A DNA stretch of 64,000 bases from Streptomyces sp. NBC_00490 (GTDB lineage Bacteria; Actinomycetota; Actinomycetes; Streptomycetales; Streptomycetaceae), in the NCBI RefSeq assembly GCF_036013645.1, contig NZ_CP107869.1, positions 248,001 to 312,000 of the forward strand. Direction: 5' to 3'. Below the pieces are notes generated by a model. It had not been told where the DNA came from, searched no databases, and worked only from the letters and a program-made list of their open reading frames with translations. Position numbers and translations under genes: made by a program. Shown here piece by piece: positions 1 through 64,000 of this stretch. How positions within the stretch are numbered: position 1 is the stretch's first letter; every line of letters begins with the position of its first letter.

Positions 1-584
1 ACCCGCTGAACTCCAGCTTCTGGGGCCCACGGACTGGCCGACGACCCCGACACACGGTGCTTTCCAGCGCCGCGTTGCCACCACCCACGTCGCATTGGCG
101 AGCAGGCGAGGGCGCGACCAATGTCCTGCGTCCGGGCCCGGACCGTCGTCGCACCGCCCGTCTCCAGGACCGTGCGCAGCGGAACGCCGGTGCGGTGCAG
201 CACGGCCGCCATGCGGGCGTCGTCGGGGCGGATGACCCCGTAGATCTCAGGTACGCCCGACCCGACGGCGAACCGGCCGAGTTCTTCCAGGAGCCGGGTG
301 CCCAGCCCCCTGTTCTGCCAGGTGTCCTCCACCAGCAGCGCTGCCTCGGCGTCACCGCCGTCCGACAGCAGATGCCCTATCGCGACGAGCCGCTCCCGCG
401 GGTCCTGCACCGCCAGGTGCACCGAGTGGGATCGGGACAGCAGCGGCCCCAGGTAGGTATCGGGGTCGCCCATGGCCCGGTGGTAGCGATGCCACCGGGC
501 GGCGGCGGAGCACCGGCGGTGCAGAGCGGCCACACGGGGCTCGTCGTCCTGGTCGACGCGCACGATCCGCAGTCCCTGTCGCAT
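1..584 (-). CDS. GNAT-family N-acetyltransferase, 3' end outside window
   Basis: This reading frame starts with an ATG at 584 and runs off the left edge without a stop, giving at least 194 residues. Residues 84-102 match GNAT motif A, with the acetyl-CoA pyrophosphate-binding loop QNRGLG at 90-95 followed by an amphipathic helix. The predicted role is acetyl transfer from acetyl-CoA to an unknown amine; substrate cannot be told from sequence. The gene is divergent from the EhpF-like gene and has its own ECF41-type promoter at 638-664 reading towards it, so it should respond to the same sigma factor as its neighbours. The part I see is already longer than a single GNAT domain, so the last ~70 residues may belong to an extension. 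Confidence 0.8.
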   Translation of the reverse strand, partial: MRQGLRIVRVDQDDEPRVAALHRRCSAAARWHRYHRAMGDPDTYLGPLLSRSHSVHLAVQDPRERLVAIGHLLSDGGDAEAALLVEDTWQNRGLGTRLLEELGRFAVGSGVPEIYGVIRPDDARMAAVLHRTGVPLRTVLETGGATTVRARTQDIGRALACSPMRRGWWQRGAGKHRVSGSSASPWAPEAGVQR

Positions 585-637
585 GTCCCTCTTCCTCGCC
601 CTCGGCACACCGCCAGCTGGCTTTGGCCCACTCAACA

Positions 638-664
638 GACCGCGAGACGCAGGCCGTTGTGACG
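638..664 (-). promoter_or_regulatory. ECF41-type promoter for the GNAT gene
   Basis: On the minus strand CGTCACA is followed by exactly 16 bases and GGTC. The -10 lies about 55 bp upstream of the ATG at 584. It is back to back with the plus-strand site at 691-717. Confidence 0.8.
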
Positions 665-690
665 TGCGCCGGTGCCACTTCCCGAGGGGC

Positions 691-717
691 TGTCACATAC
701 GCCTGCACCCCTCGGTC
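691..717 (+). promoter_or_regulatory. ECF41-type promoter for the EhpF/EhpG-like operon
   Basis: TGTCACA, 16 bases, GGTC, about 90 bp upstream of the ATG at 809. It shares a short divergent control region with the GNAT promoter. Confidence 0.85.
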
Positions 718-808
718 TTCTCTGCGAGAGCGGGTCGGGCCCGCGGGACCGCCCGAAACGCGCGGCTCTCGCGCGTCCGCCCTGAGCGACTTCGAGAAAG
801 GCGGTTCC

Positions 809-1909
809 ATGCCGATGGGCTCATTCACCGTTCTGGACGCCGGCCCCTTCGACGGGGTGGACCCCGACGATTACGTCAGGGCGGCCATGCAGTGGCACTT
901 CGCTCCCGAGACGGGGTCCCGGTACTGGCTGGAACGGGTCGACCGGCTCGGCTTCGACCCCCGCCACGACGTCAAGGGCGTGGCGGACCTGGCGCTCTTT
1001 CCCGATCTGACGGACGAGCTGCGCGATGTGCAGGTGTCCGATCTCGTCCCCCGCGGCTACGGTCCGCAGGCCCGACCGCTGCATGTGTTCGAGAGCGGCG
1101 GAACGACCGGGGCACCCAAGCGGGTCGTGCAGATGGTCGACTGGGCGCGGCACGGCAGCGAGCAGGTATCCCGCCGGCTCCGGGACCACGCACTGCCGGT
1201 CGGCGCGCTGTGGCTGACCGTGGCGCCGACCGGGCCGCACCTCGTGGGCGATGTGCTGCAACGGGCCGCGGCAAGTCTCGGCAGCCCCGGGCTGGGGGTC
1301 GACATGGATCCCCGCTGGGTCAAGAAGCTCATCGCCGCGGGCCGTCGCGACGAGGTCGACGCCTACACCGACCATCTCGTGGGCCAGTGTCGGCGCATCC
1401 TGCTCGGCCAGGACATCGGTGTCATAGCGGCCACCACCCCGATGCTGGAGCGCCTCGCCCGGGACAGCGACCTCGTGGAGGTCATCAACGGCAGAGCCCA
1501 GGCGATCATCTGGGGCGGCACCCACATGGATCCCGACACCCGGGACCTGTTGCGGACCGAGGTGTTTCCCGACGTGCCGCTGATCGGCATGTACGGCAAC
1601 ACCATGATGCTCACCGCGCTTTTGGAGCGGGTCGGTCTCTCGGCGTCGGAGCCGTGTGTGTTCGACCCCGTCTCGCCCTATGTCTTCCTGCGCATCGTGG
1701 ATCCCGACACCGGGCAACAGGTGGCGGAGGGCGAGCGGGGCCAGGTGGTAGTGAGCCACGTCAGCAAGTCCATGCTGATCCCCAACAACAGGGAGCGGGA
1801 CACCGCGTTGCGCATCCGCCCGGCTGACGGCCACGCCGGGGACGCCGTCGCCGACGTCGCGCCGGTTCCCGCCGTCGAGGGTGAGACGGTCATCGAGGGT
1901 GTCTACTGA
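809..1909 (+). CDS. EhpF-like adenylate-forming enzyme
   Basis: A 366-residue protein of the ANL (acyl/aryl-CoA synthetase) fold. The phosphate-binding loop SGGTTGAPKR sits at residues 96-105 and a degenerate A5-type motif (MYGNTM) near 263. It is much shorter than a full ligase because the usual C-terminal lid is almost absent, as in EhpF of griseoluteate biosynthesis, which activates a phenazine carboxylate before reduction. The predicted job is activation of an aromatic carboxylic acid for the next enzyme. The start was set at 809 because AAAGGCGG lies just upstream; an ATG two codons later is also possible. Its stop overlaps the next start (TGATG), so the two are translationally coupled. 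No phenazine core genes are in the window, so the substrate is unknown. Confidence 0.8.
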   Translation: MPMGSFTVLDAGPFDGVDPDDYVRAAMQWHFAPETGSRYWLERVDRLGFDPRHDVKGVADLALFPDLTDELRDVQVSDLVPRGYGPQARPLHVFESGGTTGAPKRVVQMVDWARHGSEQVSRRLRDHALPVGALWLTVAPTGPHLVGDVLQRAAASLGSPGLGVDMDPRWVKKLIAAGRRDEVDAYTDHLVGQCRRILLGQDIGVIAATTPMLERLARDSDLVEVINGRAQAIIWGGTHMDPDTRDLLRTEVFPDVPLIGMYGNTMMLTALLERVGLSASEPCVFDPVSPYVFLRIVDPDTGQQVAEGERGQVVVSHVSKSMLIPNNRERDTALRIRPADGHAGDAVADVAPVPAVEGETVIEGVY

Positions 1910-3303
1910 TGGCCCCCGTACCGACCACCGAGCCGCCGCACCTCGACGCCCTGGGCCCGCGGGGCACGTACCGCACGCGTGTGCCGAGCACGGTGACCGA
2001 CGTGGCCGGTGCACCGATCGCGCGGCTGAGTCTGGTTCCGCCGCTGTACGTGGCTCGGGCGATCGATGCCCTGCGCCAAGCGCCGCCGATCGCCGCGGCC
2101 GGCCTGGAGAGCGTGTTCGCCACCGCCGGGGAGGCCTTCGCCGCGGGCACCGTGGGGGGCTTGAGCGTCCGGGAATACGAACGTCACGTCAGCCGGACCT
2201 CGGGCACACCGCTCGCCGTGGTGCGCGCCGCGACCCGGGGCACGGCGCGTTTCGTTCGGCACGCCGCCTCGTCCGCCGACCGTGGCAGGCCGCGCGGCGC
2301 CGCCCGCGACCTCAGCGACCACGTCCTGTATGAGACGCACACGGTGTGGGCGCGTCAGGGCGACGTGTTCGCCGTCAACGCGTCCGGCAACCATCCCGGC
2401 GTACACCGTGTCTGGCTGGAGGCACTGGCGCTGGGTTACCGCGTCGCCGTGCGCCCGTCCCGGCGCGAGCCTTTTACCCCCTACCGGCTCGTCGCGGCAC
2501 TGCGTCAGGCGGGAATTCGGGACGACCAGCTCATGCTGCTGCCCACCGACCACGCGACCGCCGACACGCTCGTCCACGGCGCGGACCGGGCCGTGGTCTA
2601 CGGCGGCGACGACGTGGTGACCAAGTACGCGCACGACGCGAGGATCCTGCCGCAGGGGCCGGGACGGTCGAAGATCCTCATCACCGCGGACACCGACTGG
2701 CGTGACCATCTGGACGCCCTCGTCGCGTCCGTCGCCGGCGAGAGCGGCACGGCGTGCGTCAACGCCAGCGCCATCCTCGTCGAGGGCGACCCGGCCCCGC
2801 TCGCCGAAGCCCTCGCGGCACGTCTGGCCGTCCTGCCCAGCCTTCCCCCGCAAGACGAGCGGGCCCGTCTGCCGGTGTGTCCGAAGGAGCGGGCGCGGGC
2901 CCTCAGCGCGTATCTGAAAACCGTGGCGGCCGGGACGCGCGCGTGGCTCGGCAGCGGCGGGATCGCCGACGACCTCGGAGACGGCAGCGCTGTGCTGCGC
3001 CCCGCCGTGCACCAGACCGCGAGCGCCCGCGCCCCGCAACTGCGCACCGAACTGCCCTTCCCCTGCGTGTGGATTGCCCCCTGGACCCGCGCGGACGGCA
3101 TGGCGCCGCTGCGCAACACGCTGGTGCTGTCGGCACTGACCCGGGACCGGGACCTGTGGGAGGCCCTGGTCGCGGAACCCAGCATCGCCAACGTGTACTT
3201 CGGCGACCAGCCGACCCACTGGATGTCGCCGGGCGTCCCCCACGACAGCTATCTCTCCGACTTCCTGATGCGGAGCAAGGCGGTGTACGAGGGCCCGGTC
3301 TGA
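1909..3303 (+). CDS. EhpG/LuxC-like acyl-CoA reductase (aldehyde dehydrogenase fold)
   Basis: A 464-residue member of the aldehyde dehydrogenase superfamily, closest in layout to EhpG and LuxC, which reduce an activated carboxylate to an aldehyde with NAD(P)H. The expected nucleophile is Cys283 in the segment GESGTACVNAS. Together with the preceding adenylate-forming enzyme it forms the two-gene module that in phenazine producers turns a carboxyl group into an aldehyde or alcohol. It overlaps the preceding stop by one base and shares the ECF41-type promoter at 691-717. The function as a carboxylate-reducing pair is inferred from family knowledge; the natural acid is not identifiable here. Confidence 0.8.
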   Translation: MAPVPTTEPPHLDALGPRGTYRTRVPSTVTDVAGAPIARLSLVPPLYVARAIDALRQAPPIAAAGLESVFATAGEAFAAGTVGGLSVREYERHVSRTSGTPLAVVRAATRGTARFVRHAASSADRGRPRGAARDLSDHVLYETHTVWARQGDVFAVNASGNHPGVHRVWLEALALGYRVAVRPSRREPFTPYRLVAALRQAGIRDDQLMLLPTDHATADTLVHGADRAVVYGGDDVVTKYAHDARILPQGPGRSKILITADTDWRDHLDALVASVAGESGTACVNASAILVEGDPAPLAEALAARLAVLPSLPPQDERARLPVCPKERARALSAYLKTVAAGTRAWLGSGGIADDLGDGSAVLRPAVHQTASARAPQLRTELPFPCVWIAPWTRADGMAPLRNTLVLSALTRDRDLWEALVAEPSIANVYFGDQPTHWMSPGVPHDSYLSDFLMRSKAVYEGPV

Positions 3304-3476
3304 ACGGCGCTCGCCTCCTCGGCGCGGGCCTGCCGAGAGCGGCGCCCGCCCCTCGGGTGGGCGGCGACCCTCGCTCCGGCCGTCCGGCGCGGTGGTCCGC
3401 GGTCACACTCAGCGCTTGACCGCGGGCCTCCGCGTCTTCGCCGTGCCGGGCGCGGGCCCGTTCTTCTTCCCTGCAC

Positions 3477-4097
3477 TCAGTGGGGCAGGACCAGCATCAC
3501 GGCCGTCCCGAGCGCCATTGCCCCTTCGCTCACGTGCCGTGACGGCGTCGCCGCCGCGGCACGGCGGGCCGCGCTCACGGCCGAGCGCAGAGAGGGCATG
3601 GGGCGGGTCAGCGACCACAGCGCATACGCCAGCAGACAGGACGCCAGCGACAGCGTGATCAGGGAGCCGCCGAGGAGGTCACCAGCGCCCAGAGCGCCGG
3701 GCCCGGTGGAGTGCGCAGCCGAACCGAGGTGTGCGTGCGCCGGTCCGGTCCCGGTGTGCGGCACGCGCAGCATCCAGGCCATCGCGGCCATACCGGCCGC
3801 GTGCGGCAGCCGGTGGGTCATCGCCGCCCTCCTGCTGGCCTCCCGGCGGCCGACAGGCAGGACAAACCACACCGTGCCGGCGGTGAAGACACCGCCGGCG
3901 ACGGCAGCGGGCCCCGCGCGGAGGTCGATCCAGGGCATCGCCGCCATGGACACGGCCATGGCGGCGGCCAACAGCCGGTCCACCCGGGCGCCGAACCCGG
4001 TCCTGGGGGACCCGACGCCCGGGGCCATTCCATGCAGGAGCACCGCCACAAACAGCAGCGTCAGCAGGCAGTGCACCAGGACGACGGGCGTGCCCAT
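3477..4097 (-). CDS. DUF5134-type integral membrane protein
   Basis: A 206-residue, strongly hydrophobic protein with about five or six predicted membrane spans (for example residues 4-24, 38-56, 62-82, 92-112, 140-165 and 185-204) and a His/Met-rich segment around 100-125 (HTGTGPAHAHLG). This fits the actinobacterial DUF5134 family, whose function is unknown. It starts 17 bp after the stop of the cupin gene on the same strand, so the two form an operon under the ECF41-type promoter at 4626-4652. The His/Met content could suggest metal handling, which is speculation. Confidence 0.75.
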   Translation of the reverse strand: MGTPVVLVHCLLTLLFVAVLLHGMAPGVGSPRTGFGARVDRLLAAAMAVSMAAMPWIDLRAGPAAVAGGVFTAGTVWFVLPVGRREASRRAAMTHRLPHAAGMAAMAWMLRVPHTGTGPAHAHLGSAAHSTGPGALGAGDLLGGSLITLSLASCLLAYALWSLTRPMPSLRSAVSAARRAAAATPSRHVSEGAMALGTAVMLVLPH

Positions 4098-4114
4098 GCC
4101 GGGTTCGTGCCCGG

Positions 4115-4582
4115 TCAGGTGGTGGGACGCGGTGCCCGCAGGTGGGCGCGCTCCGCCAGTTCCTTCTCGTCGACCAGTTCCAGCATGGGCTTGCCCGGCG
4201 CGCACATCATGGTCACCACGAACCGGGTCCGCGCGTCGGAAAGCGCGTTGCCGTCCTGGTAGTGGATGGCGTCTCCGCCGGGCTCCCAGAAGGTGTCTCC
4301 CGCCTTCACTACGCGCTCGGGCTCGCCCTCGAGCTCGAAGCGGACCGCGCCCTCGACGACGTAGCCGAAGGCGGGGCCGGAGTGCCGGTGCGGGGGCGTG
4401 CCCGGGTCGCCCGGCTCCCACTCGACGAGAATGGTCATCGCCGACGCCCCCTCCGGGACGGTGATCGGTGCGGCGTCCTGGAGCAGCTTCGCCGCCGTCA
4501 TCCAGCCGGCGGTCCCTTCCTGGTCGCCGTGCCCGTGGTGGCCGTGGGCGGAGTGGTCGTGTGCTGTCGTGTTGTCCGACAC
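4115..4582 (-). CDS. Cupin-domain protein
   Basis: A 155-residue single-domain cupin. The conserved motif 1 is visible as PHRHSGPAFGYVVEG and motif 2 as DTFWEPGGDAIHYQDGN, with the usual His and Glu metal ligands. A His-rich head (HDHSAHGHHGHGD) precedes the domain. The GTG at 4582 was preferred over an upstream ATG because GGAAGG lies 10 nt before it. Such stand-alone cupins often are small metal-dependent oxygenases, isomerases or sensors; the reaction is unknown. First gene of an operon with the DUF5134 protein. Confidence 0.8.
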   Translation of the reverse strand: MSDNTTAHDHSAHGHHGHGDQEGTAGWMTAAKLLQDAAPITVPEGASAMTILVEWEPGDPGTPPHRHSGPAFGYVVEGAVRFELEGEPERVVKAGDTFWEPGGDAIHYQDGNALSDARTRFVVTMMCAPGKPMLELVDEKELAERAHLRAPRPTT

Positions 4583-4625
4583 TGTGTTGCACCTTCCGTA
4601 GGCGTGAACATCGTTCGTCACTGGT

Positions 4626-4652
4626 GACCGGGGACCGGGCGCATGTGTGACA
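4626..4652 (-). promoter_or_regulatory. ECF41-type promoter for the cupin/DUF5134 operon
   Basis: Minus-strand TGTCACA, 16 bases, GGTC. The -10 ends 43 bp upstream of the GTG start at 4582. Confidence 0.88.
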
Positions 4653-4871
4653 ACCGGCCTCCTCGCACAGTCCTTTCACCACGTCGACCGTGGTCCTTCG
4701 GAGCATGGGGCGGGCAGCGGGCCGGCGGGCAAATCTGGCGGATCGGGCGCGACGATTGCCACCGTGTGACCGGGAATCGCGAAAGAGATAGCGTGAGCAG
4801 ATGCGGCCCGCAGCGCGTAGCCTTCCCCCTCGCGCGTAGCATGTAGGGCGCAAAGCCAGAAGGGACGACCC

Positions 4872-5768
4872 ATGCGCGCTGGCGCCCACCCCGACACGTT
4901 CGACCGCGGTCTTGACGACTTCCTCTCGGCCAGACCCCGACTGTTCGGCATCGCGTACCGCATCCTCGGCAGTGCCGTCGAGGCCGAGGACATCGTCCAG
5001 GACGCCTGGCTGCGATGGCAGAACACCGATCGCGCGCAGATCCATGAACCAGCCGCCTTCCTGAGCACGGTCACCACCCGGCTCGCGATCAACCTGGCCC
5101 AGTCCGCGCGGGTACGCCGGGAGTCCTACGTCGGGCCTTGGCTCCCCGAGCCGGTCGACACTGCCCAGGACCCGCACCTGGGGGCGGAACGCGCCGAGGC
5201 GGTCGAGCTGGCGGTGCTGTTGTTGATGGAGAAGCTCAACCCGATCGAACGCGCCGCCTACGTGCTGCGGGAGGCGTTCGATTACCCCTACCAGCGGGTC
5301 GCCGACATCCTGGAGACCAGCGACGCGAACGCTCGGCAGCTGGTGAGCCGGGCGCGCAAGCACCTGGGCGCCGAGCGCAAGGAGCGCGTCAGCCCCGCGG
5401 CCCACCGGAGTCTGCTCGAAGGCTTCCTCTCCGCCGCGCGCACGGGAGATCTCTCCACCCTGGAGGACCTGCTGACCGCGGACGTCGTCAGCTATTCGGA
5501 CGGCGGCGGCATCCGCGGCGCGTCCAGGATCCCCGTCTTCGGCCGCGAACACGTCTCGCGTTACCTGGCTGCCTTCGCCCCGCGGTTCTGGCCGGATGCC
5601 GAGACCCGGTTCGTCGAGGCGAACGGCCGGCCCGCCGTGCTCGTCGCACGGGACAACGCCCCGGTGGCCCTGTTGTGCGTGGACGCCTCCGAGGCCGGCA
5701 TCGAGCGCATCATGTGGGTGATGAACCCGGCCAAGCTGAACCCCTACGTCCTGTCCCTGGGGGCCTGA
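4872..5768 (+). CDS. ECF41-family sigma factor with SnoaL-like C-terminal domain (copy a)
   Basis: A 298-residue ECF sigma factor. Region 2 covers about residues 14-85 (AEDIVQDAWLRW), region 4 about 120-165 (IERAAYVLREAF, then the helix-turn-helix), and a SnoaL-like extension fills 175-298. The ECF41 signature motifs are present: WLPEP at ~90-94, SDGGGI in the extension and NPAKL near the C-terminus (usually NPDKL). In ECF41 factors the fused domain replaces an anti-sigma factor and both inhibits and supports activity. GAAGGGA lies before the ATG. Unlike copies b and e it has no TGTCACA promoter of its own; a 9-bp direct repeat (GCGCGTAGC at 4813 and 4832) lies upstream. It may be the entry point that starts the regulon. 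Confidence 0.92.
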   Translation: MRAGAHPDTFDRGLDDFLSARPRLFGIAYRILGSAVEAEDIVQDAWLRWQNTDRAQIHEPAAFLSTVTTRLAINLAQSARVRRESYVGPWLPEPVDTAQDPHLGAERAEAVELAVLLLMEKLNPIERAAYVLREAFDYPYQRVADILETSDANARQLVSRARKHLGAERKERVSPAAHRSLLEGFLSAARTGDLSTLEDLLTADVVSYSDGGGIRGASRIPVFGREHVSRYLAAFAPRFWPDAETRFVEANGRPAVLVARDNAPVALLCVDASEAGIERIMWVMNPAKLNPYVLSLGA

Positions 5769-5804
5769 CCCGCCGGTCCGCCGCACGCACCGGGTCCGGG
5801 CAGT

Positions 5805-6179
5805 TCACCACGGGAACCACAGGTCGGCGTCGACGGCCTCCTCCTTGCGGGCGGCAAACCCGGACAGGTCGTTCTTGACCGCGTGCTGCGGGGGCAGGGC
5901 CGCGACCACCCGATGGTCGGCCCGCGTGGTGCCCTGCCCCGGCGCGTCGCGGAAGTACTCGGCGTTCACGGACCGGTACTGCGCCCACTGCGCCGGCAGG
6001 TCGTCCTCGTGGAAGACGGCCTCAACCGGGCAGACCGGCTCGCAGGCGTGGCAGTCGACGCACTCCCAGGGATTGATGTACAGCGTCCGCTCGCCCTCGT
6101 AGATGCAGTCGACCGGGCACTCGATCACACACGCCCGGTCCTTGACGTCGACGCACGGCTCCGCGATGACGTAGGTCAT
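5805..6179 (-). CDS. fdxA: Seven-iron ferredoxin, FdxA type
   Basis: A 124-residue ferredoxin. The N-terminal cluster motif has Cys in EPCVDVKDRACVIECPVDCI (3Fe-4S/4Fe-4S pattern) and the second is CVDCHACEPVCPVEA, a classical 4Fe-4S CxxCxxCxxxCP motif. This arrangement and length fit actinobacterial 7Fe ferredoxins that pass electrons to cytochromes P450 or reductases. GGGGAGG lies before the ATG. It is divergent from the flavoprotein gene and both have ECF41-type promoters, so they should be induced together. A decayed ferredoxin reductase gene with the same promoter lies at 35892-36407. Confidence 0.92.
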   Translation of the reverse strand: MTYVIAEPCVDVKDRACVIECPVDCIYEGERTLYINPWECVDCHACEPVCPVEAVFHEDDLPAQWAQYRSVNAEYFRDAPGQGTTRADHRVVAALPPQHAVKNDLSGFAARKEEAVDADLWFPW

Positions 6180-6253
6180 CGTCCCCACCTCCCCTTCGCC
6201 GGCCGGCGGTTGCGGACCGCACGGCCTTCGTGCGCCCCGCCGGTGTGCGCTAT

Positions 6254-6280
6254 GACCGGCCCGGCCGCCGCAGTGTGACA
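6254..6280 (-). promoter_or_regulatory. ECF41-type promoter for the ferredoxin gene
   Basis: Minus-strand TGTCACA, 16 bases, GGTC, about 75 bp upstream of the ferredoxin ATG. Confidence 0.88.
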
Positions 6281-6308
6281 CCGACATGGGCCCGGGCCCG
6301 GGCGGCGG

Positions 6309-6335
6309 TGTCACAAACCGCCACTCCACCTGGTC
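6309..6335 (+). promoter_or_regulatory. ECF41-type promoter for the flavoprotein gene
   Basis: TGTCACA, 16 bases, GGTC. The -10 ends 23-35 bp upstream of the candidate starts at 6359 and 6371, so the leader is very short. The two back-to-back -35 boxes of this divergent pair are 28 bp apart. Confidence 0.88.
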
Positions 6336-6370
6336 GTAGCAGGTGACCACCCCGAGCGATGGGAGCAATC

Positions 6371-8101
6371 GTGGTTGCCACCGAACAACGTCTTTCCACC
6401 ACAGTGCTGGTGATCGGCACCGGCGGAGCGGGCCTGCGCGCGGCCATCGAGCTGGCCGAGGCCGGCGTCGATGTCCTCGCAGTCGGCAAGCGTCCCAAGG
6501 AGGACACCCACACCTCTCTCGCAGCCGGCGGGATCAACGCGGCCCTGGCCACGATGGACTCCGAGGACACCTGGCAGCAGCACGCCGCCGACACCCTCAA
6601 GGAGAGCTACCTCCTCGGCGACCCCCGCACCGCCGAGATCGTCACCCGGGGAGCCGCCCTCGGCATCGACGACCTGGAACGCTACGGCATGGCCTTCGCC
6701 CGGGAGGAGGACGGCCGGATCTCCCAGCGCTTCTTCGGCGCCCACAAGTTCCGCCGCACCGCCTTCGCGGGCGACTACACGGGCCTGGAGATCCAGCGCA
6801 CGCTCATCCGGCGCGCGCACCAGCTCGACATACCGGTACTCGACAACGTCTACATCACCCGTCTCCTGGTCCACGACGGCGCCGTCTTCGGCGCCTACGG
6901 CTTCGGTCTTGCCGACGGCAGGCGCTACCTCGTGCACGCGGACGCCGTCATCCTCGCGGCCGGCGGCCACACCCGGATCTGGCGGCGTACCTCCTCACGG
7001 CGCGACGAGAACACCGGCGACTCCTTCCGGCTGGCCGCGGAGGCCGGAGCCCGGCTGCGCGACCCGGAACTCGTCCAGTTCCACCCCTCCGGCATCATCG
7101 AGCCGGAGAACGCGGCCGGGACCCTGGTGAGCGAGGCAGCCCGAGGCGAGGGCGGCATCCTGCGCAACGCGCTCGGCGAGCGGTACATGAACCGCTACGA
7201 CCCCGTACGCATGGAGCTGTCCACCCGCGATCGGGTCGCCCTCGCCTCCTACACCGAGATCAAGGAAGGCCGCGGCACGCCCAACGGCGGGGTGTGGCTC
7301 GACGTCTCCCACCTGCCCCGGCAGACCATCATGAACCGGCTTCCCCGCGTCTACCAGACACTGCTGGACCTGCAGATGCTGGACATCACCCGGCATCCCA
7401 TCGAGGTCGCGCCCACCGCGCACTACTCGATGGGCGGTGTGTGGGTCCGCCCCGAGGACCACAGCACGGACGTGCGGGGCCTGTACGCCATCGGTGAGGC
7501 CGCCAGCGGACTGCACGGCGCCAACCGGCTCGGCGGCAACAGCCTCATCGAGCTGCTGGTGTACGGCCGCATCACCGGACAGGCGGCCGCCGCCTACTCG
7601 GAGTCCCTGACCGCGCAGCCGCGCTCGGCCGCCGCGGTGGCCCAGGCGCGTGCGGACGTCGACGACCTGCTCGCCGCGGACGGACCTGAGAACGTGCGCG
7701 CCCTGCAGCGCGCGATCCGCAACACCATGACCGAGCACGCGGGCGTGGTCCGCGACGAGGAGGGGCTGCGCACCGGGCTGGCGGAGCTGGACGCCATCGA
7801 GAAGCGCATGGAGAACGTCGGCGTCCATCCGGACATCGCGGGCTTCCAGGACCTCGCCCACGCCTTCGACCTCAAGTCCTCGGCACTGGCGGCGAGAGCC
7901 ACACTGGAAGCGGCGCTGGAGCGGCGCGAGACGCGCGGATGCCACAACCGCAGCGACTACCCCGACATGGATCCCGTGCTGCAGGTGAACCTCGTCTGGT
8001 CCCCGACCGACGGCATCACCCGCGAGCCCATCAGCCCTGTCCCCGACGAGATCGCGGCCCTGATGGAGGACGTCTCGACGGACGGAAAGCTCGTCGAATA
8101 G
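6371..8101 (+). CDS. Fumarate reductase/succinate dehydrogenase-type flavoprotein
   Basis: A 576-residue FAD protein of the SdhA/FrdA/NadB family. It shows the dinucleotide-binding GTGGAGLRAAIE near the N-terminus, the flavinylation-region pattern HTSLAAGGINAAL, the substrate-site segment VQFHPSGI, TAHYSMGGVW and the C-terminal FAD-contact GLHGANRLGGNSL. These are typical for fumarate/succinate oxidoreductases. No iron-sulphur or membrane-anchor subunit is adjacent; the only partner is the divergent ferredoxin, suggesting a soluble ferredoxin-linked enzyme (inference). The GTG at 6371 is favoured because GGGAG sits 5 nt upstream; an ATG at 6359 in the same frame is the alternative. L-aspartate oxidase is possible but the sequence looks closer to SdhA. 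Confidence 0.88.
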   Translation: MVATEQRLSTTVLVIGTGGAGLRAAIELAEAGVDVLAVGKRPKEDTHTSLAAGGINAALATMDSEDTWQQHAADTLKESYLLGDPRTAEIVTRGAALGIDDLERYGMAFAREEDGRISQRFFGAHKFRRTAFAGDYTGLEIQRTLIRRAHQLDIPVLDNVYITRLLVHDGAVFGAYGFGLADGRRYLVHADAVILAAGGHTRIWRRTSSRRDENTGDSFRLAAEAGARLRDPELVQFHPSGIIEPENAAGTLVSEAARGEGGILRNALGERYMNRYDPVRMELSTRDRVALASYTEIKEGRGTPNGGVWLDVSHLPRQTIMNRLPRVYQTLLDLQMLDITRHPIEVAPTAHYSMGGVWVRPEDHSTDVRGLYAIGEAASGLHGANRLGGNSLIELLVYGRITGQAAAAYSESLTAQPRSAAAVAQARADVDDLLAADGPENVRALQRAIRNTMTEHAGVVRDEEGLRTGLAELDAIEKRMENVGVHPDIAGFQDLAHAFDLKSSALAARATLEAALERRETRGCHNRSDYPDMDPVLQVNLVWSPTDGITREPISPVPDEIAALMEDVSTDGKLVE

Positions 8102-8145
8102 GAATCACCCTGCCCGGGAGAAGATTTCCGGAATTTCAAGAAAGG

Positions 8146-8172
8146 TGTCACAGCGCCGATCAATTCCCGGTC
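8146..8172 (+). promoter_or_regulatory. ECF41-type promoter for the NmrA-like gene
   Basis: TGTCACA, 16 bases, GGTC, 48 bp upstream of the ATG at 8220. Confidence 0.88.
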
Positions 8173-8219
8173 ATACCTCGTGCAGGCAGCAGATGAGAAT
8201 GAGTGAAAGGAACGTCCCC

Positions 8220-8966
8220 ATGAAGGTCGTAGTGATCGGCGGCACCGGACTGATCGGCTCGAAGGTCGTCAGCAAGCTCAACGAACACGGCCACGAGGCG
8301 GTGGCGGCCGCCCCGAACACCGGCGTCAACACCCTGACCGGCGAGGGCCTGGCCGAGGTGCTGGAGGGCGCGGCCGTCGTGATCGACGTCTCCAACTCTC
8401 CCTCCTTCGCGGACGACGCCGTCATGGAGTTCTTCCGCACCTCCACCACCAACCTCCTCAAGGCGGAGGCGAACGCCGGTGTCACCCACCACGTCGCCCT
8501 GTCGGTGGTGGGTACGGAACGGCTCCAGGACAGCGGCTACTTCCGTGCCAAGCAGGCGCAGGAAGAACTGATCAAGGAATCCGGGATCCCGTGGTCGATC
8601 GTGCACGCCACGCAGTTCTTCGAGTTCATGAAGGGCATCGCCGAGTCGGCGACCGAGGGTGACACCGTCAAGCTGGCCCCGGTGAAGATCCAGCCCGTCT
8701 ATTCGGACGACGTCGCCGCCACCGTGGGCCGCACCGCCGTGGGCACTCCGGTCAACGGTGTGGTCGAGGTGGCCGGTCCCGACACCTTCCAGCTGGACGA
8801 GCTGATCCGCAAGGGTCTGGCCGCCAAGAACGACCCGCGCACGGTCGTCGCCGACGTGCACGCGCCGTACTTCGGCGCCGAGCTGCAGGAGACCACGCTG
8901 CTTCCCGGCCCGGACGCCCGCATCGGCGAGACCCGTTTCGGCGACTGGCTCGCCCAGCAGCAGTAG
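8220..8966 (+). CDS. NmrA-like NAD(P)-binding epimerase/reductase family protein
   Basis: A 248-residue Rossmann-fold protein starting with the nucleotide motif GGTGLIGSKVV. It belongs to the atypical short-chain dehydrogenases (NmrA/epimerase group) that bind NAD(P) and may act as redox sensors or reductases. Members of this group are among the classic ECF41 partner genes (carboxymuconolactone decarboxylases, oxidoreductases, epimerases). AAAGGA precedes the ATG. A strong hairpin terminator follows at 8979-9021. A paralogue lies at 19466-20206 and shares the C-terminal LLPGPDA segment. The reaction is not predictable. Confidence 0.88.
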   Translation: MKVVVIGGTGLIGSKVVSKLNEHGHEAVAAAPNTGVNTLTGEGLAEVLEGAAVVIDVSNSPSFADDAVMEFFRTSTTNLLKAEANAGVTHHVALSVVGTERLQDSGYFRAKQAQEELIKESGIPWSIVHATQFFEFMKGIAESATEGDTVKLAPVKIQPVYSDDVAATVGRTAVGTPVNGVVEVAGPDTFQLDELIRKGLAAKNDPRTVVADVHAPYFGAELQETTLLPGPDARIGETRFGDWLAQQQ

Positions 8967-8978
8967 GCGCGTCTTCAT

Positions 8979-9021
8979 GGGCCTGTCGTTCCACACACCG
9001 TGGAACGACAGGCCCCTTTTT
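8979..9021 (+). terminator. Intrinsic terminator after the NmrA-like gene
   Basis: Perfect 15-bp stem (8979-8993 with 9001-9015), 7-base loop, followed by five T residues at 9017-9021. Confidence 0.92.
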
Positions 9022-9095
9022 GTACGGCGCTGTGGATCAGCCGGCGCGCAGGGCCGATTCCGCATCCGCCCCGATGAAAAAGCGTCAAAAGGCAC

Positions 9096-9122
9096 TGTCA
9101 CAGCGTCCTTGGTCCCTCGGTC
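9096..9122 (+). promoter_or_regulatory. ECF41-type promoter for sigma factor copy b
   Basis: TGTCACA, 16 bases, GGTC, about 88 bp upstream of the ATG at 9211. It makes copy b a candidate for autoregulation. Confidence 0.88.
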
Positions 9123-9210
9123 GTTGAGGGGGAGACGATCGCCGGGTCTGTGAGCGCCTCGTGGCCGCATTCCGACAACCCGGGCCCCGGAGGAATGGAG
9201 TCAGAGGGAC

Positions 9211-10215
9211 ATGTATCCAGAGGCATCCCCCACAGAGGCACCCCCCGCCGACAGGAACCTCGCCGAGGCCGTCACCACCTTCGTCGAACTGCGGCCCCGG
9301 CTCTTCGGTATCGCCTACCGCGTCCTGGGCAGCGCGACGGAAGCCGAGGACGTCGTGCAGGAGGCGTGGCTGCGCTGGCAGCGGACCGACCGTTCGGCGG
9401 TGGTCAGCCCCGCGGCGTTCCTGTCGAGCACCACGACGAGGCTGGCCATCAACGTGGCGCAGTCCGCCCGCGTACGCCGCGAGACCTACATCGGGCCCTG
9501 GCTGCCCGAACCCATCGACACCAGCATCGACCCGGTGGCCGGAGCCGAACGCGCCGAGGCCCTGGAACTCGCCCTGCTCCTCGTCCTGCAGAAGCTCACC
9601 CCCATCGAGCGGGCCGCCTACGTGCTGAGGGAGGCCTTCGAGTACGGCTACCCGGAGATCGCGGCCATCCTGCGCCTCACCCCGGTCAACGCCAGGAAGA
9701 TCGTGAGCAGGGCGCGCAAACACCTCACCGACGACGAGCGGGACAGTGTCGACGTCCAGGAGCACCGCAGGCTGCTCGATGCTTTCGTCGCGGCCGCCCA
9801 GGAAGGGGACGTCGCCTCGCTGGAAGCGCTCCTGACGCCCGACGCGGTCAGTCTGTCCGACGGCAACGGGCTGCGCGGCGCGGCCCGCGTGCCCGTGGTC
9901 GGTCGTGCCCGGGTGGCGAACCTGTCGACCGCCTCGTCCCGCTTCTGGCCGACGGTCGAGTTCGCATCCGTGCAGGCCAACGGGCGCACCGGGGTCCTGC
10001 TGTACCGCGACGGCCGGCCCGCCACCTTCATGACCATCGCCGCCACACGGCGGGGGATCCACCGGGTTCTGTGGGTGTTCACCCCAGACAAGATCGCCGC
10101 CTTCCTCGGATCCCGCGCCGGCTGCGCGCCCCCGCCCGCGCGTCCCGGCCACGCCGTGGCACGTGAGCTCACCCGGGAAGGGAACGGTTCCAGCTACGCA
10201 GCTTGTCGGGGTTGA
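9211..10215 (+). CDS. ECF41-family sigma factor with SnoaL-like C-terminal domain (copy b)
   Basis: A 334-residue ECF sigma factor very similar in plan to copy a. Region 2 contains ATEAEDVVQEAWLRW, the linker has WLPEP at 97-101, region 4 holds IERAAYVLREAFEYGYPEI, and the SnoaL-like domain follows from about residue 190 with LSDGNGL and TPDKI in place of the usual DGGGK and NPDKL. It has a perfect ECF41-type promoter, so positive autoregulation is likely. The 3' end overlaps the convergent degenerate copy c by 47 bp, with a C-terminal tail (after TPDKI) of about 45 residues unlike other family members, suggesting that the original end was lost. Confidence 0.92.
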   Translation: MYPEASPTEAPPADRNLAEAVTTFVELRPRLFGIAYRVLGSATEAEDVVQEAWLRWQRTDRSAVVSPAAFLSSTTTRLAINVAQSARVRRETYIGPWLPEPIDTSIDPVAGAERAEALELALLLVLQKLTPIERAAYVLREAFEYGYPEIAAILRLTPVNARKIVSRARKHLTDDERDSVDVQEHRRLLDAFVAAAQEGDVASLEALLTPDAVSLSDGNGLRGAARVPVVGRARVANLSTASSRFWPTVEFASVQANGRTGVLLYRDGRPATFMTIAATRRGIHRVLWVFTPDKIAAFLGSRAGCAPPPARPGHAVARELTREGNGSSYAACRG

Positions 10216-10891
10216 GAACCGCCCAGACCTGCAGGACCAGCGAGTCCGCGATGTCGAGGGTCAGTACCGCGGCGACCCGGTCGTCGCACCGGGCGACGAG
10301 GCCGGTGCGCCCGTTGACCGATCCGGTGCACAGGGTCACGCGTCGCTGTCCCGCCAGCAGGACCAACAGGCTGCGGGCGACCTGCTCGTCGCCGCGGACG
10401 GGCCGGGTCAGCGCCCGGATCTTGCCGCCGCTGTCGAAGAAGGCCGTCGCGTCGGGGGCCAGCAACGACCGCAGTCGGGGGCCGTCCTGATCGCTGCACG
10501 CCTGCCGCACGGCGACGGTGATCTCATGCTCGCGACGCGCCGACACGGGCCGCACACGCCGCGCACCCACACTCAACCGGGCCCGCTCGACCGGTTCCAC
10601 GTCCTCACCGCCCAACGCCCGCCGGGCCTGCATCTCCCGCTCCGGCCCGCCGGGCCGGACCAGCGCCGGTCGCGTCAGACACGCCTCGTCCACGACCTGG
10701 GTGAGCCAGACGCGGGGGGACGGCATCCGGACCCGCTCCGGATCGGTGAGGCGGTACCACCGACGGTAGGCCTCATCGACGACGCGTTCGGCCGCGACGC
10801 GGCTGCCGAGCGTCCGGCAGGCGACGTCCAGCAGGTGCCGCCGTTCGTCGAGCGACTCGGCGAGCGGTACCGCGCCAACGACATGATCCAT
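10169..10891 (-). CDS. Degenerate ECF41-type sigma factor without region 4 (copy c)
   Basis: A 240-residue protein related to copy e. Residues 1-70 keep a poor region 2 (VVDEAYRRWYRL, ending in a TRP/WLTQVVDEACL segment), then the whole region 4 DNA-binding part is missing, and residues ~115-240 are a complete SnoaL-like extension with FFDSGGKI and NPDKL. A sigma factor lacking region 4 cannot read the -35 box, so this is either decaying or acts as a regulator that competes through the fused domain. There is no ECF41-type promoter upstream and no clear ribosome-binding site. Its 3' end overlaps copy b. Confidence 0.72.
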   Translation of the reverse strand: MDHVVGAVPLAESLDERRHLLDVACRTLGSRVAAERVVDEAYRRWYRLTDPERVRMPSPRVWLTQVVDEACLTRPALVRPGGPEREMQARRALGGEDVEPVERARLSVGARRVRPVSARREHEITVAVRQACSDQDGPRLRSLLAPDATAFFDSGGKIRALTRPVRGDEQVARSLLVLLAGQRRVTLCTGSVNGRTGLVARCDDRVAAVLTLDIADSLVLQVWAVLNPDKLRSWNRSLPG

Positions 10892-11051
10892 GGAGCGACC
10901 CCCACGCCGACGAGAGTCCGGAGCCGCAGCCGCCGCGACGGCATGACTCAGACGTTACCCGCCCCCGTCCATACCCGGCTGATCGGCCGGCCTGATCGAG
11001 ACAGAAGCTGCGGCATGATTTCACAACACACCGATGATGTGCCACTTAGTG

Positions 11052-11708
11052 TCACTTCCCCGTCGGTGCAAAGACGCCCGACGGGTCCGCCATCCGCAGC
11101 CGGGCGGGAGGCGGATGGGGCAGGGTCGCGCGGTCACGGGCCCGCAGTCCGTCGAACGCGATCTCCAGGAAGCGTTCCCACGCCCGCGGTTCGCGGTCCA
11201 GCAGCGGCTGGGCCGTCTGGTGGATGCCGCCGAGGAGCAGCACGATGTCGGTTCCGGTGATGTCACCGCGGACGGCTCCTTGTTCTCTGGCCCGGGCGGT
11301 GAGGTCCTCGACCGAGTCGCAGAGCCGGTCGATCGCCTCGCGTACGTCCGCGTGCTGCAGCGAGGGCCGGCCGATGACGTCACAGAACGCGCGGTCGGCG
11401 GCCAGCAGGCTGATTCCGTGTGCCATGAAGTCCTTCAGCGCATGGCCGGCGTCGTCGGCGCGCAGGAGCCGGTCCGCCGTCCCGAGCAGCCGGTCGAGCA
11501 GCTGCATCATGATCGCCGCGAGCAGGTCGTCCTTCGTCGGGAAGTGTCGGAACACCGTGCCCTTGGCGACGCCGGCCCGCTGCGCGATCGTGTGCATCGA
11601 CACATCCACCCCGCATTCGGCGAAGGCCTCGGTGGCCGCTCGCAGGAGCAGCCGCCGATTGCGCACGCTGTCGGCCCTGGCCTGCACTGCCGCTGTTCTC
11701 CCGGTCAT
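11052..11708 (-). CDS. TetR-family transcriptional regulator
   Basis: A 218-residue TetR protein. The N-terminal helix-turn-helix is clear (AQRAGVAKGTVFRHFPTKDDLL, within residues ~34-55), followed by an all-helical ligand domain. ATG at 11708 was chosen because GGGAGG precedes it; a GTG four codons earlier is possible. It is divergent from an SDR gene, and the 174-bp gap holds two palindromes, so autorepression and control of the SDR gene are likely. Confidence 0.9.
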   Translation of the reverse strand: MTGRTAAVQARADSVRNRRLLLRAATEAFAECGVDVSMHTIAQRAGVAKGTVFRHFPTKDDLLAAIMMQLLDRLLGTADRLLRADDAGHALKDFMAHGISLLAADRAFCDVIGRPSLQHADVREAIDRLCDSVEDLTARAREQGAVRGDITGTDIVLLLGGIHQTAQPLLDREPRAWERFLEIAFDGLRARDRATLPHPPPARLRMADPSGVFAPTGK

Positions 11709-11746
11709 GACGCCTCCCACTATGTGTCACAACATTAACACCGAAC

Positions 11747-11800
11747 ATGACTCATGGGTCATTCTCAGTGTTACGCTGGCACAACATGACCCCTCGGTCA
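11747..11800. promoter_or_regulatory. Two palindromic operator candidates between tetR and the SDR gene
   Basis: Site 1 (11747-11762) is a near-perfect 16-bp palindrome, ATGACTCATGGGTCAT. Site 2 (11787-11800) is TGACC-N4-GGTCA. Both share TGAC...GTCA half-sites and are about 39 bp apart, as expected for TetR dimers covering a divergent promoter region. Confidence 0.55.
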
Positions 11801-11882
11801 CCTTCTCGGGCCGCCGTGTCCTGTCCCCGCACACGACGACACGGCCTGCCCGCCCCACCCCACCACCTCTTTCGGAGATGAC

Positions 11883-12620
11883 ATGAGTTCCGTTCTCGAC
11901 CCCAAGGTCGTCCTCGTCACCGGCGCCTCGTCCGGCATCGGCAGAGCGACCGCACTGGCGCTGTCCAAGGCGGGGGCCACCGTGGCCGTCGGTGGCCGCA
12001 GGACCGACCGGCTCGAAGCACTGGCGCAGGAAGCTCCCGGGGAGATGCTCGTCCTGGACATGGACGTCAGCGACCCCGAGTCGGTACGCAAGGCCGTCGA
12101 GCGCACCGTCGAACGCTTCGGCACCCTCGACATCGTCGTGAACAACGCCGGCATCATGCTCACCGGCCCCGTCCTGGACGCGGACCCCGCGGAATGGACC
12201 CGCATGGTGGAGACCAACCTGCTGGGCTCCATGTACACGGTGCACGCCGCGCTGCCCCACCTGCTGCGCTCCCGCGGCGCGGTGGTCCAGATCTCCTCCA
12301 CCTCGGGCCGTATCTCCTCGGCCGGCGCCGCGGTCTACTCCGCCACCAAGTTCGGCGTCAACGCCTTCACCGAGGCGCTGCGCCAAGAGGTGACCGAGCA
12401 GGGGGTCCGTGTCGTCCTCGTGGAGCCGGGCTTCGTCTCGACCGAGTTGACCGACCACATCACCGACCCCACCAGGCGTGCCGCGGTCAAGACCATGGCC
12501 GAGTCGATGCGGACCCTTCAGCCGGAGGACATCGCGGCCGCGGTGGTCTACGCCGTCACACAGCCCGACCACGTCGCGGTCAACGAGATCCTCGTACGCC
12601 CCACCGACCAGTCCCGCTGA
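11883..12620 (+). CDS. Short-chain dehydrogenase/reductase
   Basis: A 245-residue classical SDR. The coenzyme motif TGASSGIG is at residues 14-21, NNAGI follows, and the catalytic YxxxK is YSATK with an upstream Ser in QISSTSG. The predicted reaction is NAD(P)-dependent alcohol/ketone interconversion; the substrate is unknown. It is probably repressed by the divergent TetR protein. Confidence 0.92.
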   Translation: MSSVLDPKVVLVTGASSGIGRATALALSKAGATVAVGGRRTDRLEALAQEAPGEMLVLDMDVSDPESVRKAVERTVERFGTLDIVVNNAGIMLTGPVLDADPAEWTRMVETNLLGSMYTVHAALPHLLRSRGAVVQISSTSGRISSAGAAVYSATKFGVNAFTEALRQEVTEQGVRVVLVEPGFVSTELTDHITDPTRRAAVKTMAESMRTLQPEDIAAAVVYAVTQPDHVAVNEILVRPTDQSR

Positions 12621-12766
12621 TCACCCGCGGGGCGGCAACCGCCGCCCCGCACCCCCGCTTGCAGCCGGATACGGGCACGCGGCCGTCACAGTCCGGTGCC
12701 CCGCGCGGTCTGAGCTGCGGGAGACACAAGTGGTGTCCCTGCCCCTACCCCGGCGGAGAAGCAAGC

Positions 12767-12960
12767 TTGACTTCCTCCCCCGCCTAAAGGCGGGAGATTC
12801 CAGCGGTCGCCCGCTGGGGTTCCTGCTTCACCGACGACCGCCCCGTCCGGGAGGACTCCCGTTGAGGTCTTACACCGTCTCCACAGGCAGACGCCGCCAG
12901 CCCGGCGGCCAGGATGTTACGCGCCGCATTCACGTCGCGGTCATGCACGACGCCGCACAC
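12767..12960 (-). ncRNA. Probable omega RNA (guide RNA) of TnpB copy 1
   Basis: In TnpB elements the guide RNA is cut from the 3' end of tnpB through the right end, and the guide itself is the flanking sequence. Here the right-end hairpin is only 17 bp after the tnpB stop, so most of the RNA scaffold must lie inside the coding 3' end. The upstream boundary is approximate; the role is inferred from the family. Confidence 0.4.
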
Positions 12961-13992
12961 GCACGTCCATTCGCGGACGTTCAACGGCAGTTTCCCGCGG
13001 ACTGTCCCGCAGTTCCCGCACAGCTTGCTGCTGGGAAAGAAGCGGTCGATCACCACGAGCTCGCGCCCGTACCAGGCGCACTTGTACTCCAGCATGGAAC
13101 GCAGGTCCGTCCAGGCCGCATCACTGATGGCGCGTGCGAGCGTGCCGTTCTTCAGCAGGTTGCGCACGCTCAGGTCCTCGATCACGACCGTTTGATTCTC
13201 ACGGACGAGTCGAGCCGACAGCTTGTGCAGAACGTCACGGCGCCGGTCGGCAATCCGCACATGCACACGGGCCACCTTACGGCGGGCCTTCTCCCGGTTC
13301 GCCGAACCCTTCGCCTTGCGCGACAACTCCCGCTGCGCACGGGCCAGCCGCGCCCGGTCACGCCGTTCGTGCCGGGGATTGGTGATCTTCTCGCCGGTGG
13401 ACAGGGTCACCAGGGAGGTGATCCCGGCATCCAGGCCCACCGCATTCGTGGTGGCCGGGGCCGGGGCGATGTGGTCCTCGCACAGCAGGGACACGAACCA
13501 GCGACCCGCCGCGTCACGGGACACCGTCACCGTCGTGGGCTCGGCGCCTTCCGGCAGCGGACGCGACCAGCGGATGTCCAGAGGATCGGCCATCTTGGCC
13601 AACGTCAGCTGTCCGTCGCGCCAGGTGAAGGCACTACGCGTGTACTCGGCCGACGCCCGCGACTTCTTACGGGACTTGTAGCGCGGGTACTTCGCACGCT
13701 GGGCGAAGAAGTTCCCGAACGCCGTCTGCAAATGGCGCAGCGCCTGCTGCAACGGAACCGAGGACACCTCCCCCAGAAAAGCAAGTTCCTCGGCCTTCTT
13801 CCACTGCGTCAACGCGGCGGAGGACTGCACGTAGGAGATGCGGCGCTGCTCGCCGTGCCAGGCCCGCGTGCGCTCCTCCAAGGCCCTGTTGTAGACGAGG
13901 CGGACACAGCCGAACGTGCGCGACAACTCAGCCGCCTGCACGCCGGTGGGATAAAAGCGGTACTTGAACGCCCGCTTGACCTGCTCCGCCAT
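12784..13992 (-). CDS. tnpB: RNA-guided endonuclease TnpB, copy 1
   Basis: A 402-residue TnpB with all expected parts: N-terminal OrfB/helix-turn-helix region, RuvC catalytic residues Asp188 (GLDAG), Glu272 (VIEDLS) and Asp353 (DRDVNAARN), and a four-Cys zinc finger (C325, C328, C344, C346). TnpB uses a guide RNA from the element's right end to cut DNA next to a target-adjacent motif, which helps retain the element. All catalytic residues are intact, so the protein is likely active. It differs at about 5% of residues from copy 2 (49995-51203). Confidence 0.93.
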   Translation of the reverse strand: MAEQVKRAFKYRFYPTGVQAAELSRTFGCVRLVYNRALEERTRAWHGEQRRISYVQSSAALTQWKKAEELAFLGEVSSVPLQQALRHLQTAFGNFFAQRAKYPRYKSRKKSRASAEYTRSAFTWRDGQLTLAKMADPLDIRWSRPLPEGAEPTTVTVSRDAAGRWFVSLLCEDHIAPAPATTNAVGLDAGITSLVTLSTGEKITNPRHERRDRARLARAQRELSRKAKGSANREKARRKVARVHVRIADRRRDVLHKLSARLVRENQTVVIEDLSVRNLLKNGTLARAISDAAWTDLRSMLEYKCAWYGRELVVIDRFFPSSKLCGNCGTVRGKLPLNVREWTCVCGVVHDRDVNAARNILAAGLAASACGDGVRPQRESSRTGRSSVKQEPQRATAGISRL

Positions 13993-14153
13993 ACCTCACA
14001 ACGTATCAATTTCCGTGTGGGCAAAGGGAGTCGGCCGGTAGACGGCGCACGCCGGTCCGCCTGGGCGGCGAACCGGCTTCCCCTGCCCTGCTCCGCAGAA
14101 GCTTCGATTCCTCCCCGGCCTGAAGGCCGGGGTATCCACGAAGGACAGACCCG

Positions 14154-14558
14154 ATGAACTCGCGCATCGTTACCGTGGCCGAAGGAAAGCAGCTCGCACG
14201 CTCCGTGGCGATCGGTACACACCGCCTGACAGCCGACGAGCCGGAGCCCGTCGGCACCGACACCGGCCCCACGCCGGGCGAACTCCTCCTGGCCGCGCTC
14301 GGAGCGTGCACATCCATGGCGGTGCGGGCCTACGCGCAGCGCCACGAATGGCCGCTGGACCGGGTGGACGTCGCGGTCCGCTTCGTCGCACAGGGGCAGG
14401 TGGTCAAGAACATCGGGCTGGTCGGGGAGTTGACCCCCGCGCAGCGGGACCAGCTCCTCGCGGTCGCGGGACGCTGTCCCGTCCATCGGCTGCTGACCAA
14501 GGACGTCACGATCATCACCGTGCCCACGCTGCTCGCGGAGCCCGCAGCGCTGCCGTGA
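14154..14558 (+). CDS. OsmC-family peroxiredoxin-like protein
   Basis: A 134-residue OsmC/Ohr-type protein. The two family cysteines are visible in GACTSM (about residue 52) and in GRCPVH near residue 106, the pair that reduces organic hydroperoxides. The ATG immediately follows the left end of the IS element, which also provides GAAGGA as ribosome-binding site. The native promoter and leader have therefore been displaced. Expression now depends on the element or read-through. Confidence 0.9.
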   Translation: MNSRIVTVAEGKQLARSVAIGTHRLTADEPEPVGTDTGPTPGELLLAALGACTSMAVRAYAQRHEWPLDRVDVAVRFVAQGQVVKNIGLVGELTPAQRDQLLAVAGRCPVHRLLTKDVTIITVPTLLAEPAALP

Positions 14559-14576
14559 CGCGTCAGGCGCACACAA

Positions 14577-14628
14577 GAACGCGGGGTGCGGGGTCCGGCG
14601 TCACAGCCGGACCCCGCACCCCGCGTTC
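14577..14628. terminator. Bidirectional hairpin between osmC and the hydrolase operon
   Basis: A perfect 23-bp stem (14577-14599 with 14606-14628) and a 6-base loop, between converging genes. There is no T-tract, typical for Streptomyces terminators of this type. Confidence 0.8.
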
Positions 14629-14649
14629 GTCAGGCGCGGGCCCAGGCGC

Positions 14650-15369
14650 TCAGGCGGTCGCCTGCGCCGCCTCGTTGATCAGACGGGCGACGTCACCGGG
14701 GCGCGAGACGCTGACCGCGTGGGAGGCGGAGACCTTCATGGCGGTCGCCCCGGCCCGCTCGGCCATGTAGCTCTGTACCTGCGGGGGGATGTTCCGGTCC
14801 CCGTCCGCCACCAGCACCCAGGAGGGAATGTCCCGCCACGCGGGCGCGGACGCGCCCTCCGCCAGCGCGGCTTCGGCCACCGGCCGCTGAGTCGCGGCCA
14901 TGACGGCCGTGGTCTCCTCGGGGACGTCGGCGGCGAACTGCTCGTGGAACTTGGCCTGTTCGATGTACAGGTCCATGACCTGGCTGCCGTCGGGCAGCGT
15001 CACCGGCACGGGCCGGAGCGTGTCGCCGAGGGTGCTGCCGGGGAACTTGCCCGAGAGGGTGACGGCGCTCTCGCCCTCCTCCGGCAGGAACGCCGCGACG
15101 AAGACGAGCGCCTTGACCTCGGGCAGTCCCTTGGCCGCGTTGCTGATGACGGACCCGCCGTAGGAATGGCCGACGAGGACGACGGGGCTCTCGACGGACC
15201 GCACGATCTGCCGGACGTACTCGGCGTCGCTGGTCAGTCCGCGCAGCGGGTTGGCGACGGCGATGACCGGATAGTCGTGCGCGAGCAGCTTGTCGACGAC
15301 GCCGTTCCAACTGGAGGCGTCGGCGAACGCGCCGTGTACGAGGACGATGGTGGGCTTGTGTGCACTCAT
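14650..15369 (-). CDS. Alpha/beta hydrolase, cytosolic
   Basis: A 239-residue alpha/beta hydrolase with the oxyanion segment VHGAFADASSW, nucleophile Ser69 in GHSYGG and a C-terminal catalytic His in SASHAVSVS. It is a clear paralogue of the exported protein at 31008-31856 (shared SSWNGV/TSWNGV, VKALVFVAAFLPE and SGKFPGSTLGD segments) but lacks a signal peptide. It follows the HSL-type hydrolase by 48 bp and should share the ECF41-type promoter at 16415-16441. The substrate is unknown; esterase activity is the simplest guess. Confidence 0.88.
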   Translation of the reverse strand: MSAHKPTIVLVHGAFADASSWNGVVDKLLAHDYPVIAVANPLRGLTSDAEYVRQIVRSVESPVVLVGHSYGGSVISNAAKGLPEVKALVFVAAFLPEEGESAVTLSGKFPGSTLGDTLRPVPVTLPDGSQVMDLYIEQAKFHEQFAADVPEETTAVMAATQRPVAEAALAEGASAPAWRDIPSWVLVADGDRNIPPQVQSYMAERAGATAMKVSASHAVSVSRPGDVARLINEAAQATA

Positions 15370-15417
15370 GAGGATGGCCTTTCGACGTGCCGGGGGAATG
15401 TGGTCGGGGGTGCGGTG

Positions 15418-16368
15418 TCAGTCGGTTCCGAGAGCCTTGCGCAGCACGTGGATGGCCTGCTCGACCGCGGCGGTCGACGCCTGGGTGCCGCGGACCGTGT
15501 TCAGCATCATGAAGTCGTGCAGGGAGGCGTTGTAGCGGGTGCTGGTCGTCGGCACACCGGCCTGGATGAGCTTCCGGGCGTAGGCCTCGCCCTCGTCGCG
15601 CAGCACGTCGTTCTCGTCGACGACGACGAGCGCCGGCGGCAGGTTCCGGAGGTCTTCCAGCGTCGCCCGCAACGGCGAGGCGGTGATCTGGGCGCGCTCG
15701 GCGGGGTCGGTGGTGTAGGCGTTCCAGAACCATTCCATGGCCTTGGCCGTCAGATGCGGGCCGTGCGCGAAGGTCCGGTAGCTCTCGGTGTCCTGGGCCG
15801 CGTCGGTGACGGGGTAGTACAGCGACTGGTGCACGAAGGCCACGTCGCCCCGCTGCTTGGCCATGTGGGTCAGGGCGGCGGTCATGTTGCCCCCGACCGA
15901 GTCACCGGCGACGGCCAGGCGGGAGGCGTCGAGCCCTTCGCCGGTGCCCTCGGTGGTGATCCACCGGGCGGTCGCGTAGGCCTGTTCGATGGCGACCGGG
16001 TACTTGGCCTCCGGGGAGCGGTCGTACTCCACGAACACCAGGGCCGCCTTCACCCCGACGGTCAGCTCGCGCACGAGCCGGTCGTGCGTGCCGGCGTTGC
16101 CGAGGATCCAGCCGCCGCCGTGCACGTAGAGGATGACGGGCAGGGGGCCGGTGCTGCCGACGGGCTTGAGGATACGCACCCGCACGTCGCCGACCGAGGC
16201 CGGAACGGTGATCCACTTCTCGTCCACGTCGGGCTTCTCTATGGGCTGCGCTTGCACGTCGTCGAGCAGCTTGCGTGCGCCCTCGACCCCGAGCTCGTAC
16301 AGCAGCGGCGGCTTGGCGGTCGCGTCGGCGAAGTCCTGCGCGGCGGGCTCGAGAACGATGTCGTTCAT
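15418..16368 (-). CDS. HSL-type alpha/beta hydrolase (alpha/beta hydrolase fold-3)
   Basis: A 316-residue hydrolase of the hormone-sensitive lipase family. It has the oxyanion motif HGGGW (about residue 88), the nucleophile elbow GDSVGG, and the acid/His pair in DENDVLRDEG and SLHDFMML. Such enzymes cleave short-chain esters. First gene of a two-gene operon with the small hydrolase downstream; an ECF41-type promoter lies just upstream and the preceding gene is closed off by a terminator. Confidence 0.9.
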   Translation of the reverse strand: MNDIVLEPAAQDFADATAKPPLLYELGVEGARKLLDDVQAQPIEKPDVDEKWITVPASVGDVRVRILKPVGSTGPLPVILYVHGGGWILGNAGTHDRLVRELTVGVKAALVFVEYDRSPEAKYPVAIEQAYATARWITTEGTGEGLDASRLAVAGDSVGGNMTAALTHMAKQRGDVAFVHQSLYYPVTDAAQDTESYRTFAHGPHLTAKAMEWFWNAYTTDPAERAQITASPLRATLEDLRNLPPALVVVDENDVLRDEGEAYARKLIQAGVPTTSTRYNASLHDFMMLNTVRGTQASTAAVEQAIHVLRKALGTD

Positions 16369-16414
16369 GGTGTGTTCCTTCTCTGGCGATTAAGGAGGAC
16401 TTTTCACACCATGG

Positions 16415-16441
16415 GACCGGGCCCGGAGCAGATGTGTGACA
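16415..16441 (-). promoter_or_regulatory. ECF41-type promoter for the hydrolase operon
   Basis: Minus-strand TGTCACA, 16 bases, GGTC, about 47 bp upstream of the ATG at 16368. Confidence 0.88.
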
Positions 16442-16447
16442 CCAAAA

Positions 16448-16478
16448 GGTCCCGGGCCGTCGAGTACGGCCCGGGACC
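16448..16478 (-). terminator. Intrinsic terminator after the DUF427 gene
   Basis: A 13-bp perfect stem (16448-16460 with 16466-16478), 5-base loop, followed on the minus strand by TTTT directly before the next promoter. Confidence 0.85.
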
Positions 16479-16495
16479 GGGTTCCGGAGCGGGGG

Positions 16496-17278
16496 CTAGG
16501 AACGGAGTGTGCCGGGCTTCGGCAGCGGCTCGCCGTCCACGAAGAGGTCGACGTGCTCGTTGTAGAAGGCCGTCAGGCCCGCGATGCGGTTGGCGTGGAT
16601 GGTCGGGAAGTCGTACGCCCAGGCGATGTCCTCGTGGACGGCGGTGGGACCGTCGAACGACCAGTAGCCGCTCGTCGTTCCCTTGTACGGGCAGCGGGTC
16701 ACCGTGTCGGTCCGCCGCAGTCGGGTCCAGTCGACGTGCGCGCGGTCGAGGTAGTAGCGCGTCGGCAGGCCGGTCTCGAAGAGCTTGACGCACGCCGGCG
16801 CCTCCGCCAGGACCACGCCCTCCAGCTCCACGCGGACGCTGCTGGAGGAACGCACGGCGTCCACACGCGAGTACGGGCTCCTGGGGTGGACGAAGACGGG
16901 CTCGTCCTCCTCGAACCAGTAGTCGATGGCCGGCCACTCGAAGCGCACCGTGCCCTGGAGCGGCGCCGGGGCGTCTTTCCCCCACACCCAGGCCGCACCG
17001 GGGCGCGAGTCCCCGCCCACGGACAGAGTGTGCCGGTGCGCCGTGCCCGCACCGTGCTTTTCGCCGACCCCTTCGTCGTCGAGGACTCCGTCGACGAGGT
17101 CTCGCACCGGAATGCTGTACTGCGGATAAGCCTGCCACTCCCAGACGTACAGGGCGCGCCGAGTGTCGAAGACGGTGCGACCGCCGATCACGCCCCTGAT
17201 ACGGCGGGGCACCGGCTCCACGTGCCCGACGGGCACGAGGAAGCCGGGATGCACAACACTTTCAGTTTCCAAGATCAT
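16496..17278 (-). CDS. DUF427 domain-containing protein
   Basis: A 260-residue protein with two DUF427 modules, visible as repeated WEW/FEW-PxxDYWFEE and CPYKGTTSGYWSFDG segments; the family fold is a small beta-tent of unknown function. Typical segments here are GRTVFDTRRALYVWEW and DIAWAYDFP. The ATG at 17278 was chosen; a GTG one codon upstream also fits. I see no ECF41-type promoter in front of it, unlike its neighbours. Confidence 0.88.
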   Translation of the reverse strand: MILETESVVHPGFLVPVGHVEPVPRRIRGVIGGRTVFDTRRALYVWEWQAYPQYSIPVRDLVDGVLDDEGVGEKHGAGTAHRHTLSVGGDSRPGAAWVWGKDAPAPLQGTVRFEWPAIDYWFEEDEPVFVHPRSPYSRVDAVRSSSSVRVELEGVVLAEAPACVKLFETGLPTRYYLDRAHVDWTRLRRTDTVTRCPYKGTTSGYWSFDGPTAVHEDIAWAYDFPTIHANRIAGLTAFYNEHVDLFVDGEPLPKPGTLRS

Positions 17279-17674
17279 CACCTAAGTCGGTCGGATGTTC
17301 CGCGTCCGTTGCACCGGACACGGAGGAGGTGTGCGCCCGGGACACCCGCGCCCTCGGGCCGTCACGGGCCGCGGGGTCCGTCCGGCGCTGACGCGCACAG
17401 CGCTGAGCAGGGCTCATTTCGCTGTCACAGCAGGTGGCGGAGGCCGGTCTGTGCGGGGAGACAGTCCCCCGCGGAAGGGAGATCACGCCGTGCACATGCG
17501 TACCCATTATGACGCCAACACTTTTGACACTAACAAGACAACCCTCTCATGCACACTGTGCACACTGTCTCCCAGGGCCGGCAAGGCGCCCGGCCGCGAC
17601 ACCCCGTCACCCCAGCCGCGCCCGACCGGAACCGCGGCGCCCCTCCCCCACCGCTCCTTCGTCGGAGGATTCGC
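17279..17674 (+). other. Intergenic region with long leader
   Basis: This 396-bp gap contains the promoter at 17423-17449 and then a leader of about 225 nt before the next ATG, the longest in the regulon. The section 17505-17570 is notably AT-rich for this genome and holds TTTTGACACTAACAAGACA and the near-repeat TGCACACTGTGCACACTGT. It may hold a second promoter or an operator. No gene recognised. Confidence 0.5.
17423..17449 (+). promoter_or_regulatory. ECF41-type promoter upstream of the epoxide-hydrolase-like gene
   Basis: TGTCACA, 16 bases, GGTC. It is 226 bp from the ATG at 17675, an unusually long distance. Confidence 0.82.
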
Positions 17675-18622
17675 ATGTCAGCCCTGCCCCTGCTCGCCCC
17701 GCTGCGACGCGTCACGACCGACGTGCTCGAAGTCGCCTACTACGAGACGGGCTCCCCCGACGGTGACACCGTCGTCCTTCTGCACGGCTTCCCCTACGAC
17801 ATCCACAGTTACGTGGAGGTGGCCCCCCTGCTGGCGGAAGGCGGATTCCGCGTCATCGTCCCCCACCTGCGAGGGCACGGCCCCACCAGATTCCTGTCCG
17901 ACTCTCTTCCCCGTTCCGGCCAGCAGGCGGCCCTGGGGGCCGACCTCATCGCGCTCCTGGACGCCCTCGGCATCGAGCAGGCCTACCTCGCCGGCTACGA
18001 CTGGGGCGGTCGCGCGGCCACGGTCGCCGCGGCGCTGTGGCCCGAGCGCGTCCTCGGTCTGGTCTGCGTCAACGGCTACCTGATCCAGGACATCGGCGCC
18101 GCCATGAACCCCATCTCACCCGAACTGGAGGCGGGTTTCTGGTATTTCTACTACTTCCTCACCGAGCGCGGCCGCACCGGACTGGCCGCTGATCCACGGG
18201 GCGTCGCCCGGGTCATCTGGAAACGCAACTCCCCCGTGTGGGCCTTCGGCGAAGCCGAACTGGAGCGGGCCGCCGAGGCCTTCACCAATCCGGACTACGT
18301 CGACGTCGTCATCCATTCCTACCGGCACCGGCTCGGCCTGGCACCGGGCGCGGACGCGTACGCCGATCTGGAAGCCCGTCTCGCCGGCCTCCCTCCGATC
18401 GCCGTCCCCACGGTCACCCTGGACGGCACCGCCGACGGCAACTTCCCGGCGACCGACGGGTCATCGACCGCTCACCACTTCACCGGCCCCCGCCTGCACC
18501 TTCAGGTCGCGGACGCCGGCCACAACCTGCCGCAGGAACGCCCCGAGGCATTCGCCGCGGCGGTACGGGACGTACGGGCCCTGCGACGGGGACATCCCCG
18601 CCACGACTGCCTCACCCGCTGA
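17675..18622 (+). CDS. Epoxide hydrolase/dehalogenase-type alpha/beta hydrolase
   Basis: A 315-residue alpha/beta hydrolase. The oxyanion segment is LLHGFPYDIHSY and the nucleophile elbow is GYDWGG, with Asp in place of Ser, as in epoxide hydrolases and haloalkane dehalogenases. The catalytic His is in DAGHNLPQERPEA. GGAGGA precedes the ATG. An ECF41-type promoter lies upstream. Confidence 0.9.
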   Translation: MSALPLLAPLRRVTTDVLEVAYYETGSPDGDTVVLLHGFPYDIHSYVEVAPLLAEGGFRVIVPHLRGHGPTRFLSDSLPRSGQQAALGADLIALLDALGIEQAYLAGYDWGGRAATVAAALWPERVLGLVCVNGYLIQDIGAAMNPISPELEAGFWYFYYFLTERGRTGLAADPRGVARVIWKRNSPVWAFGEAELERAAEAFTNPDYVDVVIHSYRHRLGLAPGADAYADLEARLAGLPPIAVPTVTLDGTADGNFPATDGSSTAHHFTGPRLHLQVADAGHNLPQERPEAFAAAVRDVRALRRGHPRHDCLTR

Positions 18623-18661
18623 CACCCGACCGCGTGGCACCGCGGCCCGGCGCCGCGCCGA

Positions 18662-18688
18662 CGTCACATCGAACCGTGCCCACCGGTC
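18662..18688 (+). promoter_or_regulatory. ECF41-type promoter for the cupin at 18745
   Basis: CGTCACA, 16 bases, GGTC, 57 bp upstream of the ATG. Confidence 0.83.
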
Positions 18689-18744
18689 ACATCGAGTGCG
18701 GGCGGGCACGCGGCCGCCCGACCGCCTCAGGAAAGGAAAACACC

Positions 18745-19239
18745 ATGTCGTACCCCTACCCGGAACAGAAGTACTTCGGAGACGACGGCGAGGTCAGCGC
18801 CGTGTTCCGGCCCGCCGAGACCCCACCCGACCTCGGGGAGAGCGGGCCGGGCAAGGACGCCACCCACTATCTGGCCACCACCGCGACCACCCGAGGCGAG
18901 TTCGGGCTGTACCGCGTCGAGATGAGGCCACGGGCCGGCGGCCCAAAGACGCACTACCACAAGCGGATCTCGGAGTCGTTCTACATCCTGGACGGCACCG
19001 TGCGCATCTTCGACGGTGTGCGCTGGGTGGACGCCCGCAGGGGCGACTTCGTGCACGTGCCGCAAGGCGGGCTGCACGCCTTCCGTAACGACTCCGACGC
19101 ACCGGCGGACATGCTCCTGCTGTTCACACCGGGCGCCCCGCGCGAGGAATACTTCGAGCAGGTGTCGACGCTGGCGCACGCCTCGGAGGAGGAGCGCTCC
19201 GCGTTCTTCGACCGGCACGACTCCTACTTCGTGGAGTAG
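18745..19239 (+). CDS. Cupin-domain protein
   Basis: A 164-residue single cupin. Motif 1 is KTHYHKRISESFYILDG and motif 2 is GDFVHVPQGGLHAFRN, with the expected His, Glu and His ligands, so a metal is probably bound. The C-terminal ~35 residues (REEYFEQVSTLAH onwards) form a helical tail common in quercetinase-like cupins. GGAAAGGA lies before the ATG. Single gene with its own ECF41-type promoter. The reaction is unknown. Confidence 0.88.
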   Translation: MSYPYPEQKYFGDDGEVSAVFRPAETPPDLGESGPGKDATHYLATTATTRGEFGLYRVEMRPRAGGPKTHYHKRISESFYILDGTVRIFDGVRWVDARRGDFVHVPQGGLHAFRNDSDAPADMLLLFTPGAPREEYFEQVSTLAHASEEERSAFFDRHDSYFVE

Positions 19240-19339
19240 GTCCGCCCCTGCGGTGTCCCGCGATGCCCGCGTCCTCCCTACGGTCGTGGTCGCGGGACAC
19301 CCGCCGTCGGGACGACCCAGGTTCGGGTATCTGGCAGCT

Positions 19340-19366
19340 TGTCACAACAACACCTTTCGTCCGGTC
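19340..19366 (+). promoter_or_regulatory. ECF41-type promoter for the second NmrA-like gene
   Basis: TGTCACA, 16 bases, GGTC, about 100 bp upstream of the ATG at 19466. Transcription may continue into aceE. Confidence 0.87.
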
Positions 19367-19465
19367 AACAAGGCAGGGCGCGCGGGCGCATCCGACCGCG
19401 CCGCCGACCTTTCAGCACGTCTGGCCGTCACGCCCGGCCGTCCCGCCCCCGGCCAAGGAGACCGT

Positions 19466-20206
19466 ATGAAAGTCGTCGTTGCAGGCGCCACGGGACGGAT
19501 CAGATCGAGATCGGTCACCCGTCTGCGGGACCACGGGGCGCAGGTGGTGCCCCTCTCCCGCGCCCTGGGCGTCGACGTCGGTGACGCACTCGCTCTGCGC
19601 CGAGCACTGCGCGGTGCGCAGATCCTGGTGGACGTCACCGACGCGTCCTGGCGACAGCAGGACGTCAGCACGGCGTTCTTCGCCGGCACCACCCGCAGCC
19701 TCCTGATGGCCGCGAGGGAGGCGGGCGTCGAGCACTATGTGGCACTGTCCGCCGTGGGCGCCGACCGTGTCGCCTCGGGATACCTCCGGGCCAAGGCCGT
19801 ACAGGAGGGCCTGGTCCGCCGCTCCGCACTGCCGTGCTCCCTGGTGCGCGCCACCCCGTTCTTCGAGTCCGTGGAGAGCGCCGTCTGCGCGGGCCTGCAC
19901 GCGGACGGAGTGCGTGTGGCCCCGCTGCTGCTGCGACCGGTCGCGGCCGACGACGTCGCCGCCGCACTCGCCCACGTCGCCGTCGCGGTGCCGCTGTTCG
20001 GCGTCCTGGAGGCCATCGGCCCCGAGGAGCGATCGTTCGAGGACCTCGCCGCCAACGTGCTCGCCGCCCAGGACCGCGTGACTCCTGTGATCGGCGACGC
20101 GCAGTCGCCGTTCTTCGGTGCCCTGATCGGGGAGCGGACCCTGCTGCCCGGACCGGACGCCCATCTGGGCCGTCACACGATGGCCCAGGGGCTCACAGAC
20201 CGCTGA
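19466..20206 (+). CDS. NmrA-like NAD(P)-binding family protein, altered nucleotide motif
   Basis: A 246-residue paralogue of the protein at 8220-8966; the middle (VEHYVALSAVG, YLRAKAVQE) and the C-terminal LLPGPDAHLG match. The Rossmann motif reads GATGRIRSRSV, so the third glycine (position of GxxGxxG) is an arginine, which may weaken cofactor binding. AAGGAG precedes the ATG. It has its own ECF41-type promoter, and the gap of 86 bp to aceE allows co-transcription. Confidence 0.85.
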   Translation: MKVVVAGATGRIRSRSVTRLRDHGAQVVPLSRALGVDVGDALALRRALRGAQILVDVTDASWRQQDVSTAFFAGTTRSLLMAAREAGVEHYVALSAVGADRVASGYLRAKAVQEGLVRRSALPCSLVRATPFFESVESAVCAGLHADGVRVAPLLLRPVAADDVAAALAHVAVAVPLFGVLEAIGPEERSFEDLAANVLAAQDRVTPVIGDAQSPFFGALIGERTLLPGPDAHLGRHTMAQGLTDR

Positions 20207-20292
20207 TCTACCCGCGCCGCACCGTCCGACGGCCCGCGGCATCCACCACCCCTCTCCCGTCTCCCCCGCCCATGCCTTGAGGAAGGCCGCCC

Positions 20293-22980
20293 ATGAGTGA
20301 CCCGTCCCGGCCCACCGCGTCCCCGTCGAGCAGTGAGCTCGACCAGCTTCCCGACCGTGACCGCGAGGAGACCGCCGAATGGCAGGCCTCCCTCGACGCC
20401 GTCATACGCAACGCCGGACCCGACCGGGCGGTGTACCTGATCCGTCGCGTGCACGAGTACGCGGCCCGCGCCGGCCTGTCCGTGCCGGGGCTGCTCACCA
20501 CGGACTACGTCAACAGCGTCCCGGCGGCCGCGCAGCCGGAGTTCGACGGCGACATCGCCATGGAAACCAGAATCACCGCCCTGAACCGGTGGAACGCCGC
20601 GGCCATGGTGACCCGCGGCTCCCGGCTCGGCCTGGGCGGACACATCTCCACCTACGCGTCGGCGGCCTGGCTGTACGAGATCGGCTTCAACCACTTCTTC
20701 CGCGGCAAGGAACAGGACGGCTCGGGTGACCAGTTGTTCCTCCAGGGGCACGCCTCGCCGGGCATCTACGCCCGGGTGTTCCTCGAAGGCCGGCTGAGCG
20801 AGCAGCAGTTGGACGGTTTCCGGCGCGAGGCCGGCGGTCACGGTCTGCCGTCCTACCCGCACCCCAGGCGCCTGCCGTGGCTGTGGGAGTTCCCGACCGT
20901 GTCCATGGGCCTGGGCCCTCTTGGCGCCGTGTACCAGGCACGCTTCAACCGCTATCTGCAGGCCCGCGGCATCAAGGACACCTCCGCCTCCCGCGTGTGG
21001 GCGTTTCTCGGTGACGGGGAGACGGACGAGCCGGAGGCGACGGCCGCCCTGACGCTGGCCTCCCGTGAGGGCCTGGACAACCTCACCTTCGTGATCAACT
21101 GCAACCTGCAGCGCCTCGACGGACCCGTGCGGTCCAACTCCAAGATCGTGCAGGAGCTGGAGGCCCGGTTCCGCGGGGCGGGCTGGAACGTCGTCAAGAC
21201 GCTGTGGGGCGAGGCCTGGGACCCGCTGCTGGCTCAGGACACGACCGGCGACCTGGTGCGCCGCCTGGGCGAGGAGCCCGACGCTCAGATGCAGACCTTC
21301 GCCGCGCGGGACGCCGCCTACATCCGCAAGAACTTCTTCGTCGGAGACGCCCTGTCCACCCTCTCGGCCACCCTGAGCGACGCCCAGGTGGTGGAGCTCT
21401 TCGAGAACTCCCGCGGAGGGCACGAGCCGTTGAAGGTGTACGCCGCCTACCGCGCCGCCGTCGAACACCGGGGAGCACCCACGGTGATCCTCGCCCAGAC
21501 GGTCAAGGGGCACACCCTCGGGTCGGCGTTCGAGTCCCGCAACGCCAACCACCAGATGAAGAAACTGACCATGGCGCAGTTCCACGAGCTGCGCGACGTG
21601 CTGGACCTGCCCATCCCCGACAGCGCCCTCGCCGGTGACGTCGTCCCTTTCTGGCACCCGGGGGAGAACTCGCCCGAGGTGCGGTATCTGCGTGAGCGGC
21701 GCGCCGCACTGGGGGGTCCCGCCCCCGCGCGCCGTGTGATCCCCAAGCCGCTGCCGGAACCCGCCGCGCAGCCGTTCGAGGCGCTGCTCAAGGGCTTCGG
21801 CCACCAGGAGGTCGCCACCACCATGGCGTTGGTCCGTCTGGTGAAGGACCTGATGCGGGACGACCGCACCGGCGCCCGCTGGGTGCCGATCATCCCCGAC
21901 GAGGCCCGTACCTTCGGCATGGAGTCGATGTTCCCCACGGCAGGCATCTACTCGCCGCAGGGCCAGACCTACGAGCCCGTCGACGCCGACCAGCTGCTGC
22001 ACTACCGGGAGAGCGAGACCGGGCAGCTCCTCATCGAGGGCATCACCGAAGCCGGTTCCATGGCCGAGTTCACCGCCGCCGCGACCTCGTACGCCACCCA
22101 CGGCGAGCCGATGATCCCGTTCTACATCTTCTACGCCATGTTCGGCTTCCAGCGCACCGGCGACCAATTCTGGGCCCTCGCCGACCAGATGGGCCGCGGG
22201 TTCGTCGTCGGCGGCACCGCAGGACGCACCACCATGACCGGCGAAGGTCTCCAGCACGGCGACGGCCACTCGCACCTCCTGGCCGCCACCAACCCGGCGG
22301 CCGTCAGCTACGACCCGGCCTTCGCCTTCGAGATCGCGGTCATCGTCCGCGACGGCCTGCGCCGGATGTTCGGAAAGCGACCCGAGAACGTCTTCTACTA
22401 CCTCACGGTTTACAACGAGCCGAAGCCCCAGCCGCCCATTCCTGCGTGGCCCGGCGTCGAGGAGGGCATCGTCCGCGGCCTGTACCCGTTCCGACCCGGC
22501 GACCCCGCCGTGTCCGACCCTCGGCTGCAGCTCCTGGCCTCCGGCACCGCCGTGCACTGGGCACTGCGTGCGCAGGAGCTGCTCGACGCCGACTGGAACG
22601 TGCGCGCCGACGTGTGGTCGGTGACGTCCTGGACGGAGCTGCGCCGGGACGCGATGGACGCCGACACCGCCCGCACGCGCGGCGAGACGCGTGTGCCCTT
22701 CGTGACTGAGGCGCTCGCCGGTGCGCCGGGTCCGGTCCTGGCCGTCAGCGACTGGATGCGCCAGGTCCCCGACCAGATCGGCCAGTGGATCGAGCAGGAC
22801 TACTACTCACTGGGCACGGACGGATTCGGCCTGTCCGACACCCGCGAGGACGCACGGCGCTACTTCCGCGTGGACGCCGAATCGATCACCGTGACGGCCC
22901 TGGACCGACTGGCACGGGCCGGACAAGTAGACCCCGACACCGTCGACCGCGCCCGCAAGCACTACGGCCTGGACACCTGA
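20293..22980 (+). CDS. aceE: Pyruvate dehydrogenase E1 component, homodimeric type
   Basis: An 895-residue AceE, matching the usual length. It shows the thiamine diphosphate signature GDGETDEPEATAALTLA...NCNLQRLDGPV, the N-terminal GHISTYASAAWLYEIGFNHFF and the pyrimidine domain. It decarboxylates pyruvate and passes the acetyl group to the E2 lipoyl domain. GAGGAAGG lies before the ATG. Only the tail of an E2 gene follows, so its partner must be encoded elsewhere. It does not have its own ECF41-type promoter. Confidence 0.95.
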   Translation: MSDPSRPTASPSSSELDQLPDRDREETAEWQASLDAVIRNAGPDRAVYLIRRVHEYAARAGLSVPGLLTTDYVNSVPAAAQPEFDGDIAMETRITALNRWNAAAMVTRGSRLGLGGHISTYASAAWLYEIGFNHFFRGKEQDGSGDQLFLQGHASPGIYARVFLEGRLSEQQLDGFRREAGGHGLPSYPHPRRLPWLWEFPTVSMGLGPLGAVYQARFNRYLQARGIKDTSASRVWAFLGDGETDEPEATAALTLASREGLDNLTFVINCNLQRLDGPVRSNSKIVQELEARFRGAGWNVVKTLWGEAWDPLLAQDTTGDLVRRLGEEPDAQMQTFAARDAAYIRKNFFVGDALSTLSATLSDAQVVELFENSRGGHEPLKVYAAYRAAVEHRGAPTVILAQTVKGHTLGSAFESRNANHQMKKLTMAQFHELRDVLDLPIPDSALAGDVVPFWHPGENSPEVRYLRERRAALGGPAPARRVIPKPLPEPAAQPFEALLKGFGHQEVATTMALVRLVKDLMRDDRTGARWVPIIPDEARTFGMESMFPTAGIYSPQGQTYEPVDADQLLHYRESETGQLLIEGITEAGSMAEFTAAATSYATHGEPMIPFYIFYAMFGFQRTGDQFWALADQMGRGFVVGGTAGRTTMTGEGLQHGDGHSHLLAATNPAAVSYDPAFAFEIAVIVRDGLRRMFGKRPENVFYYLTVYNEPKPQPPIPAWPGVEEGIVRGLYPFRPGDPAVSDPRLQLLASGTAVHWALRAQELLDADWNVRADVWSVTSWTELRRDAMDADTARTRGETRVPFVTEALAGAPGPVLAVSDWMRQVPDQIGQWIEQDYYSLGTDGFGLSDTREDARRYFRVDAESITVTALDRLARAGQVDPDTVDRARKHYGLDT

Positions 22981-22981
22981 A

Positions 22982-23176
22982 GGAGCCACCGCGGGAGCCG
23001 CGGTCAGACGGCCCGCGGTCGTACAAGACGGCGACGAGGAGTACGTCGGTGTCCGCGAACTGGTCCATCTCTCGCTCTCCTACGACCACCGGCTGGTGGA
23101 CGGCGCGGACGCCGCCCGCTATCTGTCCACGGTGAAGAAGATCGTCGAGGCTGCGGCGTTCGAGGACATACGCTGA
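22982..23176 (+). pseudogene. C-terminal remnant of dihydrolipoamide acyltransferase (E2)
   Basis: A frame of about 65 codons ends with TGA at 23174 and encodes the E2 catalytic C-terminus: VRELVHLSLSYDHRLVDGAD then AARYLSTVKKIVEAA. SYDHRLVDGADAARYL carries the active-site DHRxxDG motif. It has no start codon, lipoyl domain or E1-binding domain, so nearly the whole E2 gene (about 400-550 codons) has been deleted, leaving the end attached just behind aceE. This points to an ancestral aceE-E2 operon. Confidence 0.85.
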
Positions 23177-23369
23177 CGCGACGGTGGTGGCCACGGGTGT
23201 GCCGGACACGACCGCCGACGGTCCGGCAACACACACCGGCCGGCCCCGGCCGCGGCTCCGCCACGGCCCGACGCGACGCCACTGCCCTGCGTCTCACCCA
23301 CGAGGTGACCAGCGCAGATGAGTTGTGTGGCCGAAGACCACATCTATACGCTCGCAGCCGGGGGTGTAC

Positions 23370-26135
23370 ATGAAAGGCAAGAATCCGGGCCTTCTGCACG
23401 GGCGGCAGAGCGAGCGAGCGGTGCTGGACCGGCAGCTGGCCAAGGTGCGCGATGGCCACAGCGCGGTGCTCGTGCTGCGCGGTGAGGCCGGTATCGGCAA
23501 GTCCGCCCTGTTGGAGTACGTGGCCGAGAGTGCCGAGGGCTGCACCGTGGTGCGCGCGGCGGGTGTCGAGGCGGAGATGGAGCTGGCTTTCGGGGGGCTG
23601 CACCAGCTGTGCGCGCCCTTCCTGGATCGCCTCAGGCACCTCCCCGATCCGCAGCGGACGGCCCTGGAGACCGCCTTCGGGCTCAGCGCGGGCACTCCCC
23701 CGGACCGATTCCTCGTAGGGCTGGCGGTCCTCAGCCTGCTCGCCGACGTCGCTGAGGAGACGCCACTCATCTGCCTCGTCGACGACGTGCAGTGGCTCGA
23801 CCGCGTCTCCGCCCAGATCGTCGGGTTCGTCGCCCGGCGTCTGATGGCGGAGCGCGTAGGCCTGCTCTTCGCCGTCCGCGAGGCGGACGGGGAACGCGCC
23901 CTGCAAGGGCTGCCCGAGCTCACCCTTGGGGGTCTGAGCGAGCCCGATGCCCGCGCCCTGCTGACCTCGGTGCTTCCCGGCCGGTTCGACGAACCGGTCC
24001 GCAGCAGGATTCTCGCCGAGGCGCGCGGCAATCCGCTGGCCCTGCTGGAACTGCCCCACAGCACCACCGCGGCCGAACTCGCAGGCGGCTACGCCTCACC
24101 GCCGATGGGGCCACTCATCGGCAGGCTCGAGCACAACTTCAGCCTGCGCGTCGAGGAACTGCCCCCGCAGACACGACGGCTGCTGTTGCTCGCAGCGGCC
24201 GAGCCCGTCGGCGATGTCTCACTGCTCCGCCGCGCCGCCGACATCCTCGGTGTGTCCATGAGCGAGGCCCAGCCGGCTGTGTCGGCGAACCTGCTGGAAG
24301 TACGCACACGGGTCCAGTTCCGGCACCCGTTGGTGCGCTCGGCCGTTTACCGCACGGCGGGACCGGACGAGCGCCGGGAGGCGCACCGGGCACTGGCCGA
24401 GGCCACGGATGCGCGGTCCGACCCCGACCGCCGCGCCTGGCACCTGGCCCGCGCCGCTGCGGAGCCCGACGAGGCCGTGGCGGACGAACTGGCCCGATCG
24501 GCCGACCGCGCGCAGGCCCGTGGCGGCATCGCCGCATCGGCGGCCTTCCTGGAACGAGCGGCTGAGCTGACGCCCGATCCCTCCCGCCGCCGCAGCAGGG
24601 CGCTGGCGGCGGCCCGGGCCAAGTACCTGGCCGGAGCGTTCGACGCCGCGCTCGAGCTGTTGAACGTGGCCGAAATGGGCGCGCTCGACGATCTGCAACA
24701 CGCCCAAGCCAGCCTGCTGCGCGGGCAGATCACCTTCGGATCCCGCAGTGCCGGTGCCACCGTGCCGCTGCTGCTCACGGCGGCCCGGGAGTTCGAACCG
24801 CTCGACGCCGGCATCGCGCGCGAAACCTACCGGGACACGTTCTACGCGGCCCTCACCGCAGGCCGCTTGTCCAGCGGCCCAGGCCTCGAGGAGGTCGCCC
24901 GGGCCGCACGCACCGCACCCCCGACGCCTCAGCCCGGACCCACCGACCTCTTCCTCGACGGCCTGGCCCTGGCCACCACGGACGGCTACGCGACGGGCGC
25001 CCCGATACTGCGCCGCGCACTGAACACGCTGCGGTTGGGCGGCTTCACAGTGGAACAGTCACTGGGCTGGCTCCCGTTCGCCTGCCGCATGGCCCACAAC
25101 GTGTGGGACTTCGACAGCTGGAGCACCCTGTCGGCCAAGCTCGTCCGTCTGGCACGGGAGACGGGAACCCTGTCCGTGCTCCCCTCGGCGCTCCTGCTGC
25201 GACTGGCGAACCGGGTCTTCGCCGGTGATCTGGACGACGCAGACTCGCTCGCCGCAGAAGCGGTGACAATCGGCGAGGCCACCGGCAGCCACTTCCTCGC
25301 ACACTACGGGGCGCTGGTGATCGAACCCTGGCGTGGCCGCGAGACCGAGACGCTGCGGGCAATCGAGACGATCACCAGCAACCGAACCCTCAACGGCGAG
25401 GGAAAGGCACTCACCGCTCCCCAGTGGGCGCTGGCCGTGCTGTACAACGGCCTCGGGCGTTACGAGGAAGCCTGCGACGCCGCCGCCAAGGGCTGCGAGT
25501 ACCCGCAGGAGCTGGGGCTCTCCCTCTCCTCCCTGGTCGAGCTGGTGGAGGCGGCAACCCGCAGCGGGCAGCGGGACCTCGCCGTCGAGGCCGCCGACCG
25601 CCTCGCGACCATCTGCCAGGCCAGTGGCACGGCCTGGGCAACGGGCACCTCCGCGGCAGCGCGTGCCCTGATCAGTGAGGGGGACACGGCCGACGCCCTG
25701 TACCGGGAGGCGATCGCCCGCCTTGAGAGCACCCCGGTGCGGACGGCGCTCGCACGCACCCGGCTGCTGTACGGCGAGTGGCTAAGGCGCGAGAACCGCC
25801 GGGCCGAGGCCCGGGATCAGCTGGCCCGCGCCCACGAGATCCTCGACCGGGCGGGCGCGGAGGCCTTCGCCGAGCGCGCCCGCCAGGAGTTGGAAGCCGC
25901 TGGGGAGACGGTGCGCAGGCGCGCCACCGGCACCCATGCGGCGCTCACGCCCCAGGAGGCCCAGATTGCCCGGCTGGCCGGCGAAGGGCTGACCAACCTC
26001 GAGATCGGCGCGCAGCTGTTCCTCAGCCCGCACACCATCGAGTGGCATCTGCGGAAGGTGTTCACGAAGCTCGGGATCCGATCCCGCAAACAGTTGGGCG
26101 CCGTGCTGCCGGGCGGGGCGGCGAGTCCCGCCTGA
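23370..26135 (+). CDS. LAL-type (large ATP-binding) LuxR-family regulator
   Basis: A 921-residue regulator with an N-terminal AAA/NTPase module (Walker A GEAGIGKS at ~38-45, Walker B LICLVDDVQWLDR), a long helical TPR-like middle and a C-terminal LuxR helix-turn-helix (LTPQEAQIARLAGEGLTNLE onwards, ~860-921). LAL proteins are typical pathway-situated activators. The ATG at 23370 was chosen; a GTG two codons earlier is possible. No ECF41-type promoter is visible. Its target is unknown. Confidence 0.92.
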   Translation: MKGKNPGLLHGRQSERAVLDRQLAKVRDGHSAVLVLRGEAGIGKSALLEYVAESAEGCTVVRAAGVEAEMELAFGGLHQLCAPFLDRLRHLPDPQRTALETAFGLSAGTPPDRFLVGLAVLSLLADVAEETPLICLVDDVQWLDRVSAQIVGFVARRLMAERVGLLFAVREADGERALQGLPELTLGGLSEPDARALLTSVLPGRFDEPVRSRILAEARGNPLALLELPHSTTAAELAGGYASPPMGPLIGRLEHNFSLRVEELPPQTRRLLLLAAAEPVGDVSLLRRAADILGVSMSEAQPAVSANLLEVRTRVQFRHPLVRSAVYRTAGPDERREAHRALAEATDARSDPDRRAWHLARAAAEPDEAVADELARSADRAQARGGIAASAAFLERAAELTPDPSRRRSRALAAARAKYLAGAFDAALELLNVAEMGALDDLQHAQASLLRGQITFGSRSAGATVPLLLTAAREFEPLDAGIARETYRDTFYAALTAGRLSSGPGLEEVARAARTAPPTPQPGPTDLFLDGLALATTDGYATGAPILRRALNTLRLGGFTVEQSLGWLPFACRMAHNVWDFDSWSTLSAKLVRLARETGTLSVLPSALLLRLANRVFAGDLDDADSLAAEAVTIGEATGSHFLAHYGALVIEPWRGRETETLRAIETITSNRTLNGEGKALTAPQWALAVLYNGLGRYEEACDAAAKGCEYPQELGLSLSSLVELVEAATRSGQRDLAVEAADRLATICQASGTAWATGTSAAARALISEGDTADALYREAIARLESTPVRTALARTRLLYGEWLRRENRRAEARDQLARAHEILDRAGAEAFAERARQELEAAGETVRRRATGTHAALTPQEAQIARLAGEGLTNLEIGAQLFLSPHTIEWHLRKVFTKLGIRSRKQLGAVLPGGAASPA

Positions 26136-26539
26136 CCCCCCGGGGGCGGCGCAGTCGGCCAGGCGATCCGCGTGCCGCGCCGCGCCCCGTCGGGAGCCCG
26201 CGCGGGCCGCACAGACGGCCTCCCCGCCACGCGGTGCGCCCACGGAACTCCTCGGACCACGGCCCGTAGCTCCGGGCTGTCCATGACCGGTCCTGTCGAG
26301 GTCCAGTCCCGTGGAGGTCCGAACCCGGCCAGCAGCCCGAGGCGTGCGGGGCCAGGGGGTGGCGGGCCCCAGGGGCGTGCGGGGCCACGGGGTCGGAGGC
26401 CCCCTGGCCCCGTGGCGGCCACGGTACGACCACGGGGTGCCCCACGGTCTGTCAGGGGCGCGGCAGTGCCCTAGTCGGCGCGAAGTTGGTGTCAGTGGCG
26501 AAGCAAGCCGCCGATCCCCAGCTACCAGAGGAGCCGATC
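26136..26539 (+). other. GC-rich intergenic region with short repeats
   Basis: I see no gene in this 400-bp stretch. GGCGTGCGGGGCCA is repeated at 26341 and 26374 and GGCCACGGGG/CCCCGTGGCC arms occur at 26384-26418, which could fold as hairpins and act as a terminator for the LAL gene. The last 50 bp hold the weak promoter of sigma factor copy d. Confidence 0.4.
26490..26516 (+). promoter_or_regulatory. Weak ECF41-type promoter for sigma factor copy d
   Basis: TGTCAGT, exactly 16 bases, GATC: five of seven and three of four positions match the local consensus with correct spacing. It lies 23 bp upstream of the preferred GTG start at 26540. Confidence 0.5.
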
Positions 26540-27271
26540 GTGGACACATCTGTGATCGCAACCCGGCAGAGTCCGCAGTCGGTGATGGTGACCATCACTG
26601 CCGCGCCCGTGGAACTCAACGACGCGGTCTTCGTGTTCAGTCGCGTCCGGCCAGGACTGCTCAAGATCGCCAACCGGATCCTCCGAGATCCCGGCGAAGC
26701 CGAGGACGTCATCCAGGAGGCGTGGCTGCGCTGGCAGGGCACGGACCGCACCGTCGTCGCGGACCCCGGTGCGCTGCTCCGCACGACGACCGTCCGGCTC
26801 GCCATCAACGTGCTGCAGTCGGCACGCAGACGCCGCGAATCCAGCGCCACCCCCTGGCTGCCGGAGTCCACGGACACCGGGATGACACCGGAGGCCCTGG
26901 CCGAACGCCAGGACTCGGTGGAGCATGCCGTCCTGCTGCTTCTGCAGACCCTGACCCCCAACCAGCGCGCGGCGTACGTGCTGCGCGAGGCGTTCGGCTA
27001 CTCGTACGACCAGATCGGCGACCTGCTCCGCCTGTCCGTGGTGAACGCACGGCAGCAGGTCTTCCGCGCGCAGGACAGACTGAACAACCGGCGGCACCGG
27101 CAGCACGTGGACGCAGCCACCCATCGGCGGCTCGTTCAGGCGATCGTCGTCGCCGCCCGCACCGGAGACCTCGACCGCCTGGAGCACGTGCTGACCGGCC
27201 AGGACGCGCCGTACTCCGGCGAGGGGACGGCCGCGTGCGACGGCGCGCCCTCCTACCGGGCCACGGCATGA
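26540..27271 (+). CDS. ECF41-related sigma factor lacking the SnoaL-like domain (copy d)
   Basis: A 243-residue ECF sigma factor of the same subtype as copies a and b: region 2 with DPGEAEDVIQEAWLRW, WLPES in the linker (WLPEP in relatives), and region 4 NQRAAYVLREAFGYSYDQI. It ends about 35 residues after region 4, so the SnoaL-like domain with its DGGGK and NPDKL motifs is missing. Work on other ECF41 factors shows that removing this domain changes activity strongly, and partial truncation can give a hyperactive factor. The GTG at 26540 is preferred because GAGGAG precedes it by 6 nt. Its stop overlaps the marR start (ATGA). Confidence 0.85.
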   Translation: MDTSVIATRQSPQSVMVTITAAPVELNDAVFVFSRVRPGLLKIANRILRDPGEAEDVIQEAWLRWQGTDRTVVADPGALLRTTTVRLAINVLQSARRRRESSATPWLPESTDTGMTPEALAERQDSVEHAVLLLLQTLTPNQRAAYVLREAFGYSYDQIGDLLRLSVVNARQQVFRAQDRLNNRRHRQHVDAATHRRLVQAIVVAARTGDLDRLEHVLTGQDAPYSGEGTAACDGAPSYRATA

Positions 27272-27789
27272 CCGGCACGTCGCACGAGGACGTGGTGGGC
27301 GAGGTGCGCACCGGCCCTGCCGACGACCGCACGCAGTCCAGCGCGACCGACCGGTGGGACGCCCTCGACCGCCTCCACCGCCGCGTCCAGGGGACGGTGG
27401 AGCGGCGGCTGCGCGAGGAGACCGGGTTCGGGTTGAGTGAAGTACAGGCCCTGCGTCACGTGGGAAGAATCTCCGCCGCGGGCGCCGGCGCCGAACTCAT
27501 GCGGCTCGGGGATGTGGCCAACGGGCTCGGCCTGAGCCAGTCCGCCACGAGCAGGTTGATGGCACGCCTGCGCCGACAGGGCCTGATCATCTCGAGCGCC
27601 GTCGACCACGACCGGCGCGGCGTGCAGGTGCTGCTGACCCCGGCGGGACACGCCGCGCTGCGCCGTACCGCATCCCGCTACGAACAGGTCGTCCGGGACG
27701 CGGTCCGCGATCTCGGCTCCCAGGAGGCGGATCCCCTCCTGTGGCATTTCCTCATCGGCCAGAGCGACGCCCGCACGGTCAACCGTTGA
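27268..27789 (+). CDS. MarR-family transcriptional regulator
   Basis: A 173-residue MarR protein with the winged helix at about residues 60-115 (LMRLGDVANGLGLSQSATSR, then DHDRRGVQVLLTPAG with the typical DxRxxxxxLT wing). Four-base ATGA overlap with sigma factor copy d shows translational coupling, so it probably modulates the same response. The 3' end overlaps the convergent hydrolase gene by 11 bp. Confidence 0.9.
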   Translation: MTGTSHEDVVGEVRTGPADDRTQSSATDRWDALDRLHRRVQGTVERRLREETGFGLSEVQALRHVGRISAAGAGAELMRLGDVANGLGLSQSATSRLMARLRRQGLIISSAVDHDRRGVQVLLTPAGHAALRRTASRYEQVVRDAVRDLGSQEADPLLWHFLIGQSDARTVNR

Positions 27790-28696
27790 GGAAGTCGCGC
27801 ACGGCCGCCGTGAACTTCTCGGGACGCTCGATGTGCCCGAGATGGCCGGTCTCCCGCAGGATCACCAGCCGGGCGTCGGGAAGGAGCTGGTGCATCATGC
27901 GGGCCCAGCGCGGCCCGCAGATGAAGTCGTCCCCGCCGACCAGGACCAGGGTCGGGACGGGGAGCCGGGGCAGTTCCCCGCGGACGTCGAACGGGGGCTC
28001 CACCCCCCAGGCCGGTGCCGCGAACATCCGCAGGGATGCGCGCCCCGCGGCGAACTCCTCCTCGCGGCCCCAGTAGTCATGGAAGTAGGCCGGCGAGATG
28101 GTGCGCAGCACCCTCGTCGCGCCCTCGTCGTCGGACCGGTCGAGTCGCGTGGTGAGACCCGCAACGTAGGTGGTCACTTCCGGCCGCTCGTCGGCGTGCC
28201 GCTGGACGAAGCTCTGCATGTTGGCGACGGCGGCCGCCCAGAACTCCTCTCCCGTCACCGGTGAGGTGTCGTACAACGCCAGGTGTTCGGGGTGGTCGAG
28301 GGCGTAGCGCTGCGCGACGAAGCCGCCGTGGGAGTGGCCCAGTAGGGCCACCTCGGCGAGGCCCAGGTGCTCGATCACCGCGTGCAGGAAGTGGGTGTAG
28401 GTGGCGAGGGTGTAGTCGCGTGGGTCGGCCAGCCGGCCGGACTCGCCCGTGCCGACCGGCTCGAGGTAGACGACGGTCATGCTGCGCTCCAGCTCGGGCA
28501 TGCGCAGGTACTCCCAGCCGATGCCCGGCCCTCCGGAGTGGGCGACGCACACCGGGCCGGTTCCGGCGACGTGGTAGCGCTGGTCGACGGCGGCCGTGCC
28601 GTGCTGGACGACGAGGGTGTGGGTGCCCGGGGAGAGGGGGGCTCGGGGATCGACAGCTGGGCTGGGTAGGGGCCTCGGGCCCTGTGCGGCGTTCAC
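27779..28696 (-). CDS. Proline iminopeptidase-like alpha/beta hydrolase
   Basis: A 305-residue hydrolase with the HSGGPGIG segment typical of proline iminopeptidases, the nucleophile elbow GHSHGG and a C-terminal His in ETGHLGHIERPE. The cap is of the S33 peptidase type. It starts with GTG at 28696 and I see no good ribosome-binding site, so the start is uncertain. No ECF41-type promoter matches on this strand. A peptidase or an ester/lactone hydrolase are both possible. Confidence 0.85.
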   Translation of the reverse strand: MNAAQGPRPLPSPAVDPRAPLSPGTHTLVVQHGTAAVDQRYHVAGTGPVCVAHSGGPGIGWEYLRMPELERSMTVVYLEPVGTGESGRLADPRDYTLATYTHFLHAVIEHLGLAEVALLGHSHGGFVAQRYALDHPEHLALYDTSPVTGEEFWAAAVANMQSFVQRHADERPEVTTYVAGLTTRLDRSDDEGATRVLRTISPAYFHDYWGREEEFAAGRASLRMFAAPAWGVEPPFDVRGELPRLPVPTLVLVGGDDFICGPRWARMMHQLLPDARLVILRETGHLGHIERPEKFTAAVRDFLNG

Positions 28697-28788
28697 AACT
28701 CACAGATGGTGCGGCGACCCGGAGCCCCGCTCAAGACATTGTGTCTGTTGTCACACTGTATTTCACACCGTTGCACTCCGCCCTGGAA

Positions 28789-28815
28789 TGTCACAGGAAC
28801 TCCCTTCGGACGGTC
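28789..28815 (+). promoter_or_regulatory. ECF41-type promoter for the WhiB-like gene
   Basis: TGTCACA, 16 bases, GGTC, 42 bp upstream of the ATG at 28858. Confidence 0.88.
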
Positions 28816-28857
28816 AGATACATGAGAGGCATCGGCGACGAGTAGGGAGACGCTGCC

Positions 28858-29124
28858 ATGAGTTGGCGCGAGAGAGCGGCCTGCCAGGATGTAGACCCCG
28901 ACCTGTTCTTCCCCATCGGCACCGCGGGTCTGACGCTGGTCCAGATCGACGAGGCGAAGGCCGTGTGCGCCCGGTGCCCCGTGCGGGAGCGGTGTCTGCA
29001 GTGGGCTCTGGACGCCGGTCAGGTCGAGGGCATCTGGGGCGGCACGACGGAGAGCGAGCGCCGCGCGACGCGACGACGCTCGGCGCGTAAGGACGTCGAG
29101 CGCATCAGCGCGAAGGCGTCCTGA
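28858..29124 (+). CDS. WhiB-like iron-sulphur regulator
   Basis: An 88-residue Wbl protein. Four cluster-binding cysteines are at 9, 37, 40 and 46 (CxxC and C-x5-C spacing) followed by the GIWGG turn at 59-63 and a basic tail (RRATRRRSARK) for DNA or sigma contact. Wbl proteins sense redox or nitric oxide through a 4Fe-4S cluster and act with sigma factors. It is placed between ECF41-type promoters and directly ahead of the orphan qcrB, which suggests a redox link. Confidence 0.93.
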   Translation: MSWRERAACQDVDPDLFFPIGTAGLTLVQIDEAKAVCARCPVRERCLQWALDAGQVEGIWGGTTESERRATRRRSARKDVERISAKAS

Positions 29125-29160
29125 CCCGGACAACACCGGCATGATCCTGCCTTACGGTCA

Positions 29161-29187
29161 TGTCACACCTTCACCACTTTCTCGGTC
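29161..29187 (+). promoter_or_regulatory. ECF41-type promoter for the cytochrome b gene
   Basis: TGTCACA, 16 bases, GGTC, 111 bp upstream of the ATG at 29299. Confidence 0.88.
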
Positions 29188-29298
29188 CCTTCTGATGAGG
29201 GCACGAAACCCGGTGCGGCAGCTCGTCTCCATGCACCGTTTCGTTGCACAGACCCGGCCGCAAGGCGCTCTTGGTGATGTGTTGATGGTGGTAATGGC

Positions 29299-30930
29299 AT
29301 GAGCGACGCAATCGAACCGGTCACTACGACGGGCAGCCCCAGCGGTGGCAAAATCGCCGACTGGGCGAGAACGCGGATGGGCATCGGGCCCACCACAACG
29401 ACCGGCACTCGCAGGGCCCGTCCGGAGCACTGGTCGTTCCTGCTGGGCGAGATCTGTCTCTACAGCTTCTTCGTCCTGCTCGTCACCGGTGTGTATCTGA
29501 CGTTCTACTTCCACCCGTCGTCGAACGAGGTCGTCTACGACGGCAGTTACGCTCCACTGCGCGGCCAGATCGTGTCCGAGGCGTTCGACTCGACGATGCA
29601 CATCTCCTTCGACGTACGTGGCGGCCTGCTCATCCGCCAGGCCCACCACTGGGCGGCACTGATCTTCGTCGCCTCCCTGCTGGCCCACCTGATGCGCGTG
29701 TTCTTCACCGGCGCCTTCCGCAAGCCTCGCGAGCTGACCTGGGTGGCCGGTTTCGCCCTGCTCATCCTCGGCATGCTCGGTGGCCTGACCGGCTACGACC
29801 TCCCCGGCGACCTCCTGTCGGGAACCGGGCTCGCCGTGGTGAACGGGACACTTCTGTCGGTACCGATCGTCGGTACCGACCTGTCGATGTTCCTGTTCGG
29901 CGGCGAGTTCCCCGGGCACGACCTGGTGCCCCGCTTCCACGTGATCCACGTCCTGGTCATTCCGGCGCTGATGCTGGCGCTCGTCGCCTTCCACGCCTTC
30001 CTCGGGCACCGACACCGACACACCCAGTACCCGGGGCCAGGCCGTACGGAGCACAACGTGGCCGGCCTGCCGATGCAGGTGTACGTGGTCAAGGCGGCCG
30101 GCTATTTCGGCATGGTCGCCGGGGCCATCTTCACCATCGCCGCGATCGCCCAGATCAACCCCGTCTGGGAGTTCGGCCCCTATCGCGCCGATCAGGTCTC
30201 CGCCGGATCCCAGCCCGACTGGTACATGGGCATCGCAGACGGGCTGCTGCGTGTCATGCCCGGGTGGGAGGTGAACTTCTGGGGCCACACCCTGGCCCTG
30301 GACAATCTGATCCCTCTCCTCGCCGGCTTCGGCTTCCTCCTCGTCATGGGCGCCTACCCGTTCATCGAGGCCTGGGTCACCGACGACGACCACGAACACC
30401 ACCTGCTGGAACGGCCACGCAACCGGCCCGTGCGCACGGCGTTCGGCGTGGCATGGCTCGGCGTCTACCTGGTGGCACTGCTCGGAGCCGCGAACGACAT
30501 CATCGCCGTGACCTTCCACCTGTCGGTCAACACGGTCACCTGGACGGTGCGCATCGCCCTGTTCGTCGTACCGGTCGTCCTCTTCCGCGTGACCAAGCGC
30601 ATCGCCCTGGGTCTGCAACGCCGCGATCGCGACAAGGTCCTGCACGGCCGCGAAACAGGTGTCATCACGCGCCTGCCGCACGGCGAGTACGCAGAGGTGC
30701 ACCAGCCCCTCGACCCTTACCAGCTCCATGCCCTCACGGCGCACGAGCAGTACCGGCCCCTCGACCCGGGACGACGCGACGCAGACGGCCACGCGAGCGG
30801 CAAGGCGCGACGGCTGCGCGCGCGACTCAGCCGCGGCTTCTACGGCGAGGGGACACAGATCCTCAAGCCCACCGTCCAGGAGTACCGGAAGATCACCGGC
30901 AAACATCACTCCACCAGCAAAAAGGACTAA
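29299..30930 (+). CDS. qcrB: Cytochrome bc1 complex cytochrome b subunit, orphan copy
   Basis: A 543-residue actinobacterial-type QcrB with eight or nine membrane spans. The haem-ligand histidines are visible in RQAHHWAALIFVASLLAH and in HVIHVLVIPALML...FHAFLGHRH. The C-terminal cytosolic tail (from ~430) is the extended type of actinobacteria. In the normal respiratory chain it sits in a qcrCAB cluster and takes electrons from menaquinol; here neither qcrA nor qcrC is present, so this is a second, stand-alone copy driven by an ECF41-type promoter. It may replace the housekeeping subunit under stress (inference). Confidence 0.93.
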   Translation: MSDAIEPVTTTGSPSGGKIADWARTRMGIGPTTTTGTRRARPEHWSFLLGEICLYSFFVLLVTGVYLTFYFHPSSNEVVYDGSYAPLRGQIVSEAFDSTMHISFDVRGGLLIRQAHHWAALIFVASLLAHLMRVFFTGAFRKPRELTWVAGFALLILGMLGGLTGYDLPGDLLSGTGLAVVNGTLLSVPIVGTDLSMFLFGGEFPGHDLVPRFHVIHVLVIPALMLALVAFHAFLGHRHRHTQYPGPGRTEHNVAGLPMQVYVVKAAGYFGMVAGAIFTIAAIAQINPVWEFGPYRADQVSAGSQPDWYMGIADGLLRVMPGWEVNFWGHTLALDNLIPLLAGFGFLLVMGAYPFIEAWVTDDDHEHHLLERPRNRPVRTAFGVAWLGVYLVALLGAANDIIAVTFHLSVNTVTWTVRIALFVVPVVLFRVTKRIALGLQRRDRDKVLHGRETGVITRLPHGEYAEVHQPLDPYQLHALTAHEQYRPLDPGRRDADGHASGKARRLRARLSRGFYGEGTQILKPTVQEYRKITGKHHSTSKKD

Positions 30931-30940
30931 AGAAACAAAG

Positions 30941-30967
30941 TGTCACACCTGCGATACGCACACGGTC
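30941..30967 (+). promoter_or_regulatory. ECF41-type promoter for the exported hydrolase
   Basis: TGTCACA, 16 bases, GGTC, starting 11 bp after the qcrB stop and 40 bp upstream of the ATG at 31008. Confidence 0.88.
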
Positions 30968-31007
30968 CTTGAAGGTGACAGCACACCGTTTCCCGAAAGG
31001 GCCTCCC

Positions 31008-31856
31008 ATGAACCGCAGTTCCACCTACCAGCGGGTCCGCACCCCGCTCTCCCTCCTGGCCACCGCCTCCGTCGCCACCGCCCTCATCGCCACGGCAGTC
31101 GCCCCCGCCCACGCGGACAGAACCACGTCCGCACCGGACAGCGAGACGAAGCCCACGGTGGTACTCGTGCACGGCGCGTTCGCCGATTCCACCAGCTGGA
31201 ACGGCGTCATCAAGAGGCTGCGGCACGAGGGCTACCCCGTCGTCGCCGCGGCCAACCCGCTGCGCGGGCTGGACAACGACGCCTCCTACCTCAAGGAGGT
31301 CCTGGCCGGCATCGACGGCCCGGTGGTCCTGGCCGGACACTCCTACGGCGGATCGGTGATCAGCGACGCCGCCCACGACGCCGCCAACGTCAAGGCTCTG
31401 GTGTTCGTCGCCGCCTTCCTCCCCGAAAACGGGGAGAGCGCCGTCGAGTTGTCGGGCAAGTTCCCCGGCAGCACCCTCGGCGACGCTCTGCGCTCCGTGC
31501 CAGTCACCCTGCCGGACGGCTCCCGCGACGCCGACCTGACGATCGAACCGAGCAAGTTCCACCAGCAGTTCGCCGCTGACGTCCCCCGCAACACCACGGA
31601 CCTCATGGCCGTCACACAGCGCCCGATCACCAATGCCGCGCTGGCGGACGACGCCTCCGAGCCCGGTTGGAAGGACATCCCGTCCTGGGCCGTGGTCGCC
31701 ACCCAGGACCGCAACATCCCGGCGCAGACCCAGATCTTCATGGCACAGCGCGCACACGCCCACATCACGCGTGTACGGGCCTCGCACGCCGTGAGTGTCT
31801 CCCACCCCGCCGACGTCGCCGGGGTGATCGAGGCAGCCGCTCGGACCGTGCGCTGA
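31008..31856 (+). CDS. Exported alpha/beta hydrolase
   Basis: A 282-residue hydrolase with a Sec signal peptide (hydrophobic core LLATASVATALIATAVA, cleavage likely after AHA near residue 36). The mature part contains VHGAFADSTSW, the nucleophile in GHSYGG and a His in ASHAVSVSHPAD. It is the secreted paralogue of the cytosolic hydrolase at 14650-15369. Both are in ECF41-type transcription units, so the pair would act inside and outside the cell on a similar ester substrate. Confidence 0.9.
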   Translation: MNRSSTYQRVRTPLSLLATASVATALIATAVAPAHADRTTSAPDSETKPTVVLVHGAFADSTSWNGVIKRLRHEGYPVVAAANPLRGLDNDASYLKEVLAGIDGPVVLAGHSYGGSVISDAAHDAANVKALVFVAAFLPENGESAVELSGKFPGSTLGDALRSVPVTLPDGSRDADLTIEPSKFHQQFAADVPRNTTDLMAVTQRPITNAALADDASEPGWKDIPSWAVVATQDRNIPAQTQIFMAQRAHAHITRVRASHAVSVSHPADVAGVIEAAARTVR

Positions 31857-31870
31857 CCCAGCACTGCCGC

Positions 31871-31907
31871 GGGTAAGGGGGCGCAAGCACGCTCCGCCCC
31901 CTTACCC
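31871..31907 (+). terminator. Hairpin after the exported hydrolase
   Basis: 13-bp perfect stem GGGTAAGGGGGCG with CGCCCCCTTACCC (31871-31883 and 31895-31907). Confidence 0.7.
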
Positions 31908-31974
31908 TCCTCGCACACATGGTGGCCCCCTGGAATTCGCCGTCGGTCCACGGGGCCACCATGTGTGCGAGGAG
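31907..31974. terminator. Long-arm inverted repeat between convergent genes
   Basis: Perfect 23-bp arms at 31907-31929 and 31952-31974 around a 22-base loop. It abuts both the hairpin at 31871-31907 and the stop codon of the ferritin-like gene. Probably a two-way terminator. Confidence 0.75.
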
Positions 31975-33036
31975 TCAGCCGCGGTCTTCCGGAGCGACGT
32001 AGTCGAAGGTCGGGCCCGCGGTCAGGCCCTCGCCGTCGGACATCGACATCAGGCTCTGTGCCTGCCCCTTGAGCGCGTACATCGTGCCCACCGACACCCC
32101 GAGCATCGCAGGATTGCCGTTGAACGCCTGCTCCAGGAGCTGCAGCAGCTTGCCGTACGCGATGTTGAACGCCTCCTGCGCCGTGCGGATCGCGCTGCCT
32201 TCCGGATGGTCCTGCAGCCGCGGGTTGGGCCGCATCGGGCGCACCCCGGCGCGGTCGACGGTGATCGTCTCGCCGGTGGGGCCTGTCTCCGGTGTGTCCC
32301 CCGGCTGGTAGCGCCGGCCCTGTGCGAGCTCCTGGAAGCGGTAGTAGTGCGAGACCGCCTTGGTCTGCGGGTGGAACATGTCCATGTCCCCGTCCCACAC
32401 GTCGAAGCGTGCCGCGCCCTCGCCCTGCTCCACGATCTCCTCCAGGGCGGAGAGCGCCGAGGCGAGATCGGTGACCGGGCTCAGCCGCCCGCCGGTGTGC
32501 CCGAAGGGTCCTGCGGCCACCTGGCGGGCGGGATCACCGGTGAAGACCTTTTCCTCGCCGAGCTCGGCGCACAGGTGTCGCAGGCCCTTCTCGATCGCGT
32601 CGTAGAACTGACCGATCGTCATGTAGGCGTCGCCCTCGGCCGGGTCGCCCGGGTGGGCGGGTTGTTCGAGGCGGAGGAACATGGTGAGCGCCTCCTGCCC
32701 GAACGGCAGCAGGGACAGCTGCAGGGAGGGGTCGGCGTGCGGCATGGGCCGCGGATGCGGCGACAGTATCCGCGGGGTGTCGACGCGAGGTTGCCCGCCC
32801 ACCGCGTTCAGGAGGTTCGCCACCAGAGCGAGGTGGATCATCTCCTCGACGAACACACTGCTGACCACTTCGACGGCGTGGGCGTTCCGCTCGGGGTCGA
32901 GGGAGTAGAGGGCTGTGAGGTAGGGCGGCAGCGTGGCGTGCTCCAGCTCGATGGCCCACTGCAGGTGCTCGCGCAGGTCCTCCATCGTCGTGATCGAGCG
33001 GAACCGGGCCTGGCCGGTGGGGTCTTGAGGATTCAT
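31975..33036 (-). CDS. Ferritin-like (VioB/iminophenylpyruvate dimer synthase-type) protein
   Basis: A 353-residue protein with a ferritin-like helical N-terminal domain. The metal-binding pattern is visible as LQWAIELEHATLPPYLTALYSL and, about 30 residues later, VEEMIHLALVANLLNAVGG (Glu, His and ExxH). This is the domain of VioB/StaD-type enzymes and many uncharacterised actinobacterial proteins. The C-terminal half (AFNIAYGKLLQLLEQAFNGN) contains a further helical pair. GGTGAG precedes the ATG. A 120-bp gap without ECF41-type site separates it from yceI, so both are probably one operon. Confidence 0.82.
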   Translation of the reverse strand: MNPQDPTGQARFRSITTMEDLREHLQWAIELEHATLPPYLTALYSLDPERNAHAVEVVSSVFVEEMIHLALVANLLNAVGGQPRVDTPRILSPHPRPMPHADPSLQLSLLPFGQEALTMFLRLEQPAHPGDPAEGDAYMTIGQFYDAIEKGLRHLCAELGEEKVFTGDPARQVAAGPFGHTGGRLSPVTDLASALSALEEIVEQGEGAARFDVWDGDMDMFHPQTKAVSHYYRFQELAQGRRYQPGDTPETGPTGETITVDRAGVRPMRPNPRLQDHPEGSAIRTAQEAFNIAYGKLLQLLEQAFNGNPAMLGVSVGTMYALKGQAQSLMSMSDGEGLTAGPTFDYVAPEDRG

Positions 33037-33156
33037 GGGGGTCTCACCTGGGTTTCGTGCGTACGGTTCGGCCGCAGCTGCGGACCGACCTGTGGTCACC
33101 GGCATCGCTGCCGGCGGGGACCGTGCGGGGCGGTCGGTGTTGTGGCGCGGGGCCTG

Positions 33157-33729
33157 TCATGCGGCTTCCGCGCGGGAGAGGCGGACGGCGGAGATGTCGA
33201 AGCTGAGCCTGACCTTGTCGCTGATGAGGACGCCGCCGGTCTCGACGGGCGTGCTCCCGCCGAGTCCCCAGTCGGAGCGGCGCACCAGGGCGGTGCCGGA
33301 GAAGCCGACACGGTGGTCTCCGCTCTCGTCCTGCGTGGCCCCCTCGAAGGCGAGGTGGATGTGGAGAGGGAGTTCGACGTCCTTGATCCTGAGGTGGCCC
33401 GTCAGGCGGAACTGACCGTCTCCGCGGTCAGCAAGGCCCGCGGAGCGAAAGAGCATCAGCGGATAGGTGGCGGCGTCGAAGAAGTCCGGGCCCGTGAGAT
33501 GGGTGTCCCGGTCAGGGCTGCTCGTGTCGATGCTGCCGGTCTGGACGCTCAAGTAGGCCTCGGAGCGGCTGGGTTGATACCCGTCCAGCTTGACCAGCCC
33601 CTCGAACGCGCCGAACCGTCCGTGCACGTTCGCGATCATGGCGTGCCGGACGGAGAAGCCGATGGTGCTGCGTACCGGGTCGATGGTGTAGACACCCGTC
33701 AGCGCTGTGTACGGGACGACGGTCGACAT
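33157..33729 (-). CDS. YceI-family lipocalin-like protein
   Basis: A 190-residue YceI protein: an eight-stranded beta barrel that binds isoprenoid-like lipids. Diagnostic segments are YTIDPVRSTIGFSVRHAMIANVHGRF near the N-terminus (split here as two strands) and FRLTGHLRIKDVELPL. There is no signal peptide, so it is cytosolic, as in many actinobacterial members. It may bind a quinone or polyprenoid, which fits the respiratory and redox genes around it (inference). ECF41-type promoter with TGTC as -10 upstream. Confidence 0.9.
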   Translation of the reverse strand: MSTVVPYTALTGVYTIDPVRSTIGFSVRHAMIANVHGRFGAFEGLVKLDGYQPSRSEAYLSVQTGSIDTSSPDRDTHLTGPDFFDAATYPLMLFRSAGLADRGDGQFRLTGHLRIKDVELPLHIHLAFEGATQDESGDHRVGFSGTALVRRSDWGLGGSTPVETGGVLISDKVRLSFDISAVRLSRAEAA

Positions 33730-33848
33730 ATGTGGGTCCTTGCGGTCGCTGGTCACGACGATCAGTCGTTTCGAGCCGTCGCCGTGTGCCTGCCGATGGT
33801 GGAGCGGACCGCGGCCGAGGAGGCCCGGGCGGGGTCCGCAGAAGGACA

Positions 33849-33875
33849 GACAGGTGAGGGCCCGCGCGTGTGACA
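33849..33875 (-). promoter_or_regulatory. ECF41-type promoter for yceI (TGTC variant)
   Basis: Minus-strand TGTCACA, 16 bases, TGTC. The -10 differs from the local GGTC in its first base only; 119 bp from the ATG. Confidence 0.75.
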
Positions 33876-33907
33876 CCGGGACCGCCGCCGGGACGGCGTT
33901 CTGCATG

Positions 33908-34702
33908 TCACAGCGTGTCGGCGCGTGAACGCGCCGTCACGCGCGTCGTAACGGTCAGCACCGCGGGATCGCCCGTGTCGGGTAGCGGGGTGAAGCCGTG
34001 CTCGGCCAGCTCCACGACGATGTCGTCCCGGGAGGCCGGCCACATCCAGAAGGTCTCGGTGTGCTCGCGCAGGACACCGGTCACGTCCCGCACCCAGTAG
34101 TCGAAACGTGTCCGGATGCGGCCCGCGTCGGCGGACAGCACCATGTGCCCGCCGTACTCGTGCCGGCCGAGTGTCTGAGCGGGCAGCGGGTGGACGGTGC
34201 GCACCCGCGGAGGGCGTGCGGGGGGAAGCTGCAGCAGGAAGACGCCGCCGGGACAGAGCGCTTCGGCGACGGCGGGGTAAAGGCGGCGGCGCGAGGACGG
34301 ATCCAGGCACGCGAGGGTGTTGTGGCAGACGGCGACGTCCGCGACACCGCGCAGACCGGTCTCAGGGAGGGTGCAGGGGTGGACGGTGACCCGTCCGCGC
34401 ACGTCGGCGGGCAAGGACGCGATCCGGGTCATCAGGGCGGCGCGCATGGACCGCGCGGGCTCGACGGCATGCACGCCGACGTCGGACCCGGCGAGGCCCA
34501 GCAGGGTGACACGGCCGGTGCCCGCGCCGATGTCCAGCACACCGACCCGCGCGTTGCCGACCGCTTCTCCGTACAGTTCCCGCACGTGCGCGGCATCGGC
34601 CTCGCCTTGCAGCACGTCGTAGAACTCGGCACTGACGGCGTAGGCCTCTGCGGAGGGCGCGCTCGCCGGACGGGCGGGCGAACGGGACGAAAGCGAGTAC
34701 AT
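33908..34702 (-). CDS. SAM-dependent methyltransferase, class I
   Basis: A 264-residue methyltransferase. Motif I is VLDIGAGTGRVTL (about residues 54-66), the acidic residue ending strand 2 is in VHAVEPARSM, and motif IV is DVAVCHNTLACL. The substrate is unknown. Its ATG is only 9 bp downstream of the -10 box, so the mRNA is probably leaderless, which is common in Streptomyces. Confidence 0.88.
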   Translation of the reverse strand: MYSLSSRSPARPASAPSAEAYAVSAEFYDVLQGEADAAHVRELYGEAVGNARVGVLDIGAGTGRVTLLGLAGSDVGVHAVEPARSMRAALMTRIASLPADVRGRVTVHPCTLPETGLRGVADVAVCHNTLACLDPSSRRRLYPAVAEALCPGGVFLLQLPPARPPRVRTVHPLPAQTLGRHEYGGHMVLSADAGRIRTRFDYWVRDVTGVLREHTETFWMWPASRDDIVVELAEHGFTPLPDTGDPAVLTVTTRVTARSRADTL

Positions 34703-34711
34703 GACCCACTT

Positions 34712-34738
34712 GACAGGTCCGCCGCCTCATCTGTGACG
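34712..34738 (-). promoter_or_regulatory. ECF41-type promoter for the methyltransferase (TGTC variant)
   Basis: Minus-strand CGTCACA, 16 bases, TGTC. The -10 edge is 9 bp from the start codon. Confidence 0.75.
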
Positions 34739-34934
34739 GGACGTGTGCCCCGGCGCGGGATCTCCCCCTGCTCGCTCCCCTCCCCCGGACTGACCGGCTG
34801 GCACCCTTAACACTGTGTGCCACTATGTTGGGTGGCATCCGACGCAGCACATGATGCTCGTCGTCCCGGCCGCCGCGGCCGCACAGCCTCCCCGGACCCC
34901 GGCCGCGGCCCCTATCACGAGGGATGTACCGACC

Positions 34935-35669
34935 ATGCCCGCCATCCTCATCCACGGCGTTCCCGACACCCACCGCGTGTGGGACGGCGTACGCCGACAC
35001 CTGACCCGCTCCGACGTCGAGGCCTGGGACCTGCCCGGATTCGGCACCCCCCGCCCCACGGGCTTCGGCTCCAGCAAGGAGGAGTACGTCGACTGGCTCG
35101 TCGAGCGACTCGAGCGCGTCGGTGAGCCCGTGGACCTGGTCGGTCACGACTGGGGCTGCATCCTCACCGCTCGCATCGCCTCCCTCCGCCCCGACCTGGT
35201 GCGCACCTGGGCCGGCGGCAACGGACCCATCAGTTCCCGCTACGTCTGGCACCCGCTGGCCGAGACCTGGCAGGACCCCGCCACCGGCGAGCGGTTCATG
35301 GCCGAACTGGACCCTGAAGCCTTCGCGAAGGACCTGGTGAACGGCTTCGACGCGCCCGCCGGACCGGTGAAGGAGATGGTCCGGCACGTCGACGACACAA
35401 TGAAGGACAGCGTTCTGCGGCTGTACCGGTCCGCCATGACCATGGGGTCGGAGTGGGAAGCGGCCCTGTCGAACGTCACCGCACCCGCGCTGGTGTTCTG
35501 GGGCGAGCGCGACCCCGCCTGCCAGATCGAGTTCGGCGACGAACTCGGCACCGCCCTGCGCGCCACCCGCGTCCTCCATCTCGACTGCAACCACTGGACG
35601 GTGCTGGAGCGGCCCGCGGAGGTGGCCGCCGCCATCGAGGAGCACTGGGCGCAGGGCACCGGACGCTAG
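34935..35669 (+). CDS. Alpha/beta hydrolase with Asp nucleophile
   Basis: A 244-residue hydrolase: LIHGVPDTHRVWDG at the oxyanion hole, GHDWGC with Asp as nucleophile, and a C-terminal His in LDCNHWTVLERP. This is an epoxide hydrolase or dehalogenase-like pattern, similar to the enzyme at 17675-18622. I found no ECF41-type site in front of it; upstream is only the weak TGTGCCACT stretch. Function unknown beyond the fold. Confidence 0.88.
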   Translation: MPAILIHGVPDTHRVWDGVRRHLTRSDVEAWDLPGFGTPRPTGFGSSKEEYVDWLVERLERVGEPVDLVGHDWGCILTARIASLRPDLVRTWAGGNGPISSRYVWHPLAETWQDPATGERFMAELDPEAFAKDLVNGFDAPAGPVKEMVRHVDDTMKDSVLRLYRSAMTMGSEWEAALSNVTAPALVFWGERDPACQIEFGDELGTALRATRVLHLDCNHWTVLERPAEVAAAIEEHWAQGTGR

Positions 35670-35809
35670 CCCGCGCCGGTCGGCGATGGGGCGCGGACCG
35701 GCGGGCCGCCTCGGACACGGCCGTGGAACACGGACGTCGTCCGCGCCCTCGTCGCGCTGCTCCGCTCTGCTCTGGCAGGTCCGCACGCAGCCTCCGCGCC
35801 CCGGGCCGG

Positions 35810-35836
35810 TGTCACACCCTGCGGGTTCTCAGGGTC
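35810..35836 (+). promoter_or_regulatory. ECF41-type promoter in front of a pseudogene
   Basis: Perfect TGTCACA, 16 bases, GGTC, 55 bp upstream of the remnant reductase start. Confidence 0.83.
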
Positions 35837-35891
35837 TCACCACACGAGGACACACCAGTGTGCGGTGCGCGCGAGCGGAGACGGGAACATC

Positions 35892-36407
35892 ATGTCGCGA
35901 GCAAGCGGCTTCGTGATCGTCGGGGGCGGCCTCGCCGCGGGCAAGGCGGCCGAGGAACTCCGGCAACAGGGCTACGACGGCCCGCTCGTCCTCATCGGGG
36001 ACGAGGCTGGGGGGACGTCACCAACGCCTGCCATCCCCGGCTGGCCGGCATCTGCGGCTGGAGCACTGGGCCAACGCCCTGCACCAGCCCCGCACGGCGG
36101 CACTGGCCATGCTCGGCAAGGAGGCCGCGTACAACCGGCTGCCGTACTTCTACACCGACCAGTACGACCTCGGGAGTACACGGGGTACACCGAGCCCGGC
36201 GGCTACGATCGCGTCGTCTTCCGCGGGAACCCGGCCGAGCGGCGGTTCATCGCCTTCTGGCTGTCCGGGGACCGGGTCCTGGCGGGCATGAGTGTGAACG
36301 AGTGGAACGTCATCGACTCCGTCCGCGTCCTCGTCGAGTCCGGTGCCTCCGTAGCGGACGCGGCACTGTCCGATCCCGAGACGCCCCTCGACAGCCTTCT
36401 GCCCTGA
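35892..36407 (+). pseudogene. Decayed FAD-dependent ferredoxin reductase
   Basis: The first ~30 codons encode the FAD-binding start of a rubredoxin/ferredoxin reductase (VIVGGGLAAGKAAEELRQQG). After a large internal deletion the text continues in another frame with EHWANALHQPRTAALAMLG and RLPYFYTDQYDLG, the conserved end of the NAD domain, and then a further frameshift leads to YTGYTEPGGYDRVVFRGNP and a C-terminal domain that ends in LDSLLP. Roughly 250 central residues are lost and at least two frameshifts are present. An intact form would have been the natural partner of the ferredoxin at 5805-6179. The continuous frame over this span is only partly real. Confidence 0.88.
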
Positions 36408-36481
36408 CGACCGCTGCGAAGGTCCGCGCGGCGCGGCCCGCCGGCGCAGGCGCGGGCGCCGCTGCGTACGCCCGGGAACCG

Positions 36482-36508
36482 TGTCACACGATCTGTCCCT
36501 GTCCGGTC
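36482..36508 (+). promoter_or_regulatory. ECF41-type promoter for sigma factor copy e
   Basis: TGTCACA, 16 bases, GGTC, 122 bp upstream of the ATG at 36631, pointing to autoregulation. Confidence 0.87.
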
Positions 36509-36630
36509 AGCAGTGCATACGACCCGCCGGGCAAGAGCGGACTTTCCCATTCCAGGGAGCCGCGGCGGACATCGGCCGGAATCAGGGGTGGCGGCGCCTT
36601 GTCGGGTGCTGCGCGAAGGGGTGATGCCAG

Positions 36631-37497
36631 ATGGACCGGGGACCGGACGACGAAACCGTGCCGATCGCGGAACTGCTCGACGAGCGACGCCGACTGCTCA
36701 ACGTGGCCTACTGGATGCTGGGCCGCAGCCAGGACGCCGACGACGTCGTGGCCGAGACCTACCGGCGCTGGTACGGCCTGTGCGACGAGTACCGGATCCG
36801 CATCGCCGAACCCCGGTCCTGGCTGGTGAAGACCGTCGGCGGTATCTGTCTGGAGCGCTTGGCGCCGACCGGCCGGTCGGACCCGGACCCGGTCGGCGCG
36901 GCACCCCCTCAGGACCTGGCCGACGAGGTGAGCCATGCCCTTCTGGAGGCGCTGGACACGCTGTCACCGGCCGAGCGGGCCGCATTCGTCCTCAACGATG
37001 TGTTCGGGATGGCTCCGGGGACGGTCGCCGCCGTCGTCGGACAGACGGAACAAGAATGCGGCGAACTCGCCGCCAGAGCCCGGCACAGCCTTCGGACCAG
37101 GTGGGCACACCCCACGACACCGCAGCAGCACGATCGTATGGTCCGAGCGGTCCGGCAGGCCTGCGCGGCGGAGAACCCCGACCGCCTGACGTCCCTCCTG
37201 GCACCGGACGCCACCGTGTTCTTCGACGGAGGCGGCAAGGTCAGGACCCTGACCCGGCCCGTCCACGGCGCACGGCGCGTCACCCACAGCCTGCTGACCC
37301 TCCTGGCCGGTCGCCCCCGCACCACCCTGAACTGCCGGTCCGTCAACGGCCGCACCGCAATCGTGGTGCGCTACGCCGACGAGGTCGCCGCGGTCATCAG
37401 CCTGGACGTCGCGGGCGAGCACGTCGTGCAGATCTGGGCGGTCCTCAACCCGGACAAGCTCCGCCACTGGAACCGGGCGGCCACGCAGGAGAAATGA
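36631..37497 (+). CDS. ECF41-family sigma factor, second subtype (copy e)
   Basis: A 288-residue ECF sigma factor. Region 2 is SQDADDVVAETYRRWYGL, region 4 LSPAERAAFVLNDVFGMAPGTV, and the SnoaL-like domain (residues ~165-288) has the hallmark motifs FFDGGGKV and NPDKL. The linker WLPEP motif of copies a, b and d is missing; the same holds for copy c, so c and e are one branch and a, b and d another. A downstream gene begins 9 bp after its stop and is probably co-transcribed. Confidence 0.93.
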   Translation: MDRGPDDETVPIAELLDERRRLLNVAYWMLGRSQDADDVVAETYRRWYGLCDEYRIRIAEPRSWLVKTVGGICLERLAPTGRSDPDPVGAAPPQDLADEVSHALLEALDTLSPAERAAFVLNDVFGMAPGTVAAVVGQTEQECGELAARARHSLRTRWAHPTTPQQHDRMVRAVRQACAAENPDRLTSLLAPDATVFFDGGGKVRTLTRPVHGARRVTHSLLTLLAGRPRTTLNCRSVNGRTAIVVRYADEVAAVISLDVAGEHVVQIWAVLNPDKLRHWNRAATQEK

Positions 37498-37506
37498 GGA
37501 CGGCTC

Positions 37507-37785
37507 ATGGGCCAGGACTTCGATCCGCGTGCGGCCGCTGCCTCTCTGGCCGCCGAAGCGGCCGTGCTCGAGGCACGGATCCGCATCCTGCAAGAGGCGC
37601 TTGACGACGTCGGCACCCGCATCAAGCGATCGGCGGAGCGACTGCGCCTCCTGCGCGAGCGGTCCCGACCGGAATCCGGCAGAACGCCCGAGGAACACCC
37701 GCCGACCCCGGCCCGTCCCGCGCTTCCCGACCCGGAGTCCCCTTACGGCCGACCCGACCGGCCCGCACCGTGTCCCCACTGCTGA
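37507..37785 (+). CDS. Small coiled-coil protein behind sigma factor copy e
   Basis: A 92-residue protein of unknown family. Residues ~10-55 form a strongly predicted coiled coil (EAAVLEARIRILQEALDDVG), followed by a Pro-rich tail ending in CPHC. It starts 9 bp after the sigma stop with GAGGA as ribosome-binding site, so it is in the same operon. It may be a small partner or anti-sigma-like factor, but this is only a guess from position. Confidence 0.65.
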   Translation: MGQDFDPRAAAASLAAEAAVLEARIRILQEALDDVGTRIKRSAERLRLLRERSRPESGRTPEEHPPTPARPALPDPESPYGRPDRPAPCPHC

Positions 37786-37990
37786 GGCGCCGGTCACGAA
37801 AAGCGTGAAAGGACAGTGGCAGTCACCTCATCCGAGAGGGACCCCGCACCACCACCTTGCATCTTCCGGGTTCGGAACTCGTACGCTGTGACATACGATG
37901 CACCCACACACGTCCCCGGGTCCGAGCCGAGCGGCACCGCAGCTGACTTCAGTGAGGCGCGGCACGGAGGGTTGAGGATGAGAGGAAGAC

Positions 37991-38539
37991 ATGGTCTCGG
38001 CAACTCGCGCAGCGCATGAGATTGAGGTCACTGCGGAGAGCCTCCAGGAGGACCTCGCCCGCCTGGAGATTCAGAAGCGGGCACTGGAGAGGGAGCTGGC
38101 CGCCGTGGCCGCCCACCTCGACTCCGTCCAGCGTGCCCTGAGCGCCCTGACGGTCCTCATGGCCGAGCCGTCCAGCCGGCACGCCGCCGATCAGCCCGAA
38201 GAGGCGAAGGCCGACACTCCGGCCGTCGCGCCCGCCCGCACAGCCCGGAAACAGGCCGCACCGCGACGGACGGAGCCCACACAGAAGGCGAAGCCGGCGA
38301 CCTCCTCGCGTGCGGAGGCCGATGAAGCACGCAGCTACGGCGCGCTCACCGATCAGATCCTGGAGTACTTCGCCGGCGTCGGTGATGCGGCGGTCCGCGC
38401 GCGCGACGTCGCCGCCGCGCTCGGCCGCGACACCGACTCCGGCAGCATCAATGCGGTGCGCAGCACGCTCGACCGTCTGGTCGGCACCTCCCGCGTACGC
38501 CGGGCCGGCCGCGGTCTCTACCGCGCCCAGAAGTCCTGA
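37991..38539 (+). CDS. Coiled-coil protein with C-terminal winged-helix-like domain
   Basis: A 182-residue protein. Residues 8-55 are coiled coil (EDLARLEIQKRALERELAAV), 60-110 are a charged, disordered Ala/Pro/Lys linker and 115-182 resemble a winged helix (YGALTDQILEYFAGVG..DVAAALGRD..INAVRSTLDRLV). It looks like a regulator with a dimerising head. GAGAGGAAG lies before the ATG. The head resembles that of the protein at 37507-37785, so the two may interact. No family recognised with certainty. Confidence 0.72.
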   Translation: MVSATRAAHEIEVTAESLQEDLARLEIQKRALERELAAVAAHLDSVQRALSALTVLMAEPSSRHAADQPEEAKADTPAVAPARTARKQAAPRRTEPTQKAKPATSSRAEADEARSYGALTDQILEYFAGVGDAAVRARDVAAALGRDTDSGSINAVRSTLDRLVGTSRVRRAGRGLYRAQKS

Positions 38540-38886
38540 CCGGGGCCCTCTCGGCTCCGGGCACGCAAGGTCACGCGGCTGCCTCGGGCACCTGCTCGCG
38601 GGGGATCGCACAGGCGCCCGAGGCACGCACCCGCTGACGGTCGGTCCGCGGGTGGGCGAGCGCTCCCACACCGGCCATTGAGCGTGTCACACGGTGTCGG
38701 AGTCGCTGTGATGAGTGTATAGCACTCCACATCGTCTTGGAATCCAATGGCACCCTCCCGGGAAGCGGCGGGCCACCCCTGATCCCTCACCTTCTCGGCG
38801 ATCGCTCCCCCGCCTGCACTGACCGACAACTCGCCTACTCCAAAGGGCTGTTATGCCCTTTCGCGCAGGTCGGCCACAACACACGT
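38540..38886 (+). other. Intergenic region, no gene recognised
   Basis: A TGTCACA occurs at 38687-38693 but has no GGTC/TGTC at the correct distance. AT-rich bases around 38705-38725 (TGTGATGAGTGTATAGC) could be part of a promoter for the small secreted protein. I see nothing else. Confidence 0.4.
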
Positions 38887-39375
38887 GTGACGGAAGCAAT
38901 CACCCTTTCCGTGGCCGCAGCGGCTGTTGCCGCCACAGCGGTGATCGCTCTTTCCCCGCTCAGCCAGGCACCGGCCGCCGCTGCCCCAGCCCCTATCGGT
39001 GACGTCGTCTGCAACGGCGGGTCCCTCAACATGCGCTTCGACCCCGGCGTCACGTTCGCCAAGAGTGCCCAGCGGCTGTACGCCGACGGCGACATGGGTA
39101 CCTGCTCCTCCACCACGCATCCGGAGATCACCGGCGGCACGATCCGACTCCTGGCGAGCCTCACCGCTGCCTGCCCCCGCCCCTTCGGGCCCGGCTACGC
39201 CAAGGCGACGATCAGCTGGAACGACGGAAGCCGAACGGTCCTCCACCAGACGACGTTCAGCGGCGATGCGCAGTCCTTCTCCCTCGATGTCTGATCCATC
39301 ACCGACGGCGCTTTCGCCGGCGGCACCGCCCGCGCCAACGGCCACACCACCATGTCCTGGGTGAGCCACATGTAG
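38887..39375 (+). pseudogene. Small secreted protein gene with a nonsense codon
   Basis: GTG at 38887 opens a frame with a Sec signal peptide (AAAAVAATAVIALSPLSQA, cleavage near AAA-AP) and a mature start IGDVVCNGGSLNM typical of a Streptomyces family of small extracellular proteins. The frame stops at TGA 39292-39294 after SFSLDV, but the same frame continues with SITDGAFAGGTARANGHTT up to TAG at 39373, the expected family end. So a single base change (likely GGA to TGA) truncates a ~160-residue protein at 135. Function unknown. Confidence 0.7.
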
Positions 39376-39562
39376 GTGGTGAAGCCGCGCTCCCGGGTGG
39401 TCGCTCGGCACGCACGGACCCCGGCGAAATACCGCGTGCCGTCAGGGCGTCGTCGACGGCCTGCACGTAGGGCCAGTGCGGCAGACCTTGAGGGCTGCCC
39501 TCCCATACAGGCGGCTCGAGCAGCACGAACCTCACCTCCATCGGCGGCGGGAGTGGTTCGGG
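39376..39562 (-). other. Possible decayed ORF remnants
   Basis: On the minus strand an ATG at 39541 begins MEVRFVLLEPPVWEG and, after a frame change, TTRERGFTTYMWLTQDM. The text looks like protein in two frames, so a small gene may have decayed here. I do not recognise the family. Confidence 0.25.
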
Positions 39563-39920
39563 TCATGAGGCGCGGCGGAAGACGGCGGCCGGGCCGATAA
39601 CGCGGAAGCCGAACGTGTTCCGGATCTCATCAACGGCGGCTTCCGCCACCAGGAGGCTTTCGCGGGCGTCGTCGAGACTGATCTGCTCGGCCGTCTGGCC
39701 GGCGCCGATGAGGTCCTCGCCCCTGAGGGACAGGCCGGTCAGGCGGCCGCGCTGCAGGCCGGCCGCGTCCATCAACTGGTAGCCCATAGCGCGCAGGTCG
39801 TCGTCGTGCGCGGACCGCTCCACCAGACGCCGCGTCTTCTCCAAGCAGGAGTTGCGGGCGAAGGCGAGAGTGAGGGTCAGCGCGCGGGCTCCCGCGGGCC
39901 ACTCGGCCCGCAGCCCTTCC
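39563..39920 (-). pseudogene. C-terminal remnant of Y-family DNA polymerase
   Basis: The minus-strand frame ending at 39563 encodes ALTLTLAFARNSCLEKTRRL, GYQLMDAAGLQRGRLTGLSL, EQISLDDARESLLVAEAAVD and FGFRVIGPAAVFRRAS, which together are the little-finger domain end of DinB/ImuB-type polymerases in Streptomyces. No catalytic palm or fingers are upstream; the sequence above 39920 loses frame. It is a truncated, non-functional end. Confidence 0.65.
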
Positions 39921-40215
39921 ATGGCCCGTCCGGACGAGTTCCGGTCCCCGCCGACCACAGCCCGGAAGCCGACCGGCCGAGCCGGTCCGTCAGCTCGACG
40001 AGATGACCGCGTACCCCGGGTGGGACGGGTCGCGGACGATTCTCGGCCACGTACGGGCGTTCCTGGACGAGCCTCTCCTCGCGGACGCGTGACCTTCCGA
40101 CCGGGTTGTACGCAACAAGGCCGATTGACCCTGTGGTCGCTGGTGCGTTTGCCTCGAAGGGAGCCCTCGGCGCGGGGCCGGGGGTCATGCGTCACCGGGG
40201 AACACAAGGGGGAAC

Positions 40216-41290
40216 ATGTCCAAGGCTTCAGCCATGTCCGGCAGAGCAGTGACCGTGTCCGGCCTTTCCTTATGGACGGCGCTGCTGCTCGCGTTCACCG
40301 GAACGACCGCCGGTGCCGCGCAGCACGCGCCCCGGACGGAGCGGGTCAGCACCGCCGCCGACGGTACCCAGGGCGACGGCGCCTCCAGTGCGGCCGTCAC
40401 CACGCCGAACGGCCGCTACATCGCGTTCCGTTCGTCGGCCACCAACCTCGTGCCCGAGGGGGTCAGCCGCCCGGGCACCTACTCCTACGTCCGTGACCTG
40501 ACAACCGGCGAGGTCACCAAGATCGAGCAGGCGCTGAGCACGCCCCGGCTCAGCGCCGACGGCCGCTGGGCCGCATACACCGACTGGGGCAGCCGCAACA
40601 TCAATGTCTTTCTGTCCGACCTGAGCACGGGCACCAGAATCCGGGTCGGGGCCCCCGACGGCCGGGACACCGCGTCCTCGCCGACCATCAGCGAAGACGG
40701 TCGCTACATCGCCTACCGGTGGGCTCGGGCACCCTGATTTCCCGACCCGCATCGACCTCTACGACCGTCTGACCGGCACTCGTGAGACCGTCAGCGCGGG
40801 CCCGCAGGACTCCAACCGGGACATGGACAGACCGTCGATCAGCGGCGACGGCCGCCGGGTCGCCTACCAGGACAACGGCACCGGTGACGTGTGGGTCGCC
40901 GACCGCGTCAGCGGCGCGCAGACCGAGGCCGACGACGGCACGCGCTCGACCGTGGTCCAGCTGAGCGCCAACGGCCGTGTCCTGGCGATGGATTCGGCCG
41001 ACGGCTCCTATGTACGGGACCTGCGCACGGGCCGCGTCCGGCACTTCCCCGGCGTCCGCGTCCTGGCCGTCAGCCCGGACGGGCAGCGGCTGTTGACGCG
41101 GGACGCGGACGCGAACCTGACCCTGCGCGGCCTGCACGGCGGACGCGAGATCCCCGTCGGACACGGCAGCGCCACCGCGGGCTCGGTCTCCGCGCACGGC
41201 CGCTCCGTCGTCTACTCCACGGAGGACGCGGACGTCGTCCCCGATGACACCAACGGTCTGTACGACGTCTTCCAGTGGAGGTCACGCTGA
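40216..41290 (+). pseudogene. Secreted beta-propeller (TolB-like) protein, frameshifted
   Basis: ATG at 40216 opens a Sec signal peptide (VSGLSLWTALLLAFTGTTAGA) and repeats of the PD40/TolB type (SEDGRYIAYR, SADGRWAAYTD). The frame hits TGA near 40736 but the protein continues in frame +1 as HPDFPTRIDLYDRLTG, then ISGDGRRVAYQDNG up to 41290. One base added (or two lost) near 40715-40735 explains it. The full product would be about 357 residues. A paralogue follows directly and is intact. A sequencing error at this spot is the alternative. Confidence 0.82.
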
Positions 41291-43335
41291 TGTTCCGCGC
41301 CTCAAGAGCCGTGCTCGGCACGGCAGTCGCGATCGCGCTCGCCTGGACGCCGGCGGCCGCCGCACAGGACCGGGGTCACCAGGGGCCCGACGAGCCTCGT
41401 ACCGTGCGGGTGAGCACGGCCGCCGACGGCACTCAGGCCGACGGACCGTCGAGCGGGGCCTCGATCAGCGCCGACGGCCGCCAGGTCGCGTTCACGTCCA
41501 CCGCGCCGAGCCTCGGCTGCGAGCGCCTCTCGCCGTGCCTGTTCCTGAAGGACCTGACCGACGGCCGCCTCACCAGGATCGACCTCGGCAGCGGCCACAC
41601 CTACGACGCGCCGCTGTCGAGCGCCGACGGGAGCCGTGTCGCCTTCTCCGCCGGCACCCGCCTCCAGGCTCCTTACTTGTACGACAGCGCCACCGGCCGT
41701 TCGGAGCGGCTGTGGCCCCAAGACCCGCCCGGCCTGGCCGAGGTGGGCCACGCCCAGTCGATCAGCCCCGACGGCACGCACGTCGCGTACACCGTCGGCG
41801 GCCGCAACGGAGGCCAGACCGCCCGGCTGCTGTACGTCCGTGACACGGAGACCGGCGCCGAGGAGCTGATCTCGACCGCCGAGGAGGGCAACAAGAACGG
41901 GGCCTCGGTGAGCGGTGACGGCAACCGGGTCGCCTACTCGGTCCAGGGGGGCGCCGAGGGCGACGACCCGAACGAGGTCTTCGTCAAGGACCGGGCGACG
42001 GGCGAGCGCATCCACGTCGGCGCGGACCTCGGTGTCGCCCATCTGATCCGGATCACGGCGGACGGCCGCCGGGTCCTCCTCAACGCCAACACCGGGGTGT
42101 ACGTCCACGACCTGAGCACGGGCACCTCGCGACGGGTGGCCGACAGAACCGCCTCCTCGGCCACGGCGGACGGCCGGTACGCCGTCGTCTGGGGCACGGA
42201 CGGCGTGCGGGTGCGTGACCTGCGGACGGGGCTGCGAGGGGCCACCCTGTCGTGGACCGCCACGGTGATGGGCGACGCGCTGGCCGCCAAGGGGCGTGTG
42301 GTGGCGTTCAGTTCGACGGAGTCCCACCTGGTGCCGGGCGACACCAACCGGCAGTCGGACGTGTTCGCCTTCTCGGGCGGCCTGGGGAAGAACCCGGCCC
42401 CGATGCCGTCCGTCACCGAACGGCTCGGCGGACCGGCCGGGGCGTCCCACGACCCGGAGATGGATGAGAAAAAGCTCGTCACCTTCACCTCGGAGGAAGA
42501 CGTCTTCATCAACGCGCCCCTCCGCGTGGTCCCGGTCAACTCCGACACGGAGAAGCCGTCGTCGGAGAGCACCCCCTGCTCCAACGGACGCCTGGTGAGC
42601 TACCTGGTCCCGTCCGCCGCCGACGGCGCCCCGGAGGTCCACATCCGCTACCGCGCCACCGGCAAGGTCACCGTCCTGGACTCCTACCAGGGCGTCCGCT
42701 TCACCTGGATGGGGCGGCCCCGGATCAGCCCCACCTGCCAGTGGATCACCTACGCGGCGACCCTGCCCGCCACCGACGCCGACCCGGACCCGCAACCCCG
42801 CGTCTACCGCTTCCATTACGACGGCGGCACCACGGACGTGGTCAGCGCGCCCTCGGGCGGTCCGGCGGGCAACCCGTCCATCGACTTCGACGGCCGGTAC
42901 ATCGCCTTCCAGCAGGGCGGCGACGTCTACGTCCGTGACCTGGACACCGGCGACCTGACGAAGGTCGCGGACGGCGCCTCGGCCCCCTCCCTCAGCGGCC
43001 GCACGATCGCCTTCCAGCAGGGCCGGTACGTCCTCGTCCGGGACCTCGACACCGGCGCCACCACGGCCCGGGTCAGGGGCGCCCAGCCCTCGCTCTCCCG
43101 ACACGGCACAGAGTTCGCGTACACCTCGGGCCGTTCCGTGTACCTGCTCGAAATCGCCACGGGGAAGAAGCAGTTGGTCAGCGTGGACCGCTGGGGCGGC
43201 CGCAACGACCTCCCGGCGGAGCACCCCTCGGTCAACGCCGACGGCACCGTCGTCGCGTTCGAGTCGGCCTCACCCGATCTCGTGGAAGGGGACTCGAACG
43301 GGGTGACGGACATCTTCCTGCGGACAGTGCGTTGA
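41290..43335 (+). CDS. Secreted TolB-like beta-propeller protein
   Basis: A 681-residue exported protein with a signal peptide (VLGTAVAIALAWTPAAA, cleavage near residue 24) and at least ten PD40/WD40-like repeats of the form ISADGRQVAFTS. It shares the VSTAADGTQADGPSSGAS start with the frameshifted protein before it. The TGATG overlap at 41288-41292 and GGAGG upstream show coupling. Its stop codon lies within the TTGACTT of an IS605-type right end, so the natural C-terminus may be slightly altered. The role is probably extracellular binding or scaffolding. Confidence 0.88.
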   Translation: MFRASRAVLGTAVAIALAWTPAAAAQDRGHQGPDEPRTVRVSTAADGTQADGPSSGASISADGRQVAFTSTAPSLGCERLSPCLFLKDLTDGRLTRIDLGSGHTYDAPLSSADGSRVAFSAGTRLQAPYLYDSATGRSERLWPQDPPGLAEVGHAQSISPDGTHVAYTVGGRNGGQTARLLYVRDTETGAEELISTAEEGNKNGASVSGDGNRVAYSVQGGAEGDDPNEVFVKDRATGERIHVGADLGVAHLIRITADGRRVLLNANTGVYVHDLSTGTSRRVADRTASSATADGRYAVVWGTDGVRVRDLRTGLRGATLSWTATVMGDALAAKGRVVAFSSTESHLVPGDTNRQSDVFAFSGGLGKNPAPMPSVTERLGGPAGASHDPEMDEKKLVTFTSEEDVFINAPLRVVPVNSDTEKPSSESTPCSNGRLVSYLVPSAADGAPEVHIRYRATGKVTVLDSYQGVRFTWMGRPRISPTCQWITYAATLPATDADPDPQPRVYRFHYDGGTTDVVSAPSGGPAGNPSIDFDGRYIAFQQGGDVYVRDLDTGDLTKVADGASAPSLSGRTIAFQQGRYVLVRDLDTGATTARVRGAQPSLSRHGTEFAYTSGRSVYLLEIATGKKQLVSVDRWGGRNDLPAEHPSVNADGTVVAFESASPDLVEGDSNGVTDIFLRTVR

Positions 43336-43372
43336 CTTGCTCCTCGGGCTGAAGCCCGAGGATTCTGGCCTT
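43332..43372 (+). mobile_element. Orphan right end of a TnpB-type IS element
   Basis: TTGACTTGCTCC, a 9-bp-stem hairpin CCTCGGGCT-GA-AGCCCGAGG (43342-43361) and GATTC align with the right ends at 12767 and 49978 (TTGACTTCCTCC, hairpin, GATTCC). The stem sequence differs, so this belongs to another TnpB lineage. The rest of the element is gone. Confidence 0.6.
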
Positions 43373-43379
43373 CTCTTCC

Positions 43380-43550
43380 GTTGCTGTGCCGTCGTCGCAG
43401 TGGCGGACGCTGATCAACGCGGTGATGTAGAAGGCGCGTTGGAGTCGGCGGAGATTGCCGCTGATCTTGCCTGTGTCACGGGGCACGGGTGCGGCGCCGC
43501 CGAAGTCGGCGCGCCCGCTGAGACGTTTCCGCAGGTCAGGAGCCTGTGCA
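43380..43550 (-). pseudogene. IS110-family transposase C-terminal remnant
   Basis: On the minus strand the frame reads ADFGGAAPVPRDTGKISGNL, then RRLQRAFYITALISVRHC. GxAPVPRDxGxxSGNxRRxxR is the conserved block of the Transposase_20 domain of IS110/IS116/IS902 transposases. No N-terminal DEDD domain is left. Confidence 0.7.
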
Positions 43551-43551
43551 G

Positions 43552-43628
43552 AGGGGGTGGGTGGGACTCGGACCCACGGCCGACGGATTATGAGTCCGTT
43601 GCTCCGCTCCAGGATGACATTCGCCCCC
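43552..43628 (-). tRNA. tRNA-like sequence with CAU anticodon, probably degenerate
   Basis: The minus strand has a perfect 5-bp anticodon stem around CTCATAA (anticodon CAU, Met/Ile2 type) and a perfect T arm (GTGGG-TCCGAGT-CCCAC). The D arm does not fold, and the acceptor stem has two mismatches (5' GGGGGCG against 3' CCACCCC). So the 3' half is intact and the 5' half is damaged or replaced. This pattern is expected from a tRNA-derived attachment site left by an integrating element. A working tRNA is unlikely. Confidence 0.5.
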
Positions 43629-43820
43629 TCAACACTCCCCCGCCTCTCGGCATGCGGCTGGCCGCAGTGGGATCTGGAACGCCTTGGCCGCACGCCGTCG
43701 GGTGCACCGAGGTGATGCGGCATCAAGCCAAAGAGGCCAAAGCTTCGTTGGCCGTCTTCCGGGATGGGTGCGTCGCCCATATCCTCGTGCGCCGGTAGTT
43801 ACCTACGGTAAGGGGTAGCG

Positions 43821-45584
43821 ATGGGCGGCACCACACGCAGAGGGTTCCTGGGTTCGGCCGCGGCCGCCGGCGGCGGGGTCGCCCTCGCGACCCCCCAACG
43901 GGCCGCGGCACGCAACGGCGCCGCCGCACAGACCGTGGCCGTACTGGGCGGAGGCGTCGCCGGGCTCACGGCCGCCCACGAACTCGCCGAACGCGGCTTC
44001 CGGGTCACGGTCTACGAACGCAAGGCGCTGGGCGGCAAGGCCCGCAGCATGGACGTACCGAACAGCGGCACGGGCGGCCGCGGGCCCCTGCCCGGGGAGC
44101 ACGGCTTCCGCTTCATCCCCGGCATCTACCACAACCTGCCCGACACCATGCGGCGCATCCCCTTCCCCGGCAACCCCAACGGTGTCCACGACAACCTCGT
44201 CGCCCCCAAGGAGATGCTGTTCGCCCGGTCGGGCGGCCGCGAGGACATCCGGATCCCGCTGCCGTGGCCCGGCAACACCCCGGCCGAACTCACCCCCGAC
44301 GAGGTCCGCCGCGCCCTCACCTCGGTCCTGGACACCGCCTTCAACCTCCCCCTCCACGAGGCCCTCTACTTCGCCAACCGCTTCCTGGTCTTCCTCACCA
44401 GCTGCGATGAACGCCGCGACGAGACCTGGGAGCAGATGCCGTGGTGGGAGTTCGTACGGGCCGAACGGATGTCGTACGACTACCAGCGGATCCTCGCCAT
44501 CGGCATCACCCGCAACATCGTGGCCACCAAGGCGGAAGAGGCCAGCACCCGTACCGTCGCCACCCTGCTGGAGGCCTTCGCCTTCAACCTCCTCGGGCGG
44601 GGCGCGGACGGACCGCTGGACCGGATCCTCAACGCGCCCACCAACGAGGCCTGGATCGACCCCTGGGTGACGTACCTGAAGTCACTCGGGGTCGAGTTCC
44701 ACATCGGCTGGACCGTACGGGACCTGATCCTGGACACGGGCCGGATCGCCGGCGCCGTCGTGGAGGACCCGGGTGGTGCCCGCCGGACTGTCACCGCCGA
44801 CCACTACATCTCGGCCATGCCGGTCGAGCACGCGCGCCGCACCTGGAACTCCGCCGTGCGCGCCGCCGATCCCCAACTGGCGGAGTGCGACCTGCTGGAG
44901 ACGGACTGGATGACCGGCATCCAGTTCTATCTGACCGAACGTACGCCGATACTGCACGGCCACCTCGACCTCATCGACTCCCCCTGGTCGCTGACCGCGA
45001 TCGCCCAGGCCCAGCACTGGCCGGGCCACGACTTCCCTGCCGACTTCGGCGACGGCACGGTCGCGGACTGTCTGTCCGTGGACGTCTCCGAGTGGGACCG
45101 GCCGGGCATCCTGTACGGCAAGACCGCCAAGCAGTGCACCCGCGCCGAAGTCGCCCGCGAGGTGTGGGCGCAGTTGAAGGCGGCGCTCAATGACAGCGGC
45201 CGTACGGTCCTGAAGGACTCCGTGCTGCACTCCTGGTTCCTCGATCCGGCCGTCGACGGCCTCGGCACTGCGAACCCGGTCAACGAGGAGCAGCTGCTCA
45301 TCCATCCGACAGGAACCTTCCACCACCGTCCGCGATCGGCTACGAAGATCCCCAACCTCTTCCTGTCCGGCGACTATGTGGCCGTGCCCATCGATCTGGC
45401 CACCATGGAAGGCGCCAACACCTCGGCCCGGCAGGCCGTCAACGCCCTGCTGGACAGCATCGGTTCGACCGCGGAACGCTGCACCGTCACCCCGCTGTAC
45501 CGGGCCCCCGAGTTCGAGTGGATCAAACGCCACGACCGCACCCGTTACCTCCTTCGACTGCCGAATCTCTTCGACGTCGGTTGA
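43821..45584 (+). CDS. Tat-exported FAD-dependent amine oxidase/phytoene-desaturase-like protein
   Basis: A 587-residue flavoprotein. The N-terminus carries a twin-arginine signal (TRRGFLGSAAAAGGG). The FAD-binding motif is VAVLGGGVAGLTAAHELAERG at ~38-58 with VYERKALGGKARS following. The C-terminal FAD-contact is NLFLSGDYVAVPIDLATMEGA. It resembles the hydroxysqualene dehydroxylase/carotenoid desaturase superfamily; the substrate is unknown. AAGGGG precedes the ATG, with a short palindrome (TTACCTACGGTAA) at 43799. Confidence 0.88.
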   Translation: MGGTTRRGFLGSAAAAGGGVALATPQRAAARNGAAAQTVAVLGGGVAGLTAAHELAERGFRVTVYERKALGGKARSMDVPNSGTGGRGPLPGEHGFRFIPGIYHNLPDTMRRIPFPGNPNGVHDNLVAPKEMLFARSGGREDIRIPLPWPGNTPAELTPDEVRRALTSVLDTAFNLPLHEALYFANRFLVFLTSCDERRDETWEQMPWWEFVRAERMSYDYQRILAIGITRNIVATKAEEASTRTVATLLEAFAFNLLGRGADGPLDRILNAPTNEAWIDPWVTYLKSLGVEFHIGWTVRDLILDTGRIAGAVVEDPGGARRTVTADHYISAMPVEHARRTWNSAVRAADPQLAECDLLETDWMTGIQFYLTERTPILHGHLDLIDSPWSLTAIAQAQHWPGHDFPADFGDGTVADCLSVDVSEWDRPGILYGKTAKQCTRAEVAREVWAQLKAALNDSGRTVLKDSVLHSWFLDPAVDGLGTANPVNEEQLLIHPTGTFHHRPRSATKIPNLFLSGDYVAVPIDLATMEGANTSARQAVNALLDSIGSTAERCTVTPLYRAPEFEWIKRHDRTRYLLRLPNLFDVG

Positions 45585-45773
45585 CAGCCATGCTGAGCCC
45601 CTCCCCGGCGACGGGGATCCCTGGGCTCTGCCGATGCTCCGGCCGAGCCGGCGGCCGCGTGGCTGGCCGACTACACAGCCGTCGGCATCGAGTGCCTGGT
45701 GTTCCGTCCCCTGGCGGGCAGGTATGTGCCGGGCGGGCGGGGCTGGGCCACGTCAGTGCCAGGGCGCAGGCGA

Positions 45774-46652
45774 TCAGCTGTCCGCGGGGTGGGCGTCGGC
45801 AAGGGCCTCGCCGACGAGCCGTCCGGCGAGTTCCACGCAGCGCCTCCGGGCAGGAGAGAAGTCGTAAGGCATCTTGGTGATCGCTACGGCGGCACTCATC
45901 TCTGTGCCCTCCTCCCCTTTCAGGTCGGCGTCGTAGATCTCGAAGATCTTCTCCTCGGCCGCGTCGAGACCAGCTGCCTCGATGGCCTGATTCAGGGCCA
46001 TCTGGTGAGCGCATCGCTGTACGGCGAGCTCTTCGACGCGCGGGTCGTCGGGATCGACGCCGTCGTCGAGGGCGGCCTCGGCCGCCTCAAGACGGTCCTC
46101 CTCGGCCCGCAGGTCGGGGTGGGTGGCCAACACGATGAACGTGCCGGCCTGGATGGCGGCGCCCAGCGGCCCGAAGATCCGTTCCGTGACCAGCAGGGCG
46201 TCCAGATCGCAGGGGCGCAACGCGCCCGGGGGCAGGTGGCTGAGCCGGTCCGTGACCAGTTCGGAGAGCAGCCCCAGCGGGCTGCCCACCGCCTGCAGGC
46301 GCTGGACGGCCGCGCGCCGACGTTTGATGGCGGCCTCCTGCGCCGCCAAGCTTTCCTCCAGCCTGCTCAGGACCGACTCGATATCCGGGGCTTGGTCCAG
46401 GGCTTCGCCGCCGGCTTCGCCGAAGGCGGCCCGCATGTCGTCCAGGCTGATACCGGCATCAGCCATCTTGCGGATCCACAGCAGGCGGCTCATGTCGTCA
46501 TAGCCGTAGCGGCGGCGGCCGTCCCCGCCGCGCTCGGGCTCCGGCAGCAGACCGATCTCGTGGTAGTGACGGATGGCGCGTGGGGTGATCCCGGCGAACG
46601 CGGCGGCATCACCGATCTTGACCTGCCGGGGAGGCGTAAGGGAGGGGTACAT
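45774..46652 (-). CDS. MerR-family transcriptional regulator
   Basis: A 292-residue MerR protein. The winged HTH at ~8-75 (KIGDAAAFAGITPRAIRHYH then EIGLLPEPERGGDGRRRYGY) is followed by a coiled-coil dimerisation helix (LSRLEESLAAQEAAIKRRRA) and a 150-residue effector domain without metal-binding Cys pair, so it is of the organic-ligand type. The ATG at 46652 starts the conserved domain. An inverted repeat upstream may be its operator. Confidence 0.9.
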   Translation of the reverse strand: MYPSLTPPRQVKIGDAAAFAGITPRAIRHYHEIGLLPEPERGGDGRRRYGYDDMSRLLWIRKMADAGISLDDMRAAFGEAGGEALDQAPDIESVLSRLEESLAAQEAAIKRRRAAVQRLQAVGSPLGLLSELVTDRLSHLPPGALRPCDLDALLVTERIFGPLGAAIQAGTFIVLATHPDLRAEEDRLEAAEAALDDGVDPDDPRVEELAVQRCAHQMALNQAIEAAGLDAAEEKIFEIYDADLKGEEGTEMSAAVAITKMPYDFSPARRRCVELAGRLVGEALADAHPADS

Positions 46653-46673
46653 CGCAGACAGAGCCTTTCGTGC

Positions 46674-46711
46674 TGTGGTGCCCCGACCCCACCACATGCC
46701 ACTACGGCATG
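46674..46711 (-). promoter_or_regulatory. Inverted repeats upstream of merR
   Basis: CATGCC-N5-GGCATG (46695-46711) is a perfect 17-bp inverted repeat; GTGGTG...CACCAC arms overlap just before it. Both are 25-60 bp upstream of the MerR start, typical for an autoregulated operator. Confidence 0.5.
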
Positions 46712-46909
46712 TGCAACACCCCATCCAAGTGCCACCGGAACCAGGCCCTGACTGCCGCCGGGACCGATCAAGAACGACGAACCATCCGGGAACGCAGAGT
46801 GACCACCAGGGGCCATATAGCTCCCCGCCACGTGGCCGCGCTGGGGAATTCCCACTGACCGCCGACACACAGCATCAGCTGACACTCCGCCACCGCTGGT
46901 GAACGCCCT

Positions 46910-47033
46910 TTACGTCTGACCGGGCGGCATGCCGCAGCAGGCCACGGTCTGGGTCTGATCCGCGCCGGCCAAACGGCGCCACCGCAAGCACCGCAGCCAA
47001 CGCCACGAACACGCCGAGAACGACCTTCCGCAT
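46910..47033 (-). pseudogene. Tiny secreted peptide gene with a one-base frameshift
   Basis: ATG at 47033 after GAGGAG opens a hydrophobic start MRKVVLGVFVALAAVLAVA. The frame then runs on as Arg-rich sequence, but a +1 shift gives GADQTQTVACCGMPPGQT and a stop at 46910, which looks like a mature secreted peptide with a CC pair. A 1-nt insertion would explain this. Family not recognised. Confidence 0.35.
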
Positions 47034-47367
47034 CACAACTCCTCACCAAGGCCGAACGGGACATCCTGGTGAAACAGCGCGGCCGCCCCCACACCGCAGA
47101 TCCGACCGACACCGCACATGTCATCCCCTGGCCGAAAAGCTGACAGCCCCAGCGGGGCCTCTTGATGAACCGCCGCCAGACCTCGCCCCCTGCACAATAA
47201 GCAGGACCACTGACGACGCACCGATACTCACGCCCACCCGTGCGAGCGAACAAGCATTTCGATCCTCCTCAAAAAAGGGGGGCCGGGCCCCTGAACACCT
47301 CCCGGACGCCCGACCACCCCTGAAGGGCACGCACCTTCCGTGCAGGGTGGGGCTCACGGGAGCAGCT

Positions 47368-47520
47368 GTCCGCGCACCTGGTCACGCCCGACGTCGTCGC
47401 CGAAGCCGCCGTGGATGTCGCCCGGGACAGCGCCGGACGCTGGCGCCACCCGGTCCGGCTCAACCGCATCCGCATCCGCACCGACATGGAGCCCGGCGAG
47501 GTGCCGCTGTTCGGGATGGC
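47368..47520 (+). pseudogene. C-terminal remnant of ATP-dependent DNA ligase
   Basis: The plus-strand frame encodes AEAAVDVARDSAGRWRHPVR followed by RIRTDMEPGEVPLFG. This matches the OB-fold C-terminus of ATP-dependent DNA ligases (RWRHPVRxxRxRxDxxP). No nucleotidyltransferase domain is present upstream. Confidence 0.6.
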
Positions 47521-47602
47521 CTGCTCGACGAGTTGCTCCGACGTACCTGGGTGTGTGGTCTTCGCAGGCATTATGGAGGCCGACCTTGAAGGAGCCACGT
47601 CT

Positions 47603-48007
47603 GTGAGACTCGAGTCCGACCCCGTCTACGGCGAAGTAGATCTCACCGCGACGGCGACAGAACTGGCTTGCTTGGCAAGGGCGATAGCCGACGGCGAAGG
47701 GTTCATCAGGTCCGCGTCCGCGTCCGCGCCTGCGTCTTCGGGTGACGGCAACACCCTGGCGGGGGTCGAAGCCAGGAAGGCACCCGGCTCCGGTGTCCGC
47801 ATCGTTCTTGACGCCCAGCGGCAGACCCTTGTGATCAGCGGCGACCCCGATGCCAGGGCTGTCCTGGCCGAAAATCTGCACGCCATGGCCACCGCTGAGG
47901 ACGGCGGTCACCTCCACATCGAATACTTCCCCGAGCATCCCTACCTGGTGGCAGGTTCACTGCCCTTGGTGGTCAACAGCCCGCACGGAGGTATGCCGAC
48001 CGGGTGA
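47603..48007 (+). CDS. Imm32-like immunity-type protein
   Basis: A 134-residue protein. GEVDLTATATELACLARAIADG near the start and HLHIEYFPEHPYLVAGSLPLVV near the end match the Imm32 family, which are immunity proteins of polymorphic toxin systems or stand-alone relatives. GTG at 47603 was preferred because GAAGGAG lies 9 nt upstream; the frame is open further upstream only because it joins the ligase remnant. No toxin gene is adjacent. Confidence 0.65.
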   Translation: MRLESDPVYGEVDLTATATELACLARAIADGEGFIRSASASAPASSGDGNTLAGVEARKAPGSGVRIVLDAQRQTLVISGDPDARAVLAENLHAMATAEDGGHLHIEYFPEHPYLVAGSLPLVVNSPHGGMPTG

Positions 48008-48028
48008 ACAGGCCCGCAGCGGATGTGA

Positions 48029-48190
48029 TCAATGGTCGTAGGCGATCAAGGAGCGAGTGGCGGGCGCGTATCGGGTTGTTGTGCCAGATTCGGGCTGCCA
48101 TCGCCAGGACGCGTTGGGTGACGCGGATGGCGACGCTCTCGAAGGTCTGTCCGCCGTGTTGTTCCAGGTCGAGCTCCCCGTGAGGGGCCG
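48029..48190 (-). pseudogene. IS982-family transposase C-terminal remnant
   Basis: Minus-strand sequence encodes LEQHGGQTFESVAIRVTQRV then LAMAARIWHNN, and after a frameshift SLIAYDH and TGA at 48029. This is the conserved end of IS982-type transposases (HGGRTxxGVxxRVxQRLLAxxAxIWHN...YDH). Confidence 0.65.
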
Positions 48191-48570
48191 CTGCGTTCCA
48201 GGTTCTGCAGGTGTTACTAGACCACCGATGCCGGGCTGCGCAGCACCAGAGCGGCTCCCAGCTCACGCACCGACAAGGCCTCCCCGCGATCGAGGATGGG
48301 TGCGGCTCTTATGGAGGAAAGGGAGAGCCGGCGGTCTGCCGAGTCGATGGCCCGTCCTCCCGAGCCGCGGCAGTGGAGGCCCGGTAAGGCAGATCGCCGT
48401 GGCCGACCACAGTCACCGCCTCGATCAGGTCGTCGGCTCTTGTCGGGGGCTTCCCGGTTGCGGAAGGATGCTTCACTCCACCCGACGTGACCTGATCAAC
48501 GACTGACAGCGCGCGGGTCGGCATCAACGGGGGACGATGACATGCTGGTTGAGGCACCTGCGGAGGCCTG
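48191..48570 (-). other. Remnant-rich stretch without a clear gene
   Basis: Only a short minus-strand frame ending at 48222 (ILDRGEALSVRELGAALVLR) looks protein-like; it has no start. The sequence is likely gene debris between two IS scars. Confidence 0.3.
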
Positions 48571-48957
48571 GTGAACGTCACGCTGGCGCTCGCCAACAAC
48601 AACGCCATGCTCGCGATCCGCTTCCTGCTTGAGCTGGTCTCGCTGCTCTGCCTGGCCGTCTGGTCCTGGCGCAAGGTCCCCTCACCGTGGCGCTGGCTGC
48701 TGGTCGTCGCACTGCCCGTGGCTGCGGGCTGGGCGTGGGGTTCCTTCGCCGTGCCGGGTGACCCGTCCCGTTCTGGCGAGAGCGACATTCACACCCCCGG
48801 ACCAGTGCGCCTGCTCCTCGAACTCACTGTGTTCTTCGGCGCGGTGGCGGCGCTCCACTTCGCCGGCCTGCGCCGCGCGGCCCGCCAGCTCCTTGTGATC
48901 ATGGTCGGCTACCAGGTCCTCGCCTACGACCGAATCGGCTGGCTGCTCAGCCACTGA
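48571..48957 (+). CDS. YrdB/DUF2568-family membrane protein
   Basis: A 128-residue protein with four membrane spans (about 14-33, 40-60, 79-99, 103-122). RFLLELVSLLCLAVWSW and the PGPVRLLLELTVFFGAVAAL repeat fit the YrdB (DUF2568) family of unknown function. GGAGG lies close before the GTG start. It stands alone between IS remnants. Confidence 0.8.
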   Translation: MNVTLALANNNAMLAIRFLLELVSLLCLAVWSWRKVPSPWRWLLVVALPVAAGWAWGSFAVPGDPSRSGESDIHTPGPVRLLLELTVFFGAVAALHFAGLRRAARQLLVIMVGYQVLAYDRIGWLLSH

Positions 48958-49110
48958 TCCGCCTCCGATACGTTCGCGCCGTTGGCCGGATGGGCGCCGA
49001 CGGAGTCATCCCTCCAAGAGAGCCAGGCTCATACAAGATTTTCGTAGCCGTTGATCGCCCAGAGATCGTCGTGGTTCGCCTTCTCCGCATGGATGAACCC
49101 CACAACTCAC

Positions 49111-49411
49111 TCACCGGTCGTTCTCCTTCACGAAGAAGGCGGTCGCCTTTTTCAGGATCTCGATCGTTTGCTGCTGATCGCGGTTCTCCCGCCGCAGCCG
49201 CTTGAGCTCCTCGCGCTCGGCACTGCTCGATTCGTCGGGAGTGCCCTCGCCCTTGCTCCGCCTTCGCCTTGCGGTACCAGCCGCGCAGAGACTCGGAACT
49301 GATACCGAGTTCCCCGGCGAACGCCGTGACCGTTTTGCTCGAGGAGTCGACGAGCGCGATCGCGTCCTGCTTGAACTCTTCGGTGTATCGCTTCGTGTAC
49401 TTGCTTCCCAC
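49111..49411 (-). pseudogene. IS3-family OrfA with a frameshift
   Basis: GTG at 49411 begins a helix-turn-helix transposase (YTEEFKQDAIALVDSSSKTV, then GELGISSESLRGWYRKAKAE). After about 58 residues the frame is lost, but REELKRLRRENRDQQQTIEI and LKKATAFFVKENDR continue in the next frame to TGA at 49111. The total of 301 bases fits a single added base. Confidence 0.75.
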
Positions 49412-49463
49412 CTGGTGCTACTTCCTCTGGAACCTCAAGATCCCAGTCTCCAGGTGTCCACGA

Positions 49464-49688
49464 TCAAGGGGAAGGTTCAGCAACGTGTCGCACGTACCGA
49501 CTGTGCTCCCCGTCAGAGATCCGGCCGCAACCGGTACATACGGCCGGTCCCGCCCGAGATCGCGCGGAGATCACAACCACATCCTCGGACTCCTCGATCG
49601 AACCGATCTCCACAGCACCGATCTGCGGCAACAGCTTCAACACGTCATCGCACACAGGCAGCATCCCGCTGGAACAGAGGGATGTCAC
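49464..49688 (-). pseudogene. ISL3-family transposase N-terminal fragment
   Basis: A 74-codon stretch encodes LLPQIGAVEIGSIEESEDVV and PAVCTGCGRISDGEHSRYVR, the N-terminal zinc-binding region of ISL3 transposases. It breaks off at 49464. Confidence 0.65.
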
Positions 49689-49977
49689 GGCCCAGCGGAC
49701 CGGTCAGCGGCTACGAAAATCTTGTATGAGCCAGGACCCGCACCCAGCGCAACTCGTCGATCCTCACGACATCACGCCCGCAAGGTCAGTAACCGCGCCG
49801 GCCGACGGGCCCAGCACCTGCTCGTTGAGCTGAAGCACGATGGGGGTCACAGGGCAGGCGTGTTGTCACGCTGGAGGTTGGGCGCCGGAGTCGGAGGTGT
49901 CGGCTGTCTCCATCGTGATGGGTCGGCGTCCGCTGCAGCAGGCCACCACCGCTGTCGCCGTGGAGTTCAGGAAGACG

Positions 49978-50170
49978 TTGACTTCCTCCCCCGCCTAAAG
50001 GCGGGGGATTCCAGCGGTCGCCCGCTGGGGTTCCTGCTTCACCGACGACCGCCCCGTCCGGGAGGACTCCCGTTGAGGTCTTACACCGTCTCCACAGGCA
50101 GACGCCGCCAGCCCGGCGGCCAGGATGTTACGTGCCGCGTTCACGTCGCGGTCATGCACCGCACCGCACA
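49978..50170 (-). ncRNA. Probable omega RNA of TnpB copy 2
   Basis: Position as in copy 1, from the tnpB 3' end through the right-end hairpin; the guide would be the flank below 49978. The flanks of the two copies differ, so their guides differ. Upstream limit approximate. Confidence 0.4.
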
Positions 50171-51203
50171 CGCACATCCACACGCGGACGTTCAGCGGCA
50201 TCTTCGCCGCGACCGTGCCGCAGTTCCCGCACAGCTTGCTGCTGGGAAACCATCGGTCGACCACCACGAGCTCGCGCCCGTACCAGGCGCACTTGTACTC
50301 CAGCATGGAGCGCAGCTGCGTCCAGGCCGCATCACTGATGGCGCGTGCGAGCGTGCCGTTCTTCAGCAGGTTGCGCACGCTCAGGTCCTCGATCACGACC
50401 GTTTGGTTCTCGCGGACGAGTCGAGTCGACAGCTTGTGCAGAACATCGCGGCGCCGGTCGGCGATCCGCGCATGCACGCGGGCGACCTTGCGGCGGGCCT
50501 TGGCCCGGTTCGCCGAGCCCTTCGCCCTGCGCGACAACTCCCGCTGCGCACGGGCCAGCCGCGCCCGATCCCGCCTCTCATGCCTCGGGTTGGCGACCTT
50601 CTCGCCGGTGGACAGGGTCACCAGGGAGGTGATCCCGGCGTCCAGGCCCACCGCGTTCGTGGTGGCCGGGGCCGGGGCGATGCGGTCCTCGCACAGCAGG
50701 GACACGAACCAGCGACCCGCCGCGTCACGGGACACCGTCACCGTGCTCGGCTCCGTCCCCTCGGGCAGCGGACGCGACCAGCGGATGTCCAAGGGCTGCG
50801 TCATCTTCGCCAAGGTCAGCTGTCCGTCGCGCCAGGTGAAGGCGCTACGCGTGTACTCGGCCGACGCGCGGGACTTCTTGCGGGACTTGTAGCGCGGGTA
50901 CTTCGCACGCTGGGCGAAGAAATTCCCGAACGCCGTCTGCAAATGGCGCAGCGCCTGCTGCAACGGAACCGAGGACACCTCCGCCAGAAAAGCCAGCTCC
51001 TCGGTCTTCTTCCACTGCGTCAACGCGGCCGAGGACTGCACATAGGAGATGCGGCGCTGCTCGCCGTACCAGGCCCGCGTGCGCTCCTCCAAGGCCTTGT
51101 TATAGACGAGGCGGACACAACCGAACGTACGCGACAACTCAGCCGCCTGCACGCCGGTGGGGTAAAAGCGGTACTTGAACGCCCGCTTGACCTGCCCCGC
51201 CAT
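49995..51203 (-). CDS. tnpB: RNA-guided endonuclease TnpB, copy 2
   Basis: A 402-residue TnpB, about 95% identical to copy 1, with the same RuvC residues (GLDAG, VIEDLS, DRDVNAARN) and zinc-finger cysteines. Differences are spread (for example GTVAAKMPLNVRVWMC against GTVRGKLPLNVREWTC). Intact and probably active. Confidence 0.93.
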   Translation of the reverse strand: MAGQVKRAFKYRFYPTGVQAAELSRTFGCVRLVYNKALEERTRAWYGEQRRISYVQSSAALTQWKKTEELAFLAEVSSVPLQQALRHLQTAFGNFFAQRAKYPRYKSRKKSRASAEYTRSAFTWRDGQLTLAKMTQPLDIRWSRPLPEGTEPSTVTVSRDAAGRWFVSLLCEDRIAPAPATTNAVGLDAGITSLVTLSTGEKVANPRHERRDRARLARAQRELSRRAKGSANRAKARRKVARVHARIADRRRDVLHKLSTRLVRENQTVVIEDLSVRNLLKNGTLARAISDAAWTQLRSMLEYKCAWYGRELVVVDRWFPSSKLCGNCGTVAAKMPLNVRVWMCVCGAVHDRDVNAARNILAAGLAASACGDGVRPQRESSRTGRSSVKQEPQRATAGIPRL

Positions 51204-51418
51204 ACCTCACAGCGTATCAATTTCCGTGTGCGCAAAGAGAGTCGGCCGATAGACGGCGCACGCCGGTCCGCCTGGGCGGCGAACCGGCTTCCCCTGCCCT
51301 GCTCCGCAGGAGCTTCGATTCCTCCCCGGCCTGAAGACCGGGGTATCCACGAAGGAGAACACCGATGAATGGCTCCACACCTCCCCGGTGCGGAGCCGTC
51401 GCTATTTGTTCTGTCGGT

Positions 51419-53551
51419 TCACTCCGGGCGGGTGGAGAGACGGAGCAGGACCGCCGAAGGGGCCGACGGGAGGGAGACGTCGAGCGTCGCGGCCTCCGGG
51501 TCCCACGTGGCTTGCGCCTTGGTGGTGGAGGGGTACAGCACGTCGACGCCGACCCGGGCGCCGTGAAGGGTCGGGAACGGGAGAACGGCCGACTCGTCGG
51601 AGTCGTCACTGGGACGGCGCCACACGGTGACGTATGTGGTGTCGGGTGTGTGCAGAGCCAGGGCGACCCATGGGTCGTACCAGCCGGGGAGGCCCAGCGG
51701 CCACGCGGGGACAGCGGTGGCCAGGTCACCGCGGATCGTCTTGTGGACAGCGACGGCCTCGTGCACCAACGCGAGGGCTTCGGGGGCGAGTTCGGGGAGG
51801 AGGCCGGAGAGGTGGATGCGGCCGAGGAGGGCGCTGGCCATGGTGAAGGCGACCTCGTCGAGGGTGTCGTCGGGCAGCGGGTACGCCCACACCGCCCCTT
51901 GTTCCGGCGTGACCGCGGTGGGTGCGGCCGCCGCGATCGGGGCGTACAACTCCAGGTTCTGCTGGTCGCTGGTGGAGTGCAGTTGGACGCGCGAGAGAAG
52001 GGCGTAATCGGCGCGCTTGCCGCCGGAGGCGCAGCTCTCCAGGACGAGGCCCGGGTGGCGGTCCAACACGCCGTCCAGCCAGTCGAGGAAGGCACGGTTG
52101 TGGCCGAGCAGGCCGTCCGCCGGGGCCTCACCGGGGTGACTGCTGGTGCCGGAACCCGCGTCCACGTTGTAGTCGAGTTTCAAGTAGCCGATGCCCAGGC
52201 CGTCGACGAGCCGGTCCACCACCGAGTCCAGGTGGGCGCGGGCGGCGGGGTGGCGCAGGTCGAGGTGGTAGCGGCCGTTCGCGTTGACGCGGGCGCCGTG
52301 GCGGCGGAAGAACGCTTCGTCGGGCAGGGCGGTGGCGACCGGGCTTTCCACCCCCACCACTTCCGGTTCCAGCCACAGTCCCGGCACCATGCCGCGCTCC
52401 CGTATCCGATCCATGACCTCCCCCAGGCCGCCCTCGCCGGGAAAGCGGGTGAGGGCGGGCTCCCACGCGCCGACGGTGGTCCACCAGCCGCCGTCCCCGT
52501 CGTCGTACCAGCCCGCGTCGATGACGAAATACTCGGCGCCCGCCTCGGCGGCGGCGTCGATGTGCGGCAGCAGGCGGGCCGTGGTCGGGTCGCCCATCAG
52601 GCAGTTCATGTAGTCGTTGAAGATGACGGGAAGGTGCTGGTGGTCGGGGTGCGGGCGGCGGATCGCCCGCCGGTATCGGGTGAGGACGGCGAACGCCTCG
52701 TCGGTGCCGCCGGTCTCGGTGAGGGCGAGGGCCACGGGGACGGTCGTGAAGCTCGCCCCCGGCTCAAGACGGTGCGACCAGCCGTGCCGAACGTTGGTGG
52801 GGCCGGACAGGGACAGGAATCCCGTGTCCATGTTCTCCCCGCAATCCCACTGCCAGCCGCCGCCGTTGGTCTCCAGCTGCCACAGCCAGGTCCGCCCCGT
52901 CTCGCGGTCGCTCAGCGCGCCCATCGGCAGGTGACCGCCGGTGGAACAGGAACCCTTCCCGGCGATGGTGAAGGTCCCCATGCGGTAGGGCTGGTGGACG
53001 CGGCCGTTGATGTGCGGGACGGCCTGGCGCAACGGGCGCCGCTGCCAGCGGTGCTCGTCCATCCAGTCGCTCTCCGCCCACAGCAGGTCCGCGGTCACCA
53101 ACTGCGCCGGGTCCGTGGTCAGCACGCCGAGGACGAGGGAGGTGACCGACTCCAGGTCGAGCGGGTTGCTGCCCCCGTTGCGCAGCTCCACGTATGCACG
53201 CAGGACCGGGATGCCGTCGGGCGAGCGGTAGACCACGTCAGCGGCGAGGTCCGTCCCGGGGTCGTGCAGGCGGACGGTCAACTGGTGCCAGTCCCCGTCG
53301 CGCCGGGCGTCGTGGCTGAGGTAGCGCAGCCGTTCGCCAACACTGTCGACCATGCGCCGGCCCGACGAGTCCGGGCCCTGGGCGCCCACGACGGACCCGA
53401 CCAGCGGCAGCGACTCCCTCGAACCGGCCGGCCTCGGCACCATGTCGGGGGCGCCGAGGTGACGCAGTCGCGGACGGCCGTCCTGGTCGGCGTCGATGAT
53501 CAGGCGCAGGGCGTCGTGGCCCCAGTCGAGGAGAACGCGGGTGTCGGTCAA
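51419..53551 (-). CDS. Alpha-galactosidase, GH36
   Basis: A 710-residue GH36 enzyme. The nucleophile is Asp460 in YLKLDYN and the acid/base Asp529 in STSDQQN; GLWLEPEVV and ESCASGGKR are further family signatures. It hydrolyses alpha-1,6-linked galactose in raffinose or galactomannan oligosaccharides. No signal peptide, so it acts on imported sugars. A TTG start at 53551 is used, with AAGGA 9-10 nt upstream. It is next to a LacI remnant, which suggests past sugar-responsive control. Confidence 0.93.
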   Translation of the reverse strand: MTDTRVLLDWGHDALRLIIDADQDGRPRLRHLGAPDMVPRPAGSRESLPLVGSVVGAQGPDSSGRRMVDSVGERLRYLSHDARRDGDWHQLTVRLHDPGTDLAADVVYRSPDGIPVLRAYVELRNGGSNPLDLESVTSLVLGVLTTDPAQLVTADLLWAESDWMDEHRWQRRPLRQAVPHINGRVHQPYRMGTFTIAGKGSCSTGGHLPMGALSDRETGRTWLWQLETNGGGWQWDCGENMDTGFLSLSGPTNVRHGWSHRLEPGASFTTVPVALALTETGGTDEAFAVLTRYRRAIRRPHPDHQHLPVIFNDYMNCLMGDPTTARLLPHIDAAAEAGAEYFVIDAGWYDDGDGGWWTTVGAWEPALTRFPGEGGLGEVMDRIRERGMVPGLWLEPEVVGVESPVATALPDEAFFRRHGARVNANGRYHLDLRHPAARAHLDSVVDRLVDGLGIGYLKLDYNVDAGSGTSSHPGEAPADGLLGHNRAFLDWLDGVLDRHPGLVLESCASGGKRADYALLSRVQLHSTSDQQNLELYAPIAAAAPTAVTPEQGAVWAYPLPDDTLDEVAFTMASALLGRIHLSGLLPELAPEALALVHEAVAVHKTIRGDLATAVPAWPLGLPGWYDPWVALALHTPDTTYVTVWRRPSDDSDESAVLPFPTLHGARVGVDVLYPSTTKAQATWDPEAATLDVSLPSAPSAVLLRLSTRPE

Positions 53552-53639
53552 TGCGAGTGTTCCTTCGCTTCTTCGGTTTCGGCGGCCGGTGTGCGCGGCG
53601 AACGCCCGGCCCGCGCGTGCGCCGGTACGGCGGCAGGCC

Positions 53640-54008
53640 GCACGGGGGTTGGCGCGAATCGTCGGGCAGACCGATGAGCGCGGCCTGCGTGCCCTGCTCC
53701 CGCAGTACCTGGATGCGCGGGTCGTCGAGCTCGACGACCATGACGATCACGCCGTCCGCGAGACCGCTCGCCGCGACGCGCCGCACGCCCTCAGTACGTT
53801 CGTCGCTCGTGATCAGCAGGACGTCGTAGGCGTGACGGCGGTCGACCAGCGCCTTAGCGCCGGCGTCGGGGTGGTAGCCGAGCTCGGCCACGGAGCGCTG
53901 CACACGGCGCCGGGTCGCGTCGGACACTGAGGTCCTGCCGTTGAGCACGCGTCTTACGGTGCTGGTCGAGACGCCCGCGCGCCGAGCCACATCGGCGATG
54001 GTCACCAT
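53640..54008 (-). pseudogene. Truncated LacI-family regulator
   Basis: ATG at 54008 begins a full LacI HTH (TIADVARRAGVSTSTVRRVL, then RRRVQRSVAELGYHPDAGAK). After an internal deletion of ~30 residues come DVLLITSDERTEGVRRVAA and DGVIVMVVELDDPRIQVL, and the frame then decays. About 120 of an expected ~340 residues remain, with the sugar-binding domain lost. The DNA-binding head may still be made, but effector response is gone. Confidence 0.8.
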
Positions 54009-54073
54009 GGTGGTGTCTCGGCTTCCTTCCTGTCGGCCGGGGCTGCCCTTCCCCCGAGGGAGGGCGCGAGAGT

Positions 54074-56051
<1,978 letters not shown>

Positions 56052-56101
56052 TCCACGGTGATCGCGAGGGGGTGCGGTCCGCCGACGCGTAGACGAGCCG
56101 T

Positions 56102-56457
56102 CTACGGCGTGGGCGCCTCCACCTGGTGACCGACATTCACCGCCGTGAGGAACCCCAGCCGCGCATCGCTGGGGTTCCTCTCGATCGTGGGGTCGCGATG
56201 GTTGGAGCGGCGGGAGCTCTGCAGGGCCAGCTCGTTCGGGCGTCCTTGCCAGGTGACGTGCTGGATGGCCTGACCGTGCGGCTGGCCGTCGGTGCGACTG
56301 AGCGTGCCCGTATAGAGGCTCGGTGATCTGGGCTTCGTCGCCGTTGCGAGTGGGCTGGTAGTACGTCTCGCGGTCCATGCCGTCGGGGAAGTAGTCGTCA
56401 CCGGAGAATCCGTCGGCCGTGTCCGGGTCGTACGGGTAGTCCTTGCCGTAGCCGTGG
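56102..56457 (-). pseudogene. RarA/MgsA-type AAA ATPase C-terminal remnant
   Basis: Minus-strand text NHGYGKDYPYDPDTADGFSG and DDYFPDGMDRETYYQPTRNG matches the end of RarA-family proteins (YxYxHD...YFPxxxxxxxYYxPTxxGxE). A frameshift near 56320 leads into another protein-like frame (QAIQHVTWQGRPNELALQSS) ending in VNVGHQVEAPTP, which I do not recognise. Confidence 0.5.
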
Positions 56458-56491
56458 TTCTCGGCGCCTGCTGGGCGGTGCGCAGTGGGAC

Positions 56492-56566
56492 GCCCGGACT
56501 GTGGCCGCCCGCCTCGGCCTCACCGATCCCGCGAACTTCGGCCGCTTCTACCGCGACCGCAGGGTG
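56492..56566 (+). pseudogene. Short AraC-type HTH fragment
   Basis: About 25 codons read WDARTVAARLGLTDPANFGR then FYRDRR, similar to the second HTH of AraC-family regulators (VAxxLGFxxPxxFxRxFRR). Too short for function. Confidence 0.35.
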
Positions 56567-56884
56567 TGTAGGTGGTGGTGATGGAGTGGGTATCGCGGAA
56601 CTTCTCGCTGAGCTCGCCCAGGATGACGAGTTCGATCATCTCGGTGGAGGCGGCGAAGTCGGCCTGGCCCTCGGCGGTCAGCGCCATGTGCTTCCAGACG
56701 GCTTCCTCGTTCTCGTAGAGCTCGCGCTGGAAGTAGCTGCCGTCACTGCCCCGGGAGATCTCGTAGGCCAGGATGTAGAGCTCCTACTCCTGGGTTATCG
56801 GCAGGACCTTGTCCAGATAGGCCTGGTACTGCTCCTCCATTCCGGACTTGACGCGGTAGTGGAACACGTTTTCGATCTGGTTCC
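56567..56884 (-). pseudogene. Antibiotic-biosynthesis-monooxygenase-like protein with internal stop
   Basis: The minus strand encodes NQIENVFHYRVKSGMEEQYQ, AYLDKVLPITQE, a TAG at 56784-56786, then ELYILAYEISRGSDGSYFQR and HMALTAEGQADFAAS. This is a dimeric alpha-beta barrel (ABM) fold. A start codon is missing and there is an in-frame stop, so it is inactive. It lies just behind the aldo/keto reductase gene. Confidence 0.65.
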
Positions 56885-56887
56885 TTG

Positions 56888-57874
<987 letters not shown>

Positions 57875-57895
57875 GCGAACCTCCTGAAGCAAAAC

Positions 57896-57954
57896 CAAAC
57901 AGTTCGGTTTGAAGCCTACGCCGGGCATTCTCCGGCGTCAAACCGAACGGTTTG
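57896..57954. promoter_or_regulatory. Two TetR operators in front of the aldo/keto reductase
   Basis: CAAACAGTTCGGTTTG (57896-57911) and CAAACCGAACGGTTTG (57939-57954), 43 bp apart. The third copy, CAAACCGTTCGGTTTG, lies at 58890-58905. Confidence 0.78.
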
Positions 57955-58250
57955 GTCGGATGGTTCGCAAGCATGAGCTTCCCAACCCGCGCAGACTTCG
58001 ATCCGTGACCGCATCGTGAGTGCCGCCAAGCCCGAGTTCACCCTGCGCGGGATCGCCGGTGCGTGGGACCGGATCGCCATGGCTGCTGATCGTCGAAGAA
58101 GCGTGGAAAAGCCGGGGACCGCATGCTGCCGCTCTTCGTCTTCGCGGGAGCAGCTGCGCATTCACCCTCGGTGAGAGGGCCTGGCTCGCGGGTCTGCTGC
58201 AGCAGTGCGGAAGGGCGATGCAGATTTTTCGGAGTTCGGCGGTCTGAGGC
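57955..58250 (+). other. Intergenic region without recognisable gene
   Basis: About 300 bp between the reductase control region and the end of tetR. No coding frame with a family match or ribosome-binding site is seen. Confidence 0.4.
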
Positions 58251-58871
58251 TCAGCGTGGACGGGGGAACAGGCGCTCGACGGCGGCGACCACGGCCGCGC
58301 GGCGTGCGCCGACGGAGGCGTCCGCGGCCAGCTTGGCCGCGGCGGCGCCGATCTCCGGCTGACCTGCCCAGGTGGTGGCGATCTGGTTGATCAGGGCGAG
58401 CACATCCACCGGATCCCAGGCGGGATCGATCAGGCCGGCGCGCTGCGCGTCGCGGAGCTGTTCGACCTTGCCGGTGATGGTGGCCAGCAGGGGGTCGGCC
58501 GTGTCGCTGTCGGCTTCGCCGTCGGCGAGTTCGAGGCGGCCCCACGTGATGAGCCGATAGTGGTCCGGGTGGGCCGTGAAGTGGTCGAAGAGGATGCCGG
58601 CATAGCCCGGCAGGTCCGCCGGGTCCATGCGGGTGGCCTCGATGAGCGCGGCCGTCTCGTGCCCGGTGATGTGGTGGTAGAGGGCCTCTTTGCTGCTGAA
58701 GTAGGCGTAGACCCGTTCCTTGCTGGTCCGCGCCTGCTTGGCGAGGCGGTCCACTCGGGCGCCGGCGATGCCGTAGCGGGCAAACTCATCCTTCGCTGCG
58801 GCGAGGATCCGCTGCCGCGTGTCGACGGTCGAGGAGTTCGAGGTCTTACGGGAGACGGCGGAGCGAGGCAT
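58251..58871 (-). CDS. TetR-family transcriptional regulator
   Basis: A 206-residue TetR protein with the HTH at ~20-65 (RQRILAAAKDEFARYGIAGA, then ARTSKERVYAYFSSKEALY) and a C-terminal ligand domain. ATG at 58871 starts MPRSAVSRK. The palindrome CAAACCGTTCGGTTTG lies 18 bp upstream, so it should repress itself and, through the matching sites at 57896-57954, the aldo/keto reductase. Confidence 0.92.
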   Translation of the reverse strand: MPRSAVSRKTSNSSTVDTRQRILAAAKDEFARYGIAGARVDRLAKQARTSKERVYAYFSSKEALYHHITGHETAALIEATRMDPADLPGYAGILFDHFTAHPDHYRLITWGRLELADGEADSDTADPLLATITGKVEQLRDAQRAGLIDPAWDPVDVLALINQIATTWAGQPEIGAAAAKLAADASVGARRAAVVAAVERLFPRPR

Positions 58872-58889
58872 ACAGACACGATAGACGAC

Positions 58890-58905
58890 CAAACCGTTCG
58901 GTTTG
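58890..58905 (-). promoter_or_regulatory. TetR operator in front of its own gene
   Basis: Perfect 16-bp palindrome CAAACCGTTCGGTTTG, same as the sites at the aldo/keto reductase promoter. Confidence 0.78.
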
Positions 58906-59006
58906 CCAGCCCCGCAAGACCTTCCCTCCGGAGGCGGGCGATCCGGAAACGCGGAACGGCCACGAACCCGGCGCGGCCATGCCGGTGCGGGATGGTCGGT
59001 GTTTCT

Positions 59007-59130
59007 TCAGTCGTCGAGGAGCACCACGTGCTTGCCGGGCGTCGTACCGGACTCGACGTCAGCCTGGACGGGGCTGAGATCCCGGTAACCGGCCTGGGCG
59101 GTTTTGAAGCGGAACGCCGTCGCCTGGATC
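59007..59130 (-). pseudogene. MDR-type alcohol dehydrogenase C-terminal fragment
   Basis: The frame ending at 59007 encodes RDLSPVQADVESGTTPGKHV then VLLDD, the end of zinc-type quinone oxidoreductases (VxxGxxxGKVVL). No upstream domain remains. Confidence 0.4.
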
Positions 59131-59274
59131 TGCCTGTGCTGTCCCCTCTGAGTGAGAGCAGACAGCGAGCTGGCTTCGCCTCGCCCTCGTCGGCGGCCAC
59201 CAGCAGATGCGGAGGGCCCGGCGAAGGCAATGTGCAGCAGGCGCGCAGGTCGTCTCCTGAGACGACGCTGAAGG

Positions 59275-59304
59275 GGGCGGCAGCACGCTCCTGTGCTGCC
59301 GCCC
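59275..59304. terminator. Hairpin after the hypothetical gene at 59316
   Basis: 12-bp perfect stem (59275-59286 with 59293-59304), 6-base loop. Confidence 0.65.
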
Positions 59305-59315
59305 ACCTTTCAAGG

Positions 59316-59762
59316 TCACACCGGCCAGAACTGGACCAGGAACCGTTCCACCCCGGCGGGCACCTCCTGCTGGGCGAGCTCGCGTACTCGCTCCTGCCCG
59401 CTCACGTAAGCGCGCACCCGCCACAGTGTGTCCGCCGTCCCCAGTTCCACGACCGGCTCGCTCGGACCGCCGTACGACCACAGCGCCATCTCCCCGGAGC
59501 GGCAATACCACTGGGTATCCGCGCTCGACTCCCAGATCTCCCGCTCGTCCGCCGGCGGCTCCTGGTCCCACACCTCCGCGGTGAAGGACGCATGATGCGT
59601 GTGACCGCCGCTCCTGAAGCACAGACGCCGCTCACGCACTTCGAGGAGTTCAGCCTCAGCGGGCTCAGGACTCTCTGCGGGCTCCTCTTCATCGGCGTCC
59701 TCGGCCCACAGGGCGTAGAACTCGACATACGGCTCAAGTTCTTGACGCCTCACCACCGGCAT
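59316..59762 (-). CDS. Hypothetical acidic protein
   Basis: A 148-residue, strongly acidic soluble protein without signal peptide or membrane span. Residues 16-45 are Glu/Asp-rich; the second half is Trp-rich (EIWESSADTQWYCRSGEMAL). ATG at 59762 begins MPVVRRQELEPY. No family recognised. It ends just before a clear terminator, which supports it being expressed. Confidence 0.68.
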   Translation of the reverse strand: MPVVRRQELEPYVEFYALWAEDADEEEPAESPEPAEAELLEVRERRLCFRSGGHTHHASFTAEVWDQEPPADEREIWESSADTQWYCRSGEMALWSYGGPSEPVVELGTADTLWRVRAYVSGQERVRELAQQEVPAGVERFLVQFWPV

Positions 59763-60036
59763 GCCCGCCCCCTTCGGCCAACGGTCAGTCAACGCTGCTG
59801 ACCCTATTGAGATCCACACGCGCACGTCCCCCGACGGTGCTGTGAACAGCGGGATGTTCGGCCCGGCGCTTGCAGACGGCGGGCGCGCTCGAGCCGGCCC
59901 ACGCCCTGGCCGAGTAGGTCGTGGATCTGGTGCCAGCGTTCAGGGTGGTCTGTGCGCAGGGCCGTCGTCGAGGGGCGCGTCCAGGACGGTGGCCCAGCAG
60001 GTGCGTGCGCCTTGACCTCGCTCAGCGCGGCTTCGC

Positions 60037-60410
60037 ATAGGTTGATCTACTGCGGCAGCGGCTGGGCGGACCGCACGCACGACCACGTCAGCTGCGACGA
60101 GGACTTCGACACCGACCGCCGCCCGGCCCGCTGCCTGCCGCTGGGGGCCTCGGTCGCCGTCGCCCACCTTGCCGCGCGTCTTCGCGAGGCGGCCACACTC
60201 AGGACGCGGCCGACGCTCTCACCGAGCCGACCGCCCCGCACGACAAAATCCTCGCCGCGATCGGGCACGTCCTGTACGCCACAGCCGACCGAACTCGGCG
60301 CCGCGGCCGACCCGTACACCGCCGCGCGGCTGCGCCACCTCTCCCATGAGTATCTGCGCGTCCTGCGCACCGACCTCAGCCACACGCGCACACAGGCGCC
60401 GGGGCGCTGA
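60037..60410 (+). pseudogene. Decayed hypothetical gene with two frameshifts
   Basis: Protein-like text in frame 1 (DRRPARCLPLGASVAVAHLA) switches to frame 2 (DAADALTEPTAPHDKILAAI) and back (AARLRHLSHEYLRVLRTDLS) with a stop at 60410. Two opposite single-base changes would restore one protein. No family recognised. Confidence 0.35.
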
Positions 60411-60499
60411 GGCCGGTGGTGAGCAGGCGGAGCACCTCCGGTTTCCGCGGGTGCGGCGGAAAGGACGACTTCTACGGCCGCGAACCCCTGTCCTGCCCC

Positions 60500-60540
60500 T
60501 TAGGGGTGGCCGTGCCGGGTCCGCGGTCAGGATTAGGGGT
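60500..60540 (+). promoter_or_regulatory. Tandem TTAGGGGT motif upstream of the thioesterase
   Basis: TTAGGGGT at 60500-60507 and 60533-60540, spaced 33 bp (three helical turns). The second is 82 bp from the ATG at 60622. The same motif lies in the same orientation upstream of ccr. Confidence 0.5.
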
Positions 60541-60621
60541 TCGGGCGGGGCCCGGAGCGGCCTAGGCTGGCGCCGTCATGTGGACGGGCCCCGCGGGGCC
60601 GCCCGGTGAGGAGTCACGTGG

Positions 60622-61434
60622 ATGAGCACGGACAGGAGCACGGGAACGGGCGCGGCGGACGCCGGAGACACCCTCTGGGTCCGGCGGTTCCACCCGGCGC
60701 AGGATGCGGGCGTGCGGGTGGTGTTCCTGCCGCACGCGGGCGGTTCGGCGTCGTTCTTCTTCCCGTTCTCGGCGGCACTGGCCGCCACGGGCCGCGTCGA
60801 GGCGCTGAGCGTGCAGTACCCGGGGCGCCAGGACCGGCGTGACGAGGCGCCGTTGGGGTCCCTGCCCGAGCTGGCGGACGGCGTCCACCGGGCGCTGCGC
60901 GGTTGGGCGGACCGGCCGCTGGTGCTGATGGGGCACAGCATGGGCGCGGTCATCGCCTACGAGGTGGCCCGGATGTTCGAAAGCGAGGGGAACGGCGTGC
61001 CGCTCGGCGTGATCTCGTCCGGCCGCAGGGCCCCGTCGGTACGCCGGGTGGAGAACGCGCACCTGCTCGGTGACAAAGAGTTTCTGGCCGAGGTCCGCTC
61101 ACTGAGCGGCACCGCCTCGGCGCTCCTGGACGACGAGGAGATCGTGCGGATGGTCCTGCCGGGGCTGCGGGCCGACTACAAGGCGGTGGAGACGCACGAG
61201 CCGGCGCCTGAGCCGCTGTTGCGCTGCCCCGTCGGGGTGATCACGGGCGACGCGGACCCGCGGGTGACGCCGGAGGAGGCGCAGGCGTGGCGGCGGCACA
61301 CCACGGGCGGCTTCCACTTCCGGGTCTTCGCGGGCGGGCACTTCTTCCTCAACGACCACCAGGCGTCGGTGACGGACACGATCAGCGAATACGTGGCGGC
61401 GTTCGCGAAGGAGGCTGCGGCCAGCGCGGGCTGA
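60622..61434 (+). CDS. Type II thioesterase of a PKS/NRPS cluster
   Basis: A 270-residue alpha/beta hydrolase of the GrsT/TEII family. Residues 34-45 are the oxyanion segment FLPHAGGSASFF, Ser106 is the nucleophile in GHSMGA and the His is in FAGGHFFLNDH. These stand-alone enzymes remove stalled acyl groups from carrier proteins of polyketide synthases or NRPSs. GAGGAG precedes the ATG by 9 nt. It suggests that a biosynthetic cluster starts here; next gene is ccr. Confidence 0.93.
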   Translation: MSTDRSTGTGAADAGDTLWVRRFHPAQDAGVRVVFLPHAGGSASFFFPFSAALAATGRVEALSVQYPGRQDRRDEAPLGSLPELADGVHRALRGWADRPLVLMGHSMGAVIAYEVARMFESEGNGVPLGVISSGRRAPSVRRVENAHLLGDKEFLAEVRSLSGTASALLDDEEIVRMVLPGLRADYKAVETHEPAPEPLLRCPVGVITGDADPRVTPEEAQAWRRHTTGGFHFRVFAGGHFFLNDHQASVTDTISEYVAAFAKEAAASAG

Positions 61435-61459
61435 CGCCCCGGCGGGGCGGGACACGGAC

Positions 61460-61496
61460 GGCGCGGCACCACCGTGAGGAGCGGTGGTGCCGCGCC
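61460..61496. terminator. Hairpin between convergent thioesterase and ccr
   Basis: 14-bp perfect stem (61460-61473 with 61483-61496) and a 9-base loop. Confidence 0.75.
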
Positions 61497-61600
61497 CTCG
61501 TACGCGGGCGGTTGTCCGGGAGAGGACGGAGAGCGCCCCGCACCGGCTCGGAGAGCGGCACGGGGGCCGGCGTTTTGTCAGGCGGCGCGGTCGGCGGTTG

Positions 61601-62947
61601 TCAGGCGGTCGGAGTGCGGAAGCGGTTGATGGCGGGCAGGTGCCGTTCGCGCAGTTCGCCGTTCCGTGCGCCGAGACCGGGCTCCGGCGCCAGGCACAGC
61701 ACGCCGACCTTGCCGCAGTGGCGGTTGCGGTGCACGTCCTGGGTGGCGGTGCCCACGGCGGAGAGCGGGTACACCGTGGAGAGCGTGGGGTGGATCATGC
61801 CCTTGGCGATGAGGCGATTGGCCTCCCATGCCTCGCGGTAGTTGGCGAAGTGGCTGCCGACGATGCGTTTGAGGGACATCCACAAGTAGCGGTTGTCGTA
61901 CTCGTGCCGGTACCCGGAGGTGGAGGCGCACGTCACGACGGTGCCGCCGCGTCTGGTCACGTACACGCTGGCGGCGAACGTCTCCCGGCCGGGGTGCTCC
62001 ACGACGACGTCCGGGTCCTCACCGCCCGTCAGTGCCCTGATCCTGGCGCCGAATCGCTTCCACTCCCGGGGGTCCGGTGTGGACTCGTCCTTCCAGAATC
62101 GGTACCCCTCCTCCGCCCGGTCGATGACCAGCTCCGCGCCCATGGAACGCACCAGCTCGGCCTTACGGGGCCCGGAGACCACGCATACGGGAACGGCGCC
62201 GCCGTTGAGGGCGATCTGGGTGGCGTACGAGCCGAGCCCGCCCGCCGCGCCCCAGATGAGCACCGTGTCGCCCTGCTTCATGCGGGCGCCGTTGCGCGAG
62301 ACCATCTGCCGGTACGCGGTGGAGTTCACCAACCCGGACGCCGCGGCCTCCTCCCAAGTGAGGTGGCCGGGCATGGGCATGAGCTGGTTGACCTTCACCA
62401 GGGACAGCTCGGCCAGGCCGCCGAAGTTGGTCTCGAAGCCCCAGATGCGCTGCTCGGGGTCGAGCATGGTGTCGTCGTGCCCGTCCGGGGACTGGAGCTC
62501 GATGGACAGGCAGTGGGCCACCACCCGGTCCCCCGGCTTCCAGCCGCGCACGCCGGGGCCGGTCCGCAGCACCACGCCGGCGAGGTCCGAGCCGAGCACG
62601 TGGTACGGCTGGTCGTGCCGGGCGGCGTCGGGGTCGCCGGAGCGGGCGTACCGTTCGAGGAACGTGAAGGTCGGGAGCGGCTCGAAGATGGCGCTCCACA
62701 CAGTGTTGTAGTTGATCGCGCTGGCCATGACCGCAATCAGCGCCTCGCCGGGACCAGGCTGCGGGGTCGGCACGTCCTCCACGCGCAGGGACTTGGCCGG
62801 GTCCTTGTCGCGGGTGGCGAGCCCCTCGAACATCATGGCGTCGTCCTTGAGGATCACCGCCCCGCGGTACGACTCGGGCACCGGGAGGGCCTCGAAGTCC
62901 TCGGGCCGGGCATCGTCGGAGAGTACGGCGCTGACTATGGCTTCCAC
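61601..62947 (-). CDS. ccr: Crotonyl-CoA carboxylase/reductase
   Basis: A 448-residue medium-chain dehydrogenase of the Ccr family. Diagnostic segments include AINYNTVWSAIFEPLPTFTF, GSDLAGVVLRTGPGV, the nucleotide motif WGAAGGLGSYA, and EHPGRETFAASVYVTRRGG, typical only for Ccr-type enzymes. It converts crotonyl-CoA plus CO2 to ethylmalonyl-CoA, a PKS extender unit. Starts with GTG at 62947. In many polyketide clusters ccr is located with a thioesterase, as here. Confidence 0.95.
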   Translation of the reverse strand: MEAIVSAVLSDDARPEDFEALPVPESYRGAVILKDDAMMFEGLATRDKDPAKSLRVEDVPTPQPGPGEALIAVMASAINYNTVWSAIFEPLPTFTFLERYARSGDPDAARHDQPYHVLGSDLAGVVLRTGPGVRGWKPGDRVVAHCLSIELQSPDGHDDTMLDPEQRIWGFETNFGGLAELSLVKVNQLMPMPGHLTWEEAAASGLVNSTAYRQMVSRNGARMKQGDTVLIWGAAGGLGSYATQIALNGGAVPVCVVSGPRKAELVRSMGAELVIDRAEEGYRFWKDESTPDPREWKRFGARIRALTGGEDPDVVVEHPGRETFAASVYVTRRGGTVVTCASTSGYRHEYDNRYLWMSLKRIVGSHFANYREAWEANRLIAKGMIHPTLSTVYPLSAVGTATQDVHRNRHCGKVGVLCLAPEPGLGARNGELRERHLPAINRFRTPTA

Positions 62948-63021
62948 GAGGTCCCCGATTCTGGCGTGAGAAGTGACTGACCGCCGTCTGCGACTGTAGG
63001 GACCGCCGACGAGGGCCCAGA

Positions 63022-63103
63022 ACCCCTAAATCTGCCGGGCCACCCCGTACCCGGCGGGGCCCGCCGCGGGCCTGGCAGGGGTGCGCGGGCGGTGGTTAGG
63101 GGT
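63022..63103. promoter_or_regulatory. TTAGGGGT motifs upstream of ccr
   Basis: One site on the minus strand at 63022-63029, about 75-82 bp from the ccr start, in the same orientation as the thioesterase sites; another on the plus strand at 63096-63103. Confidence 0.45.
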
Positions 63104-63138
63104 GCGGTCGCGTACGGGCGGGAGTGCGGGCATGGGGC

Positions 63139-63182
63139 GGCCGCGGTACCGCCGGCGCGAGCCGGCGGTACCGCGGCCTTTT
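63139..63182 (+). terminator. Strong hairpin near the exporter 3' end
   Basis: 18-bp perfect stem (63139-63156 with 63161-63178), 4-base loop, TTTT after it on the plus strand. It separates ccr control sequences from the exporter gene and may act in both directions. Confidence 0.75.
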
Positions 63183-63208
63183 CACGGTCGCCTGGAACGG
63201 GGGATTTT

Positions 63209-64000
63209 TCAGGCGACCGAGCCGGTGGCCCGCGTCCCTTGCGCACCCTCCTGCTTGGTGTCCTCGGCCGGGACGGCGGCCCGCTTGGGCATGAAGGCGA
63301 GGGCGAGCAGCGCGGCGGCCAGGGCGATGCCGGAGCAGACGAACAGCAGGGTGTGCATGGCGCCCATGAACGCGTCCCTGACCTCCTCGAGGAGCGCCGG
63401 GTCGCGGAGCTTGGCGGCGACGGCTACGCCGGTGGAGACACTGCGCCCGGCCGCGTCCGCGACCTGGTCCGGGGTGTTCGGGAGGTCGAGGCCGCCGCGG
63501 TAGGCGGAGTTGGCGACGGCGCCGAGCACCGCGACGCCGATCGCGCCGCCGACCTGGCGGAGCGCCTGCACCACGGCCGAGCCGACGCCGCTGCGCTCCT
63601 TGGACAGGGAGTTCAGGGCCGCCGCCATGGAGCGGGTCATCGCCAGGCCGAGGCCGGCGCCGATGACGACCAGCCAGATCGCGACGTAGCCGTAGCCGGA
63701 GTCCGTCTCGGTGGCGGTGCCCATGAACAGGCCGACGCTCACCAGCAGGAAGCCCAGAGCGGGAACGGCGCGCGGGCCGAGCTGAGCCGGCATCTTGTTG
63801 ATGACGCTGGCCCCGACGAGCAGGCCGCCGATGAGCGGCAGCAACCGCAGGCCGGTGCCGAGCGCGTCGGATCCGAGCACCGCCTGGAAGTACTGCGGCA
63901 GGGCGAACATCAGGCCGAACATCGCGAAGCTGACGATCGTGCTCAGGACCGAGCCCCACACGAAGCCCCTGCCGCGGAAGAGGCTCAGGTCGACCAGCGG
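63209..64000 (-). CDS. DHA2-type MFS drug exporter, 5' end outside window
   Basis: The frame is open to the right edge and gives the last ~263 residues of a 14-span MFS transporter. Visible spans include LGTGLRLLPLIGGLLVGASV and GYGYVAIWLVVIGAGLGLAM. The RSGVGSAVVQALRQVGGAIG segment is typical of the EmrB/QacA (DHA2) group. It probably exports the product of the adjoining cluster. Ends in an Ala/Glu/Thr-rich cytosolic tail. Confidence 0.92.
   Translation of the reverse strand, partial: PLVDLSLFRGRGFVWGSVLSTIVSFAMFGLMFALPQYFQAVLGSDALGTGLRLLPLIGGLLVGASVINKMPAQLGPRAVPALGFLLVSVGLFMGTATETDSGYGYVAIWLVVIGAGLGLAMTRSMAAALNSLSKERSGVGSAVVQALRQVGGAIGVAVLGAVANSAYRGGLDLPNTPDQVADAAGRSVSTGVAVAAKLRDPALLEEVRDAFMGAMHTLLFVCSGIALAAALLALAFMPKRAAVPAEDTKQEGAQGTRATGSVA

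What the first reader, a model, noticed from the sequence alone, without database searches (positions are those of the whole stretch)
638..36508. A single-motif ECF41 super-regulon of at least 18 promoters packed into 36 kb
I found TGTCACA/CGTCACA, exactly 16 bases, GGTC/TGTC at 638-, 691+, 4626-, 6254-, 6309+, 8146+, 9096+, 16415-, 17423+, 18662+, 19340+, 28789+, 29161+, 30941+, 33849-, 34712-, 35810+ and 36482+, each in front of a gene in the right orientation. From memory, the known ECF41 promoter is TGTCACA-N16-CGTC, and such factors are described as controlling only themselves and one neighbouring oxidoreductase/epimerase-type gene. A cluster with five ECF41 factors and about 20 target genes of mixed redox, hydrolase and respiratory function would be a new scale of organisation. 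I see no correctly spaced match between 36.6 and 64 kb.
Basis: partly seen in the sequence, partly recalled or inferred. Interest (0 to 1): 0.95.

Follow-up and report, generated by a model that had tools for sequence, protein, structure and literature searches.

The report
Streptomyces island run by ECF41 sigmas
In a Streptomyces genome, 23 copies of one promoter-like sequence crowd into 47,000 bases around five genes of the ECF41 sigma-factor family, whose products likely switch on the whole neighbourhood together, although the studied members of this family were described as controlling only one gene or operon each.

Summary
All 18 listed sites are exact; one was missed (12684+) and four more lie just left of the window. 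Genome-wide, 23 of 38 YGTCACA-N16-KGTC sites sit in 46.6 kb of a 10.8-Mb genome, about 350 times the density elsewhere. Spacing 16 gives 23 sites in 94 kb, any other from 10 to 23 gives 0-3. The island recurs, reshuffled, in other streptomycetes: 79 FrdA-centred loci hold 481 sites against 2 for the reversed pattern, 450 of them just upstream of a right-strand gene. Of chosen genomes, 32 of 33 site-rich and 0 of 33 site-poor ones encode a close relative of island sigma g028; the exception has a C-terminally short one. Short ECF41 genes, resembling published hyperactive truncations, lie beside a LAL/LuxR regulator in 8 of 23 cases, full-length ones in 1 of 88. One paralogue lacks region 4. Best reading: a regulon island under layered ECF41 control, serving redox, respiratory and spare central-metabolism genes. 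Promoter activity and sigma assignment are inferred; there are no transcript data. New variant of a known kind.

The parts
638..664 (-). promoter-like site CGTCACA-N16-GGTC, before a 207-aa frame (-39..584-) and, 118 nt behind that frame, ketol-acid reductoisomerase
   Evidence: KARI; an orthologue of the 207-aa frame has GNAT similarity under the Pfam cut-off
691..717 (+). promoter-like site before 809-3303+
809..1909 (+). AMP-binding-domain protein, 366 aa
   Evidence: Pfam PF00501
1909..3303 (+). aldehyde-dehydrogenase-family protein, weak LuxC similarity, 464 aa, adjoining the gene before
   Evidence: Pfam PF00171; PF05893 under its cut-off
3477..4097 (-). DUF5134 protein
   Evidence: Pfam PF17197
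4115..4582 (-). cupin
   Evidence: Pfam PF07883; 25 of 30 orthologues carry the site
4626..4652 (-). promoter-like site before the cupin
4872..5768 (+). ECF41 sigma factor (type g028), full length, no site of its own
   Evidence: TIGR02957 351.9 bits over cut-off 323.25; 4 of 52 orthologues have a site upstream
5805..6179 (-). 4Fe-4S ferredoxin
   Evidence: Pfam Fer4; 16 of 16 orthologues with site
6254..6280 (-). promoter-like site before ferredoxin
6309..6335 (+). promoter-like site before FrdA-like flavoprotein
6371..8101 (+). FrdA/SdhA-like FAD flavoprotein, 576 aa
   Evidence: Pfam PF00890, PF02910; 72 of 80 orthologues with site
8146..8172 (+). promoter-like site before NmrA-like oxidoreductase
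8220..8966 (+). NmrA-like/NAD-binding oxidoreductase
   Evidence: Pfam PF13460, PF05368; 53 of 70 orthologues with site
9096..9122 (+). promoter-like site before ECF41 g032
9211..10215 (+). ECF41 sigma factor (type g032)
   Evidence: TIGR02957 321.6 bits, just under cut-off 323.25; 15 of 32 orthologues with site
10169..10891 (-). ECF41 paralogue without region 4 (type g033): sigma2-like part plus C-terminal extension with DSGGK and NPDKL
   Evidence: no Pfam match; dN/dS 0.26-0.40 against six orthologues
12784..13992 (-). IS200/IS605-type transposase (OrfB)
   Evidence: Pfam PF01385, PF07282, PF12323
14154..14558 (+). OsmC-like protein
   Evidence: Pfam PF02566; 15 of 15 orthologues with the site upstream
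14650..15369 (-). alpha/beta hydrolase, behind 15418-16368-
   Evidence: Pfam PF12697
15418..16368 (-). alpha/beta hydrolase (Abhydrolase_3)
   Evidence: Pfam PF07859; 10 of 11 orthologues with site
16415..16441 (-). promoter-like site before 15418-16368-
17423..17449 (+). promoter-like site before 17675+ (225 nt)
17675..18622 (+). alpha/beta hydrolase
   Evidence: Pfam PF00561; 5 of 6 orthologues with site
18662..18688 (+). promoter-like site before cupin
18745..19239 (+). cupin
   Evidence: Pfam PF07883; 7 of 12 orthologues with site
19340..19366 (+). promoter-like site before the NmrA-like gene and aceE
19466..20206 (+). NmrA-like oxidoreductase
   Evidence: Pfam PF13460
20293..22980 (+). 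pyruvate dehydrogenase E1 (AceE), one of three copies of the genome over the family cut-off
   Evidence: TIGR00759 1238.5 bits; copies
23364..26135 (+). large AAA_16-GerE (LAL/LuxR-type) regulator, no site
   Evidence: Pfam PF13191, PF00196; 0 of 9 orthologues with site
26540..27271 (+). ECF41 sigma factor lacking most of the C-terminal extension (type g046), no site
   Evidence: TIGR02957 match ends at model position 200 of 281; similar end in four aligned relatives; 0 of 10 orthologues with site
28789..28815 (+). promoter-like site before WhiB
28858..29124 (+). WhiB-like protein
   Evidence: Pfam PF02467; 12 of 13 orthologues with site
29161..29187 (+). promoter-like site before QcrB
29299..30930 (+). 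QcrB (cytochrome bc1 cytochrome b) paralogue, one of four
   Evidence: NF050120 686 bits over cut-off 500; copies; 15 of 27 orthologous frames with site
30941..30967 (+). promoter-like site before 31008+
31008..31856 (+). alpha/beta hydrolase
   Evidence: Pfam PF12697; 4 of 16 orthologues with site
31975..33036 (-). ferritin-like protein (PF12902), behind YceI
33157..33729 (-). YceI-like protein, start reset from 33906 to 33729
   Evidence: Pfam PF04264; start
33849..33875 (-). promoter-like site before YceI
33908..34702 (-). methyltransferase-like protein
   Evidence: Pfam PF08242; 14 of 19 orthologues with site
34712..34738 (-). promoter-like site before the methyltransferase
35810..35836 (+). 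promoter-like site before a shortened ferredoxin reductase
35892..36404 (+). ferredoxin-reductase-like frame of 171 codons; the family in relatives (410 aa in the one scanned) carries the site in 15 of 15
   Evidence: Reductase_C
36482..36508 (+). promoter-like site before ECF41 g056, right edge of the cluster
36631..37497 (+). ECF41-family sigma factor of a second clade (type g056), DGGGK and NPDKL present, WLPEP linker absent
   Evidence: TIGR02957 184.5 bits, under cut-off; alignment; 24 of 36 orthologues with site

Best explanation
This is a 46.6-kb island in which 23 copies of YGTCACA-N16-KGTC stand among redox, hydrolase and respiratory genes and are likely the promoters of one shared regulon read by the ECF41-family sigma factors encoded among them. 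How it would work (inferred): the site supplies a -35 (TGTCACA) and a -10 (C[G/T]GTC followed by an A/T-rich step), so RNA polymerase carrying an island ECF41 factor would start transcription about 6-10 bases downstream. Control looks layered. Type g028, full length and rarely preceded by the site, would be the ligand-gated sensor. Types g032 and g056 are often preceded by the site and would amplify the response. Type g046, which ends near where published truncations made ECF41 factors hyperactive and lies beside a large LAL/LuxR regulator here, would be an always-active sigma gated by its own transcription. Type g033, lacking region 4, would not bind a -35 and may be a ligand-binding competitor. 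The output would be a switch of electron transfer and central metabolism under redox or electrophile stress: ferredoxin, ferredoxin reductase, an FrdA-like flavoprotein, OsmC, a carboxymuconolactone decarboxylase, NmrA-like oxidoreductases, WhiB, YceI and further copies of QcrB, AceE and ketol-acid reductoisomerase. Shown by sequence: sites, spacing, orientation, conservation, co-occurrence, truncation. Inferred: promoter activity, which sigma reads the sites, signal, hierarchy, physiology.
For: Clustering: 23 of 38 genome sites in 0.43% of the genome. Fixed spacing: N16 23 sites in the 94-kb stretch against 0-3 at each other spacing from 10 to 23; in 79 related loci N16 481, other spacings 2-48, reversed control 2; the 48 at N11 are explained at least in part by spacers that end in TGTC before CGGTC (base counts). 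Position: 450 of 481 within 350 nt upstream of a right-strand gene start, median 52 nt; strand-flipped control 202 of 481, raised by divergent gene pairs. Logo of 479 distinct sites shows conserved bases outside the searched letters: C before the -10 (87%), A/T-rich just after it, purines 6-10 nt downstream. Conservation with reshuffled order: FrdA 72 of 80, OsmC 15 of 15, ferredoxin 16 of 16, WhiB 12 of 13, cupin 25 of 30 orthologues with the site, ferredoxin reductase 15 of 15. Co-occurrence: 32 of 33 site-rich genomes have an ECF41 at E <= 1.4e-106 to g028; in 33 of 33 genomes without the strict site the best hit is no better than 9.6e-73; 8 Microbacteriaceae FrdA loci have no site and no ECF41 found. 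G129, the exception, has 9 sites and as the only relative of the window's ECF41 proteins in 38 kb a short ECF41 beside a LAL regulator. Short ECF41 genes of the g028/g032/g046 clade lie beside a LAL in 8 of 23 cases, full-length ones in 1 of 88. Tree: two island clades, each UFBoot 100 / SH-aLRT 100, with none of the ten other ECF41s of the genome tested inside. Genomes G142 (17 of 20 TGTCACA-N16-GGTC sites in 65 kb) and G196 (18 of 19 in 62 kb) show the same packing. Published motif TGTCACA-n16-CGTC and truncation results: passages of PMC3426412.
Against: No transcript or binding data exist here. Only g028 passes the curated cut-offs; g032 misses TIGR02957 by 1.65 bits, g046 and g056 by far; g056 lacks the WLPEP linker. 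The -10 differs from the published CGTC (8 CGTC against 481 KGTC in 79 loci). Orthologues without a site directly upstream are common in some families (NmrA 17 of 70, AceE 10 of 17, YceI 16 of 16), partly because they sit second in operons. 31 of 481 sites have no right-strand gene start within 350 nt, 4 of them inside genes. Of 71 site-bearing loci, 11 showed no ECF41 gene in the stretch fetched. 15 of 23 short ECF41 genes are not beside a LAL (three of these at a contig or stretch edge on one side, two of them one doubtful 144-aa frame counted twice; L082 and G020 are the same record). Fifteen sites occur elsewhere in the genome. Some genomes without the strict site have several of the looser YGTCACA-N15-CKGTC sites (G003 has five). 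The site-rich genomes look larger by eye than the site-free set, which could favour more ECF genes of any kind. In eight genomes scanned singly the packing is loose in two (G217, G297), and reversed controls reach 2.
Confidence: 0.8

Rival explanations
1. Several ordinary ECF41-plus-neighbour pairs lie side by side; each sigma controls only its own neighbour and the shared motif is only family resemblance.
For: Published ECF41 factors control one transcript (PMC3426412 passages; PMC6180224 passages). Five ECF41-family genes sit in the window and classic neighbour types (carboxymuconolactone decarboxylase, NmrA-like oxidoreductase) are present.
Against: 23 sites for at most four factors with both binding regions; most sites face genes with no ECF41 neighbour. 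L084 (6 sites, one ECF41 found) and G129 (9 sites, one short ECF41 found in 38 kb) have far more sites than sigmas. The -10 variant is shared across the island, while two ECF41 genes elsewhere in the same genome have CGTC upstream.
Confidence: 0.1
2. Two overlapping regulons: the g028/g032/g046 clade and the g056/g033 clade read different subsets of the sites (for example GGTC against TGTC).
For: Two well separated clades in one island; the -10 first base is G in 87% and T in 13%; g056 differs in the linker.
Against: Loci in which only g028-type factors were found carry several sites, e.g. L084 with 6. Whether site letters sort by sigma clade was not tested here.
Confidence: 0.3
3. The sites are operators of another island regulator (LAL/LuxR, WhiB, TetR, MarR), not sigma promoters.
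For: LAL, WhiB, TetR and MarR-type genes lie in the window.
Against: The site is not a palindrome, its spacing is fixed at 16, its left half is the published ECF41 -35 and bases further down look like a melting region and start. TetR and LAL relatives were found in few of the site-bearing loci (6 and 9 orthologues), while ECF41 presence tracks the sites.
Confidence: 0.05

Closest known systems
ECF41 sigma factors of Bacillus licheniformis and Rhodobacter sphaeroides (PMC3426412; passages read)
   Same: Same factor family, same -35 TGTCACA, spacing of 16 +/- 1, neighbour genes of the same types (carboxymuconolactone decarboxylase, oxidoreductase, epimerase).
   Different: There a single target operon and consensus -10 CGTC; here 23 sites, mostly C[G/T]GTC, about 20 target genes or operons and several sigma paralogues.
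Sinorhizobium meliloti RpoE9 (ECF41; PMC6180224, passages read)
   Same: ECF41 factor with a promoter of the same kind.
   Different: One target, likely cotranscribed with the sigma gene.
Truncated Ecf41Bli-204 and Ecf41Rsp-206 laboratory alleles (PMC3426412, passages read)
   Same: [quoted passage not shown] about 20-fold and 120-fold more active.
   Different: Laboratory constructs; the g046 lineage is a natural, recurring look-alike whose activity is untested.
Mycobacterium tuberculosis SigJ (PDB 5xe7)
   Same: Best PDB match of g028, residues 14-242.
   Different: Its targets were not looked at here; a review passage links it, by citation, to hydrogen peroxide sensitivity (PMC8103513).

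Membership tests
ECF41 sigma factors | Profile match over curated cut-off (NCBIfam TIGR02957 / NF007214; that these models stand for ECF41 is my recall) | tested here: inconclusive
   g028 over both cut-offs; g032 321.6 against 323.25 and 262.6 against 271; g046 and g056 under both; g033 matches in two pieces
ECF41 sigma factors | WLPEP motif in the linker between regions 2 and 4 (PMC3426412) | tested here: inconclusive
   g028 and g032 WLPEP, g046 WLPES, g056 and g033 absent
ECF41 sigma factors | C-terminal extension of about 100 residues with conserved motifs | tested here: inconclusive
   present in g028, g032, g056, g033 (DGGG-like and NPDKL-like stretches, motif names recalled); cut short in g046. 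Pfam reported no SnoaL match at E <= 0.001
ECF41 sigma factors | Promoter -35 TGTCACA with spacer 16 +/- 1 | tested here: met
   23 sites at spacing 16; one site at 17, none at 15
ECF41 sigma factors | Promoter -10 CGTC | tested here: not met
   island sites are GGTC or TGTC; 8 CGTC against 481 KGTC in 79 loci. Two other ECF41 genes of this genome have CGTC
ECF41 sigma factors | Neighbour gene of carboxymuconolactone decarboxylase, oxidoreductase or epimerase type | tested here: met
   NmrA-like gene 8220-8966 next to g032; carboxymuconolactone decarboxylase in the island at L023:11945-12412
ECF41 sigma factors (classic mode) | Single target gene or operon | tested here: not met
   23 sites by sequence; activity untested
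ECF41 sigma factors | Activity controlled by the C-terminal extension | not testable with these tools
   needs expression of full-length and shortened forms

The most novel reading that the evidence does not exclude
A reshuffling regulon island in about a tenth of sampled Streptomyces genomes, in which a naturally C-terminally short, always-active ECF41 sigma gated by a neighbouring LAL/LuxR regulator, together with ligand-gated ECF41 paralogues and a region-4-less decoy, drives about 20 promoters for a backup set of redox and central-metabolism enzymes: ECF41 as the head of a large regulon instead of a one-gene switch.
Probability: 0.4. Interest if true: 0.88.

Novelty: new variant of a known kind. 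Interest (0 to 1): 0.78.

Why it matters
The passages read of the main ECF41 paper conclude that these common sigma factors control one gene or operon, and note that Streptomyces genomes carry many of them. An island of 23 shared promoter-like sites with full-length, short and region-4-less paralogues, conserved but reshuffled between species, gives a natural test set for how a fused regulatory domain is bypassed, how -10 specificity drifts (CGTC to C[G/T]GTC) and how a regulon keeps together while gene order changes. The natural short forms resemble the laboratory hyperactive alleles and make the autoinhibition model directly testable. It also predicts a concrete physiological switch (further copies of QcrB, AceE and ketol-acid reductoisomerase plus ferredoxin and FrdA-like genes) that can be sought by expressing one sigma factor.

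Tried and rejected
Considered and rejected: chance; a palindromic operator (the site is asymmetric with fixed spacing); a cluster private to this genome; ECF41 pairs placed independently. The tree held wrongly extracted or missing frames for several of the genome's other ECF41 genes and was replaced, in which both strands were searched; one search holds 10 outside ECF41s and 35 island rows (five window proteins and 30 rows picked from 13 of the fetched loci), out of the larger set. For one search I used all 33 such genomes other than G000 and 33 of the genomes listed with zero such sites; the tool scored at most 36 candidates a genome. A first by-eye count of short ECF41 genes beside a LAL (8 of 16) was replaced by the systematic count (8 of 23, against 1 of 88 full-length). 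The region of the sigma factors that might explain the altered -10 was looked at in one alignment without a clear answer. Structure prediction, fold search and the search for homologous proteins were not used. Three papers named in a review (Azospirillum ECF41 2020, the 2021 ECF reclassification, SigJ 2017) are not held; a 2019 paper on ECF41 and ECF42 was seen only as a reference-list entry. Earlier mention of such islands can thus not be excluded. Searches for ECF41; TGTCACA with sigma factor; SnoaL with ECF, Streptomyces and regulon; sigma factor with sigJ and SnoaL; carboxymuconolactone decarboxylase with extracytoplasmic function; and ECF sigma factor with genomic island listed no title or abstract start that describes one.

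Full report
WHERE IT IS. The window is C1:248001-312000 of a 10,798,493-base assembly in two contigs. Genomes that the tool places in the same genus include contigs whose lengths equal those of Streptomyces flaveolus and S. pseudovenezuelae records (G020 C45 63,455 and G011 C1 1,068,611), so the host is a Streptomyces; this is an inference from matching lengths. The closest FrdA loci (98% identity) are from S. panaciradicis, S. humidus and unnamed strains.

THE OBSERVATION. All 18 sites are exact. The full set in the window is 19, because 12684+ was missed; four further sites lie at C1 237920+, 239001+, 243746- and 244274+. Genome-wide, 19 of 22 exact TGTCACA-N16-KGTC sites, 23 of 38 YGTCACA-N16-KGTC sites and 21 of 23 YGTCACA-N15-CKGTC sites fall in the 46.6-kb island, 354 to 2423 times the density elsewhere. 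In the 94 kb examined, spacing 16 gives 23 sites and every other spacing from 10 to 23 gives 0 to 3. With one mismatch allowed, the genome has 453 matches against 295 for the reversed pattern, so single-mismatch matches are mostly chance.

WHAT THE SITES FACE. Reading downstream of each site shows a start codon of a coding frame at a plausible distance in most cases. Targets in the window are an AMP-binding/aldehyde-dehydrogenase pair, two cupins, a ferredoxin, an FrdA-like flavoprotein, NmrA-like oxidoreductases, ECF41 g032, hydrolases, an NmrA-like gene with AceE behind it, WhiB, a QcrB paralogue, YceI with a ferritin-like protein behind it, a methyltransferase, a shortened ferredoxin reductase and ECF41 g056. 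Left of the window the sites face a decayed FrdA copy, an NmrA-like gene followed by a carboxymuconolactone decarboxylase, a SpoIIE-type phosphatase and a 77-aa frame. The site 12684+ is parted from OsmC (14154+) by an IS200/IS605-type insertion; in the loci fetched, 15 of 15 OsmC orthologues have the site upstream.

CONSERVATION. The FrdA-like protein was used to fetch 79 loci. They hold 481 exact sites; the reversed pattern gives 2, CGTC in place of KGTC gives 8, AGTC 6, and other spacings 2 to 48. All 71 loci of records named Streptomyces, Embleya, Actinacidiphila, Catenulispora and Nocardiopsis (one) have at least one site and 51 have five or more; the 8 loci from Microbacteriaceae (family by recall of the genus names) have none, and no ECF41 gene was found in them. 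450 of 481 sites lie at most 350 nt before a right-strand gene start (median 52 nt), 4 only inside genes, 27 neither; flipping the strand leaves 202, because many genes are divergent. Per family, orthologues (best match at 45% identity or more) with a site: ferredoxin 16 of 16, OsmC 15 of 15, WhiB 12 of 13, hydrolase g039 10 of 11, FrdA 72 of 80, cupin g027 25 of 30, decarboxylase 21 of 27, NmrA g031 53 of 70, AceE 7 of 17; LAL 0 of 9, TetR 0 of 6, YceI 0 of 16; ferredoxin reductase 15 of 15. Gene order differs between species while sites stay with their genes. The logo of 479 distinct sites shows conserved positions that were not part of the search: C before the -10, A/T-rich bases right after it and purines 6-10 nt further, as expected for a promoter.

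ISLANDS IN OTHER GENOMES. In 295 Streptomyces genomes, 34 have five or more TGTCACA-N15-CGGTC sites and 24 have ten or more; no reversed control exceeds 3 (counted by eye). In eight single genomes scanned for TGTCACA-N16-GGTC, packing is evident in G142 (17 of 20 in 65 kb), G196 (18 of 19 in 62 kb), G270 (16 of 21 in 62 kb), G133 (5 of 5 in 8 kb, reversed control 2), G231 (5 of 6 in 12 kb, control 2) and G129 (7 of 10 in 23 kb, control 1), and is looser in G217 and G297.

WHICH SIGMA. Of 33 site-rich genomes, 32 encode a relative of g028 at E <= 1.4e-106, while the best hit in each of 33 genomes without the strict site is no better than 9.6e-73. The exception, G129 (best 2.2e-69), has a 9-site island whose only relative of the window's ECF41 proteins within 38 kb is a short ECF41 of 222 aa beside a LAL regulator. 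In the tree the island factors form two clades, g028/g032/g046 and g056/g033, each with support 100/100, and none of the ten other ECF41 genes of the genome that were placed falls inside either. Two of those ten have TGTCACA-N16-CGTC about 100-120 nt upstream, the published form, and a third has a TGTC-type site in its flank; the other seven showed none in the stretch searched. L105 holds an ECF41 that groups with one of the outside genes, so island loci can also contain other ECF41 genes. Autoregulation differs: a site lies upstream of 4 of 52 g028-type, 15 of 32 g032-type, 24 of 36 g056-type and 0 of 10 g046-type genes.

VARIANT SIGMAS. g046 and the four relatives aligned with it end shortly after the start of the C-terminal extension and lack its DGGG-like and NPDKL-like motifs. 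In the published work, removal of the later part of the extension raised activity about 20-fold and 120-fold while removal of the whole extension abolished it (PMC3426412 passages). Across the loci held, 23 ECF41 genes of this clade are short at the C-terminal side and 88 reach the end of g028; a LAL gene is the direct neighbour of 8 of 23 short ones (window, G020, G142, L092, L094, L134, G049, G129) and of 1 of 88 full-length ones (two of the 23 are one doubtful 144-aa frame seen in two copies of the same record, L082 and G020, and some g032-type genes are short too, so shortening seems to have happened more than once). g033 has no region 4 but keeps the extension; its frame is conserved in six close relatives with dN/dS 0.26-0.40, similar to the 0.27-0.43 of g032 and higher than the 0.14-0.25 of g028. 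L138 holds a 222-aa relative that also lacks region 4 in the alignment.

FUNCTION. The gene set points to redox and electron transfer, peroxide or electrophile handling, and further copies of central enzymes: the genome has three AceE, four QcrB and three ketol-acid reductoisomerase matches over the family cut-offs, one of each in the island. The signal is unknown; oxidative or respiratory stress is my inference.

LITERATURE. Read as passages found by search terms: PMC3426412, PMC6180224, PMC8999054, PMC8103513, PMC11256431, PMC9205884. None of these passages describes such an island. Key later ECF41 papers are not held, so priority cannot be settled here.

VERDICT. Promoter activity, sigma assignment and the layered control remain inferred.

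Noticed in passing
window 10169-10891 (-): ECF41 paralogue without region 4 but with the C-terminal extension, frame conserved in six relatives (dN/dS 0.26-0.40); a possible sigma decoy or ligand-binding regulator.
   Followed up: partly
window 12784-13992 (-) and L023:17617-18822 (+): Two IS200/IS605-type transposase genes, 92% identical, inside the island; one parts a promoter-like site from OsmC.
   Followed up: partly
window 35892-36404 (+): Ferredoxin-reductase-like frame of 171 codons where the relative scanned has 410 aa.
   Followed up: partly
window 37991-38539 (+): 182-aa protein without Pfam match, looks like a coiled coil plus winged helix by eye; lies 0.5 kb behind g056 here and near ECF41 genes in several relatives, 0 of 21 orthologues with the site upstream.
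   Followed up: no
window 809-3303 (+): AMP-binding plus aldehyde-dehydrogenase pair with weak LuxC similarity; may be a fatty-acyl or carboxylate reductase pair.
   Followed up: no
G000:C2: The 0.23-Mb second contig carries two full-length ECF41 matches and a QcrB copy.
   Followed up: no
L084: A record named Nocardiopsis sp. FR4 carries an island with FrdA 92% identical to the window's; transfer between genera or a mislabelled record.
   Followed up: no
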